64,000 nucleotides of DNA from positions 310,001 through 374,000 of the forward strand of contig NZ_FONV01000002.1 of assembly GCF_900113015.1 (NCBI RefSeq), read 5' to 3'. Source of the DNA: Actinoplanes philippinensis. Lineage in GTDB: Bacteria > Actinomycetota > Actinomycetes > Mycobacteriales > Micromonosporaceae. Positions 1-64,000 of this stretch are shown piece after piece. The stretch's first letter is position 1, and each line of letters begins with the position of its first letter. A program made the translations under genes and the position numbers. The notes under the pieces were generated by a model that ran no database searches, was not told where the DNA came from, and saw only the letters and a list, made by a program, of their open reading frames with translations.

Positions 1-913
1 CGGCGAGAGCGGCCTGCACCGCGCACCCCGGCTCGGTGTCGTGCCGGCAGTCGTCGAAACGGCAGCTGCCGGCCAGGTCGATGACGTCGGCGAAGGCACG
101 CTCCAGGCCGCCTTCGGTGTCCAGCAGGCCCACTCCCCGGATGCCCGGCGTGTCGATCACCGCGCCGCCGTCCGGCAGGACGACCAGATTGCGGTACGCC
201 GTGGTGTGCCGGCCCTTGCCGTCGGCGTCCCGGATCGCCTGCACCGGCATGACGGTGGCGCCGGCCAGCGCGTTCGCCAGCGTCGACTTGCCCGCGCCGG
301 ACCGGCCCAGCAGTGCCAGCGTGCGCCCGGGCCCGACGTGCTCGCGCAGCTCGGCGAGGCCGGCGCCGCGCTGGACGCTGACCGGCAGCACCGGCACGCC
401 CGGCGCGAGCGCGGCGACCTGCCGGGCGATCGCGGCCGGATCTCGGGTGGTGTCGGTCTTGGTGAGGACGAGCAGCGGATCGGCGCCGGACTCCCAGGCC
501 AGGGCGAGCAGCCGCTCCACCCGGGCGTCGTCCGGCTCGGGATGGATCGGCTCGACGACGGCGACGGTGTTCATGTTGGCGGCGAGCACCTGGCCCGACG
601 CGTCCTTGTCGGCGGTGCGCCGGATCAGCGTGGTCCGCCGGGGCAGGACCAGCTCCAGAGTGGTACGGCGATCCGGCCACCGCCGCAGCACCACCCAGTC
701 ACCCGAACAGGGCATCAGCGCGGGGTCGCGGGCGACATCGATCATGACGGAGCCGCCCAGGGTGGCCCTGGTCACGCCGTCGGTGGTGAGCACGGTGCAG
801 ACACCACGGTCGGTCCGCAGGACCCGGCCCGGGGTGGCGTCGGCCCGGTCGAAACGGTGATACAGGGATGCGAAGTGCTCGTCCCAGCCCAGCTGGGACA
901 GGTGGTACGACAT
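1..913 (-). CDS. rsgA: Ribosome small-subunit biogenesis GTPase RsgA (3' end cut by window)
   Basis: Circularly permuted GTPase that acts in late 30S maturation. Reading the minus strand from an ATG at 913 gives about 304 residues with no stop before the window edge. Visible motifs in permuted order are TKTD (G4), the P-loop GRSGAGKST (G1) and DTPG (G3). A C-terminal zinc cluster with CRFDDCRH and a later Cys follows. The N-terminal OB-fold region (about residues 25-100) precedes the GTPase domain. AAAGGG lies 5 nt before the ATG and supports this start. It is divergent from the metallo-hydrolase at 1089. The last residues lie outside the window. The identification is strong because motif order and zinc finger both match the family. 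Confidence 0.93.
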   Translation of the reverse strand, partial: MSYHLSQLGWDEHFASLYHRFDRADATPGRVLRTDRGVCTVLTTDGVTRATLGGSVMIDVARDPALMPCSGDWVVLRRWPDRRTTLELVLPRRTTLIRRTADKDASGQVLAANMNTVAVVEPIHPEPDDARVERLLALAWESGADPLLVLTKTDTTRDPAAIARQVAALAPGVPVLPVSVQRGAGLAELREHVGPGRTLALLGRSGAGKSTLANALAGATVMPVQAIRDADGKGRHTTAYRNLVVLPDGGAVIDTPGIRGVGLLDTEGGLERAFADVIDLAGSCRFDDCRHDTEPGCAVQAALA

Positions 914-1088
914 GGGAACCCTTTACGGTCTCGAGAGGGCGGAGCCCCCGGGTGAAGGGACGCGGCAAACGGTGTACGGCACGGTCCTCACCTCCTCCGC
1001 GGGTTGATCGTCGCGTCTGGCACCGACGGTACGGCCGTGGTCACCGCGCGCGAAAGCGAATTCCGGCGCGCCCGGATAGGGTCGTCGG

Positions 1089-1730
1089 GTGAGCACTGAC
1101 TACACCGGTGACGTCGTCCGCGGCGGCGAGCCCGCGGTTCGTGATCTGGGTGGCGGCCTGACCCTGACGAAGGTGTCGGTCGGCCCGATGGACAACAACG
1201 CCTACCTGCTCAGCGCCGGTGGCGAGCAACTGCTGATCGACGCGGCCAACGACGCGGGCACCCTGCTCGACCTGATCGGCCCGGCCGGGCTGCGGACCGT
1301 GGTGACCACGCACCGGCACGGCGACCACTGGCAGGCGCTGGCCGAGGTGGTGAAGGTCACCGGCGCCGAGTCGCTGGCCCACACCGACGACGCGGGCGAG
1401 ATCCCGGTGGTGACCCGGTCGCTGTCCGGCGGCGACACCGTCGAGGTCGGCGGGCACGTCCTCGACGTGATCCACATCGTGGGGCACACGCCCGGCTCGA
1501 TCGTGCTGTCCTACCGGGGCGAGCACCTGTTCACCGGCGACAGCCTCTTCCCCGGCGGGCACGGGCGGACCACCACCCCCGAGGACCACGCCCGGATCAT
1601 GGACGATCTGGAGTCCAGGGTCTTCGGCCGGTTCGGTGACGGCACGTGGTTCTATCCGGGCCACGGCAAGGACTCGACACTCGGCGCCGAGCGCCCGTCC
1701 CTCGCCGAGTGGCGCGCCCGCGGCTGGTGA
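1089..1730 (+). CDS. MBL-fold metallo-hydrolase (glyoxalase II-like)
   Basis: Predicted 213-residue metallo-beta-lactamase-fold hydrolase, probably a cytoplasmic thioester or related hydrolase. The binuclear metal motif THRHGDHW (HxHxDH) lies near residue 75. It is followed by IVGHTPGS, the FTGDSLFPGG aspartate and a C-terminal FYPGHG histidine, all in the family order. The GTG start at 1089 follows AGGG at a normal distance. It is a lone plus-strand gene between rsgA and the LAL regulator, whose stop faces its own (6-base gap). The substrate cannot be read from sequence. A hydroxyacylglutathione hydrolase or a mycothiol-linked thioesterase are the usual possibilities. Confidence 0.85.
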   Translation: MSTDYTGDVVRGGEPAVRDLGGGLTLTKVSVGPMDNNAYLLSAGGEQLLIDAANDAGTLLDLIGPAGLRTVVTTHRHGDHWQALAEVVKVTGAESLAHTDDAGEIPVVTRSLSGGDTVEVGGHVLDVIHIVGHTPGSIVLSYRGEHLFTGDSLFPGGHGRTTTPEDHARIMDDLESRVFGRFGDGTWFYPGHGKDSTLGAERPSLAEWRARGW

Positions 1731-1736
1731 CCCGGC

Positions 1737-4625
1737 TCAGCCGGGGCGCAGGGTCCGGGCCAGATCGCGGAGGGCGGCCCGGTCGGGGCGGTCGGTCTTC
1801 GCCATCAGCCGGGCCACGTGCTTCTCGACCGTCCGCGGCGACAGGTGCAGGCGGCTGGCGATCTCCTGGTTGCCGAGGCGCGCGGCGATCAGGTCGAGCA
1901 CCTCGTACTCACGGACGGTGACGCCGCGGGCCCGCAACGCGGCCGGGATGTTGTCGACACCGTCGCGGCGCTGGCCGACCGTGACGCCGGCCTGGCGCAG
2001 CAACGCACGGCACGCCCGGGCCACCGCGGCGTGCTCCGACTCGTGGAAGTGCTCCTCGGCCCGGCGCAGCCAGCCGACCGGGTCGCCCCAGCCGTCGGTG
2101 AGCGCCGCCTCCGACGCCAGCCGCAGGATCAGATGCCGGGCCAGAGGGTACGGCTCGGCGGCCCGGATCGCCTCCTCCGCCGCGGCCGCCGCTCCGGCCG
2201 GGTCGCCGCGCCGCCCGAGCAGCACGGCCCGGGCCATCTCCGCGAACTGCCGGTTCCAGCGCAGCCGGCGCACCCCGGCCGACCCGTCGTCGAGGTCACC
2301 CGGGCCGTCCAGGTCGCCGGTGACGGCCCGGAGCAGCAGGTCCAGTCCGGCGCGGCCGTTGATCGGGGACAGCGCCGGGTTCCCGCCGTCGGCTCGCAGC
2401 GCGGCGGCCATCTCCTCGGCGGCTCGGGGCCGGTCCTCCTCCAGCAGCGAGCAGAAGACCCGGGCCAGGCCGTACACCTTGGCGTCGACCGGCGCGTCCG
2501 GCCGGTAGCGGCGCAGCTCGGCGAGCCGGCTCTCCATCTCCCGTCGCTGGCCCTGGTGGGCGGCGACGACGGCGCTGGTCTGCCACAGGTGCCCGGCCGT
2601 CTCGACCATCTCGAGCCGGGTGGTGGCCGGCAGCGTCTGCGCGACGATCTCCTCCGCCTCGGTGTATCCGCCCTGCAGCGCGACCTGCAGCGCGATGCTC
2701 GCCTCGGCCTGGTGGGCGGCGGTCACCGCGCCGATCGACCAGGCGTCCCGGCGGACCTGGCGCAGCCGGCGCAGGCTGCCGTCCCGGGCGGCGTCGTCGT
2801 TGCCGAGCCGGACCAGGGCGTGCACCTCCCACAGCCGCAGCCCGTGCCGTACCGCCAGCTCCCGGGAGTGTTCCAGGCAGGCGGTCGCCTCGTCGGTGTT
2901 GCGCTGCCGGACCAGCATGCCGAGCAGCTGCCACGCCTGGCAGGCGACCACCGGCAGGTCGTGGCGCTCGGCGACCGCGGCGGCCTGACGGGCCAGTTCC
3001 TCGGCCTTGCCGACCTGCTCCGGGCCGGGCAGCTCGATGATCAGGTGGGCGGCGACCACGTCGACGGCGGCGAGGTCGGCCGGGGTGGCGCCGGCGCCGA
3101 GCTGCCGGCGGGCCTCGGCGACCTGGGCCAGCCCGTCGGCGGTCCGGGCCGCGAAGACCGCCGCCCACGCCAGCCGGGTGTGCAGGACCGCGAGCCGCTG
3201 CCGGCTCAGCCCGCCGCCGAGGCCGTCGAGCTCCGGCATCATCTGCAGGGCCCGGTCGATCCGCCCGGCCTCGACCAGCGCCTGGACCAGGCGCTCACCG
3301 GCGTCGGCGCGCAGGGCCGGGTCGGTGGTCATGCCGGTGGCCTGGTCGAGCAGGTCGACGGCGGAGGCCGCGGCGCCGTCGGCGAGCGCCCGGGACGCGG
3401 CCTCGATCAGGTGGCGGCCGGCGGCGTCGTGGTCACCGGCCTGCCGGCGCAGCCGGGCGGCGAGCTGGCAGAGGGTGCCGGGCAGTCCGGGATGCAGCTT
3501 CTCCACCGTCTCGGCGGCCTGCCGGGCCAGGTCCGCGGTGTGGCCGGCGGGACGGGACTCGAGCAGCGCCTCGGCGGTGACCGGATGACGGAACGCATAC
3601 CACCCGGGGGTGTCGGCGACCGGCTGGATCAGCTCGGCGGCCAGGCCGTGGTGCAGCTGGGAGGTCAGGTCGTGCTCGCCGAGGCCGGTCATCGCCGGCA
3701 GCGCGGCCAGCGGGAACCGCTCCCCGAAGACGGCCGCCGCGGGCAGCAGCCGGCGCAGCTCGGGCGGGCTGCCCTCCAGCCGGCGGGCCAGGCGGCGCGA
3801 CAGCGACCCGGGGATGCCGGCCTGCGGGCGGCCGGCCAGCCGCCAGCCGTCCGGCCCGGTGACCAGGTGACCGGCGTCGACCAGCCCGTCGAGCAGTTCG
3901 CCGGCCAGCGCCGGGTTGCCGGCGCTGGGCTGCCACACCAGGTCGAACAGGTCGTCGCCGACCCGGGCGGCCGTGCACTCCAGCCGGGTGGCGATCAGCT
4001 CGCGCAGCTCGTCGCGGCTGAGCCGGGGCAGCCGGAGCAGGTCGGCGGCGCCGCGCTGGGCGGCCGACCGGGCCACGTCGAGGGCGGTGCCCTCCTGGTC
4101 GAGCAGTGCGGCGACCATGGTGACCGGCTGGTCGGCCAGGTTGTCGGCGAGGTAGTCGACGATCGTCAGGGTCTCGGCGTCGGCGTCGTGCAGGTCGTCG
4201 AGCAGGAGCAGGCAGCCGCGGTCCCGGCCGGCCAGCGCCAGCAGCCGCAGCACCCCCTCGGCGAGGACGATCAGCGACTGCTCCTCGGGGCCGACGGCCG
4301 GATCCCGCCACTCCGGGATGAGCCGGCCGAGGACCAGGCGGTACGGCCCGAGCGCGTCCGCGGCGTGGGTGCCCGCCGACCGGGTGAACTGCAGCAGCGC
4401 CTCGGCGAGCGGGCGGAACGGTGTGGTCGGGGTGATCCCGCTGGCCCGCCCGCGGAGCACGACCATGTCGGTCCGGGCGAGGCGCCCCACCTCGGCGAGC
4501 AGCCGGGACCGGCCGGCGCCGCTCTCACCGCACAGGAAGAGGCTGCCGCCCTCGCCCCGCCGGGTGCGGGACAGGGCGTCGCCGATCTGCGAGAGCAGGC
4601 TGGTGCGTCCGCAGAAGGTCGGCAT
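1737..4625 (-). CDS. LuxR-family ATP-binding transcriptional regulator (LAL type)
   Basis: 962-residue large ATP-binding regulator. The N-terminal AAA-type module begins at residue 1 with a P-loop variant, CGESGAGRSR, where Arg takes the usual Lys position. It has a Walker B-like LLLLDDLHD near residue 145. A long TPR-like helical middle follows. The last 65 residues form a LuxR HTH (VTVREYEVLDLIAARLGNQE, then LSPRTVEKHVARL). Such proteins are transcription activators often found beside biosynthetic clusters. This one sits at the outer edge of the RiPP cluster, on the same strand as its minus arm, so cluster control is plausible but unproven. No strong ribosome-binding site is seen before the ATG at 4625. 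Confidence 0.88.
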   Translation of the reverse strand: MPTFCGRTSLLSQIGDALSRTRRGEGGSLFLCGESGAGRSRLLAEVGRLARTDMVVLRGRASGITPTTPFRPLAEALLQFTRSAGTHAADALGPYRLVLGRLIPEWRDPAVGPEEQSLIVLAEGVLRLLALAGRDRGCLLLLDDLHDADAETLTIVDYLADNLADQPVTMVAALLDQEGTALDVARSAAQRGAADLLRLPRLSRDELRELIATRLECTAARVGDDLFDLVWQPSAGNPALAGELLDGLVDAGHLVTGPDGWRLAGRPQAGIPGSLSRRLARRLEGSPPELRRLLPAAAVFGERFPLAALPAMTGLGEHDLTSQLHHGLAAELIQPVADTPGWYAFRHPVTAEALLESRPAGHTADLARQAAETVEKLHPGLPGTLCQLAARLRRQAGDHDAAGRHLIEAASRALADGAAASAVDLLDQATGMTTDPALRADAGERLVQALVEAGRIDRALQMMPELDGLGGGLSRQRLAVLHTRLAWAAVFAARTADGLAQVAEARRQLGAGATPADLAAVDVVAAHLIIELPGPEQVGKAEELARQAAAVAERHDLPVVACQAWQLLGMLVRQRNTDEATACLEHSRELAVRHGLRLWEVHALVRLGNDDAARDGSLRRLRQVRRDAWSIGAVTAAHQAEASIALQVALQGGYTEAEEIVAQTLPATTRLEMVETAGHLWQTSAVVAAHQGQRREMESRLAELRRYRPDAPVDAKVYGLARVFCSLLEEDRPRAAEEMAAALRADGGNPALSPINGRAGLDLLLRAVTGDLDGPGDLDDGSAGVRRLRWNRQFAEMARAVLLGRRGDPAGAAAAAEEAIRAAEPYPLARHLILRLASEAALTDGWGDPVGWLRRAEEHFHESEHAAVARACRALLRQAGVTVGQRRDGVDNIPAALRARGVTVREYEVLDLIAARLGNQEIASRLHLSPRTVEKHVARLMAKTDRPDRAALRDLARTLRPG

Positions 4626-4712
4626 CAGCCGGTAGCTTATTGCTCACCGGACGTAGATGTCCATCGTTGCCGCCGGTGGACGGCCGGCGGCGGCGACGGG
4701 TCCGCGGCGAGG

Positions 4713-4868
4713 TCAGTTCGGCAGGCCGATGCAGCAGCCGGTGCCGCCGTTCGCCTGAGCCGGTGCGGCCGTCGACACGGCGCCGGCCACGAAACCGGCG
4801 GCGACCGCGACGACGACGGCCACCCGCAGCCGGCGCATCAGGCCCCGTGCGTTCTTCTTCTCGTTCAT
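4713..4868 (-). CDS. 51-residue exported micropeptide, possible extra RiPP precursor
   Basis: Small gene of 51 codons. The protein starts with the charged stretch MNEKKNARGLMRRLR, has a hydrophobic helix (about residues 17-35) and an Ala-rich STAAPAQA signal-peptidase-like site. Only NGGTGCCIGLPN is left after it. The start is well supported: GGGGGAGG lies 7 nt before the ATG at 4868. It is 60 bases downstream of the radical SAM gene on the same strand, so it may be the last gene of that arm. The Cys-Cys pair and Gly-rich tail resemble a modifiable core, but the Sec-type signal is unlike the NHLP leaders of the other two precursors. It could instead be a small secreted peptide of unrelated role. 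Confidence 0.6.
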   Translation of the reverse strand: MNEKKNARGLMRRLRVAVVVAVAAGFVAGAVSTAAPAQANGGTGCCIGLPN

Positions 4869-4883
4869 GGTGGTGCCTCCCCC

Positions 4884-4897
4884 GGGCCGATCGGCCC
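4884..4897. promoter_or_regulatory. 14-bp perfect palindrome before the micropeptide gene
   Basis: GGGCCGATCGGCCC lies between the radical SAM stop and the ribosome-binding site of the 51-residue peptide. It could be an operator or a short RNA hairpin that separates the two genes. Only the symmetry is visible. No function is demonstrated. Confidence 0.3.
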
Positions 4898-4928
4898 CGC
4901 CGTGTTGTGGCTGATGCACCAGACACTG

Positions 4929-7073
4929 TCACGCGGCGGCACGCCCGGGCATGGGTGCGTTGCACGTATGTTTACCGTCGGCGGGCGCCCCGGTGACCGG
5001 AATGCGGCGGATCGCCCGGCGTGCGATCAGGAAGTCCCAGATCCGGTCGGCGGCCGCGGACGGCAGCATCCAGGCGCGGCGGCGGGCGGCGGCCAGCGTC
5101 ACCGGGCCGGTGAAGATCTTGAGGAACGGCAGCGTACGGCGGGGCAGCAGCAGGATCCGCCCGTCCCGCCGGCGGAACGCCACCCGCTCGCCCGGCTCCT
5201 CCGGCGCGCCACCCTGGATCTCGGCGACCCGGCCCAGCACCTCGGGGTCCACATCGGCCAGCAGTTCGCCGTCGAGGACGAACTCGCGGTCCTCGTCGTC
5301 CGGGCCGCGGCGCACGCTGCGTTCCAGCAGATCGCTGACGCCGGTGCCGTACCGGTCGTGGTAGAAGAACGTGTGCGGGGTGTCGGTGCTGCTCACCCAC
5401 GGCCGGGGGTACTCACCCATGTAGAGGCCGAGCTTGTCGGCCATCACCTCGTCGCGGGCCTTGCGGGTGACCGGTTCGTCGAACATCAGGGTCCGGTCGA
5501 TGTCGGCGCCCTCGATGGACCGCACGTCGGTGATCCCGAACCGATCCGGCTGCTTGGCGACGATGGCGCCCGGGGTGAGCACGAACTCGCCGAGGCCGCC
5601 GAAGGTCCACAGCTCCCGGTTGTCCCGCAGGAAGCTCACCGACTCGCGGGCCTCCTCCAGGGTCTCGGTGGGAAAACCGGTGAAGCCCATGATCTGTACG
5701 CCGATCCCGGCCCGGTGCATCGAGGACATCGTCTGGCGGACCTGCGCCGGCCGGGTGCCCTTGTCGATGAGGTCGAGGATCCGCTGGTTGCCCGACTCGA
5801 AACCGACCGAGATCGCCGTGCACCCGGCCCGTTTGAGCAGCGCGCACCGCTCGTCGGACCAGTACTTCTCGAGCCGGATCTCGGCGCCCCAGCGCACGTC
5901 GATGCCCCGCTCGACGACCTTCTCGGCGAACCGCAGGATGGCGGCCGGGGCGAGCACGTCCACCGAGAAGTAGACGAACCGCGCGAACGTCGCCAGCTGC
6001 TCGACGTCGCGGATCATCCGGTCCACGGTGTCCTGCCGCCACGGGCTGGTCGGGCCGTCGGTGTTCAGCCCGTAGTCGCAGAACGTGCACTTGTTCCAGT
6101 AACAGCCCCGGGTCGGCGAGTAGTAGACGAACCGGGTCGGGCTCAGGTAGCTGTCCCACGGCAGGTTGGCGAAGTCGGGGGTGGGCAGCTCGCCGAGCTT
6201 CTCGTAGTGCAGCATCGGCAGGGCGCGGACCGCCCCGTACCGCGGATGCAGCCGCACGTTGGGGTGCTTGGTGGGAATTGTTCCGGCGGCGAGGGCGTCG
6301 AGGATCTCGGTGTACGCGCTCTCGCCCTCCCCCACCACCAGCGCGTCGAAGTCGGCGAACAGCTCGAACAGGCGCCGGGGGTCGCGCAGGTTCTTGTAGC
6401 AGTCGGAGACCTCGGTGCCGCCGGCGATCAGGAAGACGCCGGGCAGCTCCTCGCGGATCCGCCGGGCCAGCCACAGCGCGAACGGCAGCTGCCACTGGTA
6501 GGTGATGCTGATCCCGACCAGGTCGAAGTTCCCGGCCCGCAGGCGGGGCAGCAGCGACTCGCGGTAGTACGGCTCGAACGGCCGGCTCAGCCGGGACAGC
6601 ACCGCCGGGTCGGTGAGCGCCCGCAGCGACCCGATCTCGATCTCGTGCGGCGCGTTCAGCTGGAAGCCGTTCTGGAACTGGCCCGGGATGCCGGTCGCGC
6701 CGAGACAGTTCATCCACGCCGACACCCCGTCGACCGCGCGGTGGTACTCGTCCAGGTCGTAGAACCGCCGCGGGTCCTGGAAGGTGGCGACCGCGTCCCG
6801 TACCCCCTCCGGGTCCGGGGTCCCGGCCTGCAGGAGCCGGGCACGTGCGGTGAGGTCCGCGGTGGTCCGGGCCCGGCTCAGCGCCCGGTCGAGCCAGTCG
6901 AGCGCGGACGGTGTGTAGGAGTGGTGGAACGCCTCGATGTTGGCGTCGATGACGGTGGCCGGCGCGTGCCCGACCGACCGGGCGTAGGAGTCGAGGTAGT
7001 TCAGCGAGTGGTATCCGGACGTCGGGTCGGTCAGCGGCGGGTAGATGAGTGCCGCGTTCGGGCTGCCGGTCAT
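4929..7073 (-). CDS. B12-binding-domain radical SAM enzyme, RiPP maturation type
   Basis: 714-residue enzyme. Residues 1 to about 255 look like a cobalamin-binding Rossmann domain (YPPLTDPTSGY at the start, LVGISITYQW, FLIAGGTEV, VVGEGE), but no DxHxxG is seen. The radical SAM core follows with Cys324, Cys329 and Cys332 in RGCYWNKCTFCDYG, an unusual CX4CX2C spacing. Later motifs include AISVGFESGN and a C-terminal region typical of RiPP-maturation radical SAM proteins. The likely chemistry is C-methylation or another radical change of a peptide. The ATG at 7073 overlaps the tfuA stop (ATGA), which fixes the start and implies translational coupling. Family placement is good, the reaction is inferred. 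Confidence 0.85.
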   Translation of the reverse strand: MTGSPNAALIYPPLTDPTSGYHSLNYLDSYARSVGHAPATVIDANIEAFHHSYTPSALDWLDRALSRARTTADLTARARLLQAGTPDPEGVRDAVATFQDPRRFYDLDEYHRAVDGVSAWMNCLGATGIPGQFQNGFQLNAPHEIEIGSLRALTDPAVLSRLSRPFEPYYRESLLPRLRAGNFDLVGISITYQWQLPFALWLARRIREELPGVFLIAGGTEVSDCYKNLRDPRRLFELFADFDALVVGEGESAYTEILDALAAGTIPTKHPNVRLHPRYGAVRALPMLHYEKLGELPTPDFANLPWDSYLSPTRFVYYSPTRGCYWNKCTFCDYGLNTDGPTSPWRQDTVDRMIRDVEQLATFARFVYFSVDVLAPAAILRFAEKVVERGIDVRWGAEIRLEKYWSDERCALLKRAGCTAISVGFESGNQRILDLIDKGTRPAQVRQTMSSMHRAGIGVQIMGFTGFPTETLEEARESVSFLRDNRELWTFGGLGEFVLTPGAIVAKQPDRFGITDVRSIEGADIDRTLMFDEPVTRKARDEVMADKLGLYMGEYPRPWVSSTDTPHTFFYHDRYGTGVSDLLERSVRRGPDDEDREFVLDGELLADVDPEVLGRVAEIQGGAPEEPGERVAFRRRDGRILLLPRRTLPFLKIFTGPVTLAAARRRAWMLPSAAADRIWDFLIARRAIRRIPVTGAPADGKHTCNAPMPGRAAA

Positions 7074-8395
7074 CGGCGCACCACCTCGAGGGGTTTGATC
7101 GGGGGGAACCACGGCGGCCGGAGCACCCGCAGGTAGCCGATGAGGAATCCGGCGAGCTCACGGAGCTGGTCCAGGTCGCGGAAGCCGCGGTCCCAGGCGG
7201 CCGCGGTCAGCCCGGCCGGGTCGCAGCCCCAGCGGTCGGCCAGCACCGCGTCGACGACCTCGGTCCGGAACCGGGCCGGGCGCCCCTGCCGCCGGGTGAG
7301 GTTGGCCTGGATCGCCTTCGCCGTCGTGACGGCCTGGCGGGCGGTGGCCAGCACGTCATCGCGCCGCAGCTCGGGCGGCACCATCGCGGGCGAGATCTGC
7401 CGGGTCTCGGCCGCGCCCAGGCTGCGGACCAGCAGCCGCAGCGTCGCCTCGGCCGGCGGCAGATCCGCCTCGTCCGGGGTGAGCCACGAGCCGTCCGGGA
7501 CCGGCACGCTCCGGCCCAGCCGGTCGGCGGTCCGCAGGGCCAGCTCCTCCAGGCCGGGATCGTCCGGGCGGGCGCCGGTGAACCGGGCCAGCACCCGCGC
7601 CCGGTGCAGGGCCGCGAACCCGGGGTGCAGCACCCGCAGCGCCACCAGCAGCTCCCGCTCGGTGACGTCGTCGCTCTGCTCGTACCGGGAGCGCCAGCCC
7701 TCCAGGTAGGTGGTGTGCACGTGCTCGATCGGGGTGTCGCCGGGACCGGCCGGGCGCAGCGCGGGGCCGCCGGACGCGGCCGCCCGCAGCAGCCGCCGCG
7801 CGTCGTCGGCCTTCGCGTCGATCGGGTGATCGCGCAGCCACGGCCGGAGGCGGTCCATCGCGGCGCCCGCGCGCAGCGCCAGGGACCGCCAGGTGAGCAG
7901 CCGGAACGGGATCTCCGCGGCGGCCGCCAGCAGCAGCTCGCCCTCCTCCGGGCCGATCGCGCGGGCCCGCAGCGCCGCGCGGACCGCGATCCGGATGTTG
8001 ACGAGAGGCTCGCTGAGCGACCGGTAGCCGTCCTCGCCGAGCCCGTGCACGACGGCGACCTCGTGATCACCGGTGACGACGCCGTCCCGGTACAGCTCGA
8101 AGACGTCGCCGACGCCACGCATGCCGTAGGTGTGGAGCTCGGCGGCGCGCAGGGCGCCCATGCTGCTGCTGCCGGCCACGGTGACGCCGCGTTCGAGCAG
8201 CAGCAGGATCTCCCGGTGCCGGACCGGCGGCCGGTGCATGAAGAAGCCGTCGACGATCAGCACCCGGTCGTCCGGGCCGGCGCCGAGGCGGAGCAGGTCG
8301 CCGTGCCCGACCGGCGGCAGGATCCGGGCGGCGGGATGCAGCGCGGCCGCCTCGCCGGCGGGCAGGCTGGGGCCGAGGAAGACGAAGTCAGTCAC
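7070..8395 (-). CDS. tfuA: TfuA-like protein, partner of the adjacent YcaO
   Basis: 441 residues. The N-terminal third matches the TfuA domain: FVFLGPSLP at the start, IVDGFF, GSSSMGALRAAEL and a VFELYRDG stretch near residue 105. TfuA proteins act with stand-alone YcaO enzymes and are known from thioamide-forming systems (thioviridamide-type RiPPs, methyl-CoM reductase). The remaining 300 residues are a poorly conserved helical region. The GTG start at 8395 overlaps the end of the ycaO gene by 8 bases, and the stop overlaps the radical SAM start, so the three are tightly coupled. Thioamidation is inferred from the pairing, not shown. Confidence 0.85.
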   Translation of the reverse strand: MTDFVFLGPSLPAGEAAALHPAARILPPVGHGDLLRLGAGPDDRVLIVDGFFMHRPPVRHREILLLLERGVTVAGSSSMGALRAAELHTYGMRGVGDVFELYRDGVVTGDHEVAVVHGLGEDGYRSLSEPLVNIRIAVRAALRARAIGPEEGELLLAAAAEIPFRLLTWRSLALRAGAAMDRLRPWLRDHPIDAKADDARRLLRAAASGGPALRPAGPGDTPIEHVHTTYLEGWRSRYEQSDDVTERELLVALRVLHPGFAALHRARVLARFTGARPDDPGLEELALRTADRLGRSVPVPDGSWLTPDEADLPPAEATLRLLVRSLGAAETRQISPAMVPPELRRDDVLATARQAVTTAKAIQANLTRRQGRPARFRTEVVDAVLADRWGCDPAGLTAAAWDRGFRDLDQLRELAGFLIGYLRVLRPPWFPPIKPLEVVRR

Positions 8396-9578
8396 GGCCG
8401 GCCCCCGGGCGCAGCGACAGGGCGGTGTCGTCGGCCAGGCGCAGGCCCGGCGCGATCACCCGGCTCACCGGGATGCCGATGTCGTGGTGGGTCAGGTCGA
8501 CGACGAACGGCTCCGCGCCGGTGTGCTCCAGGACGCGTCCGGCGACGTGCTGCACGAGAGCCTCCAGATCCTGGCCGAGGGTCACGATCGCGGGATCCGC
8601 CGGCCGCACCGGCCGCAAGGGCAGATCAACGACGGGCGGGGGTACGGCGTACGGGTCGGCGGGCAGGTAGACCTCACCGGAGATGTCGTCGCGGGCCCCG
8701 CCGACGGTGACGAGGCGGGACTGGGCCGCCTCGGCGAGCGCCCGCCCGACCGCCCGGCCGGGATCGACGTGGCAGCCGAAGCCACCGAAGATCATCGGGA
8801 TCGAGGTGTCCCACATCGACGCGCCGTAGCAGGGCAGCCCGGTCGGCCCGGTCAGGTCGACCACCTCCACCCAGCTGGACGAGCCGCGGATCGCCGCGAG
8901 CACGGCCACCGTCGACGGGTCGTCACAGGTGTCCGGGTCGACGTAGTGGCGGTCGGCGAGGCCGGAGACCGCGAACGGGGTCATCGCGTCCCGCTCGACG
9001 AGTTCGAGGAGCGCGTGCAGGGTCGCCTCGGCACGGGTGTTGCCGGTGGCCAGCCCGCTGCTGGTGGGGGTGAAGAGGACGTCGTTCGGTGTCGCGGCGT
9101 CACCGGACGCGACGGTGAAGTCGAGGTAGACCAGCTCGTACGGGACCAGGTAGGTCCGGCCGGTCAGCAGCCCGCGGCCGGCGATCCAGTCCAGCACGGT
9201 CCGGCCGGTGAGCGGGGAACGCGGGGCCAGGTGCAGGCGGCGCGGGTCGTAGCCCAGGTCGAGATCGGCGGCGGGAGCGCGTACGGCCACGTCGAGCCGC
9301 GGGTTCTCGGCGTGCCAGCCCTCGATGCTCTCCATGGTGGCGGCGACCCGGGACTGGACCGGGGTGAGCCCGGTGCCGACGGTGACCGCCAGGGTCCGGC
9401 CGGTGGGCCGGTAGGCCACGTGCACCGGCAGCCCCACCTCGTCGAGGCCGGTGATGTCGGCGACCCGGGTGATGCCGAAGGCCGGCAGCAGCGGCCGGAT
9501 CCGTTCCCAGGTCTGTTCGGCCGGCGCTGCCCGGAAGGAGCCGGGCCGGGTCGGGTGGTCGTTGACGCTCGTCGGCAC
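8388..9578 (-). CDS. ycaO: Stand-alone YcaO, TfuA-associated type
   Basis: 396-residue ATP-dependent peptide-backbone-activating enzyme. The N-terminal stretch (ITRVADITGLDEVGLPVHVA) is typical of TfuA-partner YcaOs. ATP/Mg residues lie in AATMESIEGWHAE (near residue 85) and TLHALLELVERDA (near residue 195). It lacks the E1-like C domain that cyclodehydratases need for leader docking, which fits a thioamide-forming or other non-azole role. GGGGAGG sits just upstream of the GTG start at 9578. It lies 70 bases after the first precursor gene and overlaps tfuA by 8 bases. A classical azoline role is less likely because the cluster has a separate fused cyclodehydratase. Confidence 0.9.
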   Translation of the reverse strand: MPTSVNDHPTRPGSFRAAPAEQTWERIRPLLPAFGITRVADITGLDEVGLPVHVAYRPTGRTLAVTVGTGLTPVQSRVAATMESIEGWHAENPRLDVAVRAPAADLDLGYDPRRLHLAPRSPLTGRTVLDWIAGRGLLTGRTYLVPYELVYLDFTVASGDAATPNDVLFTPTSSGLATGNTRAEATLHALLELVERDAMTPFAVSGLADRHYVDPDTCDDPSTVAVLAAIRGSSSWVEVVDLTGPTGLPCYGASMWDTSIPMIFGGFGCHVDPGRAVGRALAEAAQSRLVTVGGARDDISGEVYLPADPYAVPPPVVDLPLRPVRPADPAIVTLGQDLEALVQHVAGRVLEHTGAEPFVVDLTHHDIGIPVSRVIAPGLRLADDTALSLRPGAGRD

Positions 9579-9648
9579 GGGTGTCCTCCCCTGGCTGGTG
9601 GTGGTGTGCGGCCGGCGCGACGGGCGTCCCGCCGCGCCGGCCCGGCCG

Positions 9649-10002
9649 CTACTTCGCCTGGTAGAGGTTGATGTTGACGTTGATGCCGGCGGCGATCAGC
9701 TCGAGGTCCTCGTCGGTCAGCTCGCTCAGGTCGATCGGCGCGTGCTCGGGGACGCGCAGCACGTGCGTCCCGGGGGTGCCGTGGAAGGCCTGCAGGATCT
9801 CGGTGCGGGTCAGCAGTTCCTCCGGCTGGCTCCGGTCGACGGTGACGGTCGCGGCCGGATCGACCGGCAGGCCGGCCTCGACGGCGAACTGCTTCGGGTC
9901 GGCGAGCAGGGCGGCCAGGGCCGCGTCGTCGCCCCAGACCTTCGCCAGCAGGCCCTGGTACGCCCGGTCGAACTCGGAGAAGTCGGTCTCTTCGGCGCTC
10001 AT
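9649..10002 (-). CDS. NHLP-type RiPP precursor A (core INVNINLYQAK)
   Basis: 117-residue precursor. Residues 10-105 resemble a nitrile-hydratase-alpha-like leader (NHLP): AYQGLLAKVWGDDAAL, LLADPKQFAVEAGL, then THVLRVPE and LSELTDEDLELIAAG. The leader ends with Ala-Gly at 105-106, where a C39 protease could cut. The remaining core, INVNINLYQAK, has no Cys, Ser or Thr, so azoles cannot form there. Backbone thioamides or radical SAM changes remain possible. GGAAGGA lies 8 nt before the ATG at 10002. It is the gene directly upstream of ycaO-tfuA-radical SAM. It could alternatively be a scaffold or helper peptide, not a product precursor. Confidence 0.8.
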   Translation of the reverse strand: MSAEETDFSEFDRAYQGLLAKVWGDDAALAALLADPKQFAVEAGLPVDPAATVTVDRSQPEELLTRTEILQAFHGTPGTHVLRVPEHAPIDLSELTDEDLELIAAGINVNINLYQAK

Positions 10003-10137
10003 GACACACGTCCTTCCGGTACTACTGCGAAATGGGGTGACGGCCCGAAAGGGGCCGTGATGCCGGGGCCGAAAAGCGGCGGTGGCGTGACCCCGACGCT
10101 AGGAACGGCCGGACGGCCGGGGCAAGGGAAGCGGCGG

Positions 10138-10161
10138 TCACGGCACGGAACGGTGCCGTGA
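10138..10161. promoter_or_regulatory. Palindromic site upstream of precursor A
   Basis: Inverted repeat with perfect 9-bp arms TCACGGCAC / GTGCCGTGA around a 6-base spacer, 136 bases before the precursor A start. The core GGCACGGWWCGGTGCC (W = AA here) recurs with TT at 10674-10689 upstream of precursor B. This supports a shared operator. It could also act as a hairpin terminator or attenuator between the two precursor genes. Confidence 0.5.
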
Positions 10162-10199
10162 CGCCCCGGCCACGGAGCCGATCGATGTCACGGCCCGGA

Positions 10200-10565
10200 T
10201 CAGGTGCAGCAGCAGGGGCAGCAGCAGGCGCCGGTCGGGTCCACCCCGGCGACCACGCTGTCCAGCTCGTGCTCGGACAGCTCCTGCTCGTCCAGCTCGT
10301 CCAGGGCCGGCACGTAGAGCAGGAACGGGCCGCCCGCGGCGACGGCGTCCTCCCACGCGCGGATCTGCACGTCGATGTCCGGGTCCACGTGCTGCGCGTC
10401 GCGGACCACCACGACCGGGACCTGCGGCGGCAGGATCAGGTCGTGCTCCGCGAGCAGCCGGTGCGGGTCGTCGGTGAGCAGGCGCTCCTGGTCCGGCTCC
10501 GACCACACACCGGCGACCAGCCGGCCGTACGCGGTGATGAAGAGTGCGCGTTCTGACGGGTCCAT
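10200..10565 (-). CDS. NHLP-type RiPP precursor B with Cys-rich core (CCCPCCCT)
   Basis: 121-residue precursor. The leader (residues 9-107) has the NHLP pattern: ALFITAYGRLVAGVWSEPD, LLTDDPHRLLAEHDLILP, PFLLYVPA, then EQELSEHELDSVVAG. After Ala-Gly at 106-107 the core is VDPTGACCCPCCCT, with six Cys and a terminal Thr. This is an ideal substrate for a TOMM cyclodehydratase and dehydrogenase, which would give contiguous thiazoles. GGAG is placed 9 nt before the ATG at 10565. It is the first gene of the minus arm and faces the lipoprotein gene across the divergent promoter region. Confidence is high for a RiPP precursor, and the modification state is inferred. Confidence 0.9.
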   Translation of the reverse strand: MDPSERALFITAYGRLVAGVWSEPDQERLLTDDPHRLLAEHDLILPPQVPVVVVRDAQHVDPDIDVQIRAWEDAVAAGGPFLLYVPALDELDEQELSEHELDSVVAGVDPTGACCCPCCCT

Positions 10566-10776
10566 CGTGTTCGTCTCCGCTCTCACGGGGCCTGTGGAAT
10601 GCGCCCATCGTCGGCGCGGAGCCGGGCCCCGGCAGAGCACGGCATCGATCGGTGCCACGGTGCCGCGCGCCGGGGCACGGTTCGGTGCCGTGCCCGGCCC
10701 GGCGCCGGAACCTCGCCGAATACTCGGGGCACGGCGGAGGACGCCGGACAGGCACGACGAGGATCAGGTGGTCGAT
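10566..10776. promoter_or_regulatory. Divergent control region of the RiPP cluster
   Basis: This 211-bp gap separates the two arms and must hold both promoters. It contains several GGTGCC-type elements: a loose pair near 10637-10656, and a strong inverted repeat at 10673-10695 with 8-bp arms GGGCACGG / CCGTGCCC. The latter shares the core GGCACGGWWCGGTGCC with the site at 10138. I could not assign convincing -35/-10 boxes in this GC-rich DNA. Confidence 0.5.
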
Positions 10777-11760
10777 ATGGCAAGCCGGACGCGTGGCGGG
10801 CTCGGGCGGATGGTGATCCCGGCGGTCCTCTTCCTGACCGTCGCCGGGTGCGCGGACCCGGGCGCCGAGCCGGCCGCGGCCCGCCCGGAGCCCGCCGGGC
10901 CGAGCGCCGCCGGGTTCGACCCGGCAGCGGTGCTGGCCGAGTTCGACGCGGCCGACTCGGCGGCCTCCCAGGCGGGCGACGGCGAGAAGCTGGCCGTCTG
11001 GGAGACCGGGCCGGCCCTGCAGAACAGTCTGGCCGGGGTGAAACGGGCCCGCCTCAGCAAGCGGGTGCTGCCCGGGTTCAAGCATCAGGAGCCGGTGTTC
11101 GCGGTGTCCGGGTCGTGTTTCGTGGCCTCGGCGAAGATGGCCGTCGACGGAGAGGACCGGCCGCGCGCCGACGTCGGCCACTTCACCCGCGCCGGCGACG
11201 GGCGGTGGCAGCTGAGCCACCACGTGATGATCTCCGACGAGCTGGTGGCGGCGACCGGGGCGTTCCGGCAGGCGACCGCGCACCCGACCGACGAGCTGCT
11301 GGACGCGGGGCGGCGTACCGCCCTGACCGGGGAGGTCTTCAGCCGCAGCATCGCCGGCGCGGCCGACACCACGGTCCTGGCCCGCAGCGCCGTCCTCGAC
11401 GACCAGCTGGCCGCCGGGTGGTCCATCTACACCCAGCAGATGACGGCCGCCGCCATGACCGTCGACCGGCGGCTGACCGCGTCGGAGTGGGCGCCGTGCG
11501 CGGCGAGGACCGGCGACGGGGTGGTCGGCTTCCTGACCCTGAACGTGGTCGACACCATCGTCTCCACCCGGGACGGCGCCGACGCGGTCCTCGCGCCACC
11601 GGCTCCCGACCTGCTGGCCACCGGCCGCACCACCGCCGTGAAGGCCCACACCATCGCCGTCTCCCGGGTCGAGACGTTCCTGGTCCGGGTCCCGGAGTCG
11701 GGGCCGGCCGCGGTGCTGGGCCTCACCGACGCGGCCACCGAGATCAGCGCCACCGGCTGA
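10777..11760 (+). CDS. Cluster-linked lipoprotein of unknown function
   Basis: 327 residues. It begins with MASRTRGGLGRMVIPAVLFL and a lipobox LTVAGC (lipidated Cys near residue 26), then a Pro/Ala-rich linker and a mixed alpha/beta domain (from about residue 45) that I do not recognise. It includes FAVSGSCFVASAKMAVDGED and GDGRWQLSHHVM. ATG 10777 is chosen because AGGTGG lies just upstream and the lipobox sits at the right distance. A GTG 9 bases earlier is possible. It is the first gene of the plus arm, ahead of the cyclodehydratase. A surface role such as immunity, or capture of the product, is only a guess from position. Confidence 0.7.
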   Translation: MASRTRGGLGRMVIPAVLFLTVAGCADPGAEPAAARPEPAGPSAAGFDPAAVLAEFDAADSAASQAGDGEKLAVWETGPALQNSLAGVKRARLSKRVLPGFKHQEPVFAVSGSCFVASAKMAVDGEDRPRADVGHFTRAGDGRWQLSHHVMISDELVAATGAFRQATAHPTDELLDAGRRTALTGEVFSRSIAGAADTTVLARSAVLDDQLAAGWSIYTQQMTAAAMTVDRRLTASEWAPCAARTGDGVVGFLTLNVVDTIVSTRDGADAVLAPPAPDLLATGRTTAVKAHTIAVSRVETFLVRVPESGPAAVLGLTDAATEISATG

Positions 11761-11847
11761 CCACCACGGCCGGGATCGGTGCCATCGCTGGAGACGGCGG
11801 GGACGTCCGGCCGAGAATCGCCGTTACCCGGCTGCGAGGTGAGATCG

Positions 11848-14127
11848 ATGTACCGTCCCCGTTTCCGCCACGACTACCTGCCGATCCGCCTCGCCGAGCC
11901 CTACCGGGACCATCTCGTGGTGGTCGGCGAGACCCGCAACGTGATGATCGACGACCCGGTGGCGGCCGAGCTGGCGACGCTGCTCGACGGCACCCGGGCG
12001 CTCGGCCAGGTGGTCGGTGAGCTGGTCGGACGACACTCGGCCGGCGCCCTGGCCCGGGCTCTGCGCCGGCTGGACGGGCTGGGCCTGCTGACCGCCGGGC
12101 CCTGCGCCACCCCGCGGGCCGCCGCCGCGGCGTGGGACGCCCGCGAGGTGGCGCCGGACCCGGCCGAGCGGTGGCGGCGCGACGGGCGGGTGCTGCTGAT
12201 CGACGCCGGATCCCCCGCCGCCGACGGGCTCGCCGCCCGCCTCGGCGAGCTGGGGCCGCCGGTGACCGTCCGTCCCGTCGGCTCCCCGGGCCTGTCCGGG
12301 GACGCGGACGCGCTCGTCGTGGTCGCGCCCGGCTCGATGATCGACCCCCGGCTGGCCGCGCTCAACAAGGACCTGCTGGCGGCCGGCCGGCCCTGGCTGA
12401 CGGTCCGGCCGCACGGGCACGTGCTGCTGCTCGGCCCGCACTTCCGGCCCGGCGAGACCGGCTGCTGGGAGTGCCTGCGGCAGCGCTGGACGGACAACGA
12501 AGAGGTGATCAACTTCGTCGTCGGGCAGTGCGGCGACCGCGATCGGCCGAGCCCGGCGTGGGCGGCGCTGGACGCGACCACCGCGGCCCTGGCCGGCCTG
12601 CTCGCCGCGGAGCTGCCGGTGCTGGCCGTCGCCGGGCGCTCGCCGCGGGTGACCGGGCGGATGGTCTCGCTCGACACCCGTGACCTGAGCACCGGCGGGC
12701 ACACGCTGGTCCGGCTGCCGCAGTGCCCGGCGTGCGGCGACCCGGCCCGGCTCGGCGAGGACGGGCCGCGGGTGACGGTGGCGGCCGGGGCGCTCACCGC
12801 CGACGACGGGACCGGCAGCCGTACCCGGCCGCCCACCGAGACCCTCCGGCTGCTGGAGCGCCAGGTCAGCCCGTACCTCGGGGTGGTGACCCGGCTGCTG
12901 CCCACCGGCGGCGACAGCGGCGGCGGGGTGATGTTCGGCTACACCGCGGGGCACAACTTCGCCCAGGCCCGCGGGCCGGAGCGGCTGCGGGGCAATCTGC
13001 GCGGGCTCAGCGGCGGCAAGGGGCGCACCGAGACGCAGGCGAAGGTCAGCGCGATCGGCGAGGCGATCGAGCGGTACTGCGGGGTGTGGCGGGGCGATCG
13101 GCCCACCCGGCGGGCCGCCTACCGGGACCTGGGGCGGGAGCGGGCCGTGCCGCTGTCCGAGCTGCGGCACTTCTCGGCCCGTCAGCACGCCGAACGGGAC
13201 CTGACCAATCCGCGGGCCGGGCTGTTCCACCATGTCCCGGCGCCGATCGGCGACGACGTCGAGCTGGACTGGACCACCGGCTGGTCGCTGACCCACGACC
13301 GGCCGTGCGACCTGCCGGCCGCCTACGTCTGGTACGGCCACCCGGACGCGCACCGGCTCGGCCCGGCCGACTCCAACGGCTGTGCCGCCGGCGCCACCCT
13401 CGGCGAGGCGATCCTGCAGGGCTTCTACGAGCTCGTCGAACGTGATGCCGTGGCGCTCTGGTGGTACCACCGGTCGCGCCTGCCCGGCGTCGACCTGGAC
13501 GCGGCCGGCGACCCGTGGATCGACGCCGTGCGGCGGCACTACCGCACCGTCCTCGGCCGGCGGCTGTGGGCGCTGGACCTCACGGCGGACCTGCCGATCC
13601 CGGTGTACGCCGCGGTCAGCGACCGGGACGACGGCGGTCAGGTGCTGGTCGGCTTCGGGGCGCACCCGAGCGCCGCGGTCGCGCTGACCCGGGCGGTGAG
13701 CGAGCTCAACCAGTTCCTTCCGCTGGCCGCCGCGGTGGCCGGCGCGAACGGCGGATACCACGGCGCCGAGCCGGAGACCGCCCGCTGGCTGACCACCGTC
13801 ACCACCGCGGGCGAGCCGTGGCTGCGGCCCGATCCGGATCAGGCGCCGGTCACGCCGGAACGCCACCCGGTCCCCGCCGCGACGGACACCGCGGACGCGG
13901 TGGCCGACGCCGTCGGCATCTGCCGGGCCGCCGGCCTGGAGCTGATCGTGGCCGACCAGTCCCGCCCGGAGCTGGAGCTGGCGGTGGCCCGGGTGGTCGT
14001 GCCGGGGCTGCGGCACTTCTGGCGGCGGCTCGGCCCGGGACGGCTCTGGGCGACGCCGGCCACCCTCGGACGGGCGCCCCTGGCCGCCGGCGAGGACTCG
14101 ATCAACCCGTTGAGTGTCTTCTTCTGA
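11848..14127 (+). CDS. Fused TOMM cyclodehydratase (E1-like C domain + YcaO D domain)
   Basis: 759-residue fusion that makes azolines from Cys/Ser/Thr of a leader-bound peptide. Residues 1-90 form the N-terminal leader-recognition-like part. Residues 110-300 are the E1-like (ThiF-related) part with two zinc CxxC pairs, Cys206/Cys209 (CWEC) and Cys293/Cys296 (CPAC). The YcaO domain runs from about 340 to the end, with AIGEAIERYC and FYELVERDAVALWW as ATP-binding motifs. The C-terminus reads NPLSVFF, not the Pro-rich PxPxP seen in many cyclodehydratases. GAGGTGAG precedes the ATG at 11848. It lies upstream of sagB (17-bp gap). The natural substrate is likely precursor B. Confidence 0.92.
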   Translation: MYRPRFRHDYLPIRLAEPYRDHLVVVGETRNVMIDDPVAAELATLLDGTRALGQVVGELVGRHSAGALARALRRLDGLGLLTAGPCATPRAAAAAWDAREVAPDPAERWRRDGRVLLIDAGSPAADGLAARLGELGPPVTVRPVGSPGLSGDADALVVVAPGSMIDPRLAALNKDLLAAGRPWLTVRPHGHVLLLGPHFRPGETGCWECLRQRWTDNEEVINFVVGQCGDRDRPSPAWAALDATTAALAGLLAAELPVLAVAGRSPRVTGRMVSLDTRDLSTGGHTLVRLPQCPACGDPARLGEDGPRVTVAAGALTADDGTGSRTRPPTETLRLLERQVSPYLGVVTRLLPTGGDSGGGVMFGYTAGHNFAQARGPERLRGNLRGLSGGKGRTETQAKVSAIGEAIERYCGVWRGDRPTRRAAYRDLGRERAVPLSELRHFSARQHAERDLTNPRAGLFHHVPAPIGDDVELDWTTGWSLTHDRPCDLPAAYVWYGHPDAHRLGPADSNGCAAGATLGEAILQGFYELVERDAVALWWYHRSRLPGVDLDAAGDPWIDAVRRHYRTVLGRRLWALDLTADLPIPVYAAVSDRDDGGQVLVGFGAHPSAAVALTRAVSELNQFLPLAAAVAGANGGYHGAEPETARWLTTVTTAGEPWLRPDPDQAPVTPERHPVPAATDTADAVADAVGICRAAGLELIVADQSRPELELAVARVVVPGLRHFWRRLGPGRLWATPATLGRAPLAAGEDSINPLSVFF

Positions 14128-14144
14128 TCGTTCCGGAGGGGCCC

Positions 14145-15611
14145 GTGCCATCGACCACCGCAGTGCCGACGGAACCGGAGACCGGCGCGATCCGCCGGCT
14201 GCCGGTCCGGGAGGAGTACCGCTTCCGCGAGCGGACCACGCTGAGCAACGGCGCCGGCGACGCGATCACCGTCCGGTACGGGCGGTTCCAGCTGCATCTG
14301 GAACGGCTCGGGCTCGGCCGCCGGGCGATGCTGCTGCGGCTCGCCGACGAATGGCTCGACGACGACGCCGTGCAGCACCTGGTCGCCACGGTCGAGGGCG
14401 AGAACCGGATCCTGCGGGCCCAGGTGCTGCTGCGCCGCCTGGTCACGCACGCCTGGCTGCGCCGCCGCCTGTCCGCCGGCAACCGGCCGCTGCTGGAGAT
14501 CGACCCGCAGGGGCTGGGCGCGTCGGTGCTGCCGCCACCGGCACGGCACCGGCCGGGCGTACGGTATCGGATGTCCCGCCTGGCCCGGATCGACGCCGAC
14601 GGTGACGTGCTCGCCGCGCTGAACCCCGCACACGCCGTCGTCGTCGGCTGTCCCGACCCGCGGGTGGCCGGGCTGCTGGCGACCGCCGCCGCCCAGGGCT
14701 GTGACGTGGACCGGGCGGCCGCGGTGCTCGGGGTGTCCGCCCCGGTGGCCGGCCGGGTCCTCGACGAGCTGCTCGGCGCCGGGATCCTGGAGGAGCCGGG
14801 CGCCCCGGCCGCGCCCGGCGTCTTCTGGTCGCCGGCCGAGCTGGAGGTCCATCACCGGTCCCGGGTCGGGCGGCACGCGCTGCCGGTCGGCGGGACCTAC
14901 CGGTTCCGGGACCGGCTGCCCGCCGAGCCGCTGCGGCGCGCCTTCCCGGACGCCCCGGCCATCGACCTGCCGGAGCCCGATCTGGACGCGGTCGCCGCGG
15001 CCGAGCCGGCGCTGACCGACGTGATCCGGGCCCGCCGGTCGATCCGCGCCCACGACGACGCCTGCCCGATCACCCTGGACCGGCTCGCCGAGTTCCTGTA
15101 CCGGGTGCAGGCCACCCGTCCGGCCGGGCAGCACGACGGGATCGAGGTGGGGCACCGGCCGTACCCGGGTGGCGGCGGGCTGTACGAGCTGGAGATCTAT
15201 CCACTGGTGCTGAGCTGTGCGGGGCTGCCGGCCGGGCTGTACCACTACGACGGGACCGCGCATCAGCTGCGCCTGCTGGCCCCGGCCGGGCCGCTCACCG
15301 AACGGATGGCCGGATACGCCCGCGCCGCCGCCGCGATGGCCGGCCCGCCCCAGGTGCTGCTGGTGATCACCGCCCGGGTCGGCCGGCTGATGTGGAAGTA
15401 CGAGGGGATCGGCTACCCGATGATCCTGAAGCACTCCGGCGTGCTGACCGAGCTGATGTACCTGGTGGCGACCGCGATGGGGCTGGCGCCGTGCGCGCTG
15501 GGCTCCGGCGACTCGGCCGCGTTCGCCGAGCTGTCCGGTGTCGACCCGCTCGCCGAGCCGGCGGTCGCCGACTTCGCGCTGGGCTCGGCGCCGCCCCGGG
15601 AGCCACGATGA
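14145..15611 (+). CDS. SagB-type FMN dehydrogenase (azoline oxidase)
   Basis: 488 residues. The C-terminal half is a nitroreductase-fold SagB/ThcOx domain: DVIRARRSIRAHDD near residue 295, RPYPGGGGLYELEIYPLVLS, GLYHYDG, and a LAPCALGSGDS tail that matches FMN-binding dehydrogenases which oxidise azolines to azoles. The N-terminal 250 residues are an extra domain (YRFRERTTLSNGAGDAITVR and a winged-helix-like middle) seen in longer SagB proteins, perhaps for substrate docking. The GTG start at 14145 follows GGAGGGG. The stop overlaps the next gene's ATG (ATGA), so it is translationally coupled to the HlyD-like gene. It probably works on the cyclodehydratase product. Confidence 0.9.
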   Translation: MPSTTAVPTEPETGAIRRLPVREEYRFRERTTLSNGAGDAITVRYGRFQLHLERLGLGRRAMLLRLADEWLDDDAVQHLVATVEGENRILRAQVLLRRLVTHAWLRRRLSAGNRPLLEIDPQGLGASVLPPPARHRPGVRYRMSRLARIDADGDVLAALNPAHAVVVGCPDPRVAGLLATAAAQGCDVDRAAAVLGVSAPVAGRVLDELLGAGILEEPGAPAAPGVFWSPAELEVHHRSRVGRHALPVGGTYRFRDRLPAEPLRRAFPDAPAIDLPEPDLDAVAAAEPALTDVIRARRSIRAHDDACPITLDRLAEFLYRVQATRPAGQHDGIEVGHRPYPGGGGLYELEIYPLVLSCAGLPAGLYHYDGTAHQLRLLAPAGPLTERMAGYARAAAAMAGPPQVLLVITARVGRLMWKYEGIGYPMILKHSGVLTELMYLVATAMGLAPCALGSGDSAAFAELSGVDPLAEPAVADFALGSAPPREPR

Positions 15612-16417
15612 GGTTCCGCAAGCAGGCGCTACGTCACCTGGAGCAGCCGGAGAGCCTGGACCAGGTGGCCCGGCTGACCACCGTGCCGAGCTGGCTGCTC
15701 ACCGTCGCGCTGGTGGTGACGGTGCTGGCCACCGGCGCGTGGACCACGACGGCGACGCTGGACCGGGAGGTCACCGCGGGTGGTGTGCTGATCCACCCGC
15801 ACGGGGTGTCGGACTTCGACGCCGCGGAGACCGGCCGGGTCGTCAAGGTGTGGGTGGACCGCAACGAGCCGGTCGCCAAGGGCACCCCGATCTACAGCGT
15901 CCAGGGCGACTCGGGCCCGATCGTCACGGTGCCGGCGCCGTGGGACGCGTACGTGGTGAGCCTGCTGATCGCCGAGGGCCAGGTGGTCGAGCGCGGGGCC
16001 CGGGTCGCCGAGCTGGAGCGCCTGGACGCCCCGGGCGACGCGCTGCAGGCGGTGCTGTTCGTGCCGGCCGCCAGCGCGCCGGCGCTCTCCGCGGGGCAGC
16101 CGGCGCACGTCGACGTGGCCGCTGTCTCCACCACCGTCTTCGGCACCCTGCAGGGCGAGGTCGGCACGGTCGGCGCGTTCCCGGAGACCGAGGACTCGCT
16201 GCGGGCGTTCCTCGGCTCGGGCCGGGACGTGCGGCCGTTCCTGGCCGGCGGCAGCGTGGTCCGGGTGGTGGTGCTGCTGCACACCGACCCGCGCTCGCCG
16301 ACCGGCCTGCTCTGGTCGAAGGCGTCGCCGCCGTTCCGGCTCACCTCGATCAGCGAGGTCGGCGGCCGGATCGTGGTGGGCCGGGACCGGCCGCTCGACT
16401 GGGTGCTGGGCCGGTGA
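15608..16417 (+). CDS. NHLM-type HlyD-family secretion protein
   Basis: 269-residue membrane-fusion-like protein. It has one N-terminal membrane helix (about residues 30-50, LLTVALVVTVLATGAW). The rest is extracytoplasmic and beta-rich, with a biotinyl-lipoyl-like half (GRVVKVWVDRNEPVAKGTPI and VVSLLIAEGQVVERGARVAE). It matches the short HlyD proteins of NHLM export systems and probably bridges the ABC exporter to the cell wall. The ATG overlaps the sagB stop and its own TGA overlaps the GTG of the next gene. These overlaps place it in a tight operon with the exporter. Family assignment is based on context plus fold-type motifs. Confidence 0.85.
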   Translation: MRFRKQALRHLEQPESLDQVARLTTVPSWLLTVALVVTVLATGAWTTTATLDREVTAGGVLIHPHGVSDFDAAETGRVVKVWVDRNEPVAKGTPIYSVQGDSGPIVTVPAPWDAYVVSLLIAEGQVVERGARVAELERLDAPGDALQAVLFVPAASAPALSAGQPAHVDVAAVSTTVFGTLQGEVGTVGAFPETEDSLRAFLGSGRDVRPFLAGGSVVRVVVLLHTDPRSPTGLLWSKASPPFRLTSISEVGGRIVVGRDRPLDWVLGR

Positions 16418-18588
16418 GCGCGCCCGTGATCGACCTGGACCGGGCGGCCCCGGAACGGCCGCGCCGCAAGCGGGTGCGTACGCCGACGCTGATCCAGATG
16501 GAGGCGGTCGAGTGCGGGGCCGCGTCGCTCGGCATCGTCCTGGCCCACCACGGCCTGCACGTGCCGCTGGAGGAGCTGCGGGAGCGGTGCGGCGTGAGCC
16601 GGGACGGCTCGAACGCGTCCACGGTGCTCAAGGGCGCCCGGCACTACGGGATGACCGCCAAGGGCTTCCAGATGGAGATCGACAAGCTCGCGTCGGTGCC
16701 GCTGCCGGCCATCGTCTACTGGAAGTTCCAGCATTTCCTGGTGCTGGAGGGGATGGGCCGCACGGTCCGGGTGAACGACCCGGCGACCGGCCCGCGCCCG
16801 ATCAGCTGGGCGGAGTTCGACGAGGGCTACACCGGCATCGTGCTGACGCTGAGCCCGGACCCGGAGCGGTTCCGGCGCGGCGGGACCCGCTTCCGGCCCT
16901 GGGCCGCGCTGGCCGCCCGCTGGCGGGGGCTGCGCGCGGTGGCCGTCCAGGCGATCCTGCTCGGCCTGGTGATGGCGGTGGTCGGCCTGACCATGCCGGC
17001 GGTGGTCCGGATCTTCGTCGACCAGGTGCTGCTCGGCGGGAGCGGGGCGCTGGGCGGGCTGCTCGCCGCGATGACCGGCGCGGCGGCGGTGACGTTGCTC
17101 GCGGCGCTGGCGCAGGAGCGCCTGATGGTACGGGCCGAGACCGCCATGGCGCTGAGCACCGCGGCCCGGTTGTTCCGGCGGCTGATGCGCCTGCCCGCCG
17201 CGTTCTTCGACCAGCGGCAGGCCGCCGACCTGACCCGCCGGCTCCGCAGCACCGACGTGGTGGCCGACGTGGTCACCCGGCGGCTGACGCTGACCCTGGT
17301 GGATGTGGCGCTCGTCGTGGCGTACGGCGGCCTGCTCTGCCTCTACGACCCGCTGCTGGGCGCCGTCTCGGTGCTGCTGTGCGGCCTGAACGTGCTGGCC
17401 CTGCGGTGGGTGTCGGCGCTGCGCACGACCGCGGTGGCGAGCCTGCAGGCCGAGCGCAGCAGACTGTTCAGCGCCGTCCACACCACCATCCAGATGATCG
17501 AGACGGTCAAGGCCGGCGGCGCCGAGCAGCACAGTTTCCAGCAGTTCAGCTCGCGGGCCGCGGCGGTCACCAACGATCAGCAGCGGCTCGGGCGGCCCAC
17601 CGCGATCCTGTCGGTGGTGCCGGCGCTGCTGGCCACCCTGAACACGGCGGTCCTGCTCGGGCTGGGCGGCCCGCGGATCCTGGCCGGCAGTCTCAGCATC
17701 GGTGTGGTGCTCGGCATGCAGACGCTGGTGGTGGCGATGAACCGGCCGGTCGCCGCGCTCACCGCGGTCGGCGCCCAGGTGCAGGAGATGTCCGCCGACC
17801 TGAGCCGGCTGCGCGACGTGGAACGTTATCCGGCGCCCGATCCGGCCGCGACGGATCCGCCGGAGCCGCTGGACGGGCACCTGCGCATCGAGGGGCTCAC
17901 CTTCGGCTACAACCCGCTCGCCGCGCCGCTGATCAGCGACTTCGACCTGGACCTGCCGCCCGGCGCGCGGGTGGCGCTGGTGGGCCGCTCGGGCAGCGGC
18001 AAGTCGACGGTCGGGCGGCTGGTGTCCGGCCTCTACCGGCCGTGGTCGGGGCGGATCACCGTCGACGGCCGGGAACGCGACGTCATCGACCCGGGCCTGT
18101 GGGCGGCGACCGTGGCGATGGTCGATCAGGAGCAGATTCTCTTCGAGGGCACCGTACGGGAGAACGTGACGCTCTGGGACTCGTCGATCCCGGACGACGA
18201 CGTGGTCGACGCGCTCACCGACGCCGCTGTGCTGGACGTCGTGCTGTCGCGTCCGGGTGGTCTGGGCGCCCGGGTCGACGAGGGCGGCCGGAACTTCTCC
18301 GGCGGGCAGCGGCAGCGCCTGGAGATCGCCCGGGCGCTGGTCCGCCGCCCGCGCCTGCTGGTCCTCGACGAGGCGACCAGCGCCCTGGACGCGCAGACCG
18401 AGCAGGCCATCGACCATCACCTGCGCCGTCGCGGGGCCACCTGCCTGATCGTGGCGCACCGGCTGTCCACGATCCGCGACTGCGACCTGATCGTCGTGCT
18501 GGACGGCGGCCGGGAGGTGGAGCGCGGCACCCACGACGAGCTGGTGGCGCGGGACGGCCACTACGCGCGACTGGTCCGGGACGAGTGA
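16414..18588 (+). CDS. NHLM peptidase/permease/ATP-binding ABC exporter (C39 domain)
   Basis: 724 residues. The N-terminal C39 peptidase has Cys34 (MEAVECGAASLG), His107 (YWKFQHFLV) and Asp122 (VNDPATG), so the full catalytic set is present. The membrane domain (about residues 160-450) follows, then the nucleotide-binding domain with Walker A GRSGSGKST, signature FSGGQRQR, and Walker B LLVLDEATSALD. It should remove the leader after the Ala-Gly motif during export of the modified peptide. The GTG start at 16414 overlaps the HlyD stop (GTGA). Its stop lies inside a 42-bp tandem repeat that runs toward the next ABC gene. Confidence 0.93.
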   Translation: MSAPVIDLDRAAPERPRRKRVRTPTLIQMEAVECGAASLGIVLAHHGLHVPLEELRERCGVSRDGSNASTVLKGARHYGMTAKGFQMEIDKLASVPLPAIVYWKFQHFLVLEGMGRTVRVNDPATGPRPISWAEFDEGYTGIVLTLSPDPERFRRGGTRFRPWAALAARWRGLRAVAVQAILLGLVMAVVGLTMPAVVRIFVDQVLLGGSGALGGLLAAMTGAAAVTLLAALAQERLMVRAETAMALSTAARLFRRLMRLPAAFFDQRQAADLTRRLRSTDVVADVVTRRLTLTLVDVALVVAYGGLLCLYDPLLGAVSVLLCGLNVLALRWVSALRTTAVASLQAERSRLFSAVHTTIQMIETVKAGGAEQHSFQQFSSRAAAVTNDQQRLGRPTAILSVVPALLATLNTAVLLGLGGPRILAGSLSIGVVLGMQTLVVAMNRPVAALTAVGAQVQEMSADLSRLRDVERYPAPDPAATDPPEPLDGHLRIEGLTFGYNPLAAPLISDFDLDLPPGARVALVGRSGSGKSTVGRLVSGLYRPWSGRITVDGRERDVIDPGLWAATVAMVDQEQILFEGTVRENVTLWDSSIPDDDVVDALTDAAVLDVVLSRPGGLGARVDEGGRNFSGGQRQRLEIARALVRRPRLLVLDEATSALDAQTEQAIDHHLRRRGATCLIVAHRLSTIRDCDLIVVLDGGREVERGTHDELVARDGHYARLVRDE

Positions 18589-18681
18589 GAGGGCGGGCCG
18601 CCGGAGAAGCGACCGGTCCGGGACGAGTGAGAGGGCGGGCCGCCGGAGAAGCGACCGGTCCGGGACGAGTGAGAGGGCGGG
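18573..18681 (+). repeat. 42-bp tandem repeat spanning the exporter stop codon
   Basis: Two full identical 42-bp units (18573-18614, 18615-18656) and a 25-bp partial third (18657-18681). Each carries the same in-frame TGA (18586, 18628, 18670). The unit begins GGTCCGGGACGAGTGAGAGG. The last copy supplies the purine-rich segment that serves as ribosome-binding site for the ABC gene at 18686. The unit is 14 codons, so slippage preserves frame. Confidence 0.9.
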
Positions 18682-18685
18682 TGGC

Positions 18686-21508
18686 ATGACGGTCGAGACG
18701 GTCACCGGGGACGGCGCGCTGCTGGTCGTGGACGCGCCGAGCGACCTGTTCCTGGTCCGCACGCGAGCCGGCGGCGCGCGGTCGCGGCGGCACTTCGTGG
18801 CCCGGATCCCGGTCGGCGGGCTGGTTCCCGACGTGGCCGGGGCCGGGGTGTGGCGGCTGCTGGCCGTACCCCTGCCGGGTGGGCGTCTCGACCGGCTGCC
18901 CGCACCGGCGGACGGCGCCGAGGCGGTCGATCTGGCGTTGTCCGCGCTGGCCGGGGCGGTGCGCGGCGACCGGGAGCCGCCCCGCGACGCGCGTGCCCTC
19001 TACGCCGGGCAGGTGGAGGCGGCCGGCCCGGGCTCGGTGTTCACCGGCACTCCGGCGGTGTGCTGGGCCCGCGGCGCCGGCGGCCGGCTGGTCCGCAACG
19101 ACGGCGGTCCGGACGAGACGTTCGAGGAGGGCGTGCCGGTGCTGCTGGCCGGGCGCGACTGGGTACGGCCGGAGCGCGGCGGCGCGGTCGAGGCGTGCTC
19201 CAGCGACGACCTGCTGCGGTCCGGGGAGCTGTGGACGGCGGTGCGCGACCAGACCGTACGCCTGTTGCGCCTGGTCGAACGGCAGGGCGAGGCGGCCGAC
19301 GCGGCGCTGCTGACGTCGCTCACCGCCCGGGAGAGGGCGAACCGGGCGGCCGTGTCGCGCGCGACCCGGATCGCGTCCGGTCTGGTCGGCGCCCGTGTCA
19401 CCGCCGATCGGGCGGTCGACGGCGAGCGTCTCGGGCGGGCGGTGGCCGCGTTGCGCCTGATCACCGGAGCGGGCGGCCCGCCGATCGTGGAGCCGGCCGG
19501 CCGCCGGGCCGAGCCGGCCGACCTGGACGAGGCGGTCCGGGCGGTGGCCCGCAGCTCCTCCCTGCACCTGCGGGACGTGCAGCTGCCGGAGAGCTGGTGG
19601 AAGCAGGATCTCGGCCCGCTGCTGGGCCGGCGTGCCGAGGGCGGCGGGACGACGGTGGTGTGCCTGGTCCACCGGCGCGGGCGGTACCGGGAGGTCGATC
19701 CGGAGACCGGTGCGGTGCTCGCCTCCGGCCGGGCCGCCGCCGCGGGGGTGTCCCGGACCGCCACGCAGGTGCAGCGCCCGCTGCCGGTCGAGGCGTCGGT
19801 TCCGGGGGTGTTCCGGCTGGGCGGCGCGGGCGGCGGCGCCGATCTGGCCGCGCTGGCCGGCTGCGGGGTGGTCGTCGCGGCGCTGGCGCTGGCCGCCCCG
19901 ATCGTCACCGGCCGGGTGCTGGGCGCGCTCGCCGAGCGGGTGTCGATGTCCGGCCTGACCTGGTCGGCGCTGCTGCTGGTGGCCTGTGGCGGGGTGGCCG
20001 CGCTGGTCGGCGTGGCCACGAATCTGCGGATGCTGCGGGTCGAGGGCCGCGTGGAGCACGGGGTGCAGCTGGTCCTCTGGGATCGCCTGATGCGCCTGCC
20101 GGTCCGGTTCTTCCGGGACACCGGCAGCGGCGAGCTCGCCAACACGCTGCTCGGGGTCACGTTCGCCCGGGAGGCGCTGTCCGGGGTGATCCTGCTGCTG
20201 CTCACCTCGTCGCTGACCGCGCTCGCCATGCTGGCGCTCGTCTGGGTGCTGAGCCCGCCCCTCGGACTGGCCTCGACCGGTCTGGCGCTGGCCGCGCTGC
20301 TGCTGGTCGGCGTGCTGGGCCGGGTGGTGATCGTGCGGCAGCGGCGGGCGTTGCCGGCCGAGCACCGGGCGGTGTCGAGCGCGCACCAGCTGATCAGCGG
20401 AATCTCGAAGATCAAACTCGCGGGGGCCGAGCAGCGGGCGTTCGCCCGGTGGTTCGAGCAGACGGCGTACGCCCGGAGCACCCTCAACCGGGTCCGCGGT
20501 GTGCAGGCCGTGTTGCGGGCGGTCGCCACGGTGCTGCCGATCGCCGGTCAGCTGCTGCTGTTCACGATCCTCGCCGGCCCGCTCGCCGGCACCCTGGCCC
20601 CGGACGACTTCTTCGCCCTCGACGTCGCGTTCCTCATGCTGGTCGGCGCGCTGCTGGTGATCGTGTCCGGCAGTGTCGAGCTGCTGGCCGCGCTGCCCCG
20701 CCTGGCCGAGCTGCGGGTGGTGACGGCCGGTGTGCCGGAGCGGACCCCGGACCGGGCCGACCCCGGCGACCTGCGCGGCGAGATCACCCTCCAGGAGGTC
20801 ACCTTCGGGTACGGCCCGGACGCGCCCGCGGTGATCGACGACGTGACCCTGCGGGTGCCGGCCGGCGCGTTCGTCGCGATCGTCGGCCCGAGCGGCTGCG
20901 GCAAGTCCACGCTGCTGCGCCTGCTGCTCGGGTTCGAGTCGCCGGCACAGGGCTCGGTCTACTACGACAACCAGGATCTCGCCGAGCTGGATCTGCAGGC
21001 GGTGCGCCGGCAGTGCGGGGTGGTGCTGCAGGACGGGCAGCTGTTCGCCGGGACGCTGCGCGACAACGTGTGCGGCGCGGCCTCGTACAGCCTGGAACGG
21101 GTCCTGGAGGCGGCCCGGCTGGCCGGCCTGGACGACGACATCGCGCACCTGCCGATGGGGGTGGCGACGATGGTCCCGCACGGTGGCGGCACCCTGTCGG
21201 TGGGCCAGCGGCAGCGCGTCCTGATCGCCCGGGCGCTGATCCACCGGCCGCGGATGATCTTCTTCGACGAGGCGACCAGCGCGCTCGACAACCGCACCCA
21301 GGAGCGGGTCACCGAGAGCACCCGGCAGCTCAGCGCCACCCGTCTGGTGATCGCGCACCGGCTGTCCACGGTGCGGCACGCCGACCTGATCGTCGTGATG
21401 GACAAGGGCCGGATCGTGCAGCAGGGCACCTTCACAGCCCTGATGGCGCAGAAGGACGGGCTGTTCTTCCAGCTGGCCCGCCGGCAGCTGGTGACCGGGG
21501 ACGAGTGA
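18686..21508 (+). CDS. NHLM second ABC transporter ATP-binding/permease protein
   Basis: 940 residues. It has a long N-terminal cytoplasmic region (residues 1-390, no C39 Cys) that fits the second component of NHLM exporters. A membrane domain (about 395-670) and a nucleotide-binding domain follow, with GPSGCGKST (Walker A), VLQDGQLF (Q-loop), LSVGQRQR (signature) and MIFFDEATSALD (Walker B). It probably forms a heterodimer with the peptidase-containing exporter. GAGAGGGCGGG lies upstream of the ATG at 18686. Its stop codon is directly abutted by the stop of the convergent MerR-type gene at 21509, with no gap. Confidence 0.92.
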   Translation: MTVETVTGDGALLVVDAPSDLFLVRTRAGGARSRRHFVARIPVGGLVPDVAGAGVWRLLAVPLPGGRLDRLPAPADGAEAVDLALSALAGAVRGDREPPRDARALYAGQVEAAGPGSVFTGTPAVCWARGAGGRLVRNDGGPDETFEEGVPVLLAGRDWVRPERGGAVEACSSDDLLRSGELWTAVRDQTVRLLRLVERQGEAADAALLTSLTARERANRAAVSRATRIASGLVGARVTADRAVDGERLGRAVAALRLITGAGGPPIVEPAGRRAEPADLDEAVRAVARSSSLHLRDVQLPESWWKQDLGPLLGRRAEGGGTTVVCLVHRRGRYREVDPETGAVLASGRAAAAGVSRTATQVQRPLPVEASVPGVFRLGGAGGGADLAALAGCGVVVAALALAAPIVTGRVLGALAERVSMSGLTWSALLLVACGGVAALVGVATNLRMLRVEGRVEHGVQLVLWDRLMRLPVRFFRDTGSGELANTLLGVTFAREALSGVILLLLTSSLTALAMLALVWVLSPPLGLASTGLALAALLLVGVLGRVVIVRQRRALPAEHRAVSSAHQLISGISKIKLAGAEQRAFARWFEQTAYARSTLNRVRGVQAVLRAVATVLPIAGQLLLFTILAGPLAGTLAPDDFFALDVAFLMLVGALLVIVSGSVELLAALPRLAELRVVTAGVPERTPDRADPGDLRGEITLQEVTFGYGPDAPAVIDDVTLRVPAGAFVAIVGPSGCGKSTLLRLLLGFESPAQGSVYYDNQDLAELDLQAVRRQCGVVLQDGQLFAGTLRDNVCGAASYSLERVLEAARLAGLDDDIAHLPMGVATMVPHGGGTLSVGQRQRVLIARALIHRPRMIFFDEATSALDNRTQERVTESTRQLSATRLVIAHRLSTVRHADLIVVMDKGRIVQQGTFTALMAQKDGLFFQLARRQLVTGDE

Positions 21509-22258
21509 TCAGCCCAGGTCCAGCACGGCGGCGGTCTCCACCAGCATCACCGTGCCCTGGCCCGAGCGGCGGCCCACGATGTCCACCACCGACGTCGGCC
21601 CGCGGTTCTCGGCCACCACCCGGAACGCCTCGGTGAGCAGGTCGATCAGGCCCTGCGCGAGCAGCTCGGCCGCGTCGCTCCACTCGTCCCAGGTGGCGGC
21701 ACGCGGCCGGGCCGGGTCGCCGGGCAGCGACAGGATCCGGTCGCCGGTCGCGCGCAGCAGCTCGTCGACCGGGCGGCCGATCCGGTCCAGCACCTCGACC
21801 AGAACCTGCACGGTCTGCCGGGCCGGGAGCCCGGAACGGTGCAGCTCCAGGGCCGCGCGCAGCGCCCGTGGGCGGACCAGCTGAACGGCGCCGTTCTCCC
21901 GCCACGCGACCACGCCGTGCCGGGTGAGCGCGTCGACGAGGGCCGGGGACTCCGCGGCGAGCCGCTGCATCAGCGGGCCGAGGGTGTCGCTGCGGGGCTG
22001 GCCGGGGCGTACCCCGAACATCGCCTCGATCGCGGTGAGGTTGAAGCCCTGCCGTTGCAGCGACAGGATGGTCTCCAGCCGGCGCAGGTGGTGTTCCTGG
22101 TAGACGACGGTGCGGCCGCGCCGGACCGGTGGGGCGAGGATGCGGCGGGCCTGGTGCGCCCGGATGTTCCGCGGCGACATGCCGACCTGGCGGCTCAGCT
22201 CCTCGATGGTGAACTCCTGCTGCGCCGTCGCCGGCCCTTCCACACGCTGGACGGTCAT
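21509..22258 (-). CDS. MerR-family transcriptional regulator
   Basis: 249 residues. An N-terminal MerR winged helix (about residues 17-85): FTIEELSRQVGMSPRNIRAH, then RRGRTVVYQEHHLRRLETIL and LQRQGFNLTAIEAM. A long C-terminal helical domain follows. It holds no obvious effector cysteines, so the signal is likely organic or peptidic. The ATG at 22258 follows GGGGGGAG at 4 nt. It converges on the exporter gene with stop next to stop. It is the likely candidate to bind the shared GGCACGGWWCGGTGCC-type palindromes of the RiPP arms, but that link is an inference from position only. Confidence 0.82.
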   Translation of the reverse strand: MTVQRVEGPATAQQEFTIEELSRQVGMSPRNIRAHQARRILAPPVRRGRTVVYQEHHLRRLETILSLQRQGFNLTAIEAMFGVRPGQPRSDTLGPLMQRLAAESPALVDALTRHGVVAWRENGAVQLVRPRALRAALELHRSGLPARQTVQVLVEVLDRIGRPVDELLRATGDRILSLPGDPARPRAATWDEWSDAAELLAQGLIDLLTEAFRVVAENRGPTSVVDIVGRRSGQGTVMLVETAAVLDLG

Positions 22259-22355
22259 CGCGCTCCCCCCGTTCCCGCCCTGGCTGGGCTCGGGGACCAT
22301 CGTCACGCGGGGGTTCACCTACCCACATCGGGGCGTGGCACGTACTTTTCTCACC

Positions 22356-22392
22356 GGGGAGACCGGGACGCTTTCCTCGTCCCGGTCTCCCC
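22356..22392. terminator. 15-bp perfect stem-loop, terminator-like
   Basis: GGGGAGACCGGGACG pairs fully with CGTCCCGGTCTCCCC across a 7-base loop, about 20 bases beyond the stop of the 22411 gene. There is no long U-tract, as is common in actinobacteria. Confidence 0.65.
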
Positions 22393-22410
22393 TTCGCGCC
22401 ACGGCGGGGG

Positions 22411-23073
22411 TCAGCCGTGGGTGATCTTGGCGTTCTCGTCGACGTGGATGCCGGAGGCGAACTCCAGCACCTCCTTCTCACCCCAGCCCAGGCCGTCCCA
22501 GACCTGGATGACCATCCAGCGGCCCTCGCCGAGCTTGACGAAGAGGGCGCCGCCGTCGGTCTGGCCGATCATCTTGGTGAGCAGGCCGGGCTTCCCGCCG
22601 ACCGTCACCTCCTTGCCCCCCAGTTCCTCGTTCGGCGCGAACTCCTGGAGCTGGGCGACGATCTTGCCGACGAAGCTGTTCGGGTTCTTGTCCTGGAAGC
22701 CCTTCGGGGCGATGACGATGCCGTAGTCGTCGGCGCCCTGCAGCTCCCAGCCGTCCGGGACCTTGTCGAGGGTGAAGCCCTTGGGCTGCGCGCCCTGGTA
22801 GGCGACGAGCTTGGTGCCGGCGAACTGCGGGGCGACGGTCGCCGGACGGTCGTCGAGTGCCTCCGGCGTCTTCGGGGCCGCGCCGGTCCCGGTGGTCGCG
22901 ATGATCACCGCGGCCAGCGCGGCCACGGCGAAGGCACAACTTCCGACAACCTGCGTGGTACGGCGCCGGCGCAGCGCCTTCTGTCCGCGGGCCAGGTCGG
23001 CGGCGACCTGCTCCCGAGTGGGTTCAGCAGCCGGGCCGGCGATCCGCGCCAGCCCGTCCTGAAGGTTAGTCAT
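22411..23073 (-). CDS. Membrane-anchored protein beside ECF sigma factor (putative regulator)
   Basis: 220 residues. An N-terminal cytoplasmic tail with a charged RRRRTTQ stretch precedes one membrane helix (residues 44-62, VGSCAFAVAALAAVIIATTG). The rest is an outside domain of unknown type, rich in VPDGWELQ and FEVx-like beta motifs. It sits 15 bases after the sigma gene on the same strand, so co-transcription is likely. By position it could be an anti-sigma or sensor protein, but no zinc-binding anti-sigma HxxxCxxC motif is seen. I do not recognise the family with certainty. Confidence 0.65.
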   Translation of the reverse strand: MTNLQDGLARIAGPAAEPTREQVAADLARGQKALRRRRTTQVVGSCAFAVAALAAVIIATTGTGAAPKTPEALDDRPATVAPQFAGTKLVAYQGAQPKGFTLDKVPDGWELQGADDYGIVIAPKGFQDKNPNSFVGKIVAQLQEFAPNEELGGKEVTVGGKPGLLTKMIGQTDGGALFVKLGEGRWMVIQVWDGLGWGEKEVLEFASGIHVDENAKITHG

Positions 23074-23088
23074 GTCAGTTTCTCCTGG

Positions 23089-23598
23089 TCACAGCAGTGC
23101 TAGGGAGGGATTCGGGCCGAGAACCGTACGGAGCCGGTCGAGCGCCCGGGCGGTCTGGCTCTTCACCGTTCCCTCGGAGCACCCGAGGGCGTCGGCGGTG
23201 TCGGCGACGTCGAGGTCGTAGAAGTAGCGGAACACCAGAGCGGCCCGCATCTTCGGTGGCAGCTCCCGGAGGGCCGCGCGCAGGCCGTCCGAGACGTCAC
23301 CGGTGATGTGTTCGGCCGCCACCCGGTCGGGAACCTCGGCCACCGATCGTTCACTCCGCCGCCACCACCGCCGCCGTTCGTCGGTCAGCGCGTTCACCAG
23401 CGTCCGCCGGACGTACCCGTCCGGGTTGTCGGCTCGCTGGAACGCCGGCCAGGCGACGTACAGTTTCGTCAGCGTGGACTGGACGAGGTCCTCGGCCAGA
23501 TGGGCGTCGCCCGCCGTGAGCAGAGTCGCGGTACGCACCAGCGCGGCCCTCCGGCTGACCACGAACTGATGGAATTGCTCATCACGCTCGGTCTTCAC
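23089..23598 (-). CDS. SigE-family ECF RNA polymerase sigma factor
   Basis: 169 residues. Sigma region 2 (about residues 8-75) has LVRTATLLTAGDAHLAEDLV and QSTLTKLYVAWPAF. Region 4 (about 110-160) has ALRELPPKMRAALVFRYFYD and SEGTVKSQTARALDRLR. It fits the short SigE-type extracytoplasmic sigma factors of actinobacteria. The GTG at 23598 is chosen because GGAGGGG lies 3 nt upstream. An earlier ATG is less convincing. The membrane protein 15 bases downstream is the likely partner. Target genes are unknown. The pseudo-protease gene upstream is divergent and could be one. Confidence 0.88.
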   Translation of the reverse strand: MKTERDEQFHQFVVSRRAALVRTATLLTAGDAHLAEDLVQSTLTKLYVAWPAFQRADNPDGYVRRTLVNALTDERRRWWRRSERSVAEVPDRVAAEHITGDVSDGLRAALRELPPKMRAALVFRYFYDLDVADTADALGCSEGTVKSQTARALDRLRTVLGPNPSLALL

Positions 23599-23731
23599 AC
23601 GAGCCCCTCCTTCACTCTCACGCCTCCCTGACGACTGGCGTCGCACGGAGGTTGCATGAGGCTCGGACCAAGGTGCGGCAGATTACCCGCCGCGGAGCCG
23701 GCCGCCTACCGCTCGCGGCCCCGCATCGACG

Positions 23732-23766
23732 CAGTGATCTCATATAAGCAAATGTGTCGATCACTG
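23732..23766. promoter_or_regulatory. Inverted repeat in AT-rich promoter region
   Basis: Perfect 8-bp arms CAGTGATC / GATCACTG enclose a 19-base AT-rich segment (TCATATAAGCAAATGTGTC). The right arm ends 7 bases before the ATG of the pseudo-protease gene. It is a plausible operator overlying a promoter. Its local AT content contrasts with the surrounding GC-rich DNA. Confidence 0.4.
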
Positions 23767-23773
23767 AACGGGG

Positions 23774-25288
23774 ATGACATTGAATAGGCGCAGGTCCGCA
23801 CAGATAGCGGTCGCTCTGGTCGCGGTGATCGCGGCCACCACGGTTCCGGGCTCACCGTCCGCGGCCGTCACCGGCGGCTCCGCGGTGGCCGACGGCGAGC
23901 ACCGGTTCGCGGTGCATCTCACCGACGGCGTCTCGCACGGATGCACCGGGACGCTCGTCTCGCCGTACTGGATCCTGACGGCCAAGGACTGCGTCACGAA
24001 CGCCGAGGGGCCGATCAAGGCCCAGATCGGCAAGGCGAACCTGACGACGTCGACGGGCCACGACCGGACGATCGTCCGCTCGGTGACACACCCCACGCTC
24101 AACCTCGCGCTGTCGCGCGTCGCGGTGCCGGTGACCGACGTCGCCGTCCCGCGGATCGGCGCCACCGCGGTCGCCGCGGGCGAGTCGCTGACCATCCTCG
24201 GGTACGGCCGCACCAACTCCACCTGGGTGGGGCTGCTGCACCAGGCCACCGTCGCGGTCACCGGCGTGGAGGCGGGCACCCTGGCGATCGCCAACACCAC
24301 ACCGGACGCGCCCACCACCTGCAAGGGCGACGCGGGCGGGCCGGCCATCCGGCAGACCGCCACCGGCGTCGAGGTGGTCGCCGTGCACTCCGCGTCGTAC
24401 CAGGGCGGATGCCTCGGCGAGACGGCCACCCGGCGGGACGCGGTGGAGACCCGGCTGGACGTCGCGGCCGGCTGGATCGCCGCGACCGTGGCGGTGCGGC
24501 CGCGGACGGACTTCAACGACGACGGCAAGGCCGACATCGCGGGCATCAACCCGTCCGACGACATGGTGCTCCACACCGGCGACGGGGCCGGCAAGGTCAC
24601 GCTGCAGGGCCTGATGTGGCCCGGCACCGGGCGATGGGCCGGCAGCCACGCGTTCACCGCCGGTGACTTCACCAGCGACGGCTTCAACGACATCGCGATC
24701 ATCGACAGCCAGAACAACATGCGCCTCTACACCGGCGACGGCACCGGTCAGCTCACCAACGCCGGCCTGATGTGGCCGGCCGGCGGCCTGTGGGCCAACC
24801 ACCACGCGTTCACCGCCGGCGACTTCAACGGCGACAGCTTCCTCGACATCGCGATCATCGACAGCCAGAACAGCATGCGGCTGTACGCGGGCGACGGCGC
24901 CGGCAAGCTCGTCCAGAAGCCGGTCATGTTCGGCGCTGCCGGGGCGTGGGTCAACCACAAGGCGCTCGCGGGTGGCGACTTCGACAGCGACGGCAAGGCC
25001 GACATCGCCGTCATCGACAGCCAGAACAGCATGCGGCTGTACGCGGGCGACGGGACCGGCAAGCTCGTCCAGAAGCCGGTCATGTTCGGCGCCACCGGCG
25101 CGTGGGTCAACCACCAGTCCTTCACCGGTGGCGACTTCGACAGCGACGGCAAGGCCGACATCGCCGTCATCGACAGCCAGAACAACCTGCGGCTGTACGC
25201 GGGTGACGGCGCCGGCAAGCTCGTCCAGAAGCCGACCATGTCCGGCGCGTCCGGGTCCTGGGCCGGCTGGAAGTGGCTCGCCTCCTGA
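23774..25288 (+). CDS. Secreted trypsin-fold pseudoprotease with FG-GAP repeats
   Basis: 504 residues: signal peptide (1-31), trypsin-like (S1) domain (about 32-240) and five FG-GAP/VCBS-type repeats (about 244-504). The trypsin fold is visible in VTGGSAVADG, TGTLVSPYWILTAKDC, LNLALSRV and CKGDAGGP. Yet the usual His of the HC motif reads Asp (AKDC), the Asp of DIAL reads Asn (LNLAL), and the Ser of GDSGG reads Ala (GDAGG). It should therefore be proteolytically dead and act as a binder. The repeats carry calcium-loop-like DFDSDGKADIAV motifs. ATG 23774 gives the complete signal peptide. The ribosome-binding site is weak. Confidence 0.88.
   Translation: MTLNRRRSAQIAVALVAVIAATTVPGSPSAAVTGGSAVADGEHRFAVHLTDGVSHGCTGTLVSPYWILTAKDCVTNAEGPIKAQIGKANLTTSTGHDRTIVRSVTHPTLNLALSRVAVPVTDVAVPRIGATAVAAGESLTILGYGRTNSTWVGLLHQATVAVTGVEAGTLAIANTTPDAPTTCKGDAGGPAIRQTATGVEVVAVHSASYQGGCLGETATRRDAVETRLDVAAGWIAATVAVRPRTDFNDDGKADIAGINPSDDMVLHTGDGAGKVTLQGLMWPGTGRWAGSHAFTAGDFTSDGFNDIAIIDSQNNMRLYTGDGTGQLTNAGLMWPAGGLWANHHAFTAGDFNGDSFLDIAIIDSQNSMRLYAGDGAGKLVQKPVMFGAAGAWVNHKALAGGDFDSDGKADIAVIDSQNSMRLYAGDGTGKLVQKPVMFGATGAWVNHQSFTGGDFDSDGKADIAVIDSQNNLRLYAGDGAGKLVQKPTMSGASGSWAGWKWLAS
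24503..25282 (+). repeat. Five 156-bp tandem repeats encoding FG-GAP blades
   Basis: Units start at 24503, 24659, 24815, 24971 and 25127, exactly 156 bp (52 codons) apart. The last three are almost identical at DNA level, including silent positions, which suggests recent duplication or gene conversion within this coding region. Confidence 0.85.
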
Positions 25289-25297
25289 GGTGACGAC

Positions 25298-25335
25298 CGG
25301 CGCCGCCACCACGCCCCCGGGCCGGTGGCGGCGCC
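25298..25335. terminator. Stem-loop between convergent genes
   Basis: GCGCCGCCACC pairs perfectly with GGTGGCGGCGC around a C-rich loop, between the stops of the pseudo-protease and the racemase genes. It may terminate both. On the plus strand a short T run (GTTTC) follows. Confidence 0.65.
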
Positions 25336-25338
25336 GTT

Positions 25339-26070
25339 TCACGTTGTGCCGAAAGCCGCCAGCGTGCCGGTGTACCGCTTCGGCTCCGGACGCGCGTACT
25401 CGTCCCGCTTCGAGGTGTGCACGCCCAGCGTGACCAGGGACTGGACCAGCAGCGTCGCGGCGGTCACACCGTCGATGACCGGTACGCCGACCTGCTTCGA
25501 CACGTCGGCGCAGAGGGCTGCCATGCCGGCGCAGCCGAGCACGATCACGTCCGAGCCGTCCGACTCCAGGGCGGCGCGGGCCAGATCGACCACCCGGGGC
25601 AGGACCGTCGGGTCCGACTCCAGCTCCAGCACCGGGATCTCGCAGGCGTGCACACCCCGGCAGCCTCCGGCCGCGACGTAGCGCTGCGCCAGATCGTGTG
25701 CGCGTCCGGCCGTACGCCCGAGGGTTGTCACGACGCTGAAACCGCGACCGGCCAGCATCGCCGCATGCATCGCCGCCTCCGCTATGCCGACCACCGGACC
25801 GGCTGCGACCTCCCGCGCCGCGTCGAGGCCGGGGTCGCCGAAGCAGGCGATGACGTACCCGTCGACGCCGTCCCGCTCGCCCGCGATGACCTCGGCGAGC
25901 AGGCCGGGCACGGCAAGGGCCTCGTCGTAGTGGCTCTCGATGGAGACCGGGCCCATCGCCGGGGTGACCGCCTCGACGACGGTGCCCGGGCCGGCGACGG
26001 CCCGGGCGCTCGCCTCGATCAGCGTGGTCATCGACGCCGTGGTGTTGGGATTGATGACCCGGATGCGCAT
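25339..26070 (-). CDS. Asp/Glu/hydantoin racemase family protein
   Basis: 243 residues. It begins with IRVINPNTTASMT, typical of the hydantoin racemase (HyuE) family. The two catalytic Cys are visible in IACFGDPGLDAAREV (near residue 76) and VIVLGCAGMAALC (near 180), fitting a two-base racemase that inverts the C5 centre of hydantoins or related amino-acid derivatives. The ATG overlaps the permease stop by one base (TGATG), so the two are coupled. With an NCS1 permease upstream, uptake and racemisation of a hydantoin- or allantoin-like compound is plausible. No hydantoinase or carbamoylase is in the window. Confidence 0.88.
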   Translation of the reverse strand: MRIRVINPNTTASMTTLIEASARAVAGPGTVVEAVTPAMGPVSIESHYDEALAVPGLLAEVIAGERDGVDGYVIACFGDPGLDAAREVAAGPVVGIAEAAMHAAMLAGRGFSVVTTLGRTAGRAHDLAQRYVAAGGCRGVHACEIPVLELESDPTVLPRVVDLARAALESDGSDVIVLGCAGMAALCADVSKQVGVPVIDGVTAATLLVQSLVTLGVHTSKRDEYARPEPKRYTGTLAAFGTT

Positions 26071-27590
26071 CAGGAACTGATCTTGACCGGGGTGGCCGGC
26101 GACGTCACCGGGGAGCGGCGCACGAGCCCGAGGTAGACCAGGAAGCCGAGGCCGCAGCCGATGAACCAGCTGTACTGAGCGACATCGGTCATCTGGCCGA
26201 GCACCGGGATCACCGCGATGACCGCGCCGACCGCGGTGGCGATGATCGCCGGCGGGTGGTAACCGCGTTTGTAGTAGTAGCGGCCGTTCGGCGACATGGT
26301 GAACATCGCGTCCACGTCCACCCGCTGCCGGCGCACCAGGTAGTAGTCGGCGATCAGCACCCCGAAGAGCGGGCCGATGAAGGCGCCCAGCGTCTCCAGC
26401 GTGTAGTGGATGACCTCCGGGTTGTTGTAGAGATTCCACGGGGTGAGCAGCACCGACCCGACCGCGGCGATCATCCCGCCGGCGCGCCAGGAGATCCGCT
26501 GCGGGCTGACGTTGGAGAAGTCGAACGCCGGCGAGATGAAGTTGGCGACGATGTTGATGCCGATCGTGGCGATGGTGAAGGTGAGCGCGCCCAGCACGAT
26601 CGCGAACGTGCTGTCGATCCGCGCCACGGTGGCCACCGGATCGGTGATCAGCTCTCCGAACACCGGCACGGTAAGGCTCGCGGTGACGACGGTCAGGATG
26701 CTGAACATCAGGAAGTTCACCGGCAGGCCGAGGAAGTTGCCGGTCTTGACCGCGGTGAAGGATCTCCCGTAGCGGGAGAAGTCGCCGAAGTTGAGCATCG
26801 GGCCGGAGAAGTACGACACGACCAGGGCGATCGCGCCGAGCATCACCGGGATCGCGTCGACGCCGGTGACCGTGACCTCGCCGAGGTTGAGGTCGATGGC
26901 GCCCCAGCCGGCGTCGGCGATCAGGTAGCCGGCGAGCACGAACATGACCACGTAGACGGCCGGGCCGCAGAAGTCGATGAACTTCCGGATGGTCTCCATG
27001 CCGGTCCAGAAGACGGCCGCCTGCAGGACCCAGAGCAGCGCGTACGTGCACCAGCCGAGCAGTGGCAGGCCGAGGAACCCGTACTGGTCCACATCGGCGT
27101 ACGGCATCAGTGCCGGCCACAGTTTCAGCAGCACGACGTCCAGGGCGGCCGAGGCCAGGTACGTCTGGATGCCGTACCACGCGACAGCGATCGAGCCGCG
27201 GATGATCGCCGGCACGTTCGCCCCGAGCACCCCGAACGCCACCCGGTTGATCACCGGGTAGGGCACGCCCGTCACCTGCGACGGCTTGGCCACCAGATTG
27301 CAGAAGAAGTAGACGATCGTGATGCCCACGACCAGCGAGATCAGCACCTGCCAGCTGGACAGCCCCAGCGCGAACAGGCTGCCCGCCGTGACGTACCCGC
27401 CGACGCTGTGCACGTCGGACATCCAGAACGCGAAGATGTTGTAGGCGCCCCACCGCTGTTCCCGTAGGGGCGCCAGATCCTTGTTGGTGAGCCGGGGGTC
27501 GTAATCCGATTTGACGACGCCGCTGCCGACCGGCATGCCGGCGGCTTCGACCAGGTCCTCGTGGTGTTTGCTGGGGATGGTGTCGGCCAT
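26070..27590 (-). CDS. NCS1-family nucleobase/hydantoin/allantoin permease
   Basis: 506-residue integral membrane protein with about 12 hydrophobic segments. Family signs are LTNKDLAPLREQRWGAYNIF before the first helix, FAFWMSDVHSVGGYVTAGS, FGVLGANVPAIIRG and the SPQRISWRAGG loop. It should take up hydantoins, allantoin or nucleobases with a cation. The ATG at 27590 is preferred because MADTIPSKHHED is typical in length before the first motif. It starts 10 bases after the giant kinase stop and its stop overlaps the racemase start. The neighbour supports a hydantoin-like substrate, but it cannot be fixed from sequence. Confidence 0.9.
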   Translation of the reverse strand: MADTIPSKHHEDLVEAAGMPVGSGVVKSDYDPRLTNKDLAPLREQRWGAYNIFAFWMSDVHSVGGYVTAGSLFALGLSSWQVLISLVVGITIVYFFCNLVAKPSQVTGVPYPVINRVAFGVLGANVPAIIRGSIAVAWYGIQTYLASAALDVVLLKLWPALMPYADVDQYGFLGLPLLGWCTYALLWVLQAAVFWTGMETIRKFIDFCGPAVYVVMFVLAGYLIADAGWGAIDLNLGEVTVTGVDAIPVMLGAIALVVSYFSGPMLNFGDFSRYGRSFTAVKTGNFLGLPVNFLMFSILTVVTASLTVPVFGELITDPVATVARIDSTFAIVLGALTFTIATIGINIVANFISPAFDFSNVSPQRISWRAGGMIAAVGSVLLTPWNLYNNPEVIHYTLETLGAFIGPLFGVLIADYYLVRRQRVDVDAMFTMSPNGRYYYKRGYHPPAIIATAVGAVIAVIPVLGQMTDVAQYSWFIGCGLGFLVYLGLVRRSPVTSPATPVKISS

Positions 27591-27600
27591 GCCCGTCACG

Positions 27601-30600
27601 CTAGGAACCCGCTGTTTCCCCCGGATGTGCGGAACTGTATATCTTGCGCGGTGGCAGCCGGACGATGAAGGTCGAGCCGCCGTGCTCGCCCGGGCGGTAG
27701 TCGACGTCGCCGTGGTTGGCGCGGGCCAGCTCCCGGACGATGTAGAGGCCCAGCCCGGTGCCGCTGACCTTGCCCGCGGTCGACGAGGCCCGGGCGAACC
27801 GGTCGAAGAGCCGTCCCCGGAACTCCGGCGGGACGCCCGGCCCACGGTCGCGGACCTCGATGGTGACGGCCGGCTCGCCGGGCCGGGCGACGACCTCGGT
27901 GGCGCCGCCGCCGTACTTCGCGGCGTTGCTGATCAGGTTGGTGAGGATCTGGTCGAGGTGGCTCGGCTGCACCATCGCGACCAGGTCCCGCGGGCAGGAC
28001 ACCGGCACCCGTTCGGTGGCGGTCGCGGTCAGCGCGGCCTCGATGTGGTCGGCGAGCGGGACCGGCGCGGGCGTGGCGGTGAGCCGCCCGGCGTCGAGGC
28101 TGACCAGGTCGAGGACCTCCTGGACGATGCTCGCGAGCCGCTGGGTGGTGCGGTGGACGCGGCTGAGGGTGTCGCGGGCCGGTCCGGGCAGGTCGTCCTC
28201 GTCGAGGGCCAGGTCGAGGTGGCCGAGGATCGTCGCGAGCGGGTTGTTGATCTCGTGGCCGAGCATGCCGATCAGGTCGGCCTTGAGCCGGTTGGCCGCC
28301 TCCAGGTCGGCGGTGCGAGCCCGGACGGTGTCCTCCAGCGAGTCGTAGAGCAGCGCGTTGTCCAGAGCCACGGCGAGCTGGCCGGCGATCAGGCGGACCG
28401 CTTCCAGACGGCCGGTGGAGAAGACGCCGGCCTGCCGGTGGTTCTCCAGGATCAGCACGGCGCCGTCGCTGTCACGGCTGGGGACCGGTACGGCGAGCAG
28501 CGCGCAGACCTCCCGCCGGGCGAGGTACGGGTCCCGCGCGAACCGGTCGTCCGCGCAGGCGTCGGCCACGAGCAGGGGCCGGTGGGTCCGCCGCACGTAG
28601 CGCAGCGCCGACCCGAACGGGTCGCCGGCCGCCCCGGCCAGCCGCACGTGGGTGGCCCCGGTCATCGCGCTGAGCACGTCGCCGACCTGCTCCTCCAGCC
28701 CGGCCAGCGAGGTCGCCGAGTTGAGCGCCCGCGCGGCCCGCAGGATGGCTGTCAGGTCGATCCGGTCGGCGCCGGCGCCCCCGCTGCCGGGCCCGCCGGG
28801 CTCGGTGGCCCGCAGGAACGGGTGGCGGGACTCCAGCCGGCCCACCGCGGCGGTCGCGCCCCAGTCGCGGTAGGTGTCCCGGGCCTCGGCCAGCAGCCGG
28901 TGCGCGGTGTGGGTGAGCCCGCGTTCCAGGTGGAAGCGGGCGGCCCGTTCGGCGAGCACGGCCCGGTGCCACGGCCGCCCGGCGACCTCGTGCAGGCCGG
29001 CGTCGAAGTGCCGGGCCGCGGTGTCCGGGTCGTCCCGGGCCCAGGCCCGTTCGGCGTCGGCCAGGTGCAGCAGCGGCCGGAAGTTGCGGGGCGAGTCGGC
29101 GGCGCGGCGGGCCAGCCAGTCCCGGACGAGGGTCAGCTCCGCGGCGGCCCCGGTGTCGCCGTTGCGCAGCCGTGTGGCGAGGCTCAGGCAGCGCAGCACC
29201 CGGGCCAGGGCGGACGAGTAGAAGCCGCGGATCGCCTCGCAGTGCTCCATGGCGGCGGCCGCGTGGCGGTCCAGGGCCGCGTCGTCCTGTTCGAAGAGCG
29301 CCAGCAGCCCGTGGCTGACGTGGTGACTGGCGAGCGCCGGCGGATAGCCGGGGACCGGCAGGGCTTCGAGGGGCTCCTGGCCGCGCGCCGCCCGTACCAG
29401 ATCCCGGAAGGTGGTGAGGCTGAACACGGCGATCCGGTTGCCGGTGCGCTCGGCGGTGGCCAGACCCGCGGCGACCTCCTCGGCCACGGTGTCCAGCGAG
29501 TCGGCCGTCTCCAGCACCACCGCGGCGAGCCGGACGCTGAGCAGTCCCGCCACCTGCACGTCCCCGGCGGCGACCAGGTCGTCGCGGGTCTGCTGCCCGG
29601 CCTCGACGATGTCCTCCAGCGGCTCGAACCAGTGCGCGGCCAGGAACAGGTGCATGTAGCGGGCGATCGCCGTCTCGGCCGGCCAGCCGTGCTCCCGGCC
29701 GGCGGCGACGACGTGCCGGCTCATCCGGTATCCGGTGCGGTAGTCGTCGAAGAGGGAGATGGTCGCGCAGATCAGCGCCCCGGCCGCGCCGATCACGGGC
29801 GCGCACACGCCTTCCCGGCGCCACAGCCGGTACGCCTGGAGCAGCATCCACGCGTGCTCGATCGGCCCGAGCTGGTAGGCGGGCACGAGCAGCCGGTTGA
29901 TCAGCCGGCCGGTCGCCAGCACGAGCGGGTCGGTGGTCTCGGCCGCCCGCTCCAGGTCACCGAGGCCGTCCCGCAGCTCGGCGACCTCCCGCCGGACGGC
30001 CGGCTCGGGGTCGTCCGGGGGCACGATGCCGCACCGGCGCAGCACGTCCAGGCCCAGGCCGTACGCCGCGGGGATCTCGTTGCGCTGTGACATGACGTTG
30101 ATCTGGATCGCGGTGGCCTCGGTCAGGGTGACCAGGTCGGGTGATCGTGCGGCCAGGTCGCGGTAGACGTGGCCGGCGTCGTCGAGCCGGCCGAGGCAGT
30201 AGTAGGTGAGGTGCCGGTCCACGGCCACCGCGTTGCGGGAGGAGTCGTCGCCGACCCCGTCGAGCAGCCGGTCCGCCGCGTCGAGCAGGTCGACGGCGAC
30301 CGGATAGTTGGTGAGCCGGATGGTCCGGCGGGCCGCGGCGTGCAGCAGGGCGGCCGCCTCCCGCCGCTCCTGCGGGCTCTCCACCAACGCCGCGGCGCCG
30401 AGGTACTGCTCGGCAGCCGCCTGCGGGAAGGCGGTGGCCAGACGGCGGGCCATGACCAGTTGCAGCTGCTGCCGCTCGGCGTCGGGCAGGCATTCCCGGG
30501 CGGCCTGGAGCACCAGGTCGTACCGGAACCGGACGGTGTCCCCGGCCCGCAGCACGAATCCGTCCTCGACGGCCCGTCGCACGTGCCGGTCCAGCTCGTC

Positions 30601-32415
30601 CGCGGGGGTGCCGGTCGCGGCGGCCAGCGCCCCGACGCTGATCTCGCCACCGAGGCAGGCCAGGGCGGCGTACCGGCGGCGGCACCCGGCGGCCTGTTGC
30701 GCGAGGCGGCGGGCGGGCAGCTGGGACAGCTGGTGGGAGGAGACGAACGCCCGTACCTCCGCGGTGTCCCACTGCCAGCCGCCGGCCGCCGATCGCAGCA
30801 GGCCGTCCGCCCGCAGCGCGTTGAGCAGCTCGATCGTCGCGTAGGGACTGCCCTGGCTGCCCTGCCGGATCAGGGCGCTCAGCCCGGTCGCGTCCGCCGC
30901 CGGCATCCGCAGCACCGCCGCGACCAGCGCCGTCGTCGCGGCCGGGCCGAGGCCGCCGAGCCGGATCTCCGGGTCGGCCACGCCGTCGTGCCGCCACCTG
31001 TCGACCGACGCCCGCACCGGCGGATGACCGTCCCGGTAGGTGACCACCAGCAGCAGTCCCGGAATCGGCCCGCTCGTCATGATCGCGTCCAGGACCTGCA
31101 TCGACCCGCCGCTCGCCCACTGCAGGTCGTCGAGGACGAACACGATCCGGTGCCGCGCGGCGAGCGCCCGCACCAGCGCGACAGCGGTGGCGCTGACCCG
31201 GGCACGGGCCGTCACCGGGTCGCCGACGGGCGGGCCGCACCCGGCGCCGAGCAGGTCGGCCAGCTCGGGCACGGCCGCGCAGGCCACGGCCACGTTGGCG
31301 CCGAGCGCGGCCCGGATCCGCCGCCCCGCGTCGGCCACCTCCGGTTCCGGCGCGGCGAGCAGCAGCCGGGTCAGCACCCGCAGCGCCCGGGTGATGCCGC
31401 CGGTGTCGGTGCCGGTCCGGAACTGGTCGAACCGCCCGTCGGCGAACCAGCCGCCCCGCGCCGACACGGCCGGCCGCAGACTCCGGACCAGCGCGGTCTT
31501 GCCGATCCCGGGCGGCCCGCTGACCAGCACCGCCGGTGTCTCGCCGAGCATCGCCCGGTCGAGCGCGGCGGTCAGCGTGCCGAGCTCCCGTTCCCGGCCG
31601 ATCAGCTCGGCGGGCGGCGCGAGGAAGGCCGGGAAATCCCGTTCGCCCAGCTCCCACCCGTCGTCCGGGCCGGTCCGGCAGCGCTCCAGGTCGTAGGCGA
31701 GCCCGTCGGCGCTCTGATATCGGCGTTCCGGGTCCTTCTCCAGCAGCCGCATGATGATCTCGCCGAACCGGGGCGGCAGTCCGGGACACCGCCGCGTCAC
31801 CGGCTCGGGCGGCCGGACCAGCGTGTCCCGGACCAGCTCCAGGGGGTCGTCACCGGTGAACGGCGGCTCACCGGTGGCCAGCGCGTACAGGGTGGCGCCC
31901 AGTCCGTACAGGTCGGCGCGCGAGTCCACCGCCGGCCCGATCCGGCCGGTCTGCTCCGGCGCCAGATAGCCGAGCGTGCCGACCGGACCGTCGTCGTCGT
32001 CCGCCTCCGGCGCCCCGGGCAGCGCGAGGTCGAAGTCGATCAGCACCGGCCGCCCGGCCAGCACCAGGTTGGCCGGGGTGACGTCGCGATGGACGACCCC
32101 GGCGCGGTGCACGGCGCTCAGCGTCCCGGCAAGATCAACGGCAAGATCGAGCAGCAGGGGTACGGCCAGACGCCCCCGATCCGGCGGCGCCCCTCCGTCG
32201 TCCTCCAGGATCAGCGTCTGGCGCGACTGAGTGCCGGCCAGCCGAGGAACGCCCGGGATCCCGGCGAGCCTCCCCAGGACCTCCTGTTCGTGCCGGATGC
32301 GCCGGACCGCGCCGGGTCCGGTGGCGCGTTTCCGGATCAGGGCGCCGTGGCGGTCGGCCGGACTCCGGCGAAGGACCTGTGTCCGTTCGCTGCGATAGAG
32401 CACCACCTCGCCCAC
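27601..32415 (-). CDS. Giant Ser/Thr kinase + AAA-type ATPase + GAF + histidine kinase
   Basis: About 1604 residues. Domains in order: a Ser/Thr kinase-like domain (1-260) with HRDVTPANLVL (Asp111) and DFD in place of DFG at 127-129. An AAA/NACHT-like ATPase follows (from about 300) with GPPGIGKTALVRSL and FVLDDLQWASGG. Then come a long helical TPR-like stretch, a GAF domain (near 1200) and a C-terminal histidine kinase with GHEINNPL, NLISNAAKYGG, DRGPGVPPE and GTGLGLYIVREL. Such trifunctional sensors relay environmental signals. The GTG at 32415 is a best guess since no clear Shine-Dalgarno is seen. It lies 13 bases after the GntR gene, with the permease 10 bases on. Confidence 0.85.
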   Translation of the reverse strand: MGEVVLYRSERTQVLRRSPADRHGALIRKRATGPGAVRRIRHEQEVLGRLAGIPGVPRLAGTQSRQTLILEDDGGAPPDRGRLAVPLLLDLAVDLAGTLSAVHRAGVVHRDVTPANLVLAGRPVLIDFDLALPGAPEADDDDGPVGTLGYLAPEQTGRIGPAVDSRADLYGLGATLYALATGEPPFTGDDPLELVRDTLVRPPEPVTRRCPGLPPRFGEIIMRLLEKDPERRYQSADGLAYDLERCRTGPDDGWELGERDFPAFLAPPAELIGRERELGTLTAALDRAMLGETPAVLVSGPPGIGKTALVRSLRPAVSARGGWFADGRFDQFRTGTDTGGITRALRVLTRLLLAAPEPEVADAGRRIRAALGANVAVACAAVPELADLLGAGCGPPVGDPVTARARVSATAVALVRALAARHRIVFVLDDLQWASGGSMQVLDAIMTSGPIPGLLLVVTYRDGHPPVRASVDRWRHDGVADPEIRLGGLGPAATTALVAAVLRMPAADATGLSALIRQGSQGSPYATIELLNALRADGLLRSAAGGWQWDTAEVRAFVSSHQLSQLPARRLAQQAAGCRRRYAALACLGGEISVGALAAATGTPADELDRHVRRAVEDGFVLRAGDTVRFRYDLVLQAARECLPDAERQQLQLVMARRLATAFPQAAAEQYLGAAALVESPQERREAAALLHAAARRTIRLTNYPVAVDLLDAADRLLDGVGDDSSRNAVAVDRHLTYYCLGRLDDAGHVYRDLAARSPDLVTLTEATAIQINVMSQRNEIPAAYGLGLDVLRRCGIVPPDDPEPAVRREVAELRDGLGDLERAAETTDPLVLATGRLINRLLVPAYQLGPIEHAWMLLQAYRLWRREGVCAPVIGAAGALICATISLFDDYRTGYRMSRHVVAAGREHGWPAETAIARYMHLFLAAHWFEPLEDIVEAGQQTRDDLVAAGDVQVAGLLSVRLAAVVLETADSLDTVAEEVAAGLATAERTGNRIAVFSLTTFRDLVRAARGQEPLEALPVPGYPPALASHHVSHGLLALFEQDDAALDRHAAAAMEHCEAIRGFYSSALARVLRCLSLATRLRNGDTGAAAELTLVRDWLARRAADSPRNFRPLLHLADAERAWARDDPDTAARHFDAGLHEVAGRPWHRAVLAERAARFHLERGLTHTAHRLLAEARDTYRDWGATAAVGRLESRHPFLRATEPGGPGSGGAGADRIDLTAILRAARALNSATSLAGLEEQVGDVLSAMTGATHVRLAGAAGDPFGSALRYVRRTHRPLLVADACADDRFARDPYLARREVCALLAVPVPSRDSDGAVLILENHRQAGVFSTGRLEAVRLIAGQLAVALDNALLYDSLEDTVRARTADLEAANRLKADLIGMLGHEINNPLATILGHLDLALDEDDLPGPARDTLSRVHRTTQRLASIVQEVLDLVSLDAGRLTATPAPVPLADHIEAALTATATERVPVSCPRDLVAMVQPSHLDQILTNLISNAAKYGGGATEVVARPGEPAVTIEVRDRGPGVPPEFRGRLFDRFARASSTAGKVSGTGLGLYIVRELARANHGDVDYRPGEHGGSTFIVRLPPRKIYSSAHPGETAGS

Positions 32416-32428
32416 AAACCGATTTTTC

Positions 32429-33163
32429 TCATGTCTGGGGCCTGGGTGGTGTCTCTTCCGCAAACAGCCCGATGTGCCGGGGCAGTGCTGCGATGAACCC
32501 CTGCAACCGATGGTGATGGCGAGCACAGACGTGGGCCAGCGCCTCGGCGTCCCGCCGCAGGAAAGCGGCGAGCATCCCGGCGTGGTCGGAGTGCAGCAAC
32601 TCCCGGTCGCCGGCGGTCAGGTGTGACATCGGCCGCAGCGGCTCGGTCATGTTCCACGCCGACTCCAGCATGTGCAGCAGGCGGCGCATCCGGCACGGCA
32701 CGATCAGCGCCAGATGGAACCGCCGGCTCTCCCGGTGGTAGGCGGCCCCGCTGTCGTCGGCCTCGATCGCCGCGTCCAGGGCCCGCAGCGCGGCACGGGC
32801 CAGCCGGTCGTCCTCGCCGGTCGCGCCGGCCACCGCCACCCGCAGCGCCGCCGACTCCAGCGCCTCCCGGACCAGGTAGATCTCGCCGAACTCGCGGGCC
32901 GTCATCATCGCCACCCGGTAGCCGCCGTTGGTCCGGTGGTCGACCAGGCCCTCACCGATCAGGGTCATCAGCGCCTCACGCACCGGGATCCGGCTCACCC
33001 CGAACGCGGCGGCCACCGCGTCGACCGGGATCGCCGAGCCGGGCGGGACCTCGCCATACAGGATGATCGTCCGCAGCTCGTCCACGATCGCGCTGCGCAC
33101 GCTGCCCGCCTCCCGGTCGGCGAGCCGGGCGAGCAGGGCCGATCGGCGCCGCGGTCCGGACAT
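32429..33163 (-). CDS. GntR/FCD-family transcriptional regulator
   Basis: 244 residues. The N-terminal winged helix (about 20-85) reads SAIVDELRTIILYGEVPPGS, then VAAAFGVSRIPVREALMTLI and GGYRVAMM. The C-terminal FCD-type helical effector domain (95-230) contains the metal-ligand-type His residues (RESRRFHLALI, HSDHAGMLAAF and HHHR). FCD regulators usually respond to small organic acids or purine-type metabolites. As first gene of the minus-strand operon with the kinase, permease and racemase, it probably controls that set. The ATG at 33163 lacks a clear ribosome-binding site. Confidence 0.88.
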   Translation of the reverse strand: MSGPRRRSALLARLADREAGSVRSAIVDELRTIILYGEVPPGSAIPVDAVAAAFGVSRIPVREALMTLIGEGLVDHRTNGGYRVAMMTAREFGEIYLVREALESAALRVAVAGATGEDDRLARAALRALDAAIEADDSGAAYHRESRRFHLALIVPCRMRRLLHMLESAWNMTEPLRPMSHLTAGDRELLHSDHAGMLAAFLRRDAEALAHVCARHHHRLQGFIAALPRHIGLFAEETPPRPQT

Positions 33164-33250
33164 GGACAGACGTTAGCCGCCCCCGGTTATCGGCACGTTT
33201 CGTGACGCCGTGGATAGGCTGGCGTCAGGCCGTGCACACCGGAGGTGACG

Positions 33251-33874
33251 ATGCCCCTGTATCCACACCAGCCGCATCACCGTCCCGAGTGGCCGCCGCC
33301 GCCACACCTGCCCCCGGCCGGCCCCGGGCTGCCCGGCTGGCTCGAGGAGCGGCTCTTCGACCAGCGGATCGTGATGCTCCGCGGGCATCTGAGCGCTGAG
33401 ACGGCGACCGGGATCGCAGCGGCGCTGCTCACCCTCGACTCGGCCGGGCCCGAGGTGGTCCACCTGCACGTGTCCAGTCCGGGCGGGGATCTGAGCGCCG
33501 CGCTCTCCGTCGTCGACGTGCTCGACGCGCTGGCCGCGCCGGTGCACGCCCTGGTCACGGCGGAGGCGGGCGGGGCGGCACTGGCCGTGCTGGCGGCGGC
33601 GGATCAGCGGGCGGCGTACCGTCATGCGCGTTTCAAACTCGCCGAACCGCGCGCCGCCGGGGTGACCGGGACCGCCGACGAGGTCGCGGCCGCCGCCGGG
33701 CAGCACCTGCGGGAGCTGGAGGAGGTGCTGGTCCGGCTGGCCGAGATCACCGGCAAGCCGCGCAGCCGGATCGAGAACGATCTGTCCGCCGGCCGCAGCC
33801 TCAGCGCGGCCGAGGCGCTCGACTACGGCCTGATCCACGAGGTGGTGGCTCCGAAAAAGAACGGGCCCCGGTAG
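33251..33874 (+). CDS. ClpP-like protein lacking the catalytic residues
   Basis: 207 residues, about the length of ClpP. The fold is visible in LEERLFDQRIVMLRGHLSAE, VHLHVSSPGGDLSAALSVVD, and AEALDYGLIHEVV. However, the catalytic Ser segment (GMAASM in ClpP) reads EAGGAALAV, and the His segment (MIHQP) reads FKLAEP. The Ser and His are therefore not seen. The Pro/His-rich N-terminus (residues 1-30) is unusual. Such inactive subunits may mix into Clp rings or act as regulators. GGAGG lies 5 nt before the ATG at 33251. It is a lone plus-strand gene between the GntR operon and the L11 paralogue. Confidence 0.82.
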   Translation: MPLYPHQPHHRPEWPPPPHLPPAGPGLPGWLEERLFDQRIVMLRGHLSAETATGIAAALLTLDSAGPEVVHLHVSSPGGDLSAALSVVDVLDALAAPVHALVTAEAGGAALAVLAAADQRAAYRHARFKLAEPRAAGVTGTADEVAAAAGQHLRELEEVLVRLAEITGKPRSRIENDLSAGRSLSAAEALDYGLIHEVVAPKKNGPR

Positions 33875-33888
33875 GAACCGGGGCCCGT
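33861..33888. terminator. Perfect stem-loop overlapping the ClpP-like stop codon
   Basis: ACGGGCCCCGGT pairs with ACCGGGGCCCGT around AGGA, with the TAG stop at the loop. It sits between two convergent genes and probably terminates both. It continues into TCCTT on the plus strand. Confidence 0.75.
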
Positions 33889-33907
33889 CCTTCAGAAACT
33901 CGGGAAC

Positions 33908-34333
33908 TCAGGAAGCGACCTTGACACCCATGGAACGGGCGGTGCCGGACACGATCTTGATCGCGGCCTCGAGGTCGTTCGCGTTGAGGTCCACCAGCTT
34001 GCGCTCCGCGATCTCCTTGACCTGCTGGGCACTCAGGGTGCCGACGGTCGTGGTGAGCGGGTTGGCGGCGCCGGACTGGATGCCCAGGGTCTTCCGGATG
34101 AGGAAGCTGGTCGGCGGCGTCTTGTAGGCCAGCGTGTGGCTGCGGTCCTCATACACCGAGACGATGACCGGGATGATCTCGCCCCGGTTCTTCGCGGTGG
34201 CCTCGTCATACTCGACCTTGACGGCACGCATGTTGGCGCCGGTCGGGCCGAGCATCTTACCGAGGTCGACCATCGCGGCGTTACCCGCCTCAAGCGCGAG
34301 GGTTACCTCATGGGTCTTCTTCTTGGGAGGCAT
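33908..34333 (-). CDS. Divergent ribosomal protein L11 (uL11) paralogue
   Basis: 141 residues, the same length as L11. The C-terminal domain keeps L11 motifs: VYEDRSHTLAYKTPPTSFLI, LSAQQVKEIAERKLVDLNAN and IVSGTARSMGVKV. The N-terminal domain is altered. The usual NPxPPVGPALGQxGVNI segment reads NAAMVDLGKMLGPTGANM, so the prolines implicated in thiopeptide action are lost. It is isolated from secE, nusG and rplA, so it is a second L11 gene, not the main one. AAGGAG precedes the ATG at 34333. It may substitute for L11 under some condition or affect antibiotic sensitivity. Neither is shown. Confidence 0.85.
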   Translation of the reverse strand: MPPKKKTHEVTLALEAGNAAMVDLGKMLGPTGANMRAVKVEYDEATAKNRGEIIPVIVSVYEDRSHTLAYKTPPTSFLIRKTLGIQSGAANPLTTTVGTLSAQQVKEIAERKLVDLNANDLEAAIKIVSGTARSMGVKVAS

Positions 34334-34518
34334 TGGGTAAGGCTCCTTAGGGTGAGCTGCGGGCCGAGACAACGCAGCTCGCCAGCATCAACGACACACG
34401 ACAACCCCGAGACCTTACTACCGCCATGACGAGAGGGTCAAAACGGTGGGTGTACGGGGTCTCGGGTCCGCCACCCAGTGTAGCTCCCGGCTCCGGGGCA
34501 CCCGGGACCGGCCCGGAC

Positions 34519-35301
34519 TCAGAACCGGTCGCAGTCACACTCGCGCATGTTCGCCCGGATCAGGTGCACGTAATCCGGGTTCGACAGCTTCTTGCCCGCC
34601 AGATAGGACTCCTCGGTCGAGCCGGGACCCATGTTGTACCCGTTGATCACCAGATTGAGCAGGCACGGCGACGCGTCGGTCTTGCACCTGGCGGCGCTCA
34701 GGTCGTAGTTCTTCGCGAAGTACTTCTCACCGAAGTACTTGGTCAGCCAGGCCAGGTAGTTGGCGCCGATGATCGCGTTCTGCCGGTAGTCGCCGGCGTC
34801 GTAGCTCTTCTCGAACCGCTGGTTGACGAAGTCCTCGGTGTCCGGCATCACCTGCATGAGGCCGTATCCGCCGTCACAGTTGCGGATGTTCGACACCCAC
34901 CCGCTCTCGTGCCACGCCACCGACCGGATCAGATCGGCCGGCACCCGCAGCTTCGGCGCCGACCCCGGCCAGTAGACCTTGGTGGCCGCCGCGTTCAGCG
35001 CCACCTTCGCCTTCGCCCGGGACACCGCCTTGCCGACGTACTCGGCGCAGTCCGGCAGCTGCGTGTTGAACGGGTCCTCGGTCGGCGTGGGCTTCGCCTT
35101 CTCGGTGGGTTTCGCCTTCGACTTCGACGGTGACGGCTCCGGCGTCTCCTCCACCGCCGGCTCGACCGTCAGTTCGGCCGCCGGCTCGGAGGCCGCCGCC
35201 ACCGGCGCGGCCGCCTGCTCCCGCTCGTCCGCCCCGGCCAGACCACACCCCGCGGCCACCATGAGAACCGTCACCACCGCAGCGACATCGATCTTTCGCA
35301 T
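34519..35301 (-). CDS. Lipoprotein lytic transglycosylase (SLT-type)
   Basis: 260 residues. The lipobox VLMVAAGC (Cys near residue 19) gives a membrane-anchored extracellular protein. A Glu/Pro/Lys-rich linker (about 30-80) crosses the wall. The C-terminal domain (about 110-240) has SLT motifs: the catalytic Glu in VAWHESGWVSN, GLMQVMP, and NGYNMGPG. It probably cuts the glycan backbone of peptidoglycan. Four or more Cys (CDGGYG, RCKTDASPC, ECDC) may form disulfides. Start ATG 35301. It faces away from typA, and the 141-bp gap between them must contain both promoters. Confidence 0.87.
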   Translation of the reverse strand: MRKIDVAAVVTVLMVAAGCGLAGADEREQAAAPVAAASEPAAELTVEPAVEETPEPSPSKSKAKPTEKAKPTPTEDPFNTQLPDCAEYVGKAVSRAKAKVALNAAATKVYWPGSAPKLRVPADLIRSVAWHESGWVSNIRNCDGGYGLMQVMPDTEDFVNQRFEKSYDAGDYRQNAIIGANYLAWLTKYFGEKYFAKNYDLSAARCKTDASPCLLNLVINGYNMGPGSTEESYLAGKKLSNPDYVHLIRANMRECDCDRF

Positions 35302-35442
35302 CGACGCGAACCTCCCCCGTGAGACATCGACGGGGAACGCTAACAGTGCTCAGTCGATCACCGCTGACCGGTAAACCGGACAGATCAGCACAAGATTCGG
35401 GCTTCGACCCCGTGTCACGATCGGCAACCTGAGCCGGGAACA

Positions 35443-37314
35443 ATGGACGGCATGCAGACCCGCACCGACCTACGCAACGTCGCCATCATCGCTCACGTCG
35501 ACCATGGCAAAACCACCCTGGTCGACGCCATGCTGCGCCAGGGCAGCCAGTCCCACGCGCGTGGCGAGATGGCCGACCGCGTCATGGACTCCATGGACCT
35601 GGAGCGGGAAAAGGGCATCACCATTCTCGCCAAGAACACGGCGATCAGCTACCAGCCCGCCGAGGGCGATGCCGTCACCATCAACATCATCGACACCCCC
35701 GGCCACGCCGACTTCGGCGGTGAGGTCGAGCGCGGCCTCACCATGGTCGACGGTGTCGCCCTGCTCGTCGACGCCTCCGAGGGCCCGCTGCCGCAGACCC
35801 GCTTCGTGCTGCGCAAGGCGCTCGCCGCCAAGCTGCCGATCATCCTGATCATCAACAAGGTCGACCGGCCCGACGCCCGTATCAAAGAGGTCGTCGACGA
35901 GACGTATGAGCTGTTCCTCGACCTCGACGCCAACGAGTCGCAGATCGACTTCCCGATCGTCTACGCCTGCGCCCGCGACGGCATCGCCTCGCTGACCCAG
36001 CCGAAGGACGGCACCGTCCCGGAGGACGCCACCGACCTCGAGGTGCTGTTCAGCACCATCCTGGAGACCATCCCGGCCCCGAAGTACGACGAGAACGCGC
36101 CGCTCCAGGCGCACGTCGTCAACCTCGACGCCTCGCCGTTCCTCGGCCGTCTCGCCCTCTGCCGCGTCCACCAGGGCACCATCCGCAAGGGCCAGACCGT
36201 CGCCTGGTGCAAGACCGACGGCACGATCGCCAACGTGCGCATCTCCGAGCTGCTGATCACCGAGGGCCTGGAGCGCAAGCCCGCCGAGAGCGCCGGCCCC
36301 GGCGACATCATGGCCGTCGCCGGCATCGCCGACATCATGATCGGTGAGACCCTGGCCGACGCCGAGGACCCGCGGCCGCTCCCCCTCATCCAGGTCGACG
36401 AGCCGGCCATCAGCATGGTCATCGGCACCAACACGTCGCCGATGGTCGGCAAGGTCAAGGGCGCCAAGGTCACCGCCCGCATGGTCAAGGACCGCCTCGA
36501 CAAGGAGCTCATCGGCAACGTGTCGCTGCGCGTCCTGCCGACCGACCGCCCCGACGCGTGGGAGGTCCAGGGCCGTGGCGAGCTGGCGCTGGCCATCCTG
36601 GTCGAGCAGATGCGCCGCGAGTCGTACGAGTTGACCGTCGGCAAGCCGCAGGTCGTCACCAAGACGATCGACGGCAAGGTGCACGAGCCGGTCGAGCGTC
36701 TCACCATCGACGCCCCCGACGAGTACATGGGGGCCATCACCCAGCTGCTCTCCACCCGCAAGGGCCGCATGGAGGAGCTGATCAACCACGGCACCGGCTG
36801 GCTCCGCATGGAGTGGCTGGTCCCGGCCCGCGGCCTGATCGGCTTCCGGACCGAGTTCCTCACCGAGACCCGCGGCACCGGCATCATGCACCACCTCTTC
36901 GAGGCGTATGAGCCGTGGTTCGGCGAGCTGCGCACCCGCCAGAACGGTTCGCTCGTCGCCGACCGGGCCGGCGTCGTCACCGCCTTCGCGATGACCAACC
37001 TGCAGGAGCGCGGCCAGCTCTTCGTCGAGCCGACCACCGAGGTGTATGAGGGCATGATCGTCGGCGAGAACTCCCGCCAGGACGACATGGACGTCAACAT
37101 CACCAAGGAGAAGAAGCTCACCAACATGCGCTCCTCCACCGCCGACGAGACGGAGAAGCTGATCCCGCCGCGCAAGCTCTCCCTCGAGCAGGCCTTGGAG
37201 TTCTGCCGCGAGGACGAGTGCGTCGAGGTGACCCCGTCGGCCGTCCGGATCCGCAAGGTCGTCCTGGACGCGACGACCCGCGGCCGCGCCGCCGCCCGGC
37301 GTAAGCACCAGTAG
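35443..37314 (+). CDS. typA: Translational GTPase TypA/BipA
   Basis: 623-residue ribosome-binding translational GTPase of the EF-G family, linked to stress adaptation and 50S assembly. G1 IIAHVDHGKTT, the switch-II DTPGHADF, and G4 INKVD are all present, followed by the EF-G-like domains and the C-terminal LTNMRSSTADE segment typical of TypA. ATG 35443 is used here. An ATG 9 bases later (MQTRTDLRNV) is the more usual family start and is equally possible. It is followed by three tandem hairpin repeats that may terminate it. It is a single-gene unit. Confidence 0.96.
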   Translation: MDGMQTRTDLRNVAIIAHVDHGKTTLVDAMLRQGSQSHARGEMADRVMDSMDLEREKGITILAKNTAISYQPAEGDAVTINIIDTPGHADFGGEVERGLTMVDGVALLVDASEGPLPQTRFVLRKALAAKLPIILIINKVDRPDARIKEVVDETYELFLDLDANESQIDFPIVYACARDGIASLTQPKDGTVPEDATDLEVLFSTILETIPAPKYDENAPLQAHVVNLDASPFLGRLALCRVHQGTIRKGQTVAWCKTDGTIANVRISELLITEGLERKPAESAGPGDIMAVAGIADIMIGETLADAEDPRPLPLIQVDEPAISMVIGTNTSPMVGKVKGAKVTARMVKDRLDKELIGNVSLRVLPTDRPDAWEVQGRGELALAILVEQMRRESYELTVGKPQVVTKTIDGKVHEPVERLTIDAPDEYMGAITQLLSTRKGRMEELINHGTGWLRMEWLVPARGLIGFRTEFLTETRGTGIMHHLFEAYEPWFGELRTRQNGSLVADRAGVVTAFAMTNLQERGQLFVEPTTEVYEGMIVGENSRQDDMDVNITKEKKLTNMRSSTADETEKLIPPRKLSLEQALEFCREDECVEVTPSAVRIRKVVLDATTRGRAAARRKHQ

Positions 37315-37320
37315 GTTTCG

Positions 37321-37461
37321 TTCCTCCTGGCCGGCTCGCCCCTCCCCTTCCCGGCGGGGCGGGCCGGTTCCTCCTGGCCGGCTCGCCCACCTCTTCCCGG
37401 CGGAGCGGGCCGGTTCCTCCTGACCGGCTCACCCCTCCCCCTTCCCGGCGGGGCGGGCCGG
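37321..37461. repeat. Three tandem 46-48-bp hairpin units downstream of typA
   Basis: Units at 37321-37367, 37368-37413 and 37414-37461. Each starts TTCCTCCTG and contains CCGGCTCGCC paired with a GGCGGGGCGGGCCGG-type arm, so each folds into a GC hairpin. No U-tract follows. Together they could act as a reinforced terminator or a mobile-type intergenic repeat. Confidence 0.8.
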
Positions 37462-37806
37462 TTTGTCATTCCTGGCGGAAACGGTTCCAGGCCGCCACCT
37501 CGCGGCTCGGGAGCTATCACATCGAGCCGAGAATCCCCTTTGGCCCGCATCGGGCCATGCCGCAAATCAGCACCGCGCGGCTTTCCAGTGCCCTGACGAC
37601 GCCAGGCAAACCAGATAATCCGCTTTGTCCGGTTCAGGTCATCCCGCCAACCCGCATGCGGTCATCGCCATCCAGCCACTTCCCGCACTCAAGCCGCGGC
37701 GCTCGGTGTGACCACCTGGCCGCGGCCCCGTCACGCTGAGAGGCGCGGCCGGGCCTGTGGCGCGGCAGCGGGGTCGGCCTTCGGTATTCGGCGGGCGCAA
37801 ATGGGA
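37462..37806. other. Intergenic stretch with nothing recognised
   Basis: About 345 bases between the typA repeats and the terC terminator. I see no convincing gene, RNA or repeat. Base composition is slightly lower in GC than neighbours around 37560-37640. Confidence 0.5.
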
Positions 37807-37840
37807 ACGGGCCCGGACGACCACGATCGTCCGGGCCCGT
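37807..37840 (-). terminator. Terminator of terC
   Basis: Perfect 14-bp stem, ACGGGCCCGGACGA with TCGTCCGGGCCCGT, 6-base loop, 19 bases beyond the terC stop. It also would stop transcription from the typA side. Confidence 0.75.
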
Positions 37841-37859
37841 CGGGCGCTGGAGTGGAGGG

Positions 37860-38855
37860 CTACTTGTCGGCGAGGATCTCGCGCTTCTTGTCCCGGGAGG
37901 TCTTTGCCAGGCTGGCCAACGTGGCCACGGCCAAGGTGCCGAGGATGACCAGCAGGGAGAGCCAGATCGGGATCTCGGGCGCCCAGTGGAAGCCCTCGCC
38001 GCCGTTGATGAACGACAGGCTGTTGGTGTGCAGGGCTTCGAGGACCAGCTTGACACCGATGAAGGCGAGCACCACGGCCAGGCCGATGTTGAGGTAAACG
38101 AGGCGTTCGAGGAGGCCGCCGAGCAGGAAGAACAGCTGGCGAAGGCCCATCAGCGCGAAGACGTTCGCGGTGAAGACCAGGTACGGCTCCTTGGTGATGC
38201 CGAAGATCGCGGGGATCGAGTCGAGCGCGAAGATCAGGTCCGTGGTGCCGATCGCGATCATCACGATGAGCATCGGGGTGAACAGGCGCTTGCCCGCTGC
38301 GGAGACGACGCTGAACCGGCCGTCGCCGAACTCCGAGGAGAGCGGCAGCGCCCGTTTCGCCCAGCGGATCAGGATGTTCTCCTTGAACTCCTCGTCCTCG
38401 TCCTCGCCCTTGACCAGCGTGATCGCCGTGTAGACCAGGAACGCGCCGAAGATGTAGAACACCCAGGAGAACTGTGTGATCAGCGCGGCGCCGGCGGCGA
38501 TGAAGATGCCCCGCATGACGAGCGCGAGCACGATGCCGATCAGCAGCACCTTCTGTTGGAGATGCCGTGGCACGGCGAACCGGGCCATGATGATCACGAA
38601 TACGAAGAGGTTGTCGACGCTCAGCGAATACTCGGTGAGCCAGCCGGTGTAGAACTCACCGGCCGCCTGGCCACCAGCGGTCAGCCAGACCCCGATACCG
38701 AAGACCACGGCGAGACCCACGTAGAACGCGACCCATCCGCCGGCTTCCTTCATGCTGGGCTCGTGTGGCCGGCGCCCGATGATGAGCAGATCGACGGCGA
38801 GCACCGCGACCAGCGCGACCAGGGTGGCGACCCAGACCCATGCAGAAATGTTCAA
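37860..38855 (-). CDS. TerC-family integral membrane protein
   Basis: 331 residues with about nine hydrophobic helices. TerC signs are the acidic intramembrane motifs YSLSVDNLFVFVIIM (residues near 75) and TTDLIFALDSIPAIFGIT (near 205), plus KGEDEDEEFKEN between them. Members are implicated in Mn2+ export and metalation of secreted proteins. The start is TTG at 38855, preceded at 7 nt by GGAGG. The long leader carries a probable Mn2+-type (yybP-ykoY) riboswitch, which matches this role. The Shine-Dalgarno pairs with a segment of that RNA. Confidence 0.9.
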   Translation of the reverse strand: MNISAWVWVATLVALVAVLAVDLLIIGRRPHEPSMKEAGGWVAFYVGLAVVFGIGVWLTAGGQAAGEFYTGWLTEYSLSVDNLFVFVIIMARFAVPRHLQQKVLLIGIVLALVMRGIFIAAGAALITQFSWVFYIFGAFLVYTAITLVKGEDEDEEFKENILIRWAKRALPLSSEFGDGRFSVVSAAGKRLFTPMLIVMIAIGTTDLIFALDSIPAIFGITKEPYLVFTANVFALMGLRQLFFLLGGLLERLVYLNIGLAVVLAFIGVKLVLEALHTNSLSFINGGEGFHWAPEIPIWLSLLVILGTLAVATLASLAKTSRDKKREILADK

Positions 38856-38860
38856 CTAAG

Positions 38861-39038
38861 GACCTCCGGCAGACACGGGTCGTCGCTGCGCCCACCCGGG
38901 ACTGGATGAGAACAGCGACGTGCGACTGTCGGAGGTCTCTTCCGCCACGGATCGTGAATCCGTGACCACCGGCCCCGGGTTCGCCCCGAAGGGCGTTCCG
39001 TGTTGACGAGACCGGAGCGGGGGAATACTCCCCTCCCA
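38861..39038 (-). promoter_or_regulatory. Probable yybP-ykoY (Mn2+) riboswitch with SD-sequestering stem
   Basis: On the minus strand the leader of terC has the GGGGAGTA element (near 39035), GTCAACAC (near 39004), and AGAGACCTCCGAC (near 38938), in the order and spacing of the yybP-ykoY class. The CCTCCGAC part (within 38926-38937) can pair in a 12-bp stem, one G-T included, with the terC Shine-Dalgarno region GGAGGTC (38861-38872). This predicts that metal binding frees the ribosome-binding site. Confidence 0.7.
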
Positions 39039-39285
39039 CAGGAGCCATTGTTACGCATCCTCGGCGCGAACGGCACACCGGGAGCCCAGAGAGTGGTACG
39101 GCTCGCGGTCGAAACTCCCCATACGGGCAGATACGACATCTGTCGCACATCTTCCGCCTCGCTGGTGCCGTCGCTTTCCTCACCCTACGCCGTGACCAGG
39201 GAAGATCGTGCCCGTTCGGGATCGCCACCCGCTCTGAGGCATCCTAGTATGCTGCCGATCTGGTGCGTATGGGACGCTTGCGGGC

Positions 39286-39615
39286 ATGGTTCTCGAAGTG
39301 ACGCTGATCGACGTCCTCCCGGGTAGGGAGGGTGACTTCGTCAACGCGTACGAGATGGCCCGGCCCTTGGTGGCGACCACTCCCGGTTGCCGTTCGGTCC
39401 GCCTGCAGCGCGCCGTCGAGTCCCCACGGAGATTCGTGCTCCTCGCCGAATGGGACAGCGTCGAGGCCCACGAGCGCAATTTCCGCCGCTCCGACCGTTT
39501 CGCCCAGTGGCGCGCCCTGATCGGCGGTTCCCTGGCACAGCCTCCGCTCGCCGAGTACTTCACCGACATCCAGACCCAGCGCCACAACCCCGACCACGAC
39601 TTCTTCGCACCCTGA
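39286..39615 (+). CDS. Antibiotic biosynthesis monooxygenase (ABM) domain protein
   Basis: 109 residues, dimeric ferredoxin-like fold. LEVTLIDVLPGREGDFVNAY opens the first strand and helix, and FVLLAEWDSVEAHERNFRRS is the second family motif. It is a small oxygenase or heme-binding-like protein without its own cofactor motif visible. Start ATG 39286. It lies beyond the terC riboswitch and faces the GNAT gene. No operon partner is seen. Function in this organism cannot be assigned beyond the fold. Confidence 0.8.
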   Translation: MVLEVTLIDVLPGREGDFVNAYEMARPLVATTPGCRSVRLQRAVESPRRFVLLAEWDSVEAHERNFRRSDRFAQWRALIGGSLAQPPLAEYFTDIQTQRHNPDHDFFAP

Positions 39616-39755
39616 CAGAAGCCCATCACACCGCCGGGCGAGACCGGACTGTCGGACGGAACCGAGACCGTCGGACGGAACCGGATCCGCCGGGCGGGAC
39701 AGAGACCGCTCGGCGTGGCCCGGACGGTCACGATGCCGGCGAGGGCCGGGCGCGG

Positions 39756-40964
39756 TCAGCGGTATCGGGCGCGCTGCCCCATGACGTCGAAGCCGAGCTT
39801 CCGGTAGAGCCCGGCCGCGGTCGGGTTGTTCACGTTGACGGTCAGCCAGGCCTCGGTGGCACCGGCTGCGGCCATACGTCGCAGCGACTCCCGGATCAGC
39901 GCCCCGCCGAGTCCGGTTCCCCGCGCGGCAGGCACCACGCCGACCTGCACGATCCAGCCCTCGGCCGCGGTGACGAACCCGACGTCACCGTGCTCTGGAA
40001 GGGCCACCATGAGGGACCACTGCGGCCGGAAGTCGTCGTCCTCGGTGTTCTCCTCGATCCATTCCTCGGCGGCCGGGTCGGGAAAGCCGGGCCGATCCCG
40101 GAACGACGCCGCATACACCGCGTGGAAACGCCCCGCGGTCTCCGCCGACCACTCGACCACCTCGGCCCCGTCCGGCCAGCCGGCCTCGAAGCCGTCGGCC
40201 GAGGCCAGCTTGATCCGCATCACGTCCTCACCGAAGAACTGCGTGAGACCCCGTGACGCGAAGAGCTCCGCAGCTCCGGCTGTGAGCCCTTCACACTCCA
40301 CCGTCACCGGCGGAGCGCCCCGGCTCACCTCGCGCTGAGAGCCAGAAGATCCGGCCCCAGCCGCAACGTCGGCCGCAGGCGCAGCGGACGAGGGGCCGAC
40401 GAGAGGACCGGCCGAAGGATCGCCGACCGCAATGCCCGCAGAATCAGCGAAAGTGGCCGCCGACAGACCGGCAGCCCCGGCGGCCGAAGAATCAGCAAAC
40501 GAAACCGCCGAACGATCAGCAGCCCCGGCGGCCGAAGGGCCGGCGGAAGAAGCAGCCGGAGGGCCGGCGGAAGAGACAACCGAAGGATCGGCGGAAGAGA
40601 CAACCGAAGGGCCGGCGGAAGACACAGCCGAAGGGCCGGCGGAAGAGACAACCGGAGGATCGGCGGCCGCGGCCAGGGCGGTGTCGAGCAGGCTCGCCCC
40701 GACACCGCGGCCACGGAACGCCGGATCCACCAACCCGCTGATCATCGGCCCGCCCGGAGAGGGGCGGACCGCGGCGGCCGCGACGAGCGTGCCGTCCTCA
40801 CGGACTTCGAAGGCGACCGTGCCGGCGGCGAGCCATCGCCCGCGCAGGAACCACGGCTCGGTCACCAGGGGCATGCCACCGTCGGCTGCCCGGCACCGCC
40901 GCACGAGGTCCAGCAACTCGTCCTCGGGCAGGGACTCCGCCACCCGTCGCACTCCAGCCGTCAT
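39756..40964 (-). CDS. Double-GNAT acetyltransferase with inserted low-complexity segment
   Basis: 402 residues. A first GNAT domain (residues 1-100, resuming at about 217-240) has FRGRGVGASLL as its acetyl-CoA loop. A second, complete GNAT domain (about 255-402) has VQVGVVPAARGTGLGGALI and NPTAAGLYRKLGF. Between 101 and 216 lies an Ala/Ser/Pro-rich segment with repeats of VSSAGPS-type motifs, which interrupts the first domain. The mycothiol synthase-like two-domain layout is one possibility. ATG 40964 is preferred over a GTG 24 bases upstream on family length. No strong ribosome-binding site. Confidence 0.82.
   Translation of the reverse strand: MTAGVRRVAESLPEDELLDLVRRCRAADGGMPLVTEPWFLRGRWLAAGTVAFEVREDGTLVAAAAVRPSPGGPMISGLVDPAFRGRGVGASLLDTALAAAADPPVVSSAGPSAVSSAGPSVVSSADPSVVSSAGPPAASSAGPSAAGAADRSAVSFADSSAAGAAGLSAATFADSAGIAVGDPSAGPLVGPSSAAPAADVAAGAGSSGSQREVSRGAPPVTVECEGLTAGAAELFASRGLTQFFGEDVMRIKLASADGFEAGWPDGAEVVEWSAETAGRFHAVYAASFRDRPGFPDPAAEEWIEENTEDDDFRPQWSLMVALPEHGDVGFVTAAEGWIVQVGVVPAARGTGLGGALIRESLRRMAAAGATEAWLTVNVNNPTAAGLYRKLGFDVMGQRARYR
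40440..40670 (-). repeat. Degenerate 21-24-bp repeats inside the GNAT gene
   Basis: Imperfect copies of GGCCGGCGGAAGAGACAACC and close relatives run in frame and encode the VSSAGPS-like low-complexity insert. Copy-number change here would alter the insert but keep the reading frame. Confidence 0.7.
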
Positions 40965-41004
40965 GGGCGCCAGGGTAGTGACGCGCACGTCGCGGGACGA
41001 CCGG

Positions 41005-43107
41005 TTATTTCACCCCCGCCATGTCCATGCCGCGCAACTCCTTCTTCAGCTCGTGGATCTCGTCGCGGATCCGGGCCGCCAGCTCGAACTGCAGCTCCCG
41101 CGCCGCGCCGAGCATCTGGTCGTTGAGGTCCTGGATGAGCTGGGCCAGCTCGGCGCGGGCCATGCCGGCACGGGCCGGCGTGGCGGCCGCCTTGCCCCGG
41201 GAACGGCTCTCCGGAACGGAGGCCTTGCCCCGGGACATCTGCCGGCCGGAGCCACCGACCACCTCGTCGGTGTCCTCGGCCTCCTTGTAGATGTCGTCGA
41301 GGATGTCGTGGATCTTCTTACGCAGCGCCTGCGGTTTGATCCCGTTGGCCTCGTTGTGGGCGATCTGCTTGGCGCGGCGGCGCTCGGTCTCGTCGATGGC
41401 GTCCCGCATCGACGGCGTGATCTTGTCCGCATACATGTGGACCTCGCCGGAGACGTTACGGGCGGCACGGCCGATCGTCTGGATCAGCGACCGCCCGCTG
41501 CGCAGGAAGCCCTCCTTGTCGGCGTCGAGGATCGCGACGAGCGACACCTCGGGCAGGTCGAGACCCTCGCGGAGCAGGTTGATGCCGACGAGCACGTCGT
41601 AGTCACCCTTGCGCAGCTCCTTGAGCAGCTCGACCCGGCGCAGCGTGTCCACCTCGGAGTGCAGGTAGCGGACGCGGATGCCGTTCTCCAGGAGGTAGTC
41701 GGTGAGGTCCTCGGCCATCTTCTTGGTGAGGGTGGTGACGAGGACCCGCTCGTCCCGCTCCGTCCGGACCTGGATCTCGTGCATCAGGTCGTCGATCTGG
41801 CCCTTCGTCGGTTTGACCACGACGTGCGGGTCGACCAGGCCGGTGGGGCGGATGACCTGCTCGACGAACTCGCCCTGCGCCTGCTCCATCTCCCAATTGC
41901 CCGGGGTGGCGGAGAGGAACACCATCTGGCCGACCCGCTCGAGGAACTCGTCGAAGCGCAACGGCCGGTTGTCGGCGGCGCTGGGCAGCCGGAACCCGTG
42001 CTCGATCAGGATCCGTTTCCGTGACGCGTCCCCCTCATACATGCCGCCGATCTGCGGGATGGTGGCGTGGGACTCGTCGATGACGGTGACGAAGTCGTCG
42101 GGGAAGTAGTCGAGCAACGTGTAGGCCGGCTCGCCGGGGGAGCGCCCGTCCATGTGCATCGAATAGTTCTCGATGCCGTTGCAGAAGCCGACCTGCCGCA
42201 TCATCTCGATGTCGTAGGTGGTGCGCATCCGCAGCCGCTGTGCCTCCAGCAGCTTGCCCTGCCGCTCGAACTCGGCGAGCCGCTGCTCCAGCTCGGCCTC
42301 GATGTCGCGGATCGCCCGCTCCATCCGCTCCGGCCCGGCGCCGTAGTGGGTGGCCGGGAAGATGATCAGCTCCTCGACCTCGCGGATCACGTCGCCGGTG
42401 AGGGGGTGCAGATAGTAGAGCTTCTCCACCTCGTCGCCGAACAGCTCGATCCGGATGGCGAGCTCCTCATACGCCGGGATGATCTCCAGGGTGTCGCCCC
42501 GGACCCGGAACGTGCCGCGCTGGAAGGCCATGTCGTTGCGGGTGTACTGGATGTCGACCAGCTTGCGCAGCAGCTTGTCGCGGTCGACCTCCTCACCGAC
42601 CTTGACCCGGGCGGCCATGTCGACATATTCCTGCGGCGTGCCGAGGCCGTAGATGGCGCTGACCGTCGCGACCACGATCGTGTCGCGCCGGGTGAGCAGC
42701 GACCTGGTGGCGGAGTGGCGCAGCCGCTCCACCTCCTCGTTGACCGACGAGTCCTTCTCGATGTAGGTGTCGCTCTGGGCGATGTACGCCTCTGGCTGGT
42801 AGTAGTCGTAATAGCTGACGAAGTATTCGACGGCGTTGTTGGGCAGGAGCTCACGGAACTCCTTGGCCAGCTGGGCGCAGAGCGTCTTGTTGTGCGCCAG
42901 CACGAGCGCCGGCCGCTGCAGCCGCTCGATGAGCCAGGCCGTGGTGGCGCTCTTGCCGGTGCCGGTGGCGCCGAGCAGTACGGTGTGCCGATCGCCTCTG
43001 CGGACCCGCCGCTCCAGCTCGTCGATCGCGGCGGGCTGGTCACCCGCGGGCTTGTAGTCGCTGACGACCTCGAACCGGCCGTCGAGTCGTGGAATGTCGA
43101 GCGCCAT
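41005..43107 (-). CDS. uvrB: Excinuclease ABC subunit B
   Basis: 700 residues, the DNA-helicase-like damage-verifying subunit of nucleotide excision repair. The Walker [12 protein letters not shown], the beta-hairpin [20 protein letters not shown], the DESH box ([14 protein letters not shown]) and helicase motif VI ([19 protein letters not shown]) are present. A C-terminal UVR domain ([19 protein letters not shown]) binds UvrC. ATG 43107 ([14 protein letters not shown]) matches the family start and removes a short upstream extension. Neighbouring coaE is typical for actinobacteria. Confidence 0.97.
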
Positions 43108-43352
43108 GCCCACCACCGTACGTCGGGGGTATGACAAGTTTCCGGGGCGGCGTGCTCAGGATGCACATTCGGCGGGTGGCCACGGCATTGTCCGCGAGTT
43201 GCGGGCACCCCTACGCTGGTCGGGTAGGCCGCTCGCGGCGGCCGCCGGCAGCCCGGGTCCCCACACGACCCGGCCGCCGCACCGCGGTTCGATGCGCCCC
43301 GGACGCCCTGGCGAGCGCACCCGCGGTGGGTCACCCGACCCGGCCGCCGCGA

Positions 43353-43373
43353 GGGCCCTCCAAGGAAGGGCCC
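43353..43373 (-). terminator. Short stem-loop downstream of coaE
   Basis: GGGCCCT pairs with AGGGCCC around a 7-base loop, 43 bases beyond the coaE stop. It lies in a 309-base gap to uvrB (43108-43416) in which I see no gene. Weak terminator-like element. Confidence 0.4.
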
Positions 43374-43416
43374 GGTGCCCCGGCCGAGGCAAGAAGCCGC
43401 GGGGACAAGCCAGGGA

Positions 43417-44517
43417 TCAGGACGGCTGCCAGCCCGTCGACGAGGCCCAGTCGTCGGCCGCCCGCGCCATGTCCGCCCGGTCCGCCGCCTCCGGCACGGC
43501 CCGCAGATAGTCGCGCAGCAGCAACGCGTGCCGCCACCCCGGCGAACCCACCACACGCAGGTGCAGGTCGACGCGGTAACCCGGATCTGCGCACCCGTGC
43601 AGCCGCTTCGGGAACGTGCCGCCAGGGCTGCCCGCCCGATCCGACCACTCCCCCGGCCGCGCCGGAAAGCCCAGCTCACCGAGGCGCCGGGCCAGCCCGT
43701 CGGCCTCGTCGAGGGTGCGCACGCCGATCATCAGGTCGATGACGTCCCGGGCCGGCTGCCCGGGCGCCGCGGTCGGCCCGACATGCTGGACGTCGAATCC
43801 GTCGCCGAGCCCGTGCCGGATCCGGGCGATCAGCCGTGCCGCAGCCGCCGGCCACTCCGGATCGGACTGCACGATGCGTGACTCCGGACTCCGTGTCGCA
43901 GACCGCCCGGACCGGAGATTCCGCTCGAACTCCACGAGCCGGCCATGCCACAGCTCGTCGACTCGGGCGTGCAGGCACTCCAGGTCGTCCTCGTTGGTCA
44001 GCGTCACATCGGCGGCGGCACGACGGCTCGCATCGTCGGTCTGCGCGTCGATCCGCGCGGTGGCCTCCGCCACCGACATGCCACGCAGGCGGGTGAGACG
44101 CCCCAGCCGCACGTCACGGTCGGCCATCACCACGATCACGAGGTGGTACGACGAAGCCAGCCCCGCCTCGACCAGGAGCGGAACGTCGTTGACCACGATC
44201 GAGCCGGGCGCTGCCGAGCGGGTCAGCTCGGCGGTCCTCTCCCGTACCCGAGGATGAATGATCTTCTCGAGCCGCCGCCGCGCCGCCTCGTCACCGAACA
44301 CGCGCGCCCCGAGCGCCGGCCGGTCGAGCGCCCCCTCCAGGGTGAGCACCCCGGCCCCGAACACCTCGACGATCTCGGCGAGGCCGTCCGTGCCGGGCTC
44401 GACCACCTCGCGGGCCAGCAGATCAGCGTCGATGATCACCGCTCCGCGCTCGGCGAGCCGCCGGGCGACCGCGCTCTTGCCGGCACCGATTCCACCCGTG
44501 AGCCCGACTCTCAGCAT
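43417..44517 (-). CDS. coaE: Dephospho-CoA kinase fused to GrpB/UPF0157 domain
   Basis: 366 residues. Residues 1-195 are the last-step CoA kinase: GLTGGIGAGKSAVARRL (P-loop), INDADLLAREV-like DADLLAREV and VVNDVPLLVEAG. Residues 215-366 form a GrpB/UPF0157-type nucleotidyltransferase-like domain (ESRIVQSDPEWPAAAARL, VQHVGPTAAPG). The fusion is usual in actinobacteria. It makes CoA from dephospho-CoA and ATP in the cytoplasm. The role of the second domain is unclear. ATG 44517 is the only start before the P-loop. It lies between rpsA and uvrB on the same strand. Confidence 0.95.
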   Translation of the reverse strand: MLRVGLTGGIGAGKSAVARRLAERGAVIIDADLLAREVVEPGTDGLAEIVEVFGAGVLTLEGALDRPALGARVFGDEAARRRLEKIIHPRVRERTAELTRSAAPGSIVVNDVPLLVEAGLASSYHLVIVVMADRDVRLGRLTRLRGMSVAEATARIDAQTDDASRRAAADVTLTNEDDLECLHARVDELWHGRLVEFERNLRSGRSATRSPESRIVQSDPEWPAAAARLIARIRHGLGDGFDVQHVGPTAAPGQPARDVIDLMIGVRTLDEADGLARRLGELGFPARPGEWSDRAGSPGGTFPKRLHGCADPGYRVDLHLRVVGSPGWRHALLLRDYLRAVPEAADRADMARAADDWASSTGWQPS

Positions 44518-44583
44518 GGGATCAAGTATCGCCAGAACCGTGCGTACGGCAGCGCCCGGGAGGCGGCGGTGTGCAGGAAAGGC

Positions 44584-44619
44584 GAAAGGCCGCCCCGACC
44601 GGAGTCGGGACGGCCTTTC
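44584..44619 (-). terminator. Terminator of rpsA
   Basis: GAAAGGCCGCCCCGAC and GTCGGGACGGCCTTTC form a 16-bp stem with one mismatch and a 4-base loop, 20 bases past the rpsA stop. A short T/C run follows on the minus strand. Confidence 0.75.
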
Positions 44620-44638
44620 GGTGGTACGGAACTACCGG

Positions 44639-46144
44639 CTAGCTCTTGCCGCCGGCCAGCTTCTCGCGCAGAGCGGCGAGAGCCTCGTCGGTGGCCAGGG
44701 TGCCCACCGGCTCCTCGGCCGCGCGCGGCGAGGACGACGAGCTCGAGGAGGAGGTCGACGACGAGGTGGTCACGCCGCCGGACGGAGCCGGGTTGAGCGC
44801 GGCCTCGGCGTCGGCGTCGCGGGACGCCTGCACCTGCTTGGTGTGGGCCTCCCAGCGCTCGCGGGCGTCGGCGTACTGCTTCTCCCACGTCTCGCGCTGC
44901 TTCTCGAAGCCCTCGAGCCACTCGCCCGTCTCCGGGTCGAAGCCCTCCGGGTAGATGTAGTTGCCCTCGGCGTCGTACGTCGCGGCCATGCCGTAGAGGG
45001 TCGGGTCGAAGTGCTCCTCGCCCTCGACGAAGCCCTCGTTGGCCTGCTTGAGCGACAGCGAGATCCGGCGGCGCTCCAGGTCGATGTCGATGACCTTGAC
45101 CAGAACGTCCGAACCCACCTGGACGACCTGCTCGGGCAGCTCGACGTGACGCTCGGCCAGCTCGGAGATGTGCACCAGGCCCTCGATGCCGTCGTCGACG
45201 CGGACGAACGCGCCGAACGGGACGAGCTTGGTGACCTTACCCGGCACGATCTGGTTGATCGCGTGGGTCCGGGCGAACTGACGCCACGGGTCCTCCTGCG
45301 TCGCCTTCAGCGACAGCGAGACACGCTCGCGGTCCAGGTCGACGTCGAGCACCTCGACCTCGACCTCCTGGCCGACCTCGACGACCTCGGACGGGTGGTC
45401 GATGTGCTTCCAGGAGAGCTCGGAGACGTGCACCAGGCCGTCCACACCGCCGAGGTCGACGAAGGCGCCGAAGTTGACGATGGAGGACACGACGCCCTTG
45501 CGGACCTGGCCCTTCTGCAGCTTGTTGAGGAACTCGGTGCGAACCTCGGACTGCGTCTGCTCGAGCCAGGCACGGCGGGACAGAACCACGTTGTTGCGGT
45601 TCTTGTCCAGCTCGATGATCTTCGCCTCGAGCTCGCGGCCGACATACGGCTGCAGGTCGCGGACGCGGCGCATCTCGACCAGGGAGGCCGGGAGGAAGCC
45701 ACGGAGGCCGATGTCGAGGATGAGACCACCCTTGACGACCTCGATGACCGAACCGCGGACGACGCCGTCGTCTTCCTTGATCTTCTCGATGGTGCCCCAA
45801 GCCCGCTCGTACTGAGCGCGCTTCTTCGAGAGGATCAGACGACCCTCCTTGTCCTCCTTGGTGAGGACGAGGGCTTCGATGTGGTCACCGACCGACACCA
45901 CTTCCGCGGGGTCCACGTCATGCTTGATCGACAACTCGCGCGAGGGGATGACACCCTCGGTCTTGTAGCCGATGTCGAGCAGGACCTCGTCCCGATCGAC
46001 CTTGACGACGGTGCCTTCGACAATGTCGCCGTCGTTGAAGTACTTGATGGTCTCGTCGATGGCGGCGAGGAAAGCTTCCTCGGACCCGAGATCGTCGACG
46101 GTGACCTTGTTGGCGCTCGAGGTGGCCTCGATGCTGCTCGTCAT
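44639..46144 (-). CDS. rpsA: 30S ribosomal protein S1
   Basis: 501 residues with four S1 RNA-binding domains (about residues 30-110, 120-190, 200-275 and 285-365), each ending in a motif such as GRLILSKKRA, NNVVLSRRAWL or RVSLSLKATQEDP. It binds mRNA and helps initiation. The C-terminus has an acidic/Ser-rich tail (TSSSTSSSSSSSS) and an AREKLAGGKS-like end typical of actinobacterial S1. The ATG at 46144 (MTSSIEATSSANKV) matches the usual start. The 322-bp gap upstream holds a probable promoter at 46334-46364. Confidence 0.96.
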   Translation of the reverse strand: MTSSIEATSSANKVTVDDLGSEEAFLAAIDETIKYFNDGDIVEGTVVKVDRDEVLLDIGYKTEGVIPSRELSIKHDVDPAEVVSVGDHIEALVLTKEDKEGRLILSKKRAQYERAWGTIEKIKEDDGVVRGSVIEVVKGGLILDIGLRGFLPASLVEMRRVRDLQPYVGRELEAKIIELDKNRNNVVLSRRAWLEQTQSEVRTEFLNKLQKGQVRKGVVSSIVNFGAFVDLGGVDGLVHVSELSWKHIDHPSEVVEVGQEVEVEVLDVDLDRERVSLSLKATQEDPWRQFARTHAINQIVPGKVTKLVPFGAFVRVDDGIEGLVHISELAERHVELPEQVVQVGSDVLVKVIDIDLERRRISLSLKQANEGFVEGEEHFDPTLYGMAATYDAEGNYIYPEGFDPETGEWLEGFEKQRETWEKQYADARERWEAHTKQVQASRDADAEAALNPAPSGGVTTSSSTSSSSSSSSPRAAEEPVGTLATDEALAALREKLAGGKS

Positions 46145-46333
46145 GTGGACAGTTGCTCCGAACGGAATGGATTCGTGGTGTCTCCCGCGCTCCACGGAAC
46201 TGCCGTCGGAAGCGGCACGAGCGAACGAGACGACCAACCCGAGAGCAGTCACATCAACGCAGTCGATCATGCCGAGACCGACGACCACGGAACCTGCTCC
46301 CTGCCGAGGCACACGATCCGCGAGCGCATCGAC

Positions 46334-46364
46334 TAGCTTACCGTGCGCATTACCACAGGTTGCA
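46334..46364 (-). promoter_or_regulatory. Possible promoter of rpsA
   Basis: On the minus strand, TTGCAA (46364-46359) and TAAGCT (46339-46334) are separated by 19 bases, a slightly long but plausible -35/-10 pair. This is 190 bases before the rpsA ATG. The rest of 46145-46466 shows no other feature I can support. Confidence 0.35.
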
Positions 46365-46466
46365 AGCCCTCCTGAGGACCGCGGCACATTGTCGGTCGAG
46401 AACCCGTCAGCATGCCCCTTATGGGCCGAATCGGGACGGTCGACACGCCTGCCGTACGGTTGCCGG

Positions 46467-47267
46467 GTGACTTCGTCCCACTCGTTCGAGACTCCCACCG
46501 AGACCGAGGCGCGCCGCGCCAACCGCTCCTGGTGGGATCTCGACGCCGACGACTACCAGGACGAACACGGCGCCTTCCTGGGTGACGTCGACTTCGTCTG
46601 GTGCCCGGAGCGGCTTCGCGAGGCCGACGCGCGGCTGCTCGGAGCCGTACACGGGAAAAAGATTCTGGAACTCGGGGCCGGCGCCGCGGCAGCCAGCCGG
46701 TGGCTGCGCCGCGAGGGCGCCCGGCCGGTCGCCATGGACCTGTCGGCGGGCATGTTGCGGCATGCGAGGGAGGCGGCCGACCGCAGTGGGGTACGGGTGC
46801 CGCTCGTCCAAGCCGACGCGATGGCCCTCCCGTTCGCCGACGGCGCGTTCGACATCGTCTGCACGGCGTTCGGCGCGATCCCGTTCGTGGCCGACTCGGG
46901 CGCGGCGATGCGCGAGGTCGCCCGGGTGCTGCGGCCCGGCGGCAGCTGGGTGTTCTCCATCACGCACCCGATGCGGTGGGTCTTCTGGGACGAGCCGGAC
47001 GAGACCGGCCTGCTCGCCCGGAACTCGTATTTCGACCGCTCCCCCTACGTCGAGCGGGACGAGGACGGGACGGTCAGCTACCTGGAACAGCACCGTACCC
47101 TCGGCGACCGCATCCGCGAGCTGGTGGCGGCCGGTTTCGTGGTCCGAGACCTGGTCGAGCCGGAGTGGCCGGACGACCACGACCAGATCTGGGGCCAGTG
47201 GAGCCCGTTGCGCGGCCGGCTCTTCCCGGGCACCGCCATCTTCGTCTGCGATCTGCCCAAGTCCTGA
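46467..47267 (+). CDS. Class I SAM-dependent methyltransferase
   Basis: 266 residues. Motif I (ILELGAGAAAASRWL) near residue 71, then MDLSAGMLRHARE, ADAMALPFADGAFDIV and LRPGGSWVFSITHP are the standard class I methyltransferase signs. The N-terminal RSWWDLDADDYQDEHGAFLG region resembles small-molecule methyltransferases. The substrate is unknown. The GTG at 46467 is chosen for length and because it opens the characteristic N-terminal segment. It is divergent from rpsA and followed by two small genes. Confidence 0.85.
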   Translation: MTSSHSFETPTETEARRANRSWWDLDADDYQDEHGAFLGDVDFVWCPERLREADARLLGAVHGKKILELGAGAAAASRWLRREGARPVAMDLSAGMLRHAREAADRSGVRVPLVQADAMALPFADGAFDIVCTAFGAIPFVADSGAAMREVARVLRPGGSWVFSITHPMRWVFWDEPDETGLLARNSYFDRSPYVERDEDGTVSYLEQHRTLGDRIRELVAAGFVVRDLVEPEWPDDHDQIWGQWSPLRGRLFPGTAIFVCDLPKS

Positions 47268-47351
47268 CCGGCCGCCGTCACCCGTCCGTGTCCGCCGCCT
47301 CGCCTGCTCACCGTGCTGTTTCCGGAGCGGCCCGCCGGGTACCCCGCAGGC

Positions 47352-47570
47352 ATGACCAAAACGAAGAAAGACCTGAAAAAGGGCGCCAAGGTGAGCTGGC
47401 GGAGCCACGGGGAGACCGTTCGCGGCACCGTGCAGCGGAAGATCACCGAGCGCACCGAGACCGCCGGGCGGACCGTCGCCGCCTCGGCGGAGGAGCCGCA
47501 GTACAAGGTGCGCAGCGACAAGACCGGGCGCGAGGCGGTGCACAAGCCGGAGGCGCTGCACCATGGGTGA
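47352..47570 (+). CDS. Small DUF2945-like protein
   Basis: 72-residue basic protein starting MTKTKKDLKKGAKVSWRSHG and containing the Tudor-like beta strands VSWRSHGETVRGTVQRKIT and YKVRSDKTGREAVHKPEAL. It resembles DUF2945/hypervirulence-associated Tudor-like proteins. The role is unknown. Its last 8 bases overlap the next gene's start (ATGGGTGA), so the pair is co-translated. Small size and lack of a known partner limit the call. Confidence 0.75.
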   Translation: MTKTKKDLKKGAKVSWRSHGETVRGTVQRKITERTETAGRTVAASAEEPQYKVRSDKTGREAVHKPEALHHG

Positions 47571-47883
47571 CGTGCACGCCGAGTTCCGGGAGGCGGTGAA
47601 CATGACCGCCGCCGAACTGCGCCGATGGCTCGACAGCGACGAGTCGCAGCAGGTCGGCCAGAAACGGTCCGCGGGCGCCGAGTCGGTCGGCCACGACTCG
47701 GGCCGGAAGATCGTCCAGATCCTCGGCAAGAAGAAGGCCGACCTCACGGACGCCGACGAACAGCACATGCGCAAGGTGGTCGGCTACGTCCACCGGCACA
47801 CGGCCCAGCGCCCCGACGGCGACGTCAGCGACAGCCGCTGGCGCCACTCACTGATGAACTGGGGCCACGACCCCCTCAAGTAG
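47563..47883 (+). CDS. Small DUF3140-like protein
   Basis: 106 residues: a helical N-terminal part (FREAVNMTAAELRRWLDSDE), then SGRKIVQILGKKKADLTDAD and RHTAQRPDGDVSDSRWRHSL. It ends with LMNWGHDPLK. The sequence fits the DUF3140 family of actinobacterial plus-strand pairs with DUF2945. It overlaps the preceding gene by 8 bases. The function is unknown. A DNA- or RNA-linked stress role is often suggested for such pairs, not shown here. Confidence 0.75.
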   Translation: MGDVHAEFREAVNMTAAELRRWLDSDESQQVGQKRSAGAESVGHDSGRKIVQILGKKKADLTDADEQHMRKVVGYVHRHTAQRPDGDVSDSRWRHSLMNWGHDPLK

Positions 47884-47919
47884 CCCGACCCCGGCCACCC
47901 GGAACGAGTCGCGATCCGA

Positions 47920-47976
47920 CCCGCCGAGCCTTTGACGTAGCGGACCGGCCCGCCGAGCCTTTGACGTAGCGGACCG
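47920..47976. repeat. Two 28-29-bp direct repeats
   Basis: CCCGCCGAGCCTTTGACGTA and the following AGCGGACCG are found at 47920-47948 and again at 47949-47976. They sit between the DUF3140 gene and the convergent arsR gene. Function unknown. Confidence 0.7.
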
Positions 47977-48026
47977 ACCGGCCGAGCCGACCGGCTGGGA
48001 GGCCGGCCGGCGCGTGCTTTCCGGCG

Positions 48027-48653
48027 CTATGGGATACGGCGGCCGGCGTCGAGGACTCCGGCGAGGCGGGTCAGTTCGCCGGGGACGGCACGGTAGTAGA
48101 CCCAGGTGCCGCGGCGGGCGCCGTGCACCAGGCCGGCCTCGCGAAGAATGCGCAGGTGGTGCGAGATGGTGGGGCCGGTGAGCGGGAACGCCTCGCTCAG
48201 GTCACAGACGCAGATCTCACCGTCGGCCGCCGACGCGATCATCGACAGCAGCCGCAGCCGGACCGGATCGCCGAGGGCTTTGAACGTCCCGGCGAGGTCG
48301 CCGGCCTGATCGGAATCGAGCGGCCCACGCCCGAGAGCGACCGTCCCGTCCGGGAGGACACCCGGCTCATGCCCGGAAGCCGCCACGTAACGCGGCCCGT
48401 GAACATGCCCGCCCACCGGAAGCGACCCCGGACCGTGAGAGGCCGCCGAAAGCGACGCCGGACCATGAGAGGCCGCCGAAAGCGACCCCGGACCATGAGA
48501 GGCCGCCGAAAGCGACGCCGGTCTGGGGGCGGCGGTCGGCCCGGTGCGGAGGCCGGGGGTGAGCGCCGCGGCGGGCTGCCCGGATACGGTCCCGGGTGGC
48601 GTGTCGGCCTCGACCCCGGAACGAACCTCAATCGACGTCGATCGGCTCGGCAT
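48027..48653 (-). CDS. ArsR-family regulator with repeat-containing N-terminal extension
   Basis: 208 residues from ATG 48653. The last 95 residues are an ArsR winged helix: AGTFKALGDPVRLRLLSMIA, the metal-site EICVCDLSEAF, and LTGPTISHHLRILREAGLV. The two Cys of CVCDL suggest an arsenite/antimonite-type sensor. The first 110 residues hold three 10-residue repeats of SLSAASHGP and a His-rich segment (GGHVHGPRYVAASGHEP). The start is uncertain because no ribosome-binding site is visible upstream. A start just before the ArsR core, without the extension, is possible. No resistance genes adjoin it. Confidence 0.75.
   Translation of the reverse strand: MPSRSTSIEVRSGVEADTPPGTVSGQPAAALTPGLRTGPTAAPRPASLSAASHGPGSLSAASHGPASLSAASHGPGSLPVGGHVHGPRYVAASGHEPGVLPDGTVALGRGPLDSDQAGDLAGTFKALGDPVRLRLLSMIASAADGEICVCDLSEAFPLTGPTISHHLRILREAGLVHGARRGTWVYYRAVPGELTRLAGVLDAGRRIP
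48421..48522 (-). repeat. Three-and-a-half 30-bp repeats within arsR extension
   Basis: Units at 48421-48450, 48451-48480 and 48481-48510 with a partial next copy. They differ by only a base or two, and keep frame as SLSAASHGP[G/A]. Confidence 0.8.
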
Positions 48654-48886
48654 CGGCCCAGGGTGGCAGAAGAGCGCAACCAGCGGCGCGAATGCCACCC
48701 GGACGAGTACCCCGGCCCGCCGGCCCGTCACCCGACCGGGCGGATACCGACGCCCCGGTCCGGTGGACCCTCGAACCCGCAGGTCATCGTGCCGTCCCAG
48801 GCGCCTTCTGCCAGCCGCCTTCCCGGCGTCGAACTGACCAACCACCTTGGCGGCAAAGAGCGCGTTGCGCCGGAAGGCCCAGCCGC
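48654..48886. other. Intergenic, no gene supported
   Basis: This 233-base segment upstream of arsR carries no recognised element. It leads into the six-copy repeat array at 48887. Confidence 0.4.
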
Positions 48887-49200
48887 GATCATGTGAGACA
48901 GGATGCGAAGACGGACCGGTGGTCCCGCGCACCCACGACCATGTGAGGTCCGACCGCAAGACGGCATCCGTGGTCCCGCGCATCCGGCAGACCCGCGACC
49001 GTGTGAGGTCCGGACGCAAAGGCAGAACCTGTGGTCCCGCACGACCGCGACCGTATGCGGCCCGAGCGCAAAGACGGAAACCCCCGGTCCCCGCGCCCCG
49101 CCACAGCCGCGACCGTGTGGAATCCGCACGCAAAGACGAAACCGCGGTCCCCGCACCCCGACCGTGTGAGGGCCAGGCCGCGAAGACGGGAACCCGGGGG
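48887..49200. repeat. Six-copy degenerate intergenic repeat array
   Basis: Units begin near 48887, 48937, 48997, 49049, 49111 and 49160. The most conserved part reads GACCGTGTGAGGTCCG, then ACGCAAAGACGG-type and GTGGTCCCGC-type blocks. Spacing varies from 49 to 62 bases and units diverge, unlike a CRISPR. It sits between arsR and polA. Both genes are transcribed on the minus strand, so it may be the region beyond the polA end. Confidence 0.75.
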
Positions 49201-49266
49201 CGGGCGCACCGGGCACAGCCGGCGACCGCGCGGGTCCGGACGGTGCGCCCGGACCCGATGCGGGGC

Positions 49267-51966
49267 TTAGTGGTCGGCTCCGTTCCAGTCTCGGCCGGCG
49301 CCGATGGAGACCTCCAACGGGACCGACAACGGGTAGGCGCCGCCCATCTCGCGGCGGACCAGCTCCTCGAGGGCCTCCTGCTCGCCGGGGGCGACCTCGA
49401 AGACCAGCTCGTCGTGGACCTGCAGGAGCATCCGGGAGGTCAGGCCGGCGTCCTTGAGGGCCTCGTCGACGTGCAGCATCGCGATCTTGATGATGTCGGC
49501 GGCGGAGCCCTGGATCGGCGCGTTCAGCGCCATCCGCTCGGCCATCTCGCGGCGCTGGCGGTTGTCACTGCTCAGGTCGGGCAGATAGCGGCGGCGGCCC
49601 AGGATGGTGGCGGTGTAGCCGTCCTTGCCGGCCCGCTGGACGACGGCCTGGAGGTAGTCGCGGACCCCGCCGAAGCGCTCGAAATACTCCGTCATCAGCG
49701 TGCGCGCCTCCTCGGTGGAGATGCTCAGCTGGTTGGAGAGGCCGAAGGCGCTCAACCCGTACGCCAAACCGTAGTTCATCGCCTTGATCTTGCGTCGCTG
49801 GTCGGCGGTGACCTCGCCCAGGCCGACGTGGAAGACCGACGAGGCGGTGGCGGCGTGGAAGTCGGCGCCCGAGTTGAAGGCGGCGATCAGCGCGTCGTCA
49901 CCGGACAGGTGCGCCATGATCCGCATCTCGATCTGGCTGTAGTCGGCGGTCATCAGCCGGTCGTAGCCGGGGCCGACCACGAAGGCGCGGCGGATGCGGC
50001 GCCCCTCCTCGGTACGGATCGGGATGTTCTGCAGGTTGGGGTCGGTCGACGAGAGGCGGCCGGTGGCGGCGACCGTCTGGTTGAACGTGGTGTGGATGCG
50101 GGTGTCGTCGGAGACCGACTTGAGCAGGCCGTCGACGGTCGACTTGAGCTTGGCGACGTCACGGTGGCGCAGCAGGTGGGCCAGCAGCGGGTCGGCGGTC
50201 TGCTCGAACAGGTTGGTCAGGGCGTCGGCATCCGTCGTGTAGCCCGATTTGATCTTCTTGGTCTTGGGCAGGTTGCGCTCGACGAAGAGGATCTCCTGCA
50301 ACTGCTTGGGCGAGCCGAGGTTGAACTCGCGGCCGACCACCTCGTGTGCGGCCTGCTGCGCCGATTTGACCTCGGCGGCGAAGTGCGACTCCAGCTCGGA
50401 GAGGTAGTCGGTGTCGGCGGCGATGCCGCGCTGCTCCATCTCGGCGAGGACCACCGACAGCGGCTGCTCCACGTCGGCGAGCAGGCGCACCGACTCGCCG
50501 CCGTCGCGGGACAGCTCGGTGATGAGCACCTCGGCCAGGTCGAGGGTGGCCCGGGCGCGGAGCATCACGCCCTGCTCGGCCGTGTCGTCAGGACCGTCCT
50601 CGCCGTCGAACGTGAAGGCCATCTGGGCCTCCTGCGGCTCCTCGACCCTCAGCTCGCGCTTGAGGTAGCGCAGCGCCAGGTCGTTGAGGTCGTAGGCTCG
50701 CTGGTCGGGCTTGGCGAGGTAGGCGGCGAGGGCGGTGTCGGTGGTGACCCCGGCCAGCCGCCAGCCGTGCGCGTGGAAGGCGAGCAGCGCCGGTTTCGCG
50801 TCGTGGATCACCTTGGGACGGGACGGCTCGGCCAGCCACGCGGCCACCGCACGCTCGTCGTCCTCGTCGAGGCCGGCCGGGTCGAACCAGGCGGCCGGAC
50901 CGTCCGCGGTGGCCACGCCGACCCCGGTGAGCCGGCCGGTGCCGCGGCCGAACGTGCCGGTGACGGCCACGCCGACCGGGTCGGTGCCGGCGTGCTCGCG
51001 CAGCCAGGCGGCGACACCACCGGAGCGCAGCACCTGCCCGGCGATGTCGAACCCGGCCTCGGCCTCGGGCTCCACCGCCTCCAGGTACGAATACAGCCGC
51101 TCGCGGAGGATCCGGAACTCCAGCGCGTCGAACACCCGGTGCACGGCCTCCCGGTCCCACCCGGCCCACCGCACGTCCTCCGGGCGCAGCGGCAGCTCCA
51201 GGTCGCAGACCAGCGCGTTGAGGTCGTAGTTGCGGATCACGTCGGCCAGGTGGGCGCGCAGGCTGTCGCCGACCTTGCCCTTGATCTTGTCGACGTTGGC
51301 GATGATCCCGTCGAGGTCGCCATACTCCTTGATCCACTTGGCGGCGGTCTTGTCACCCACACCGGGGACACCGGTCAGGTTGTCGCTGGACTCGCCGACC
51401 AGCGCGGCCTTCACCCGGTAGAGCTCGGGCCGGACGAAATACTTGGTCTCGATCGCCTCCGGGGTCATCCGCCAGACCTCGGAGACGCCGCGCACCGGAT
51501 AGATGATCGTGGTGTGCTCGCCGGCGAGCTGGAAGGCGTCGCGGTCACCGGTGGAGATCAGCACCTCCATGCCGCCGGCGCGGGCCTGGGTCGCCAGGGT
51601 GGCGATGATGTCGTCGGCCTCGTAGCCGGGTTTCTCCAGCACCGGGATGCGCAGCGCCTCCAGCACCTCCTTGATCAGGCTGACCTGACCCTGGAAGGGC
51701 TGCGGGGTCTCCGACCGGCCCGCCTTGTACTCCGCATACTTCTCGGTGCGGAAGGAGTGGCGGGAGACGTCGAACGCGACCACGATGTGCGTCGGTTTCT
51801 CGTCACGCAGCATGTTGATGAGCATCGACGTGAAGCCGAACACGGCGTTGGTCGGCTGCCCGGTGGCGGTGCTGAAGTTGTCCACCGGCAGCGCGAAATA
51901 GGCCCGGTAGGCCAGCGAGTGGCCGTCGAGCAGCAGCAGGCGGGGGGTCTCGGCTTCGTCGCTCAC
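49267..51966 (-). CDS. polA: DNA polymerase I
   Basis: 899 residues. The 5'-nuclease domain (1-290) has LLLLDGHSLAYRAYFA and ISTGDRDAFQLA. The middle domain corresponds to the 3'-5' exonuclease but the usual acidic catalytic residues are not seen (GVAVTGTFGRGTGRL), as in many actinobacteria. The polymerase domain shows ATGRLSSTDPNLQNIPIRTE, the DYSQIEMR motif A, KAMNYGLAYG motif B and QVHDELVFE motif C. The GTG start at 51966 (VSDEAETPRLLLLDGHS) is preferred over an upstream start. It works in repair and Okazaki-fragment processing. Confidence 0.96.
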   Translation of the reverse strand: MSDEAETPRLLLLDGHSLAYRAYFALPVDNFSTATGQPTNAVFGFTSMLINMLRDEKPTHIVVAFDVSRHSFRTEKYAEYKAGRSETPQPFQGQVSLIKEVLEALRIPVLEKPGYEADDIIATLATQARAGGMEVLISTGDRDAFQLAGEHTTIIYPVRGVSEVWRMTPEAIETKYFVRPELYRVKAALVGESSDNLTGVPGVGDKTAAKWIKEYGDLDGIIANVDKIKGKVGDSLRAHLADVIRNYDLNALVCDLELPLRPEDVRWAGWDREAVHRVFDALEFRILRERLYSYLEAVEPEAEAGFDIAGQVLRSGGVAAWLREHAGTDPVGVAVTGTFGRGTGRLTGVGVATADGPAAWFDPAGLDEDDERAVAAWLAEPSRPKVIHDAKPALLAFHAHGWRLAGVTTDTALAAYLAKPDQRAYDLNDLALRYLKRELRVEEPQEAQMAFTFDGEDGPDDTAEQGVMLRARATLDLAEVLITELSRDGGESVRLLADVEQPLSVVLAEMEQRGIAADTDYLSELESHFAAEVKSAQQAAHEVVGREFNLGSPKQLQEILFVERNLPKTKKIKSGYTTDADALTNLFEQTADPLLAHLLRHRDVAKLKSTVDGLLKSVSDDTRIHTTFNQTVAATGRLSSTDPNLQNIPIRTEEGRRIRRAFVVGPGYDRLMTADYSQIEMRIMAHLSGDDALIAAFNSGADFHAATASSVFHVGLGEVTADQRRKIKAMNYGLAYGLSAFGLSNQLSISTEEARTLMTEYFERFGGVRDYLQAVVQRAGKDGYTATILGRRRYLPDLSSDNRQRREMAERMALNAPIQGSAADIIKIAMLHVDEALKDAGLTSRMLLQVHDELVFEVAPGEQEALEELVRREMGGAYPLSVPLEVSIGAGRDWNGADH

Positions 51967-52197
51967 ATCCCGGCACTCTAGTCGCCGGGTATGACAATCC
52001 CCGGTACGCCGTCCGGGCCGACGGTTCACCCGCTCAAACGTCAGACCGCGAGCGGAAAGTTACGGATAGGCAACTGTCCTGTTGCAACCGGAGCTTTGAG
52101 CTAGCCCCGAGGTCCACAGCTCATTAGGTTGCCACCATCAGCGTCATGGCAGTGGGGGCCACCCATGCACCCACCGCGCTGGGACAAAGGAGATTTG

Positions 52198-53460
52198 ATG
52201 ATCCGCCGCAACTTCGCATGGCGCGGTGTCGCCGTGCTGGGTGCCGCTTGCCTTGCTCTGGGCGCGTGCTCGAACGACGGTGACAAGCCGACGACCGGCT
52301 CCTCCTCGGCCCCTGCGGCCACGGGTGGCGACGGTGTGCTCAAGGTCGGCACCCTGCTGCCGCAGACCGGTTCGCTCGCGTTCCTCGGCCCGCCGGAGTT
52401 CGCCGGCGTCGACCTGGCCGCCAAGGAGATCAACGCGGCCGGCGGTGTCCTGGGCAAGGACATCGTGGTCACCGACACCGACTCCGGTGACACCACCACC
52501 GACATCGCCAGCCAGTCGGTGAACAAGCTGCTCGCCGAGAAGGTCGACGTCATCATCGGCGCCGCGTCGTCGTCGGTGTCCCTCTCCGTGATCGACAAGA
52601 TCACCGGCGCGGGCGTGGTGCAGATCTCGCCGGCGAACACGTCGGACAAGTTCACCACCTACAACGACAAGGGCCTCTACTACCGGACCGCGCCGCCGGA
52701 CACCCTGCAGGGCCGCGTCCTCGGTGACCTGGTGGTCGCCGACGGCAACGCGACAGTGGGCCTGCTGGTCCTCCAGGACGCGTACGGCACCGGTCTGGCC
52801 AAGAGCGTCCGCACCGCGGTCGAGAGCGGTGGCGGCCAGATCGTCGCCGAGGAGGTCTACGACCCGAAGGCGGCCGACTTCTCGGCCGAGATCGGCAAGA
52901 TCAAGCAGGCCAACCCGGCCGCCATCGTGCTGATCGGCTTCGACGAGACCAAGAAGATCGTCCCCAAGCTGGTCGAGGTGGGCCTCACCGCCAAGGCCAA
53001 GAAGTGGTACTTCGTCGACGGCAACCTGTCGAACTACGGCAAGGAGTTCCCGAACGGGACCTTCGAGGGCGCCAAGGGCACCACGCCGGGCGCCAAGGCC
53101 AGCGAGGAGTTCCAGAAGAAGCTCCTCGAGGTCGACCCGGCCCTGAAGGACTTCAGCTACTCCGCCGAGTCGTACGACGCGGTCATCCTCACGGCCCTGG
53201 CCGCCGAGGCCGCCAAGAGCGACGCCCCCGCCGACTACAGCAAGCAGCTCGCCGCGGTGAGCAAGGGCGGCGAGAAGTGCACCAGCTTCCAGGCCTGCAA
53301 GGACGCCCTCGCCGCCGGCAAGGACATCGACTACGACGGCATGAGCGGCCCGGTCGAGTGGAACGACGCCGGTGACCCGTCCGAGGCCACCATCGGCATC
53401 TACCAGTACGGCCCCGACAACACCTACAAGAACATCTCGTACCAGCCCGGCAAGATCTGA
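52198..53460 (+). CDS. livK: Branched-chain amino-acid ABC substrate-binding lipoprotein
   Basis: 420 residues. A signal peptide with lipobox LALGAC (Cys near residue 23) precedes a Ser/Ala-rich linker and the periplasmic-type binding protein: VLKVGTLLPQTGSLAFLGPP, VDVIIGAASSSVSLSVIDKI, VGLLVLQDAYGTGLAKSVR and the C-terminal MSGPVEWNDAGDPSEATIGI. It binds Leu/Ile/Val-like ligands and feeds the transporter at 53595-57575, which is on the opposite strand. AAAGGAG is 5 nt from the ATG at 52198. The 231-base gap to polA should hold the promoter, but I cannot assign boxes. Two terminator hairpins follow it. Confidence 0.93.
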   Translation: MIRRNFAWRGVAVLGAACLALGACSNDGDKPTTGSSSAPAATGGDGVLKVGTLLPQTGSLAFLGPPEFAGVDLAAKEINAAGGVLGKDIVVTDTDSGDTTTDIASQSVNKLLAEKVDVIIGAASSSVSLSVIDKITGAGVVQISPANTSDKFTTYNDKGLYYRTAPPDTLQGRVLGDLVVADGNATVGLLVLQDAYGTGLAKSVRTAVESGGGQIVAEEVYDPKAADFSAEIGKIKQANPAAIVLIGFDETKKIVPKLVEVGLTAKAKKWYFVDGNLSNYGKEFPNGTFEGAKGTTPGAKASEEFQKKLLEVDPALKDFSYSAESYDAVILTALAAEAAKSDAPADYSKQLAAVSKGGEKCTSFQACKDALAAGKDIDYDGMSGPVEWNDAGDPSEATIGIYQYGPDNTYKNISYQPGKI

Positions 53461-53478
53461 TCTGAGCCTCTGGTAACA

Positions 53479-53516
53479 GCGAGGGCCCGGCCGTCTGGCC
53501 GGGCCCTCGCCCTTTT
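53479..53516 (+). terminator. Terminator of livK
   Basis: GCGAGGGCCCGGCC pairs perfectly with GGCCGGGCCCTCGC around GTCT and is followed by CCTTTT. It is 19 bases after the livK stop. Confidence 0.85.
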
Positions 53517-53551
53517 GTGCTGTGCGGGCCGAGCCCGCACCCGGCCAAACG

Positions 53552-53583
53552 GAAGGGCCCCCGGCGAGCGCCGGGGGCCCTTC
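53552..53583 (-). terminator. Terminator of livF
   Basis: Perfect 14-bp stem GAAGGGCCCCCGGC / GCCGGGGGCCCTTC with a 4-base loop, 12 bases past the livF stop on the minus strand. Confidence 0.75.
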
Positions 53584-53594
53584 CTGCGAACCGA

Positions 53595-54374
53595 TCAGGC
53601 CTTGCCCAGGGTCCCCAGGTAGAGCTCGATCACCTTGGGGTCGTCCATCAGGTCCCGGCCGGACGCGGTGTACGCGTTGCGGCCCTGGTCCAGCACATAG
53701 CCCCGGTCACAGATCTGCAGGCACCGCCGCGCGTTCTGCTCCACCATGATCACGGTGACGCCGGTGTCGTTGATCTGCTTGGTCCGGAAGAACACCTCGT
53801 CCTGCATGGCCGGCGAGAGACCCGCCGACGGCTCGTCGAGGAGCAGGACGCTCGGTTCCATCATCAGGGCCCGGCCCATCGCGACCATCTGGCGCTCACC
53901 ACCGGAGAGCGCCCCGGCACGCTGCTTGCGACGGGTGCCGAGGGTGGGGAACAGGCCGACCACGAAGTCGAAGCGCTCCTTGAAGCGCTTCGGCCGCAGG
54001 AACGTACCCATCTCCAGGTTTTCCTCGATGGTGAGGGTGCCGAAGACGTTGTTGGTCTGCGGGACGAACCCGATCCCCTTGGCCACGAGCTTGTTGGCCT
54101 TGAGGTTGGTGATGTCCTCACCCCGGAGCGTGACCGCGCCGGACCGGATCGTCACCAGACCGAAGAGGGACTTGAGCAGGGTCGACTTACCGGCGCCGTT
54201 GGGACCGATGATGCCGACCAGCTCGCCCTCCTTGGCGTACAGGTCGCAGTTGTTGAGGATGTTCACACCCGGGAGGTAACCGGCGATCAGGTCGTCGGCA
54301 CGGACCAGCGCGCCCTCGGCCGCGGCCAGGTGGGCGGAGCGGTCCTGGATCTCGTTGCTGGAGCCACTACTCAT
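53595..54374 (-). CDS. livF: Branched-chain amino-acid ABC ATP-binding protein LivF
   Basis: 259 residues. Walker A GIIGPNGAGKSTLLKSL, Q-loop FVPQTNNVF, signature LSGGERQMVAMGRAL and Walker B VLLLDEPSAGLSP are complete. The family-specific IEENLEMGTF stretch and short length mark LivF. It energises uptake with LivG. It overlaps the livG stop by 8 bases, so it is co-translated. Start ATG 54374. Confidence 0.95.
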   Translation of the reverse strand: MSSGSSNEIQDRSAHLAAAEGALVRADDLIAGYLPGVNILNNCDLYAKEGELVGIIGPNGAGKSTLLKSLFGLVTIRSGAVTLRGEDITNLKANKLVAKGIGFVPQTNNVFGTLTIEENLEMGTFLRPKRFKERFDFVVGLFPTLGTRRKQRAGALSGGERQMVAMGRALMMEPSVLLLDEPSAGLSPAMQDEVFFRTKQINDTGVTVIMVEQNARRCLQICDRGYVLDQGRNAYTASGRDLMDDPKVIELYLGTLGKA

Positions 54375-55290
54375 CAGACTTGCCTCCCTCGGCCTCGGCC
54401 GCCACCTCGGCGGCCACCTCGGCGGAGTCGTGCGCGGTGCCGTCGTGGTGCGCGCCCAGGTAGGCGTCGATGACCCGCGGGTCGGCCATCACCGTGTCGG
54501 GCGTGCCCTCGGCGATCACCTGGCCCTGGCCCATCACGATCACCCAGTCGCTGATGTCGCGGACCATGTCCATGTCGTGCTCGACGAAGAGAACGGTCAT
54601 GCCGTCCTCTCGCAGGCTCTTCACGTGACCGAGCAGCGACTGCGTCAGCGCCGGGTTCACGCCGGCCATCGGCTCGTCGAGCATCACCATGTCGGGCTGG
54701 ACCATCAAGGCCCGGGCCATCTCGAGGAGCTTGCGCTGACCGCCGGAGAGGCTGCCGGCGAAGTCCTCGCGCTTGGCGTCGAGCTTGAACCGGACGAGCA
54801 ACTCGTCGGCCCGCTCGGTGATCTCCTTCTCCTGACCCTGCCAGAGGGCCGGGACCAGACCCCGCCAGAAGGACTCGCCCTTCTGGCCGGTCGCGCCGAG
54901 CCGCATGTTGTCGATGACCGACAGACGCGACAGGGCCTTGGTGAGCTGGAAGGTCCGCACCATGCCCTTGCGGGCCACCTGGTGCGGCGCCACCCCGCCG
55001 AGCGGGCTGCCGTTGAAGGTCCAGTTGCCCTCGTTCGGCTTGTCGAAGCCGGTGAGCAGGTTGAAGAACGTCGTCTTGCCGGCGCCGTTGGGGCCGATCA
55101 GCGCGGTGATCGCGCCGCGCTGGATCTCGATGTGGTCGACCTGCACGGCGGTGAGGCCGCCGAAGCGCCGCACCACCTTGTCGGCGACCAGGATCGGGTC
55201 CTTCTTCTTGGCGCCCGGCTCGTGCGGGACGTCCTTGAGCGCTTCCCGCGCCTTGAGCACGCCGGGCGGGACATTGGTGTCAGCGGCCAT
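54367..55290 (-). CDS. livG: Branched-chain amino-acid ABC ATP-binding protein LivG
   Basis: 307 residues. Walker A ALIGPNGAGKTTFFNLLTG, the FQLTKALSRLSVIDNMRLG insert, signature LSGGQRKLLEMARAL, and Walker B MVMLDEPMAGVNP define LivG. Residues 1-35 and the Ala/Glu-rich C-terminal tail (EVAAEVAAEAEGGKSDE) are extra. The ATG 55290 (MAADTNVPPG) overlaps livM by 11 bases. It forms the ATPase pair with LivF. Confidence 0.95.
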   Translation of the reverse strand: MAADTNVPPGVLKAREALKDVPHEPGAKKKDPILVADKVVRRFGGLTAVQVDHIEIQRGAITALIGPNGAGKTTFFNLLTGFDKPNEGNWTFNGSPLGGVAPHQVARKGMVRTFQLTKALSRLSVIDNMRLGATGQKGESFWRGLVPALWQGQEKEITERADELLVRFKLDAKREDFAGSLSGGQRKLLEMARALMVQPDMVMLDEPMAGVNPALTQSLLGHVKSLREDGMTVLFVEHDMDMVRDISDWVIVMGQGQVIAEGTPDTVMADPRVIDAYLGAHHDGTAHDSAEVAAEVAAEAEGGKSDE

Positions 55291-56272
55291 CGAGCATGAC
55301 CTCCTTCTTGTCACCGAAGATGCCCTGCGGACGGAAGATCAGCAAGAGGATCAGTCCGAGACCCACACAGATGTAGCCGAACGCGCCGGCGTCCGTCTTG
55401 TCCATGAACCAGGTCGGGATGTAACCCGCATCGATGGCCTCCGGGAGCACGGCGTTGATGAACGTCAGCAGGAACCAGAAGATCATCGACCCGATGACCG
55501 GGCCGAAGACGCGGGCGGCGCCACCGAGGATCACGATCGTGTACATGTAGAACGTGAACTCGGTGCCGTAGGTGTCCGGCTGGACCGCGGCGTTGCGCAG
55601 GGCGATGACGTAACCGCCGAGCGAACCGAGAACGCCACCGAGGATGAGCGACTGCATCTTGTACGACACGACGTTCTTACCGAGGCTGCGCACGGCGTCC
55701 TCGTCCTCACGGATGGCCTTGATGACACGGCCCCACGGGCTGCGCATCGCCAGGAACACGAAGACCAGGGAGATGGCGACGAGCACCCAGCCGACCGTCA
55801 TGATCCACAGCTCACGGGCGTCGAAGCTGATCAGCGTGCCGATCTCGACCGCCCCGCTGTACGGGTTCATCGAGTAGAAGCCGTCGGAGAACGCCTGCAG
55901 GCCGTCGGAGCCGCCGGTCCACTTGCTGAGCGAGACCGAACGGAACAGCAACCGGACGATCTCCGCCGCGGCGATCGTGACGATCGCGAGATAGTCGGCG
56001 CGCAGACGCAGCGTCGGGATGCCCAGCAGCAGGGCGAGGATGACCGCGCCGAGCAGACCCACCCCGATGCCGATCCAGAAGGGCAGGCCGAAGGTGGCGA
56101 CGGTCATCGCCAGACCGTAGGCGGCGATGCCGAGGAAGGCCGACTGACCGAAGTTCAGCAGGCCGGTGTAGCCGAAGTGCACATTGAGACCGATGGCCGC
56201 CAGCGCATAGGCGATCATCGTGGCGTTGATCAGCGACTCCAGCGAGACGCCGATGATGATGTCCCAGCTCAT
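55280..56272 (-). CDS. livM: Branched-chain amino-acid ABC permease LivM
   Basis: 330 residues, about eight to ten membrane helices. LivM signs are YALAAIGLNVHFGYTGLLNF near the start, LRLRADYLAIVTIAAAEIVR and the EAA-like loop WGRVIKAIREDEDAVRSLGK. It pairs with LivH to form the pore. It begins 10 bases after the livH stop and overlaps livG at its end. Start ATG 56272. Confidence 0.95.
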   Translation of the reverse strand: MSWDIIIGVSLESLINATMIAYALAAIGLNVHFGYTGLLNFGQSAFLGIAAYGLAMTVATFGLPFWIGIGVGLLGAVILALLLGIPTLRLRADYLAIVTIAAAEIVRLLFRSVSLSKWTGGSDGLQAFSDGFYSMNPYSGAVEIGTLISFDARELWIMTVGWVLVAISLVFVFLAMRSPWGRVIKAIREDEDAVRSLGKNVVSYKMQSLILGGVLGSLGGYVIALRNAAVQPDTYGTEFTFYMYTIVILGGAARVFGPVIGSMIFWFLLTFINAVLPEAIDAGYIPTWFMDKTDAGAFGYICVGLGLILLLIFRPQGIFGDKKEVMLDGR

Positions 56273-56282
56273 GAGACCCCCC

Positions 56283-57575
56283 TCAGCCGATCCGCTCGCG
56301 GCGGCCCAGGATGCCCTGGGGCCGGACCAGGATGATCACGATGAGCACCACGAGAGCGCCGACGTTCTTGAGCTCGGTCGGAATCCACAGCGTCGAGAGC
56401 TGCGTCGCCAGACCGACCACGAGGCTGCCCAGCAGCGCGCCGAACGCGGTGCCGAGGCCGCCGAGGGTGACCGCGGCGAACACCAGGAGCAGGATCTGGA
56501 AGCCCATCTGGTAGTTGACGCCCTGGAAGACACCGAGCATCACGCCGCTGAGCGCGGCCAGCGCGCCACCGATCGCCCAGACCAGCCGGATGATGGAGTC
56601 GACGCTGATGCCGGAGGCGGCCGCGAGGGCGGGGTTCGTCGACACCGCACGGGTCGCCTTGCCGAGACGGGTCATCACCAGCGCCAGCGAGACGCCGATC
56701 AGGACCACGATCGCGATGCCGTCCATGATCAGGTTCTTCGGGGCCACCGAGATCGGGCCGATCTCGATGCCGGGCTGCGCCACGTACTGCGCGTACTGCT
56801 GCGTGGTGCCGCCGAACACCCAGAGGTAGATGTAACGCAGGATCAGCGCCAGACCGATCGAGATGATCATCATGCCGATCAGGCCGGTCCGGCGGTTGCG
56901 CAGCCAGCCCCAGAAGAAGCGGTCCTGGAAGTAGCCGAAGACACCGCCCAGCACCACGGCCACGATCGCCGCGATCTCCAGCGGCATTCCCCAGCTGACG
57001 TTGAACAGCAGGCAGATCACCGCGCCGAAGGTGATCAGCTCACCGTGCGCGAAGTTGGTCAGCCCCATGGTGCCGAAGATCAGCGACAGGCCGAGGGCGG
57101 CCAGCGCGATGATGAGACCGAAATGAATGCCGGTGTACGCCAGGTCGAGAACCCGGGCCAGCGACGAGTTGCCGTCGTCCTCGGGCGCCGGGGCTCCGGG
57201 GCCGGAGGTGGCGCTCGCGCCGAGCGGGAACAGCACGTTACGCGCCGCGCCCTCGAACACCGTCAACGTCAGACTCGATCGACCGGTGGTGACTACCACG
57301 CCCTGCGGCAGCGTCGCGGTGTCCAGATCGACCTTGTAGGTGCCCGCAGCCTTCAGCGGGACCGCCCACTTGCCGTCCGCACCGGACTTCGCCTCACCGG
57401 CCGATGTGCCGCCCTCGTCCGACACTTTGATCACAACGCCCGCCACCGGCTGGCCCGCATTGATCAACGTGCCCTGCAACGCCTCACCCTCGGCTAAAGC
57501 GCTCGTGGCGCCGAAACCCAGGGAAGTGAAGAGGAATCCGAGAACGGCCGTGAAGATGATCACGGCTCTACGCAA
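56283..57575 (-). CDS. livH: LivH permease with extra N-terminal extracytoplasmic domain
   Basis: 430 residues, about 140 more than a typical LivH. Residues 1-28 form a signal peptide (VIIFTAVLGFLFTSLGFGA). Residues 30-130 look like a beta-sandwich carboxypeptidase-regulatory/Ig-like domain (GEALQGTLINAGQPVAGVVI, KSGADGKWAVPLKAAGTYKV). A Gly/Pro-rich linker and the permease (about 145-430) follow, with LGLSLIFGTMGLTNFAHGEL and VSTNPALAAASGISVDSIIR. The start is TTG at 57575 with AAGGAG 5 nt before it. The extra domain may dock the LivK binding protein. Confidence 0.92.
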   Translation of the reverse strand: MRRAVIIFTAVLGFLFTSLGFGATSALAEGEALQGTLINAGQPVAGVVIKVSDEGGTSAGEAKSGADGKWAVPLKAAGTYKVDLDTATLPQGVVVTTGRSSLTLTVFEGAARNVLFPLGASATSGPGAPAPEDDGNSSLARVLDLAYTGIHFGLIIALAALGLSLIFGTMGLTNFAHGELITFGAVICLLFNVSWGMPLEIAAIVAVVLGGVFGYFQDRFFWGWLRNRRTGLIGMMIISIGLALILRYIYLWVFGGTTQQYAQYVAQPGIEIGPISVAPKNLIMDGIAIVVLIGVSLALVMTRLGKATRAVSTNPALAAASGISVDSIIRLVWAIGGALAALSGVMLGVFQGVNYQMGFQILLLVFAAVTLGGLGTAFGALLGSLVVGLATQLSTLWIPTELKNVGALVVLIVIILVRPQGILGRRERIG

Positions 57576-57720
57576 CGATGCTCCTTGTGTTTAGCAGCAG
57601 AAATCCCCGCTAGACGTATCGCGGAAGGACTGGCGGATCATAGCCTGCCAAGCAGCTGAGCAGCGGGTCGTAACAAAGCCGTTACGGAGCCTCAACCTTT
57701 CGTCAAGAGCCAATAAAGAA

Positions 57721-57747
57721 CCGGTGGCACGTGACCCGTACCACCGG
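57721..57747 (-). terminator. Terminator of the ANTAR regulator gene
   Basis: On the minus strand CCGGTGG pairs with CCACCGG and is followed by TTCTTTATTG, a U-rich tail. It lies 24 bases after the stop. Confidence 0.75.
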
Positions 57748-57771
57748 CTCGTTACAGCGACACCAACCGGA

Positions 57772-58383
57772 CTAACCGGCAGGAGTGCCCCCGGCGGACT
57801 CCTGCAGGATGCGGTCGGCGACCTCACGCATCGTCATCCGGTTGTCCATGGCGGCACGCTGGATCCACTTGAAGGCCTGCGGCTCGGTCATCGAGTACTT
57901 CGTCATCAGCTCGCCCTTGGCGCGCTCCACCGACTTACGCGTCTCGAGGCGCTCGGTCAGGCCGGCGACCTCGGACTCCAGCGCGGAGATCTCCGAATAC
58001 CGGGAGAGGGCGATCTCGATCGCCGGCACCAGGTCGGATTTCTGGAAGGGCTTCACCAGGTACGCCATGGCGCCGGCCGCGCGTGCCCGCTCGACGAGGT
58101 CACGCTGGCTGAACGCGGTCAGGATGACGACCGGCGCGATCCGGCCGCCGGCGATCCGCTCGGCCGCCGCCAGACCGTCCATGATCGGCATCTTGATGTC
58201 CAGGATCACCAGGTCGGGCTTCAGGTCCTCGGCCAGCCGGACCGCGGTCTCGCCGTCGCCCGCCTCACCGACGACGTCGTAGCCCTCCTCCACGAGCATC
58301 TCGGCCAGGTCCAGCCGGATCAGGGCCTCGTCCTCGGCGATGAGCACCCGCTTGCGCTCGGCGCCACCCTGCGTGTCGGCCAC
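57772..58383 (-). CDS. pdtaR: ANTAR-domain response regulator (PdtaR-like)
   Basis: 203 residues. Receiver domain (residues 12-128): VLIAEDEALIRLDLAEML, phospho-Asp in LVILDIKMPIMDG, Thr in VILTAFSQ, Lys in YLVKPFQK. The C-terminal ANTAR RNA-binding domain (140-195) has ETRKSVERAKGELMTKYSMT and EPQAFKWIQRAAMDNRMTMR. It probably controls transcription by antitermination at hairpin RNA targets. The GTG start at 58383 fits. No partner histidine kinase is adjacent. A tRNA-like gene lies beyond it. Confidence 0.93.
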   Translation of the reverse strand: MADTQGGAERKRVLIAEDEALIRLDLAEMLVEEGYDVVGEAGDGETAVRLAEDLKPDLVILDIKMPIMDGLAAAERIAGGRIAPVVILTAFSQRDLVERARAAGAMAYLVKPFQKSDLVPAIEIALSRYSEISALESEVAGLTERLETRKSVERAKGELMTKYSMTEPQAFKWIQRAAMDNRMTMREVADRILQESAGGTPAG

Positions 58384-58549
58384 GGAAACCCCTACCCCCA
58401 GAACGTCGATGTCGCGACACCCCGGTATGTGGGTGTCGCCGCCCTAAGCCTAGTAGGTAGGCTGTCGGAGTCTCATCCTGGCGTGACCAACTCACGCCGT
58501 GCTGAGGCATACTCAGCCACACCCGGACATCCCGTCCGCGTGCGGTGCC

Positions 58550-58623
58550 GCCCCTGTATTCCAACCGGCAGAGAAGATGGTCTCAAACACCATACAGTGT
58601 GGGTTCGAATCCCACCGGGGGCA
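58550..58623 (+). tRNA. tRNA-like gene, anticodon CAA (Leu), short variable loop
   Basis: 74 nt without CCA. Acceptor stem GCCCCTG/CGGGGGC (one G-U pair), anticodon stem ATGGT/ACCAT with loop CTCAAAC, and T-stem GTGGG/CCCAC with TTCGAAT loop are complete. The anticodon at 58584-58586 is CAA (Leu). The D-stem is weak (TTCC against AGAA, one mismatch), and the variable region has only 5 nt, whereas normal tRNA-Leu has a long variable arm. It may be a real but atypical tRNA or a pseudogene. The flanking 58384-58549 and 58624-58849 show no gene. Confidence 0.65.
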
Positions 58624-58849
58624 CAAATTCCACCTGGTTTACGGGGCCCACGTCCACCCCCTCTGACGTCCGCCTATGCAACACAGTAGGGCTGGGAAAT
58701 CCATTTCCCTCCGGACAATCAATCACACATCGATGACCGTGGCGTTACGCGCCTAAAAGGCGACGGTAAAGTCGGCAATCTGCGCGAACCCGAGGCCCCG
58801 GGCTGCCCGGGATGCTGTCATGGCAGGGACAGCATCATCAGGAGGCCTC

Positions 58850-59737
58850 ATGTTGTGGTCCGGATCTTCACCCTCGACCGTCCGGCGCGGGAGCATGTGG
58901 GGCTTCCTGATGTTCACCGGGGCGGCGTGGCTGGCGATCTCCTGGTCGGTGCTGCGCCTCGAACCGATCGACATCGCCGCGGTGGCCGGGCCGATCGTGC
59001 TGTTCGGCGCGGTCGGCGAGCTGCTGCGCGCCATCGCCGGGACCCGGACCTGGTGGCTGAACGCGTGTCTCACCGTCCTCTTCGCCGCGACCGGCGGGCT
59101 GCTGATGTGGGACATCCAGGACTCCACCTACACCACCCCGGCCGCGCTGATCGGGTGGTACCTGATGGTACGCGGCGCCGTCGACATCGCGGTCGGGATC
59201 ATGACCCGGGGCGCCGACCGGACCTGGAGCCTGCTCGTCACGATCGGGGTGCTCCAGACCGGGCTCGGGTTCTGGTCGGCGAGCTCGTTCGCGCGTACCG
59301 GGCCGATGGTGATCGTGGTCCTCGGCGCGCTGGGAACGCTGCGCGCGATCGCCGACCTGGTTACCGCGCTGCGCCTGCGGGAGGTCGCCGGGCCCCGCAA
59401 GGACGTGCTGGAACTACCACCGGAACGGGCCGCCGGAGTGTCCGGGTACGCGGCCGGGCTCACCGACTTCGAAGGGGCGCCGTCCCGCTCGCGGGCCCGG
59501 CACCGGGCTCGGCCGGCCGGCACCGCGACACCGGCCGGCGCCACGCCGCCCACCGGGGAGAGCTTCCACGACCAGGTGGTACGGACCACGGCCGACCTCG
59601 ACGCGATGCTCGCCCAGGCCGGGATCACCGGGCCGCGGGCCGGAGCGGTGGTCGAGTCGCCCAAGGACATCCCGGCCGTCCCGGACACGCCGGAAGGCGT
59701 GGAGGGCGAGGTCGAACGGCCCGGCCGGCAAGCCTGA
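58850..59737 (+). CDS. Multi-pass membrane protein, HdeD/DUF308-like
   Basis: 295 residues. About six hydrophobic helices (from residue 15 to about 170), with GFLMFTGAAWLAISWSVLRL and AALIGWYLMVRGAVDIAVGI. These resemble the DUF308/HdeD family of small acid-resistance membrane proteins. The remaining C-terminal tail (about 180-295) is soluble, Pro/Ala/Arg-rich and low complexity. The start at 58850 is clear because AGGAGG lies 4 nt upstream. An upstream ATG at 58820 lacks this. Function unknown. Confidence 0.78.
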   Translation: MLWSGSSPSTVRRGSMWGFLMFTGAAWLAISWSVLRLEPIDIAAVAGPIVLFGAVGELLRAIAGTRTWWLNACLTVLFAATGGLLMWDIQDSTYTTPAALIGWYLMVRGAVDIAVGIMTRGADRTWSLLVTIGVLQTGLGFWSASSFARTGPMVIVVLGALGTLRAIADLVTALRLREVAGPRKDVLELPPERAAGVSGYAAGLTDFEGAPSRSRARHRARPAGTATPAGATPPTGESFHDQVVRTTADLDAMLAQAGITGPRAGAVVESPKDIPAVPDTPEGVEGEVERPGRQA

Positions 59738-59841
59738 TCCGGTACGGCCGGCGCATGCGGTAGGGAGACTTGTCTCCCCGATCCCGCCGGTGGTGGATCC
59801 GTTGTCGGCCGGTCGCCAGGCCGAGGTCCCCACCGGCGGGG

Positions 59842-60717
59842 TCAGCCGCCGATCCGGCGGAGCAGTCCCTCCTGGACGGCGCTCGCGATGTGCCGCCCGT
59901 CCCGGGTGAACATGCGGCCGTTGGCGAGACCGCGGGCCCCGCTCGCGGACGGGCTGGCACTGTCGTAGAGGAACCACTCGTCGGCGCGGAACGGCCGGTG
60001 GAACCAGAGCGCGTGGTCGAGGCTGGCGCCGATGACGCCGCCGGGACCCCAGACCTCGCCGTGCGTGGAGAGCACCGCGTCGAGCAGCGACATGTCGGAC
60101 GCGTAGGTGAGCGCGCAGGCGTGGATCAGCTGGTCGTCGGGCAGCCGGCCGTCCAGCCGCATCCACACCCGCTGCAGCGGCTCGGCGTCGCGGTCGCCGG
60201 GTGGGACCCAGCCGGGCACACCCACGTAGCGGACGTCGACCGACCGGGGCGAGGCCTTGAACATCGCCATCCGCTCCGGATATTTCTCCGCCCAGTCGAG
60301 CATCGTGGGCACATCCTCCGGGCCGGGGACCCCGACCGGCGCCGGCTCCTGATGGTCCAGCCCCTCCTCGGGGATCTGGAACGACGCCGACATGAAGAAG
60401 ATGGTCTTGCCGTGCTGCTTGGCCGTCGAACGGCGGACCGAGAAGGAACGCCCGTCACGGATCTGCTCGACGTGGAAGGTGATCGGCACGGTCGGGTCGC
60501 CGGGGCGCACGAAATAGCCGTGCAACGAGTGCACGTGCCGGGACGGATCGACCGTGCGGCCGGCCGCGACCAGCGCCTGCCCGGCGACCTGGCCGCCGAA
60601 CACCCGCTGGGCGCCGGTCTGCGGGCTCTCGCCCTGGAAGGTGGCCGCGTCGACCTGCTTCAGATCGAGCAACTCGAGAAGCTGGTCGACGGCGGCCTGT
60701 CCCTGGAGCAACGTCAC
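59842..60717 (-). CDS. tesB: Acyl-CoA thioesterase II
   Basis: 291 residues with two hotdog-fold halves. Family motifs are ATFQGESPQTGAQRVFGGQV near residue 30, HSLHGYFVRPGDPTVPITFH and the C-terminal ASLDHALWFHRPFRADEW with the catalytic Asp. SAVQEGLLR carries the Gln. It hydrolyses medium- and long-chain acyl-CoA. The GTG at 60717 gives the normal length. It lies just after pyk on the same strand with a 52-base gap. Confidence 0.93.
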   Translation of the reverse strand: MTLLQGQAAVDQLLELLDLKQVDAATFQGESPQTGAQRVFGGQVAGQALVAAGRTVDPSRHVHSLHGYFVRPGDPTVPITFHVEQIRDGRSFSVRRSTAKQHGKTIFFMSASFQIPEEGLDHQEPAPVGVPGPEDVPTMLDWAEKYPERMAMFKASPRSVDVRYVGVPGWVPPGDRDAEPLQRVWMRLDGRLPDDQLIHACALTYASDMSLLDAVLSTHGEVWGPGGVIGASLDHALWFHRPFRADEWFLYDSASPSASGARGLANGRMFTRDGRHIASAVQEGLLRRIGG

Positions 60718-60769
60718 GCTGTCACCTTACGGCCGACGGCGTGACGCGATGCCGATCACGTGCAGGAGG

Positions 60770-62206
60770 TCACACCGTCGCCGGGTCGACGAGCGAGCCC
60801 AGCTGGTGCACCCGCAGGGTGTTGGTGGAGCCCGGCGCGTTCGGCGGGGAGCCGGCCACGACGACCACGTAGTCGCCGGGCTTGGCCAGGCCGAGACCCA
60901 GCATCTTCGCGTCGACCTGGCGGAACATGTCGTCGGTGTGCTCGACGAAGTCGGTCAGGAACGTCTCCACACCCCAGCTCAGGGCGAGGGTGTTGCGCAC
61001 CTCGGAGACCGGGGTGAACGCGTAGAGCGGCAGGTCGCAGTGCAACCGGGCGAGACGCTTGACGGTGTCGCCGGTCTGCGAGAACGCCACCAGCGCCTTG
61101 GCGCCGATGTTGCGGGCGATCTGCGAGGCGGCGACGGTCAGCGCGCCACCGTGGGTGCGCGGGTCGTGCTGCAGACGCGGGACGCCCATGCCGCCGGCCT
61201 CGGTCGTCGCGACGATCTTGGCCATCGTGCTGACGGTGAGCACCGGGTACTTACCGACCGAGGTCTCGCCGGAGAGCATCACCGCGTCGGTGCCGTCGAG
61301 CACCGCGTTGGCCACGTCGGACGCCTCGGCGCGGGTCGGCCGGGAATTCTCGATCATCGAGTCGAGCATCTGGGTCGCGACGATGACCGGCTTCGCGTTC
61401 TCCCGGCAGAGCTGGACGGCACGTTTCTGCACCAGCGGGACCTGGTCGAGGGGCAGCTCGACGCCGAGGTCGCCACGGGCCACCATGACGCCGTCGAAGG
61501 CCAGCACGATCGCCTCGAGGTGGTCGACCGCCTCCGGCTTCTCCACCTTGGCGATGACCGGGACCCGGCGGCCCTCCTCGTCCATGATCTTGTGGACCAG
61601 GTCGATGTCCTCCGGGGCGCGGACGAACGACAGCGCCACCAGGTCGACGCCGAGACCCAGGGCGAACCGCAGGTCCTCCTGGTCCTTGTCGCTGAGCGCC
61701 GGGACGCTGACCGCGACGTTGGGCAGCGAGACGCCCTTGTTGTTGCTGACCGGGCCACCCTCGGTGACCAGGCAGTGGATGTCCTCGCCCTCGACCTCGG
61801 TCACCTCGATCGCGACCTTGCCGTCGTCGATCAGGAGGCGGTCACCGACCTTGACCTCGTGCGGGAGCTTCTTGTAGGTGCAGGAGACGCGCTCCTTGGT
61901 GCCGAGGATCTCGTCGCTGGTGATGACGACGCGGTCGCCGGTCTCCCAGCGGTGCGGGCCGTCGGCGAACTTGCCGAGCCGGATCTTCGGGCCCTGCAGG
62001 TCGGCCAGGATGGCGACCGGCCGATCGGCCTGCTCAGCGGCGGCGCGAACCAGCTCGTACATCTCCCGGTGGTTTTCCCGGGTGTCGTGGCTGAAGTTCA
62101 TCCGGGCCACGTTCATACCCGCTTCCACCAGGCCGAGCATGCGCTCCGGCGACTTGGTGGCGGGCCCCATCGTGCAGACGATCTTTGCGCGGCGTGTCAC
62201 GGCCAT
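60770..62206 (-). CDS. pyk: Pyruvate kinase
   Basis: 478 residues. It makes pyruvate and ATP from PEP. Motifs: RAKIVCTMGPATKSPERMLG at the N-terminus, ADLQGPKIRLGKF, the lid-type B domain (about 70-170), MVARGDLGVELPL, and ATQMLDSMIENSRPTRAEASD. The C-terminal allosteric domain ends SLVDPATV. ATG 62206 (MAVTRRAKIVCTMGP) matches the family and has GAAGGA upstream. A 503-base gap lies before gltD. Confidence 0.97.
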   Translation of the reverse strand: MAVTRRAKIVCTMGPATKSPERMLGLVEAGMNVARMNFSHDTRENHREMYELVRAAAEQADRPVAILADLQGPKIRLGKFADGPHRWETGDRVVITSDEILGTKERVSCTYKKLPHEVKVGDRLLIDDGKVAIEVTEVEGEDIHCLVTEGGPVSNNKGVSLPNVAVSVPALSDKDQEDLRFALGLGVDLVALSFVRAPEDIDLVHKIMDEEGRRVPVIAKVEKPEAVDHLEAIVLAFDGVMVARGDLGVELPLDQVPLVQKRAVQLCRENAKPVIVATQMLDSMIENSRPTRAEASDVANAVLDGTDAVMLSGETSVGKYPVLTVSTMAKIVATTEAGGMGVPRLQHDPRTHGGALTVAASQIARNIGAKALVAFSQTGDTVKRLARLHCDLPLYAFTPVSEVRNTLALSWGVETFLTDFVEHTDDMFRQVDAKMLGLGLAKPGDYVVVVAGSPPNAPGSTNTLRVHQLGSLVDPATV

Positions 62207-62662
62207 CAGGCTAGTCCTTCTCCTGGGGCGGCCCGGCGGCCGACCCCCGTCATCGGCATGAACTGCGGGTGTCGACGGCGAGGTCAACCCGCGAGGTGTG
62301 GCGGGGTGCGCTGCGTCGTCCGCGGGCTTCAGCGACCGCCGGTTCAGACTAGCGGTCCGCTCACGGCGGCCGACGGCACATGCCCCAACCCCATTTCGCG
62401 GTACGGACCACACCTGCCACTGCCAGCGCAAAAGGCATCCGCGAGATCGATGTGAAGCGATGGGCCGACCGCCCGTGCACCGAACGACGGGCGGCCGGGG
62501 CCGGCAGAGGCCGCCCGGATGGACGGGGCGGTTCGCGGCACCGGCCGTCCCACCGGGCCGATCACCGCGCCGCCACGCACCCCCATCGATCGACGAACGC
62601 CATTGTGCTCCAGCCCCGGCAGCCGATTAACGCCCGTTTTGGTGACGACGGCCGGAAAAGCG
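62207..62662. other. Intergenic region upstream of pyk
   Basis: About 456 bases containing the pyk promoter region, but no gene that I can support. A few short GC hairpins are visible, none convincing as an RNA gene. Confidence 0.4.
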
Positions 62663-62695
62663 CCGGGCCCGCCACCGGAAAGGTGACGGGCCCGG
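62663..62695 (-). terminator. Terminator of gltD
   Basis: CCGGGCCCG-CCACC pairs with GGTG-ACGGGCCCGG (one mismatch), 15 bases beyond the gltD stop. Confidence 0.65.
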
Positions 62696-62709
62696 GCAGG
62701 GAAAGCGGA

Positions 62710-64000
<1,291 letters not shown>

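Follow-up and report, generated by a model that had tools for sequence, protein, structure and literature searches.

Proteusins such as polytheonamide derive from precursors with an NHLP leader, and their pathways include a B12 radical SAM enzyme and a radical SAM epimerase; the streptolysin S-type cytolysins combine a poly-Cys core with SagB and a cyclodehydratase. NHLP/NHLM systems of the TOMM class, as far as the accessible text of their descriptions goes, bring together an NHLP-type leader, a fused cyclodehydratase, SagB and NHLM export genes, and in the NHLP-Burk system a tandem precursor pair was suggested to give a two-peptide product (PMC2887384, PMC4603692). TfuA clusters carrying an extra YcaO/cyclodehydratase have been described, as have thioamidated thiopeptides (PMC8120280), and the RiPPER survey of 2019 assembled TfuA-linked precursors with nitrile hydratase domains from Actinobacteria as Network 7 (PMC6511847).

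The 64,000-nucleotide stretch of Actinoplanes philippinensis DNA analyzed here (the window) contains the parts named in the preliminary description: a fused cyclodehydratase, SagB, a stand-alone YcaO with TfuA, a B12-type radical SAM enzyme, NHLM export genes and two NHLP-like precursors, preA and preB, all of which lie within positions 4929-21508. Proteusins have the NHLP leader, the B12 radical SAM enzyme and an Asn/Val-rich core (here that of preA) in common with this locus, but a radical SAM epimerase is absent from it, a single Radical_SAM protein having been found among the cluster ORFs scanned, and TfuA-YcaO is present instead. Streptolysin S-type systems share the poly-Cys core and SagB/cyclodehydratase; unlike them, the locus has an NHLP-type leader, a fused cyclodehydratase and NHLM export. 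All the components listed above for the NHLP/NHLM TOMM systems recur in it; however, NHLP-Burk is described as being without close NHLM exporter homologs (PMC2887384), and the accessible text on that system does not mention a second enzyme set (TfuA, radical SAM) for one peptide, which is present here. The TfuA clusters with an extra YcaO/cyclodehydratase likewise join a thioamidating YcaO-TfuA pair to a second, azole-forming set, but most of them have lanthipeptide-type dehydratases, and NHLP precursors, NHLM exporters or an invariant/variable precursor pair are not mentioned in the part of the source available (PMC8120280). Network 7 likewise has TfuA-YcaO beside NHLP-type precursors in actinobacteria and probably overlaps this locus family; the available portion of the survey gives domain content only, with no product, two-precursor split or analysis of cyclodehydratase and radical SAM genes (PMC6511847). 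Searches of the open-licence PMC literature found no described product that combines TOMM, YcaO-TfuA, B12 radical SAM and NHLM components, in line with what had been supposed beforehand.

The fused TOMM cyclodehydratase (11848..14127, forward strand) consists of a leader-binding E1-like part and a YcaO part, exceeds the cut-offs of TIGR03604 (225.4 bits, cut-off 219.25) and TIGR03882 (121.2 bits, cut-off 36.9), and matches LynD and TruD in the PDB across nearly its full length (E 3.6e-124 and 3.8e-122). On the same strand it is followed by the SagB-type FMN dehydrogenase (14145..15611; TIGR03605 149.1 bits, cut-off 78.4) and the three NHLM export genes, encoding an HlyD-type membrane fusion protein (15608..16417; TIGR03794 109.5 bits, under the cut-off of 156.2), the ABC1 peptidase/permease/ATPase (16414..18588; TIGR03796 880.1 bits, above the cut-off of 853.3) and the ABC2 permease/ATPase (18686..21508; TIGR03797 662.1 bits, under the cut-off of 709.4).

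On the reverse strand, the genes for the stand-alone YcaO (8388..9578; PF02624 208.2 bits, above cut-off) and TfuA (7070..8395; PF07812 136.1 bits) are adjacent and overlapping, as expected of a YcaO-TfuA thioamidation pair. Both proteins score highest on McrA-thioamidation models, although below the cut-offs; for YcaO, the model for McrA-glycine thioamidation (TIGR03266) gives 171.1 bits versus 108.2 for TIGR03604, both short of their cut-offs, and the nearest solved chain is the thioamidating YcaO MJ1094 (6pe3). Sequence (E 1.3e-26) and fold (E 4.1e-12) searches both match TfuA to PDB 6xp8; the C-terminal helical extension of TfuA, about 240 residues long, has no match in the PDB. The radical SAM enzyme (4929..7073, reverse strand) contains both B12-binding (PF02310, 39.6 bits) and radical SAM (PF04055, 59.6 bits) domains, each above cut-off, and the motif RGCYWN[K/R]CTFC is present in all 120 homologs listed of 955. 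Its score on the curated subfamily TIGR03975 (86.5 bits, cut-off 281.85) points to a likeness of working only, and its best solved match, a weak one, is the methyltransferase TokK; by family resemblance it is predicted to be a C-methyltransferase, acting in the preA branch.

The two precursor genes lie side by side on the reverse strand: preA (9649..10002, 117 aa) and preB (10200..10565, 121 aa) have 67 and 131 homologs, respectively (E <= 1e-5), and this conservation supports both as genes. Their scores on the NHLP leader model TIGR03793 (20.3 bits for preA, 18.1 for preB) fall below the curated cut-off of 50.9, so they are termed NHLP-like only; the same model gives distant poly-Cys relatives 36.5 and 38.6 bits. 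For TIGR03795 (NHLP-Burk) no match was reported for preA or preB, and four distant poly-Cys relatives score 17-21 bits (cut-off 41). The two leaders are related, either profile also retrieving the other peptide; the cores behave in opposite ways. The predicted preB core, VDPTGACCCPCCCT (10203..10244, after ..VVAG), is Cys-rich, in keeping with the Cys/Ser/Thr-rich core expected of a TOMM precursor, and its ACCCPCC segment is near-invariant, the CCC, P and CC columns being identical in 118-121 of 121 sequences in an alignment using 120 listed homologs of the 131; mean entropy is 0.72 bits in the core versus 1.42 in the leader. In preA the core is hypervariable, at 2.09 bits versus 1.50 in the leader, an approximate value since the columns are gappy. 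The predicted preA core of the window, INVNINLYQAK (9652..9684, after ..IAAG), does not resemble a TOMM precursor in this respect, as it has no Cys, Ser or Thr and hence no residue for a cyclodehydratase to cyclize. Leaving out the partial homologs P0312 and P0313, 60 of 65 preA tails could be parsed (five unparsable tails were set aside); nine of the 60 cores lack any Cys, Ser or Thr and 41 contain a Cys, so that azole formation on the preA peptides of relatives is possible.

The cyclodehydratase, YcaO, radical SAM enzyme and both precursors are clustered in 34 of 320 genomes of the family, the window's own included. The three enzyme sets and exporter had been described as belonging to a single locus, and this unit is indeed maintained; the rarity implied for it is ruled out by the same count. 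Among the 36 of these genomes with a match to the preB profile, 34 have the radical SAM, YcaO and cyclodehydratase genes, in every case on a single contig, where the stretch from the radical SAM gene to the cyclodehydratase covers 9.2-17.6 kb; a second NHLP-type peptide accompanies preB in 33 genomes and, on separate inspection, in G172. Gene order differs (30 same-strand loci and four divergent ones, the window among the latter) and the linkage persists regardless.

The halves of the cluster also occur apart. The locus of G128 carries YcaO, TfuA, radical SAM, SagB, exporter and MerR genes with one preA-type precursor, and neither preB nor a cyclodehydratase match (E <= 1e-60); this genome has a single YcaO-domain gene. 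Its radical SAM gene is split over two frames, and the locus may therefore be decaying; among genomes of the same genus, YcaO was absent from the three others and the preA-only locus was confined to G128, one of four. In two Streptomyces loci (L052, L057) a stand-alone YcaO, TfuA and radical SAM enzyme occur with NHLM and cyclodehydratase matches absent, and a search for their precursor found none. Conversely, in six genomes (G428, G637, G607, G716, G631, and G462) the cyclodehydratase and SagB genes adjoin that of a poly-Cys NHLP peptide; TfuA is absent from G716 and G462 and lies on a different contig in the other four. Outside the family, poly-Cys peptides of this kind resemble preB only distantly (34-41% for the five best preB matches). 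A search for further preA-only loci in 396 genomes of the phylum gave four matches, namely the window, G062, G483, and G904. In G904 a contig ends within reach of a poly-Cys peptide and an adjoining partial cyclodehydratase. In G483, SagB, exporter and MerR genes accompany an NHLP peptide that lacks a Cys-rich core, with no cyclodehydratase nearby. SagB thus does not follow the split, being kept in G128 without any cyclodehydratase and in G483 without a nearby one, and a clean division with SagB on the preB side was dropped.

Taken from sequence, these patterns suggest, with moderate confidence, that two RiPP pathways run in parallel beside one exporter. In the preB branch, the cyclodehydratase, with SagB as putative partner, would make a polyazole peptide from the Cys-rich core. 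In the preA branch, the variable core would be thioamidated by YcaO-TfuA and C-methylated by the B12 radical SAM enzyme. Both leaders are predicted to be cleaved after their ..AG/..GG ends by the NHLM exporter (peptidase-ABC1, ABC2, and HlyD-type protein), which would also carry out both products. The resemblance of the stand-alone YcaO to MJ1094 and of the cyclodehydratase to LynD/TruD counts in favor of two branches, as does the persistence of linkage under differing gene order. The preliminary description had envisaged a joint hybrid product, in which one precursor, or each of the two, would be modified by all enzyme sets and a single chain would carry azole, thioamide and C-methyl groups. 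Linkage of every gene in 34 genomes, the cross-matching leaders and the retention of SagB in G128, by which the sets are not fully separate, would all fit such a pathway, as would the thioamidated thiopeptides, in which a single peptide is modified by two kinds of YcaO (PMC8120280). However, the locus has two precursors whose cores show opposite conservation patterns, the window's preA core has no Cys, Ser or Thr, and preB-type loci without nearby TfuA exist, as does a preA locus without cyclodehydratase; a single triply modified product is accordingly placed second and considered unlikely.

The assignment of SagB to one branch is a separate matter. It might oxidize preB azolines in complete loci and also dehydrogenate preA, or serve preA, so that the modules overlap; its retention beside the exporter in G128 and G483 fits this, but SagB adjoins the cyclodehydratase in all six poly-Cys loci without nearby TfuA and its presence in the two former loci may be a relic, leaving such a role tentative and rather doubtful. 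Very unlikely is a target of YcaO-TfuA and the radical SAM enzyme elsewhere, with preA only leader-cleaved. The highest-scoring models could suggest a cellular protein, as with McrA in methanogens, or the target could be pepC, which adjoins the radical SAM gene in the window's clade; against this, the preA gene immediately precedes YcaO in the window, preA, YcaO, TfuA and radical SAM genes are found together in 20 loci (L031-L049 and L051) and in G128, and pepC is seen in only four loci.

pepC (4713..4868, reverse strand) encodes a 51-aa peptide with a signal-like N-terminus and the tail NGGTGCCIGLPN, and was found besides the window only in its three closest relatives (L116, L117, and L120). 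The lower end of the span originally given for the cluster, 4713..22258, takes in this separate small secreted-peptide gene. Beyond it, a LAL-type large AAA/LuxR regulator (1737..4625, reverse strand; Pfam AAA_16 81.6 bits, GerE 40.9 bits) is 86-91% identical to copies in three sister loci, and nothing comparable was found in other complete loci, making it a cluster neighbor in the window's clade only. The MerR-family regulator beside the exporter (21509..22318, reverse strand; PF13411 51.6 bits) is present in G128 and in all eight complete loci extending that far. A 26-base palindrome with arms of nine and zero mismatches, a candidate operator, lies upstream of preA (10137..10162), and a second copy is located between preB and the lipoprotein gene (10672..10696); the strict pattern, GGCACSGNNCSGTGCC, occurs twice in 64 kb versus 0.01 expected, relatives having been scanned with a looser pattern. 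MerR and, in the window's clade, the palindrome upstream of either precursor probably place both branches on one signal. The lipoprotein (10777..11760, forward strand), predicted to have NTF2-like folds from weak and partial matches, adjoins the cyclodehydratase in eight of eight fetched loci reaching that far and is missing from G128; it may provide self-protection to the producer.

It is possible, if speculative, that the products form a two-component RiPP weapon or signal, in which a constant polyazole preB and a strain-specific, fast-evolving, thioamidated and C-methylated preA share exporter and regulator. If the two-pathway reading is true, this conserved actinobacterial locus would hold one precursor nearly frozen and a neighbor free to vary, the two differing in backbone chemistry but sharing an exit. 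It would then offer a defined system for studying the sorting of related leaders between the YcaO enzymes of a single cell, a possible paired action of peptides that carry different modifications, and the role of SagB without a cyclodehydratase, and it cautions against assuming that every enzyme of a hybrid cluster targets one product.

Open reading frames in the window were assigned from GC-frame, Pfam and NCBIfam evidence. Outward from a divergent promoter region, the minus strand carries two NHLP-like precursor genes, preB (10200-10565) and preA (9649-10002), followed by YcaO, TfuA, a B12 radical SAM gene, pepC and a large AAA/LuxR (LAL) regulator (1737-4625); the plus strand carries, in order, genes for a lipoprotein, a fused cyclodehydratase, SagB and the NHLM exporter (HlyD-type protein, ABC1 with its peptidase, and ABC2), with a minus-strand MerR regulator gene beyond ABC2. 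The product of pepC (4713-4868, minus strand) is a secreted-looking protein of 51 aa with the C-terminal end NGGTGCCIGLPN, kept in four loci of the window's clade. The ABC1/ABC2 boundary (18567-18681) holds 2.7 copies of a 42-base unit, while that of the sister locus L116 spans only about 30 bases, and a Trypsin and FG-GAP protein at 23774-25288 (plus strand) contains a 156-base tandem repeat in about four copies. Three YcaO-domain genes are present in this genome, two in the cluster and one on another contig (L002, on C40), the latter with SagB-type matches nearby at C40:72457-72957.

The cyclodehydratase aligns with LynD and TruD over nearly its full length. The stand-alone YcaO is nearest to MJ1094, and the E-x-x-E segments of the two align. 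TfuA is nearest to 6xp8, deposited as TfuA of peptide thioamidation; a close YcaO-TfuA pair (~50%) in genome G043 adjoins a short peptide, which we take to be thiopeptide-like. CX4CX2C spacing is found in 120/120 of the radical SAM homologues listed (best 120 of 955), and since the solved relatives found are all weak ones, C-methyltransferase is a family-level prediction. Distant radical SAM relatives (44-49%) in L058 and L053 adjoin a second radical SAM gene, and L058 additionally holds a Flavoprotein-family gene.

Used as query against 84,980 species genomes, the radical SAM protein returned 71 loci, the closest named relatives being Actinoplanes xinjiangensis (89%) and A. sandaracinus (86%). 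Matches to preB, preA, YcaO and TfuA occur in 20/20 of the loci L031-L049 and L051, from Actinoplanes, Winogradskya, Paractinoplanes, Micromonospora and Dactylosporangium; L050 is a 7.9-kb contig starting just ahead of the radical SAM gene. Two Streptomyces loci (L052, L057) have TfuA and YcaO with the radical SAM gene and no match to the remaining cluster parts, and TfuA was matched in 0/48 of the remaining loci. In a separate search, 36 of 320 family genomes had a match to the preB profile; of these, 35 also matched the radical SAM gene, 35 the stand-alone YcaO and 34 the cyclodehydratase, and the incomplete cases are G008 (L111, a remnant of the leader only) and G128. Radical SAM and cyclodehydratase genes share a contig in all 34, 9.2-17.6 kb end to end, on the same strand in 30 and divergently in the four of the window's clade, indicating that the window holds a conserved locus in rearranged form. 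All ten complete loci L112-L121 (some clipped at the stretch end) contain TfuA, SagB, the exporter and the two precursors, and the lipoprotein gene is present in 8/8 loci extending that far.

The two precursors are of opposite kind. Across preB (n=121; the best 120 of 131 homologues plus the window sequence), the core is better conserved than the leader (0.72 versus 1.42 bits), with the CCC-P-CC columns identical in 118-121/121. The preA core is instead less conserved than its leader (2.09 versus 1.50 bits; n=66, core columns gappy), ranging from ADNNVNVSLCIFAETA to SGAFVVIIIIVP; 19 of 60 parsed cores lack Cys and 9 of 60 lack Cys, Ser and Thr, the window core being of this last type. Genes of preA type are doubled in L040 and L046.

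The sequence GGCACSGNNCSGTGCC occurs twice in 64 kb (0.01 expected): one copy lies upstream of preA, the other in the gap that separates preB from the lipoprotein gene. Similar sites lie in L031, L032 and L120, and none was found in the loci scanned from Micromonospora, Winogradskya and Dactylosporangium. The repeated sequence may serve as an operator for the LAL regulator specific to this clade, or may be a MerR site that has diverged.

Loci in which the halves occur apart bear on how the enzymes are divided. A search of 394 class genomes with the preA profile gave nine matches: two are the window and G062, and the other seven are more distant genomes. Six of the seven (G428, G637, G607, G716, G631, G462) encode poly-Cys NHLP peptides (tails ..NCCCCPCCCCT, ..CNYCCCPCCCCT and ..SCCCCCSSPCCCCT); in each case the contig encoding the peptide also carries an adjacent cyclodehydratase-SagB pair, 1.4-13.8 kb from the peptide. 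TfuA is missing from two of these genomes and lies on a different contig in four. The Streptomyces-type loci among them (L134-L137 and L139, from G428, G637, G607, G716 and G631) form a separate poly-Cys NHLP type, with ABC transporter, P450, amine oxidase and Rieske-type genes downstream of the peptide (by Pfam for L134, by ORF inspection for the others). In the seventh, G483 (L138/L141), the NHLP peptide lacks a Cys-rich core; SagB, the NHLM exporter and MerR lie next to it, and no cyclodehydratase was found in its vicinity. Conversely, G128 (L110, L153) has a single preA-type precursor (tail ..AAGYNAATAPGNNNNNHNNVIVLIV) with YcaO, TfuA, MerR, ABC2, ABC1, the HlyD-type protein and a radical SAM gene split over two frames; its only YcaO-domain gene is the stand-alone one. 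SagB (45%) is also present, and neither cyclodehydratase nor lipoprotein was matched upstream of it. The preA-only case is this one locus, possibly a decaying one.

Thus, the cyclodehydratase goes with the poly-Cys peptide, and YcaO, TfuA and the radical SAM enzyme with preA, while SagB tracks neither cleanly. The preliminary description had proposed a single hybrid RiPP cluster; its gene set is real and conserved in 34/320 genomes, but the locus is best read as two linked branches, with the cyclodehydratase predicted to act on preB and the other three enzymes on preA. We hold this reading somewhat above even confidence, slightly lowered by the presence of SagB in G128. According to PMC6511847, all TfuA-linked precursors of its Network 7 contain nitrile hydratase domains, and the preA/preB family probably falls within Network 7; a two-peptide product is proposed for NHLP-Burk tandem pairs in PMC2887384. 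In the open-licence PMC literature, CCCPCCC or CACCCPCC gave one unrelated paper only, and no description of this two-branch locus was found.
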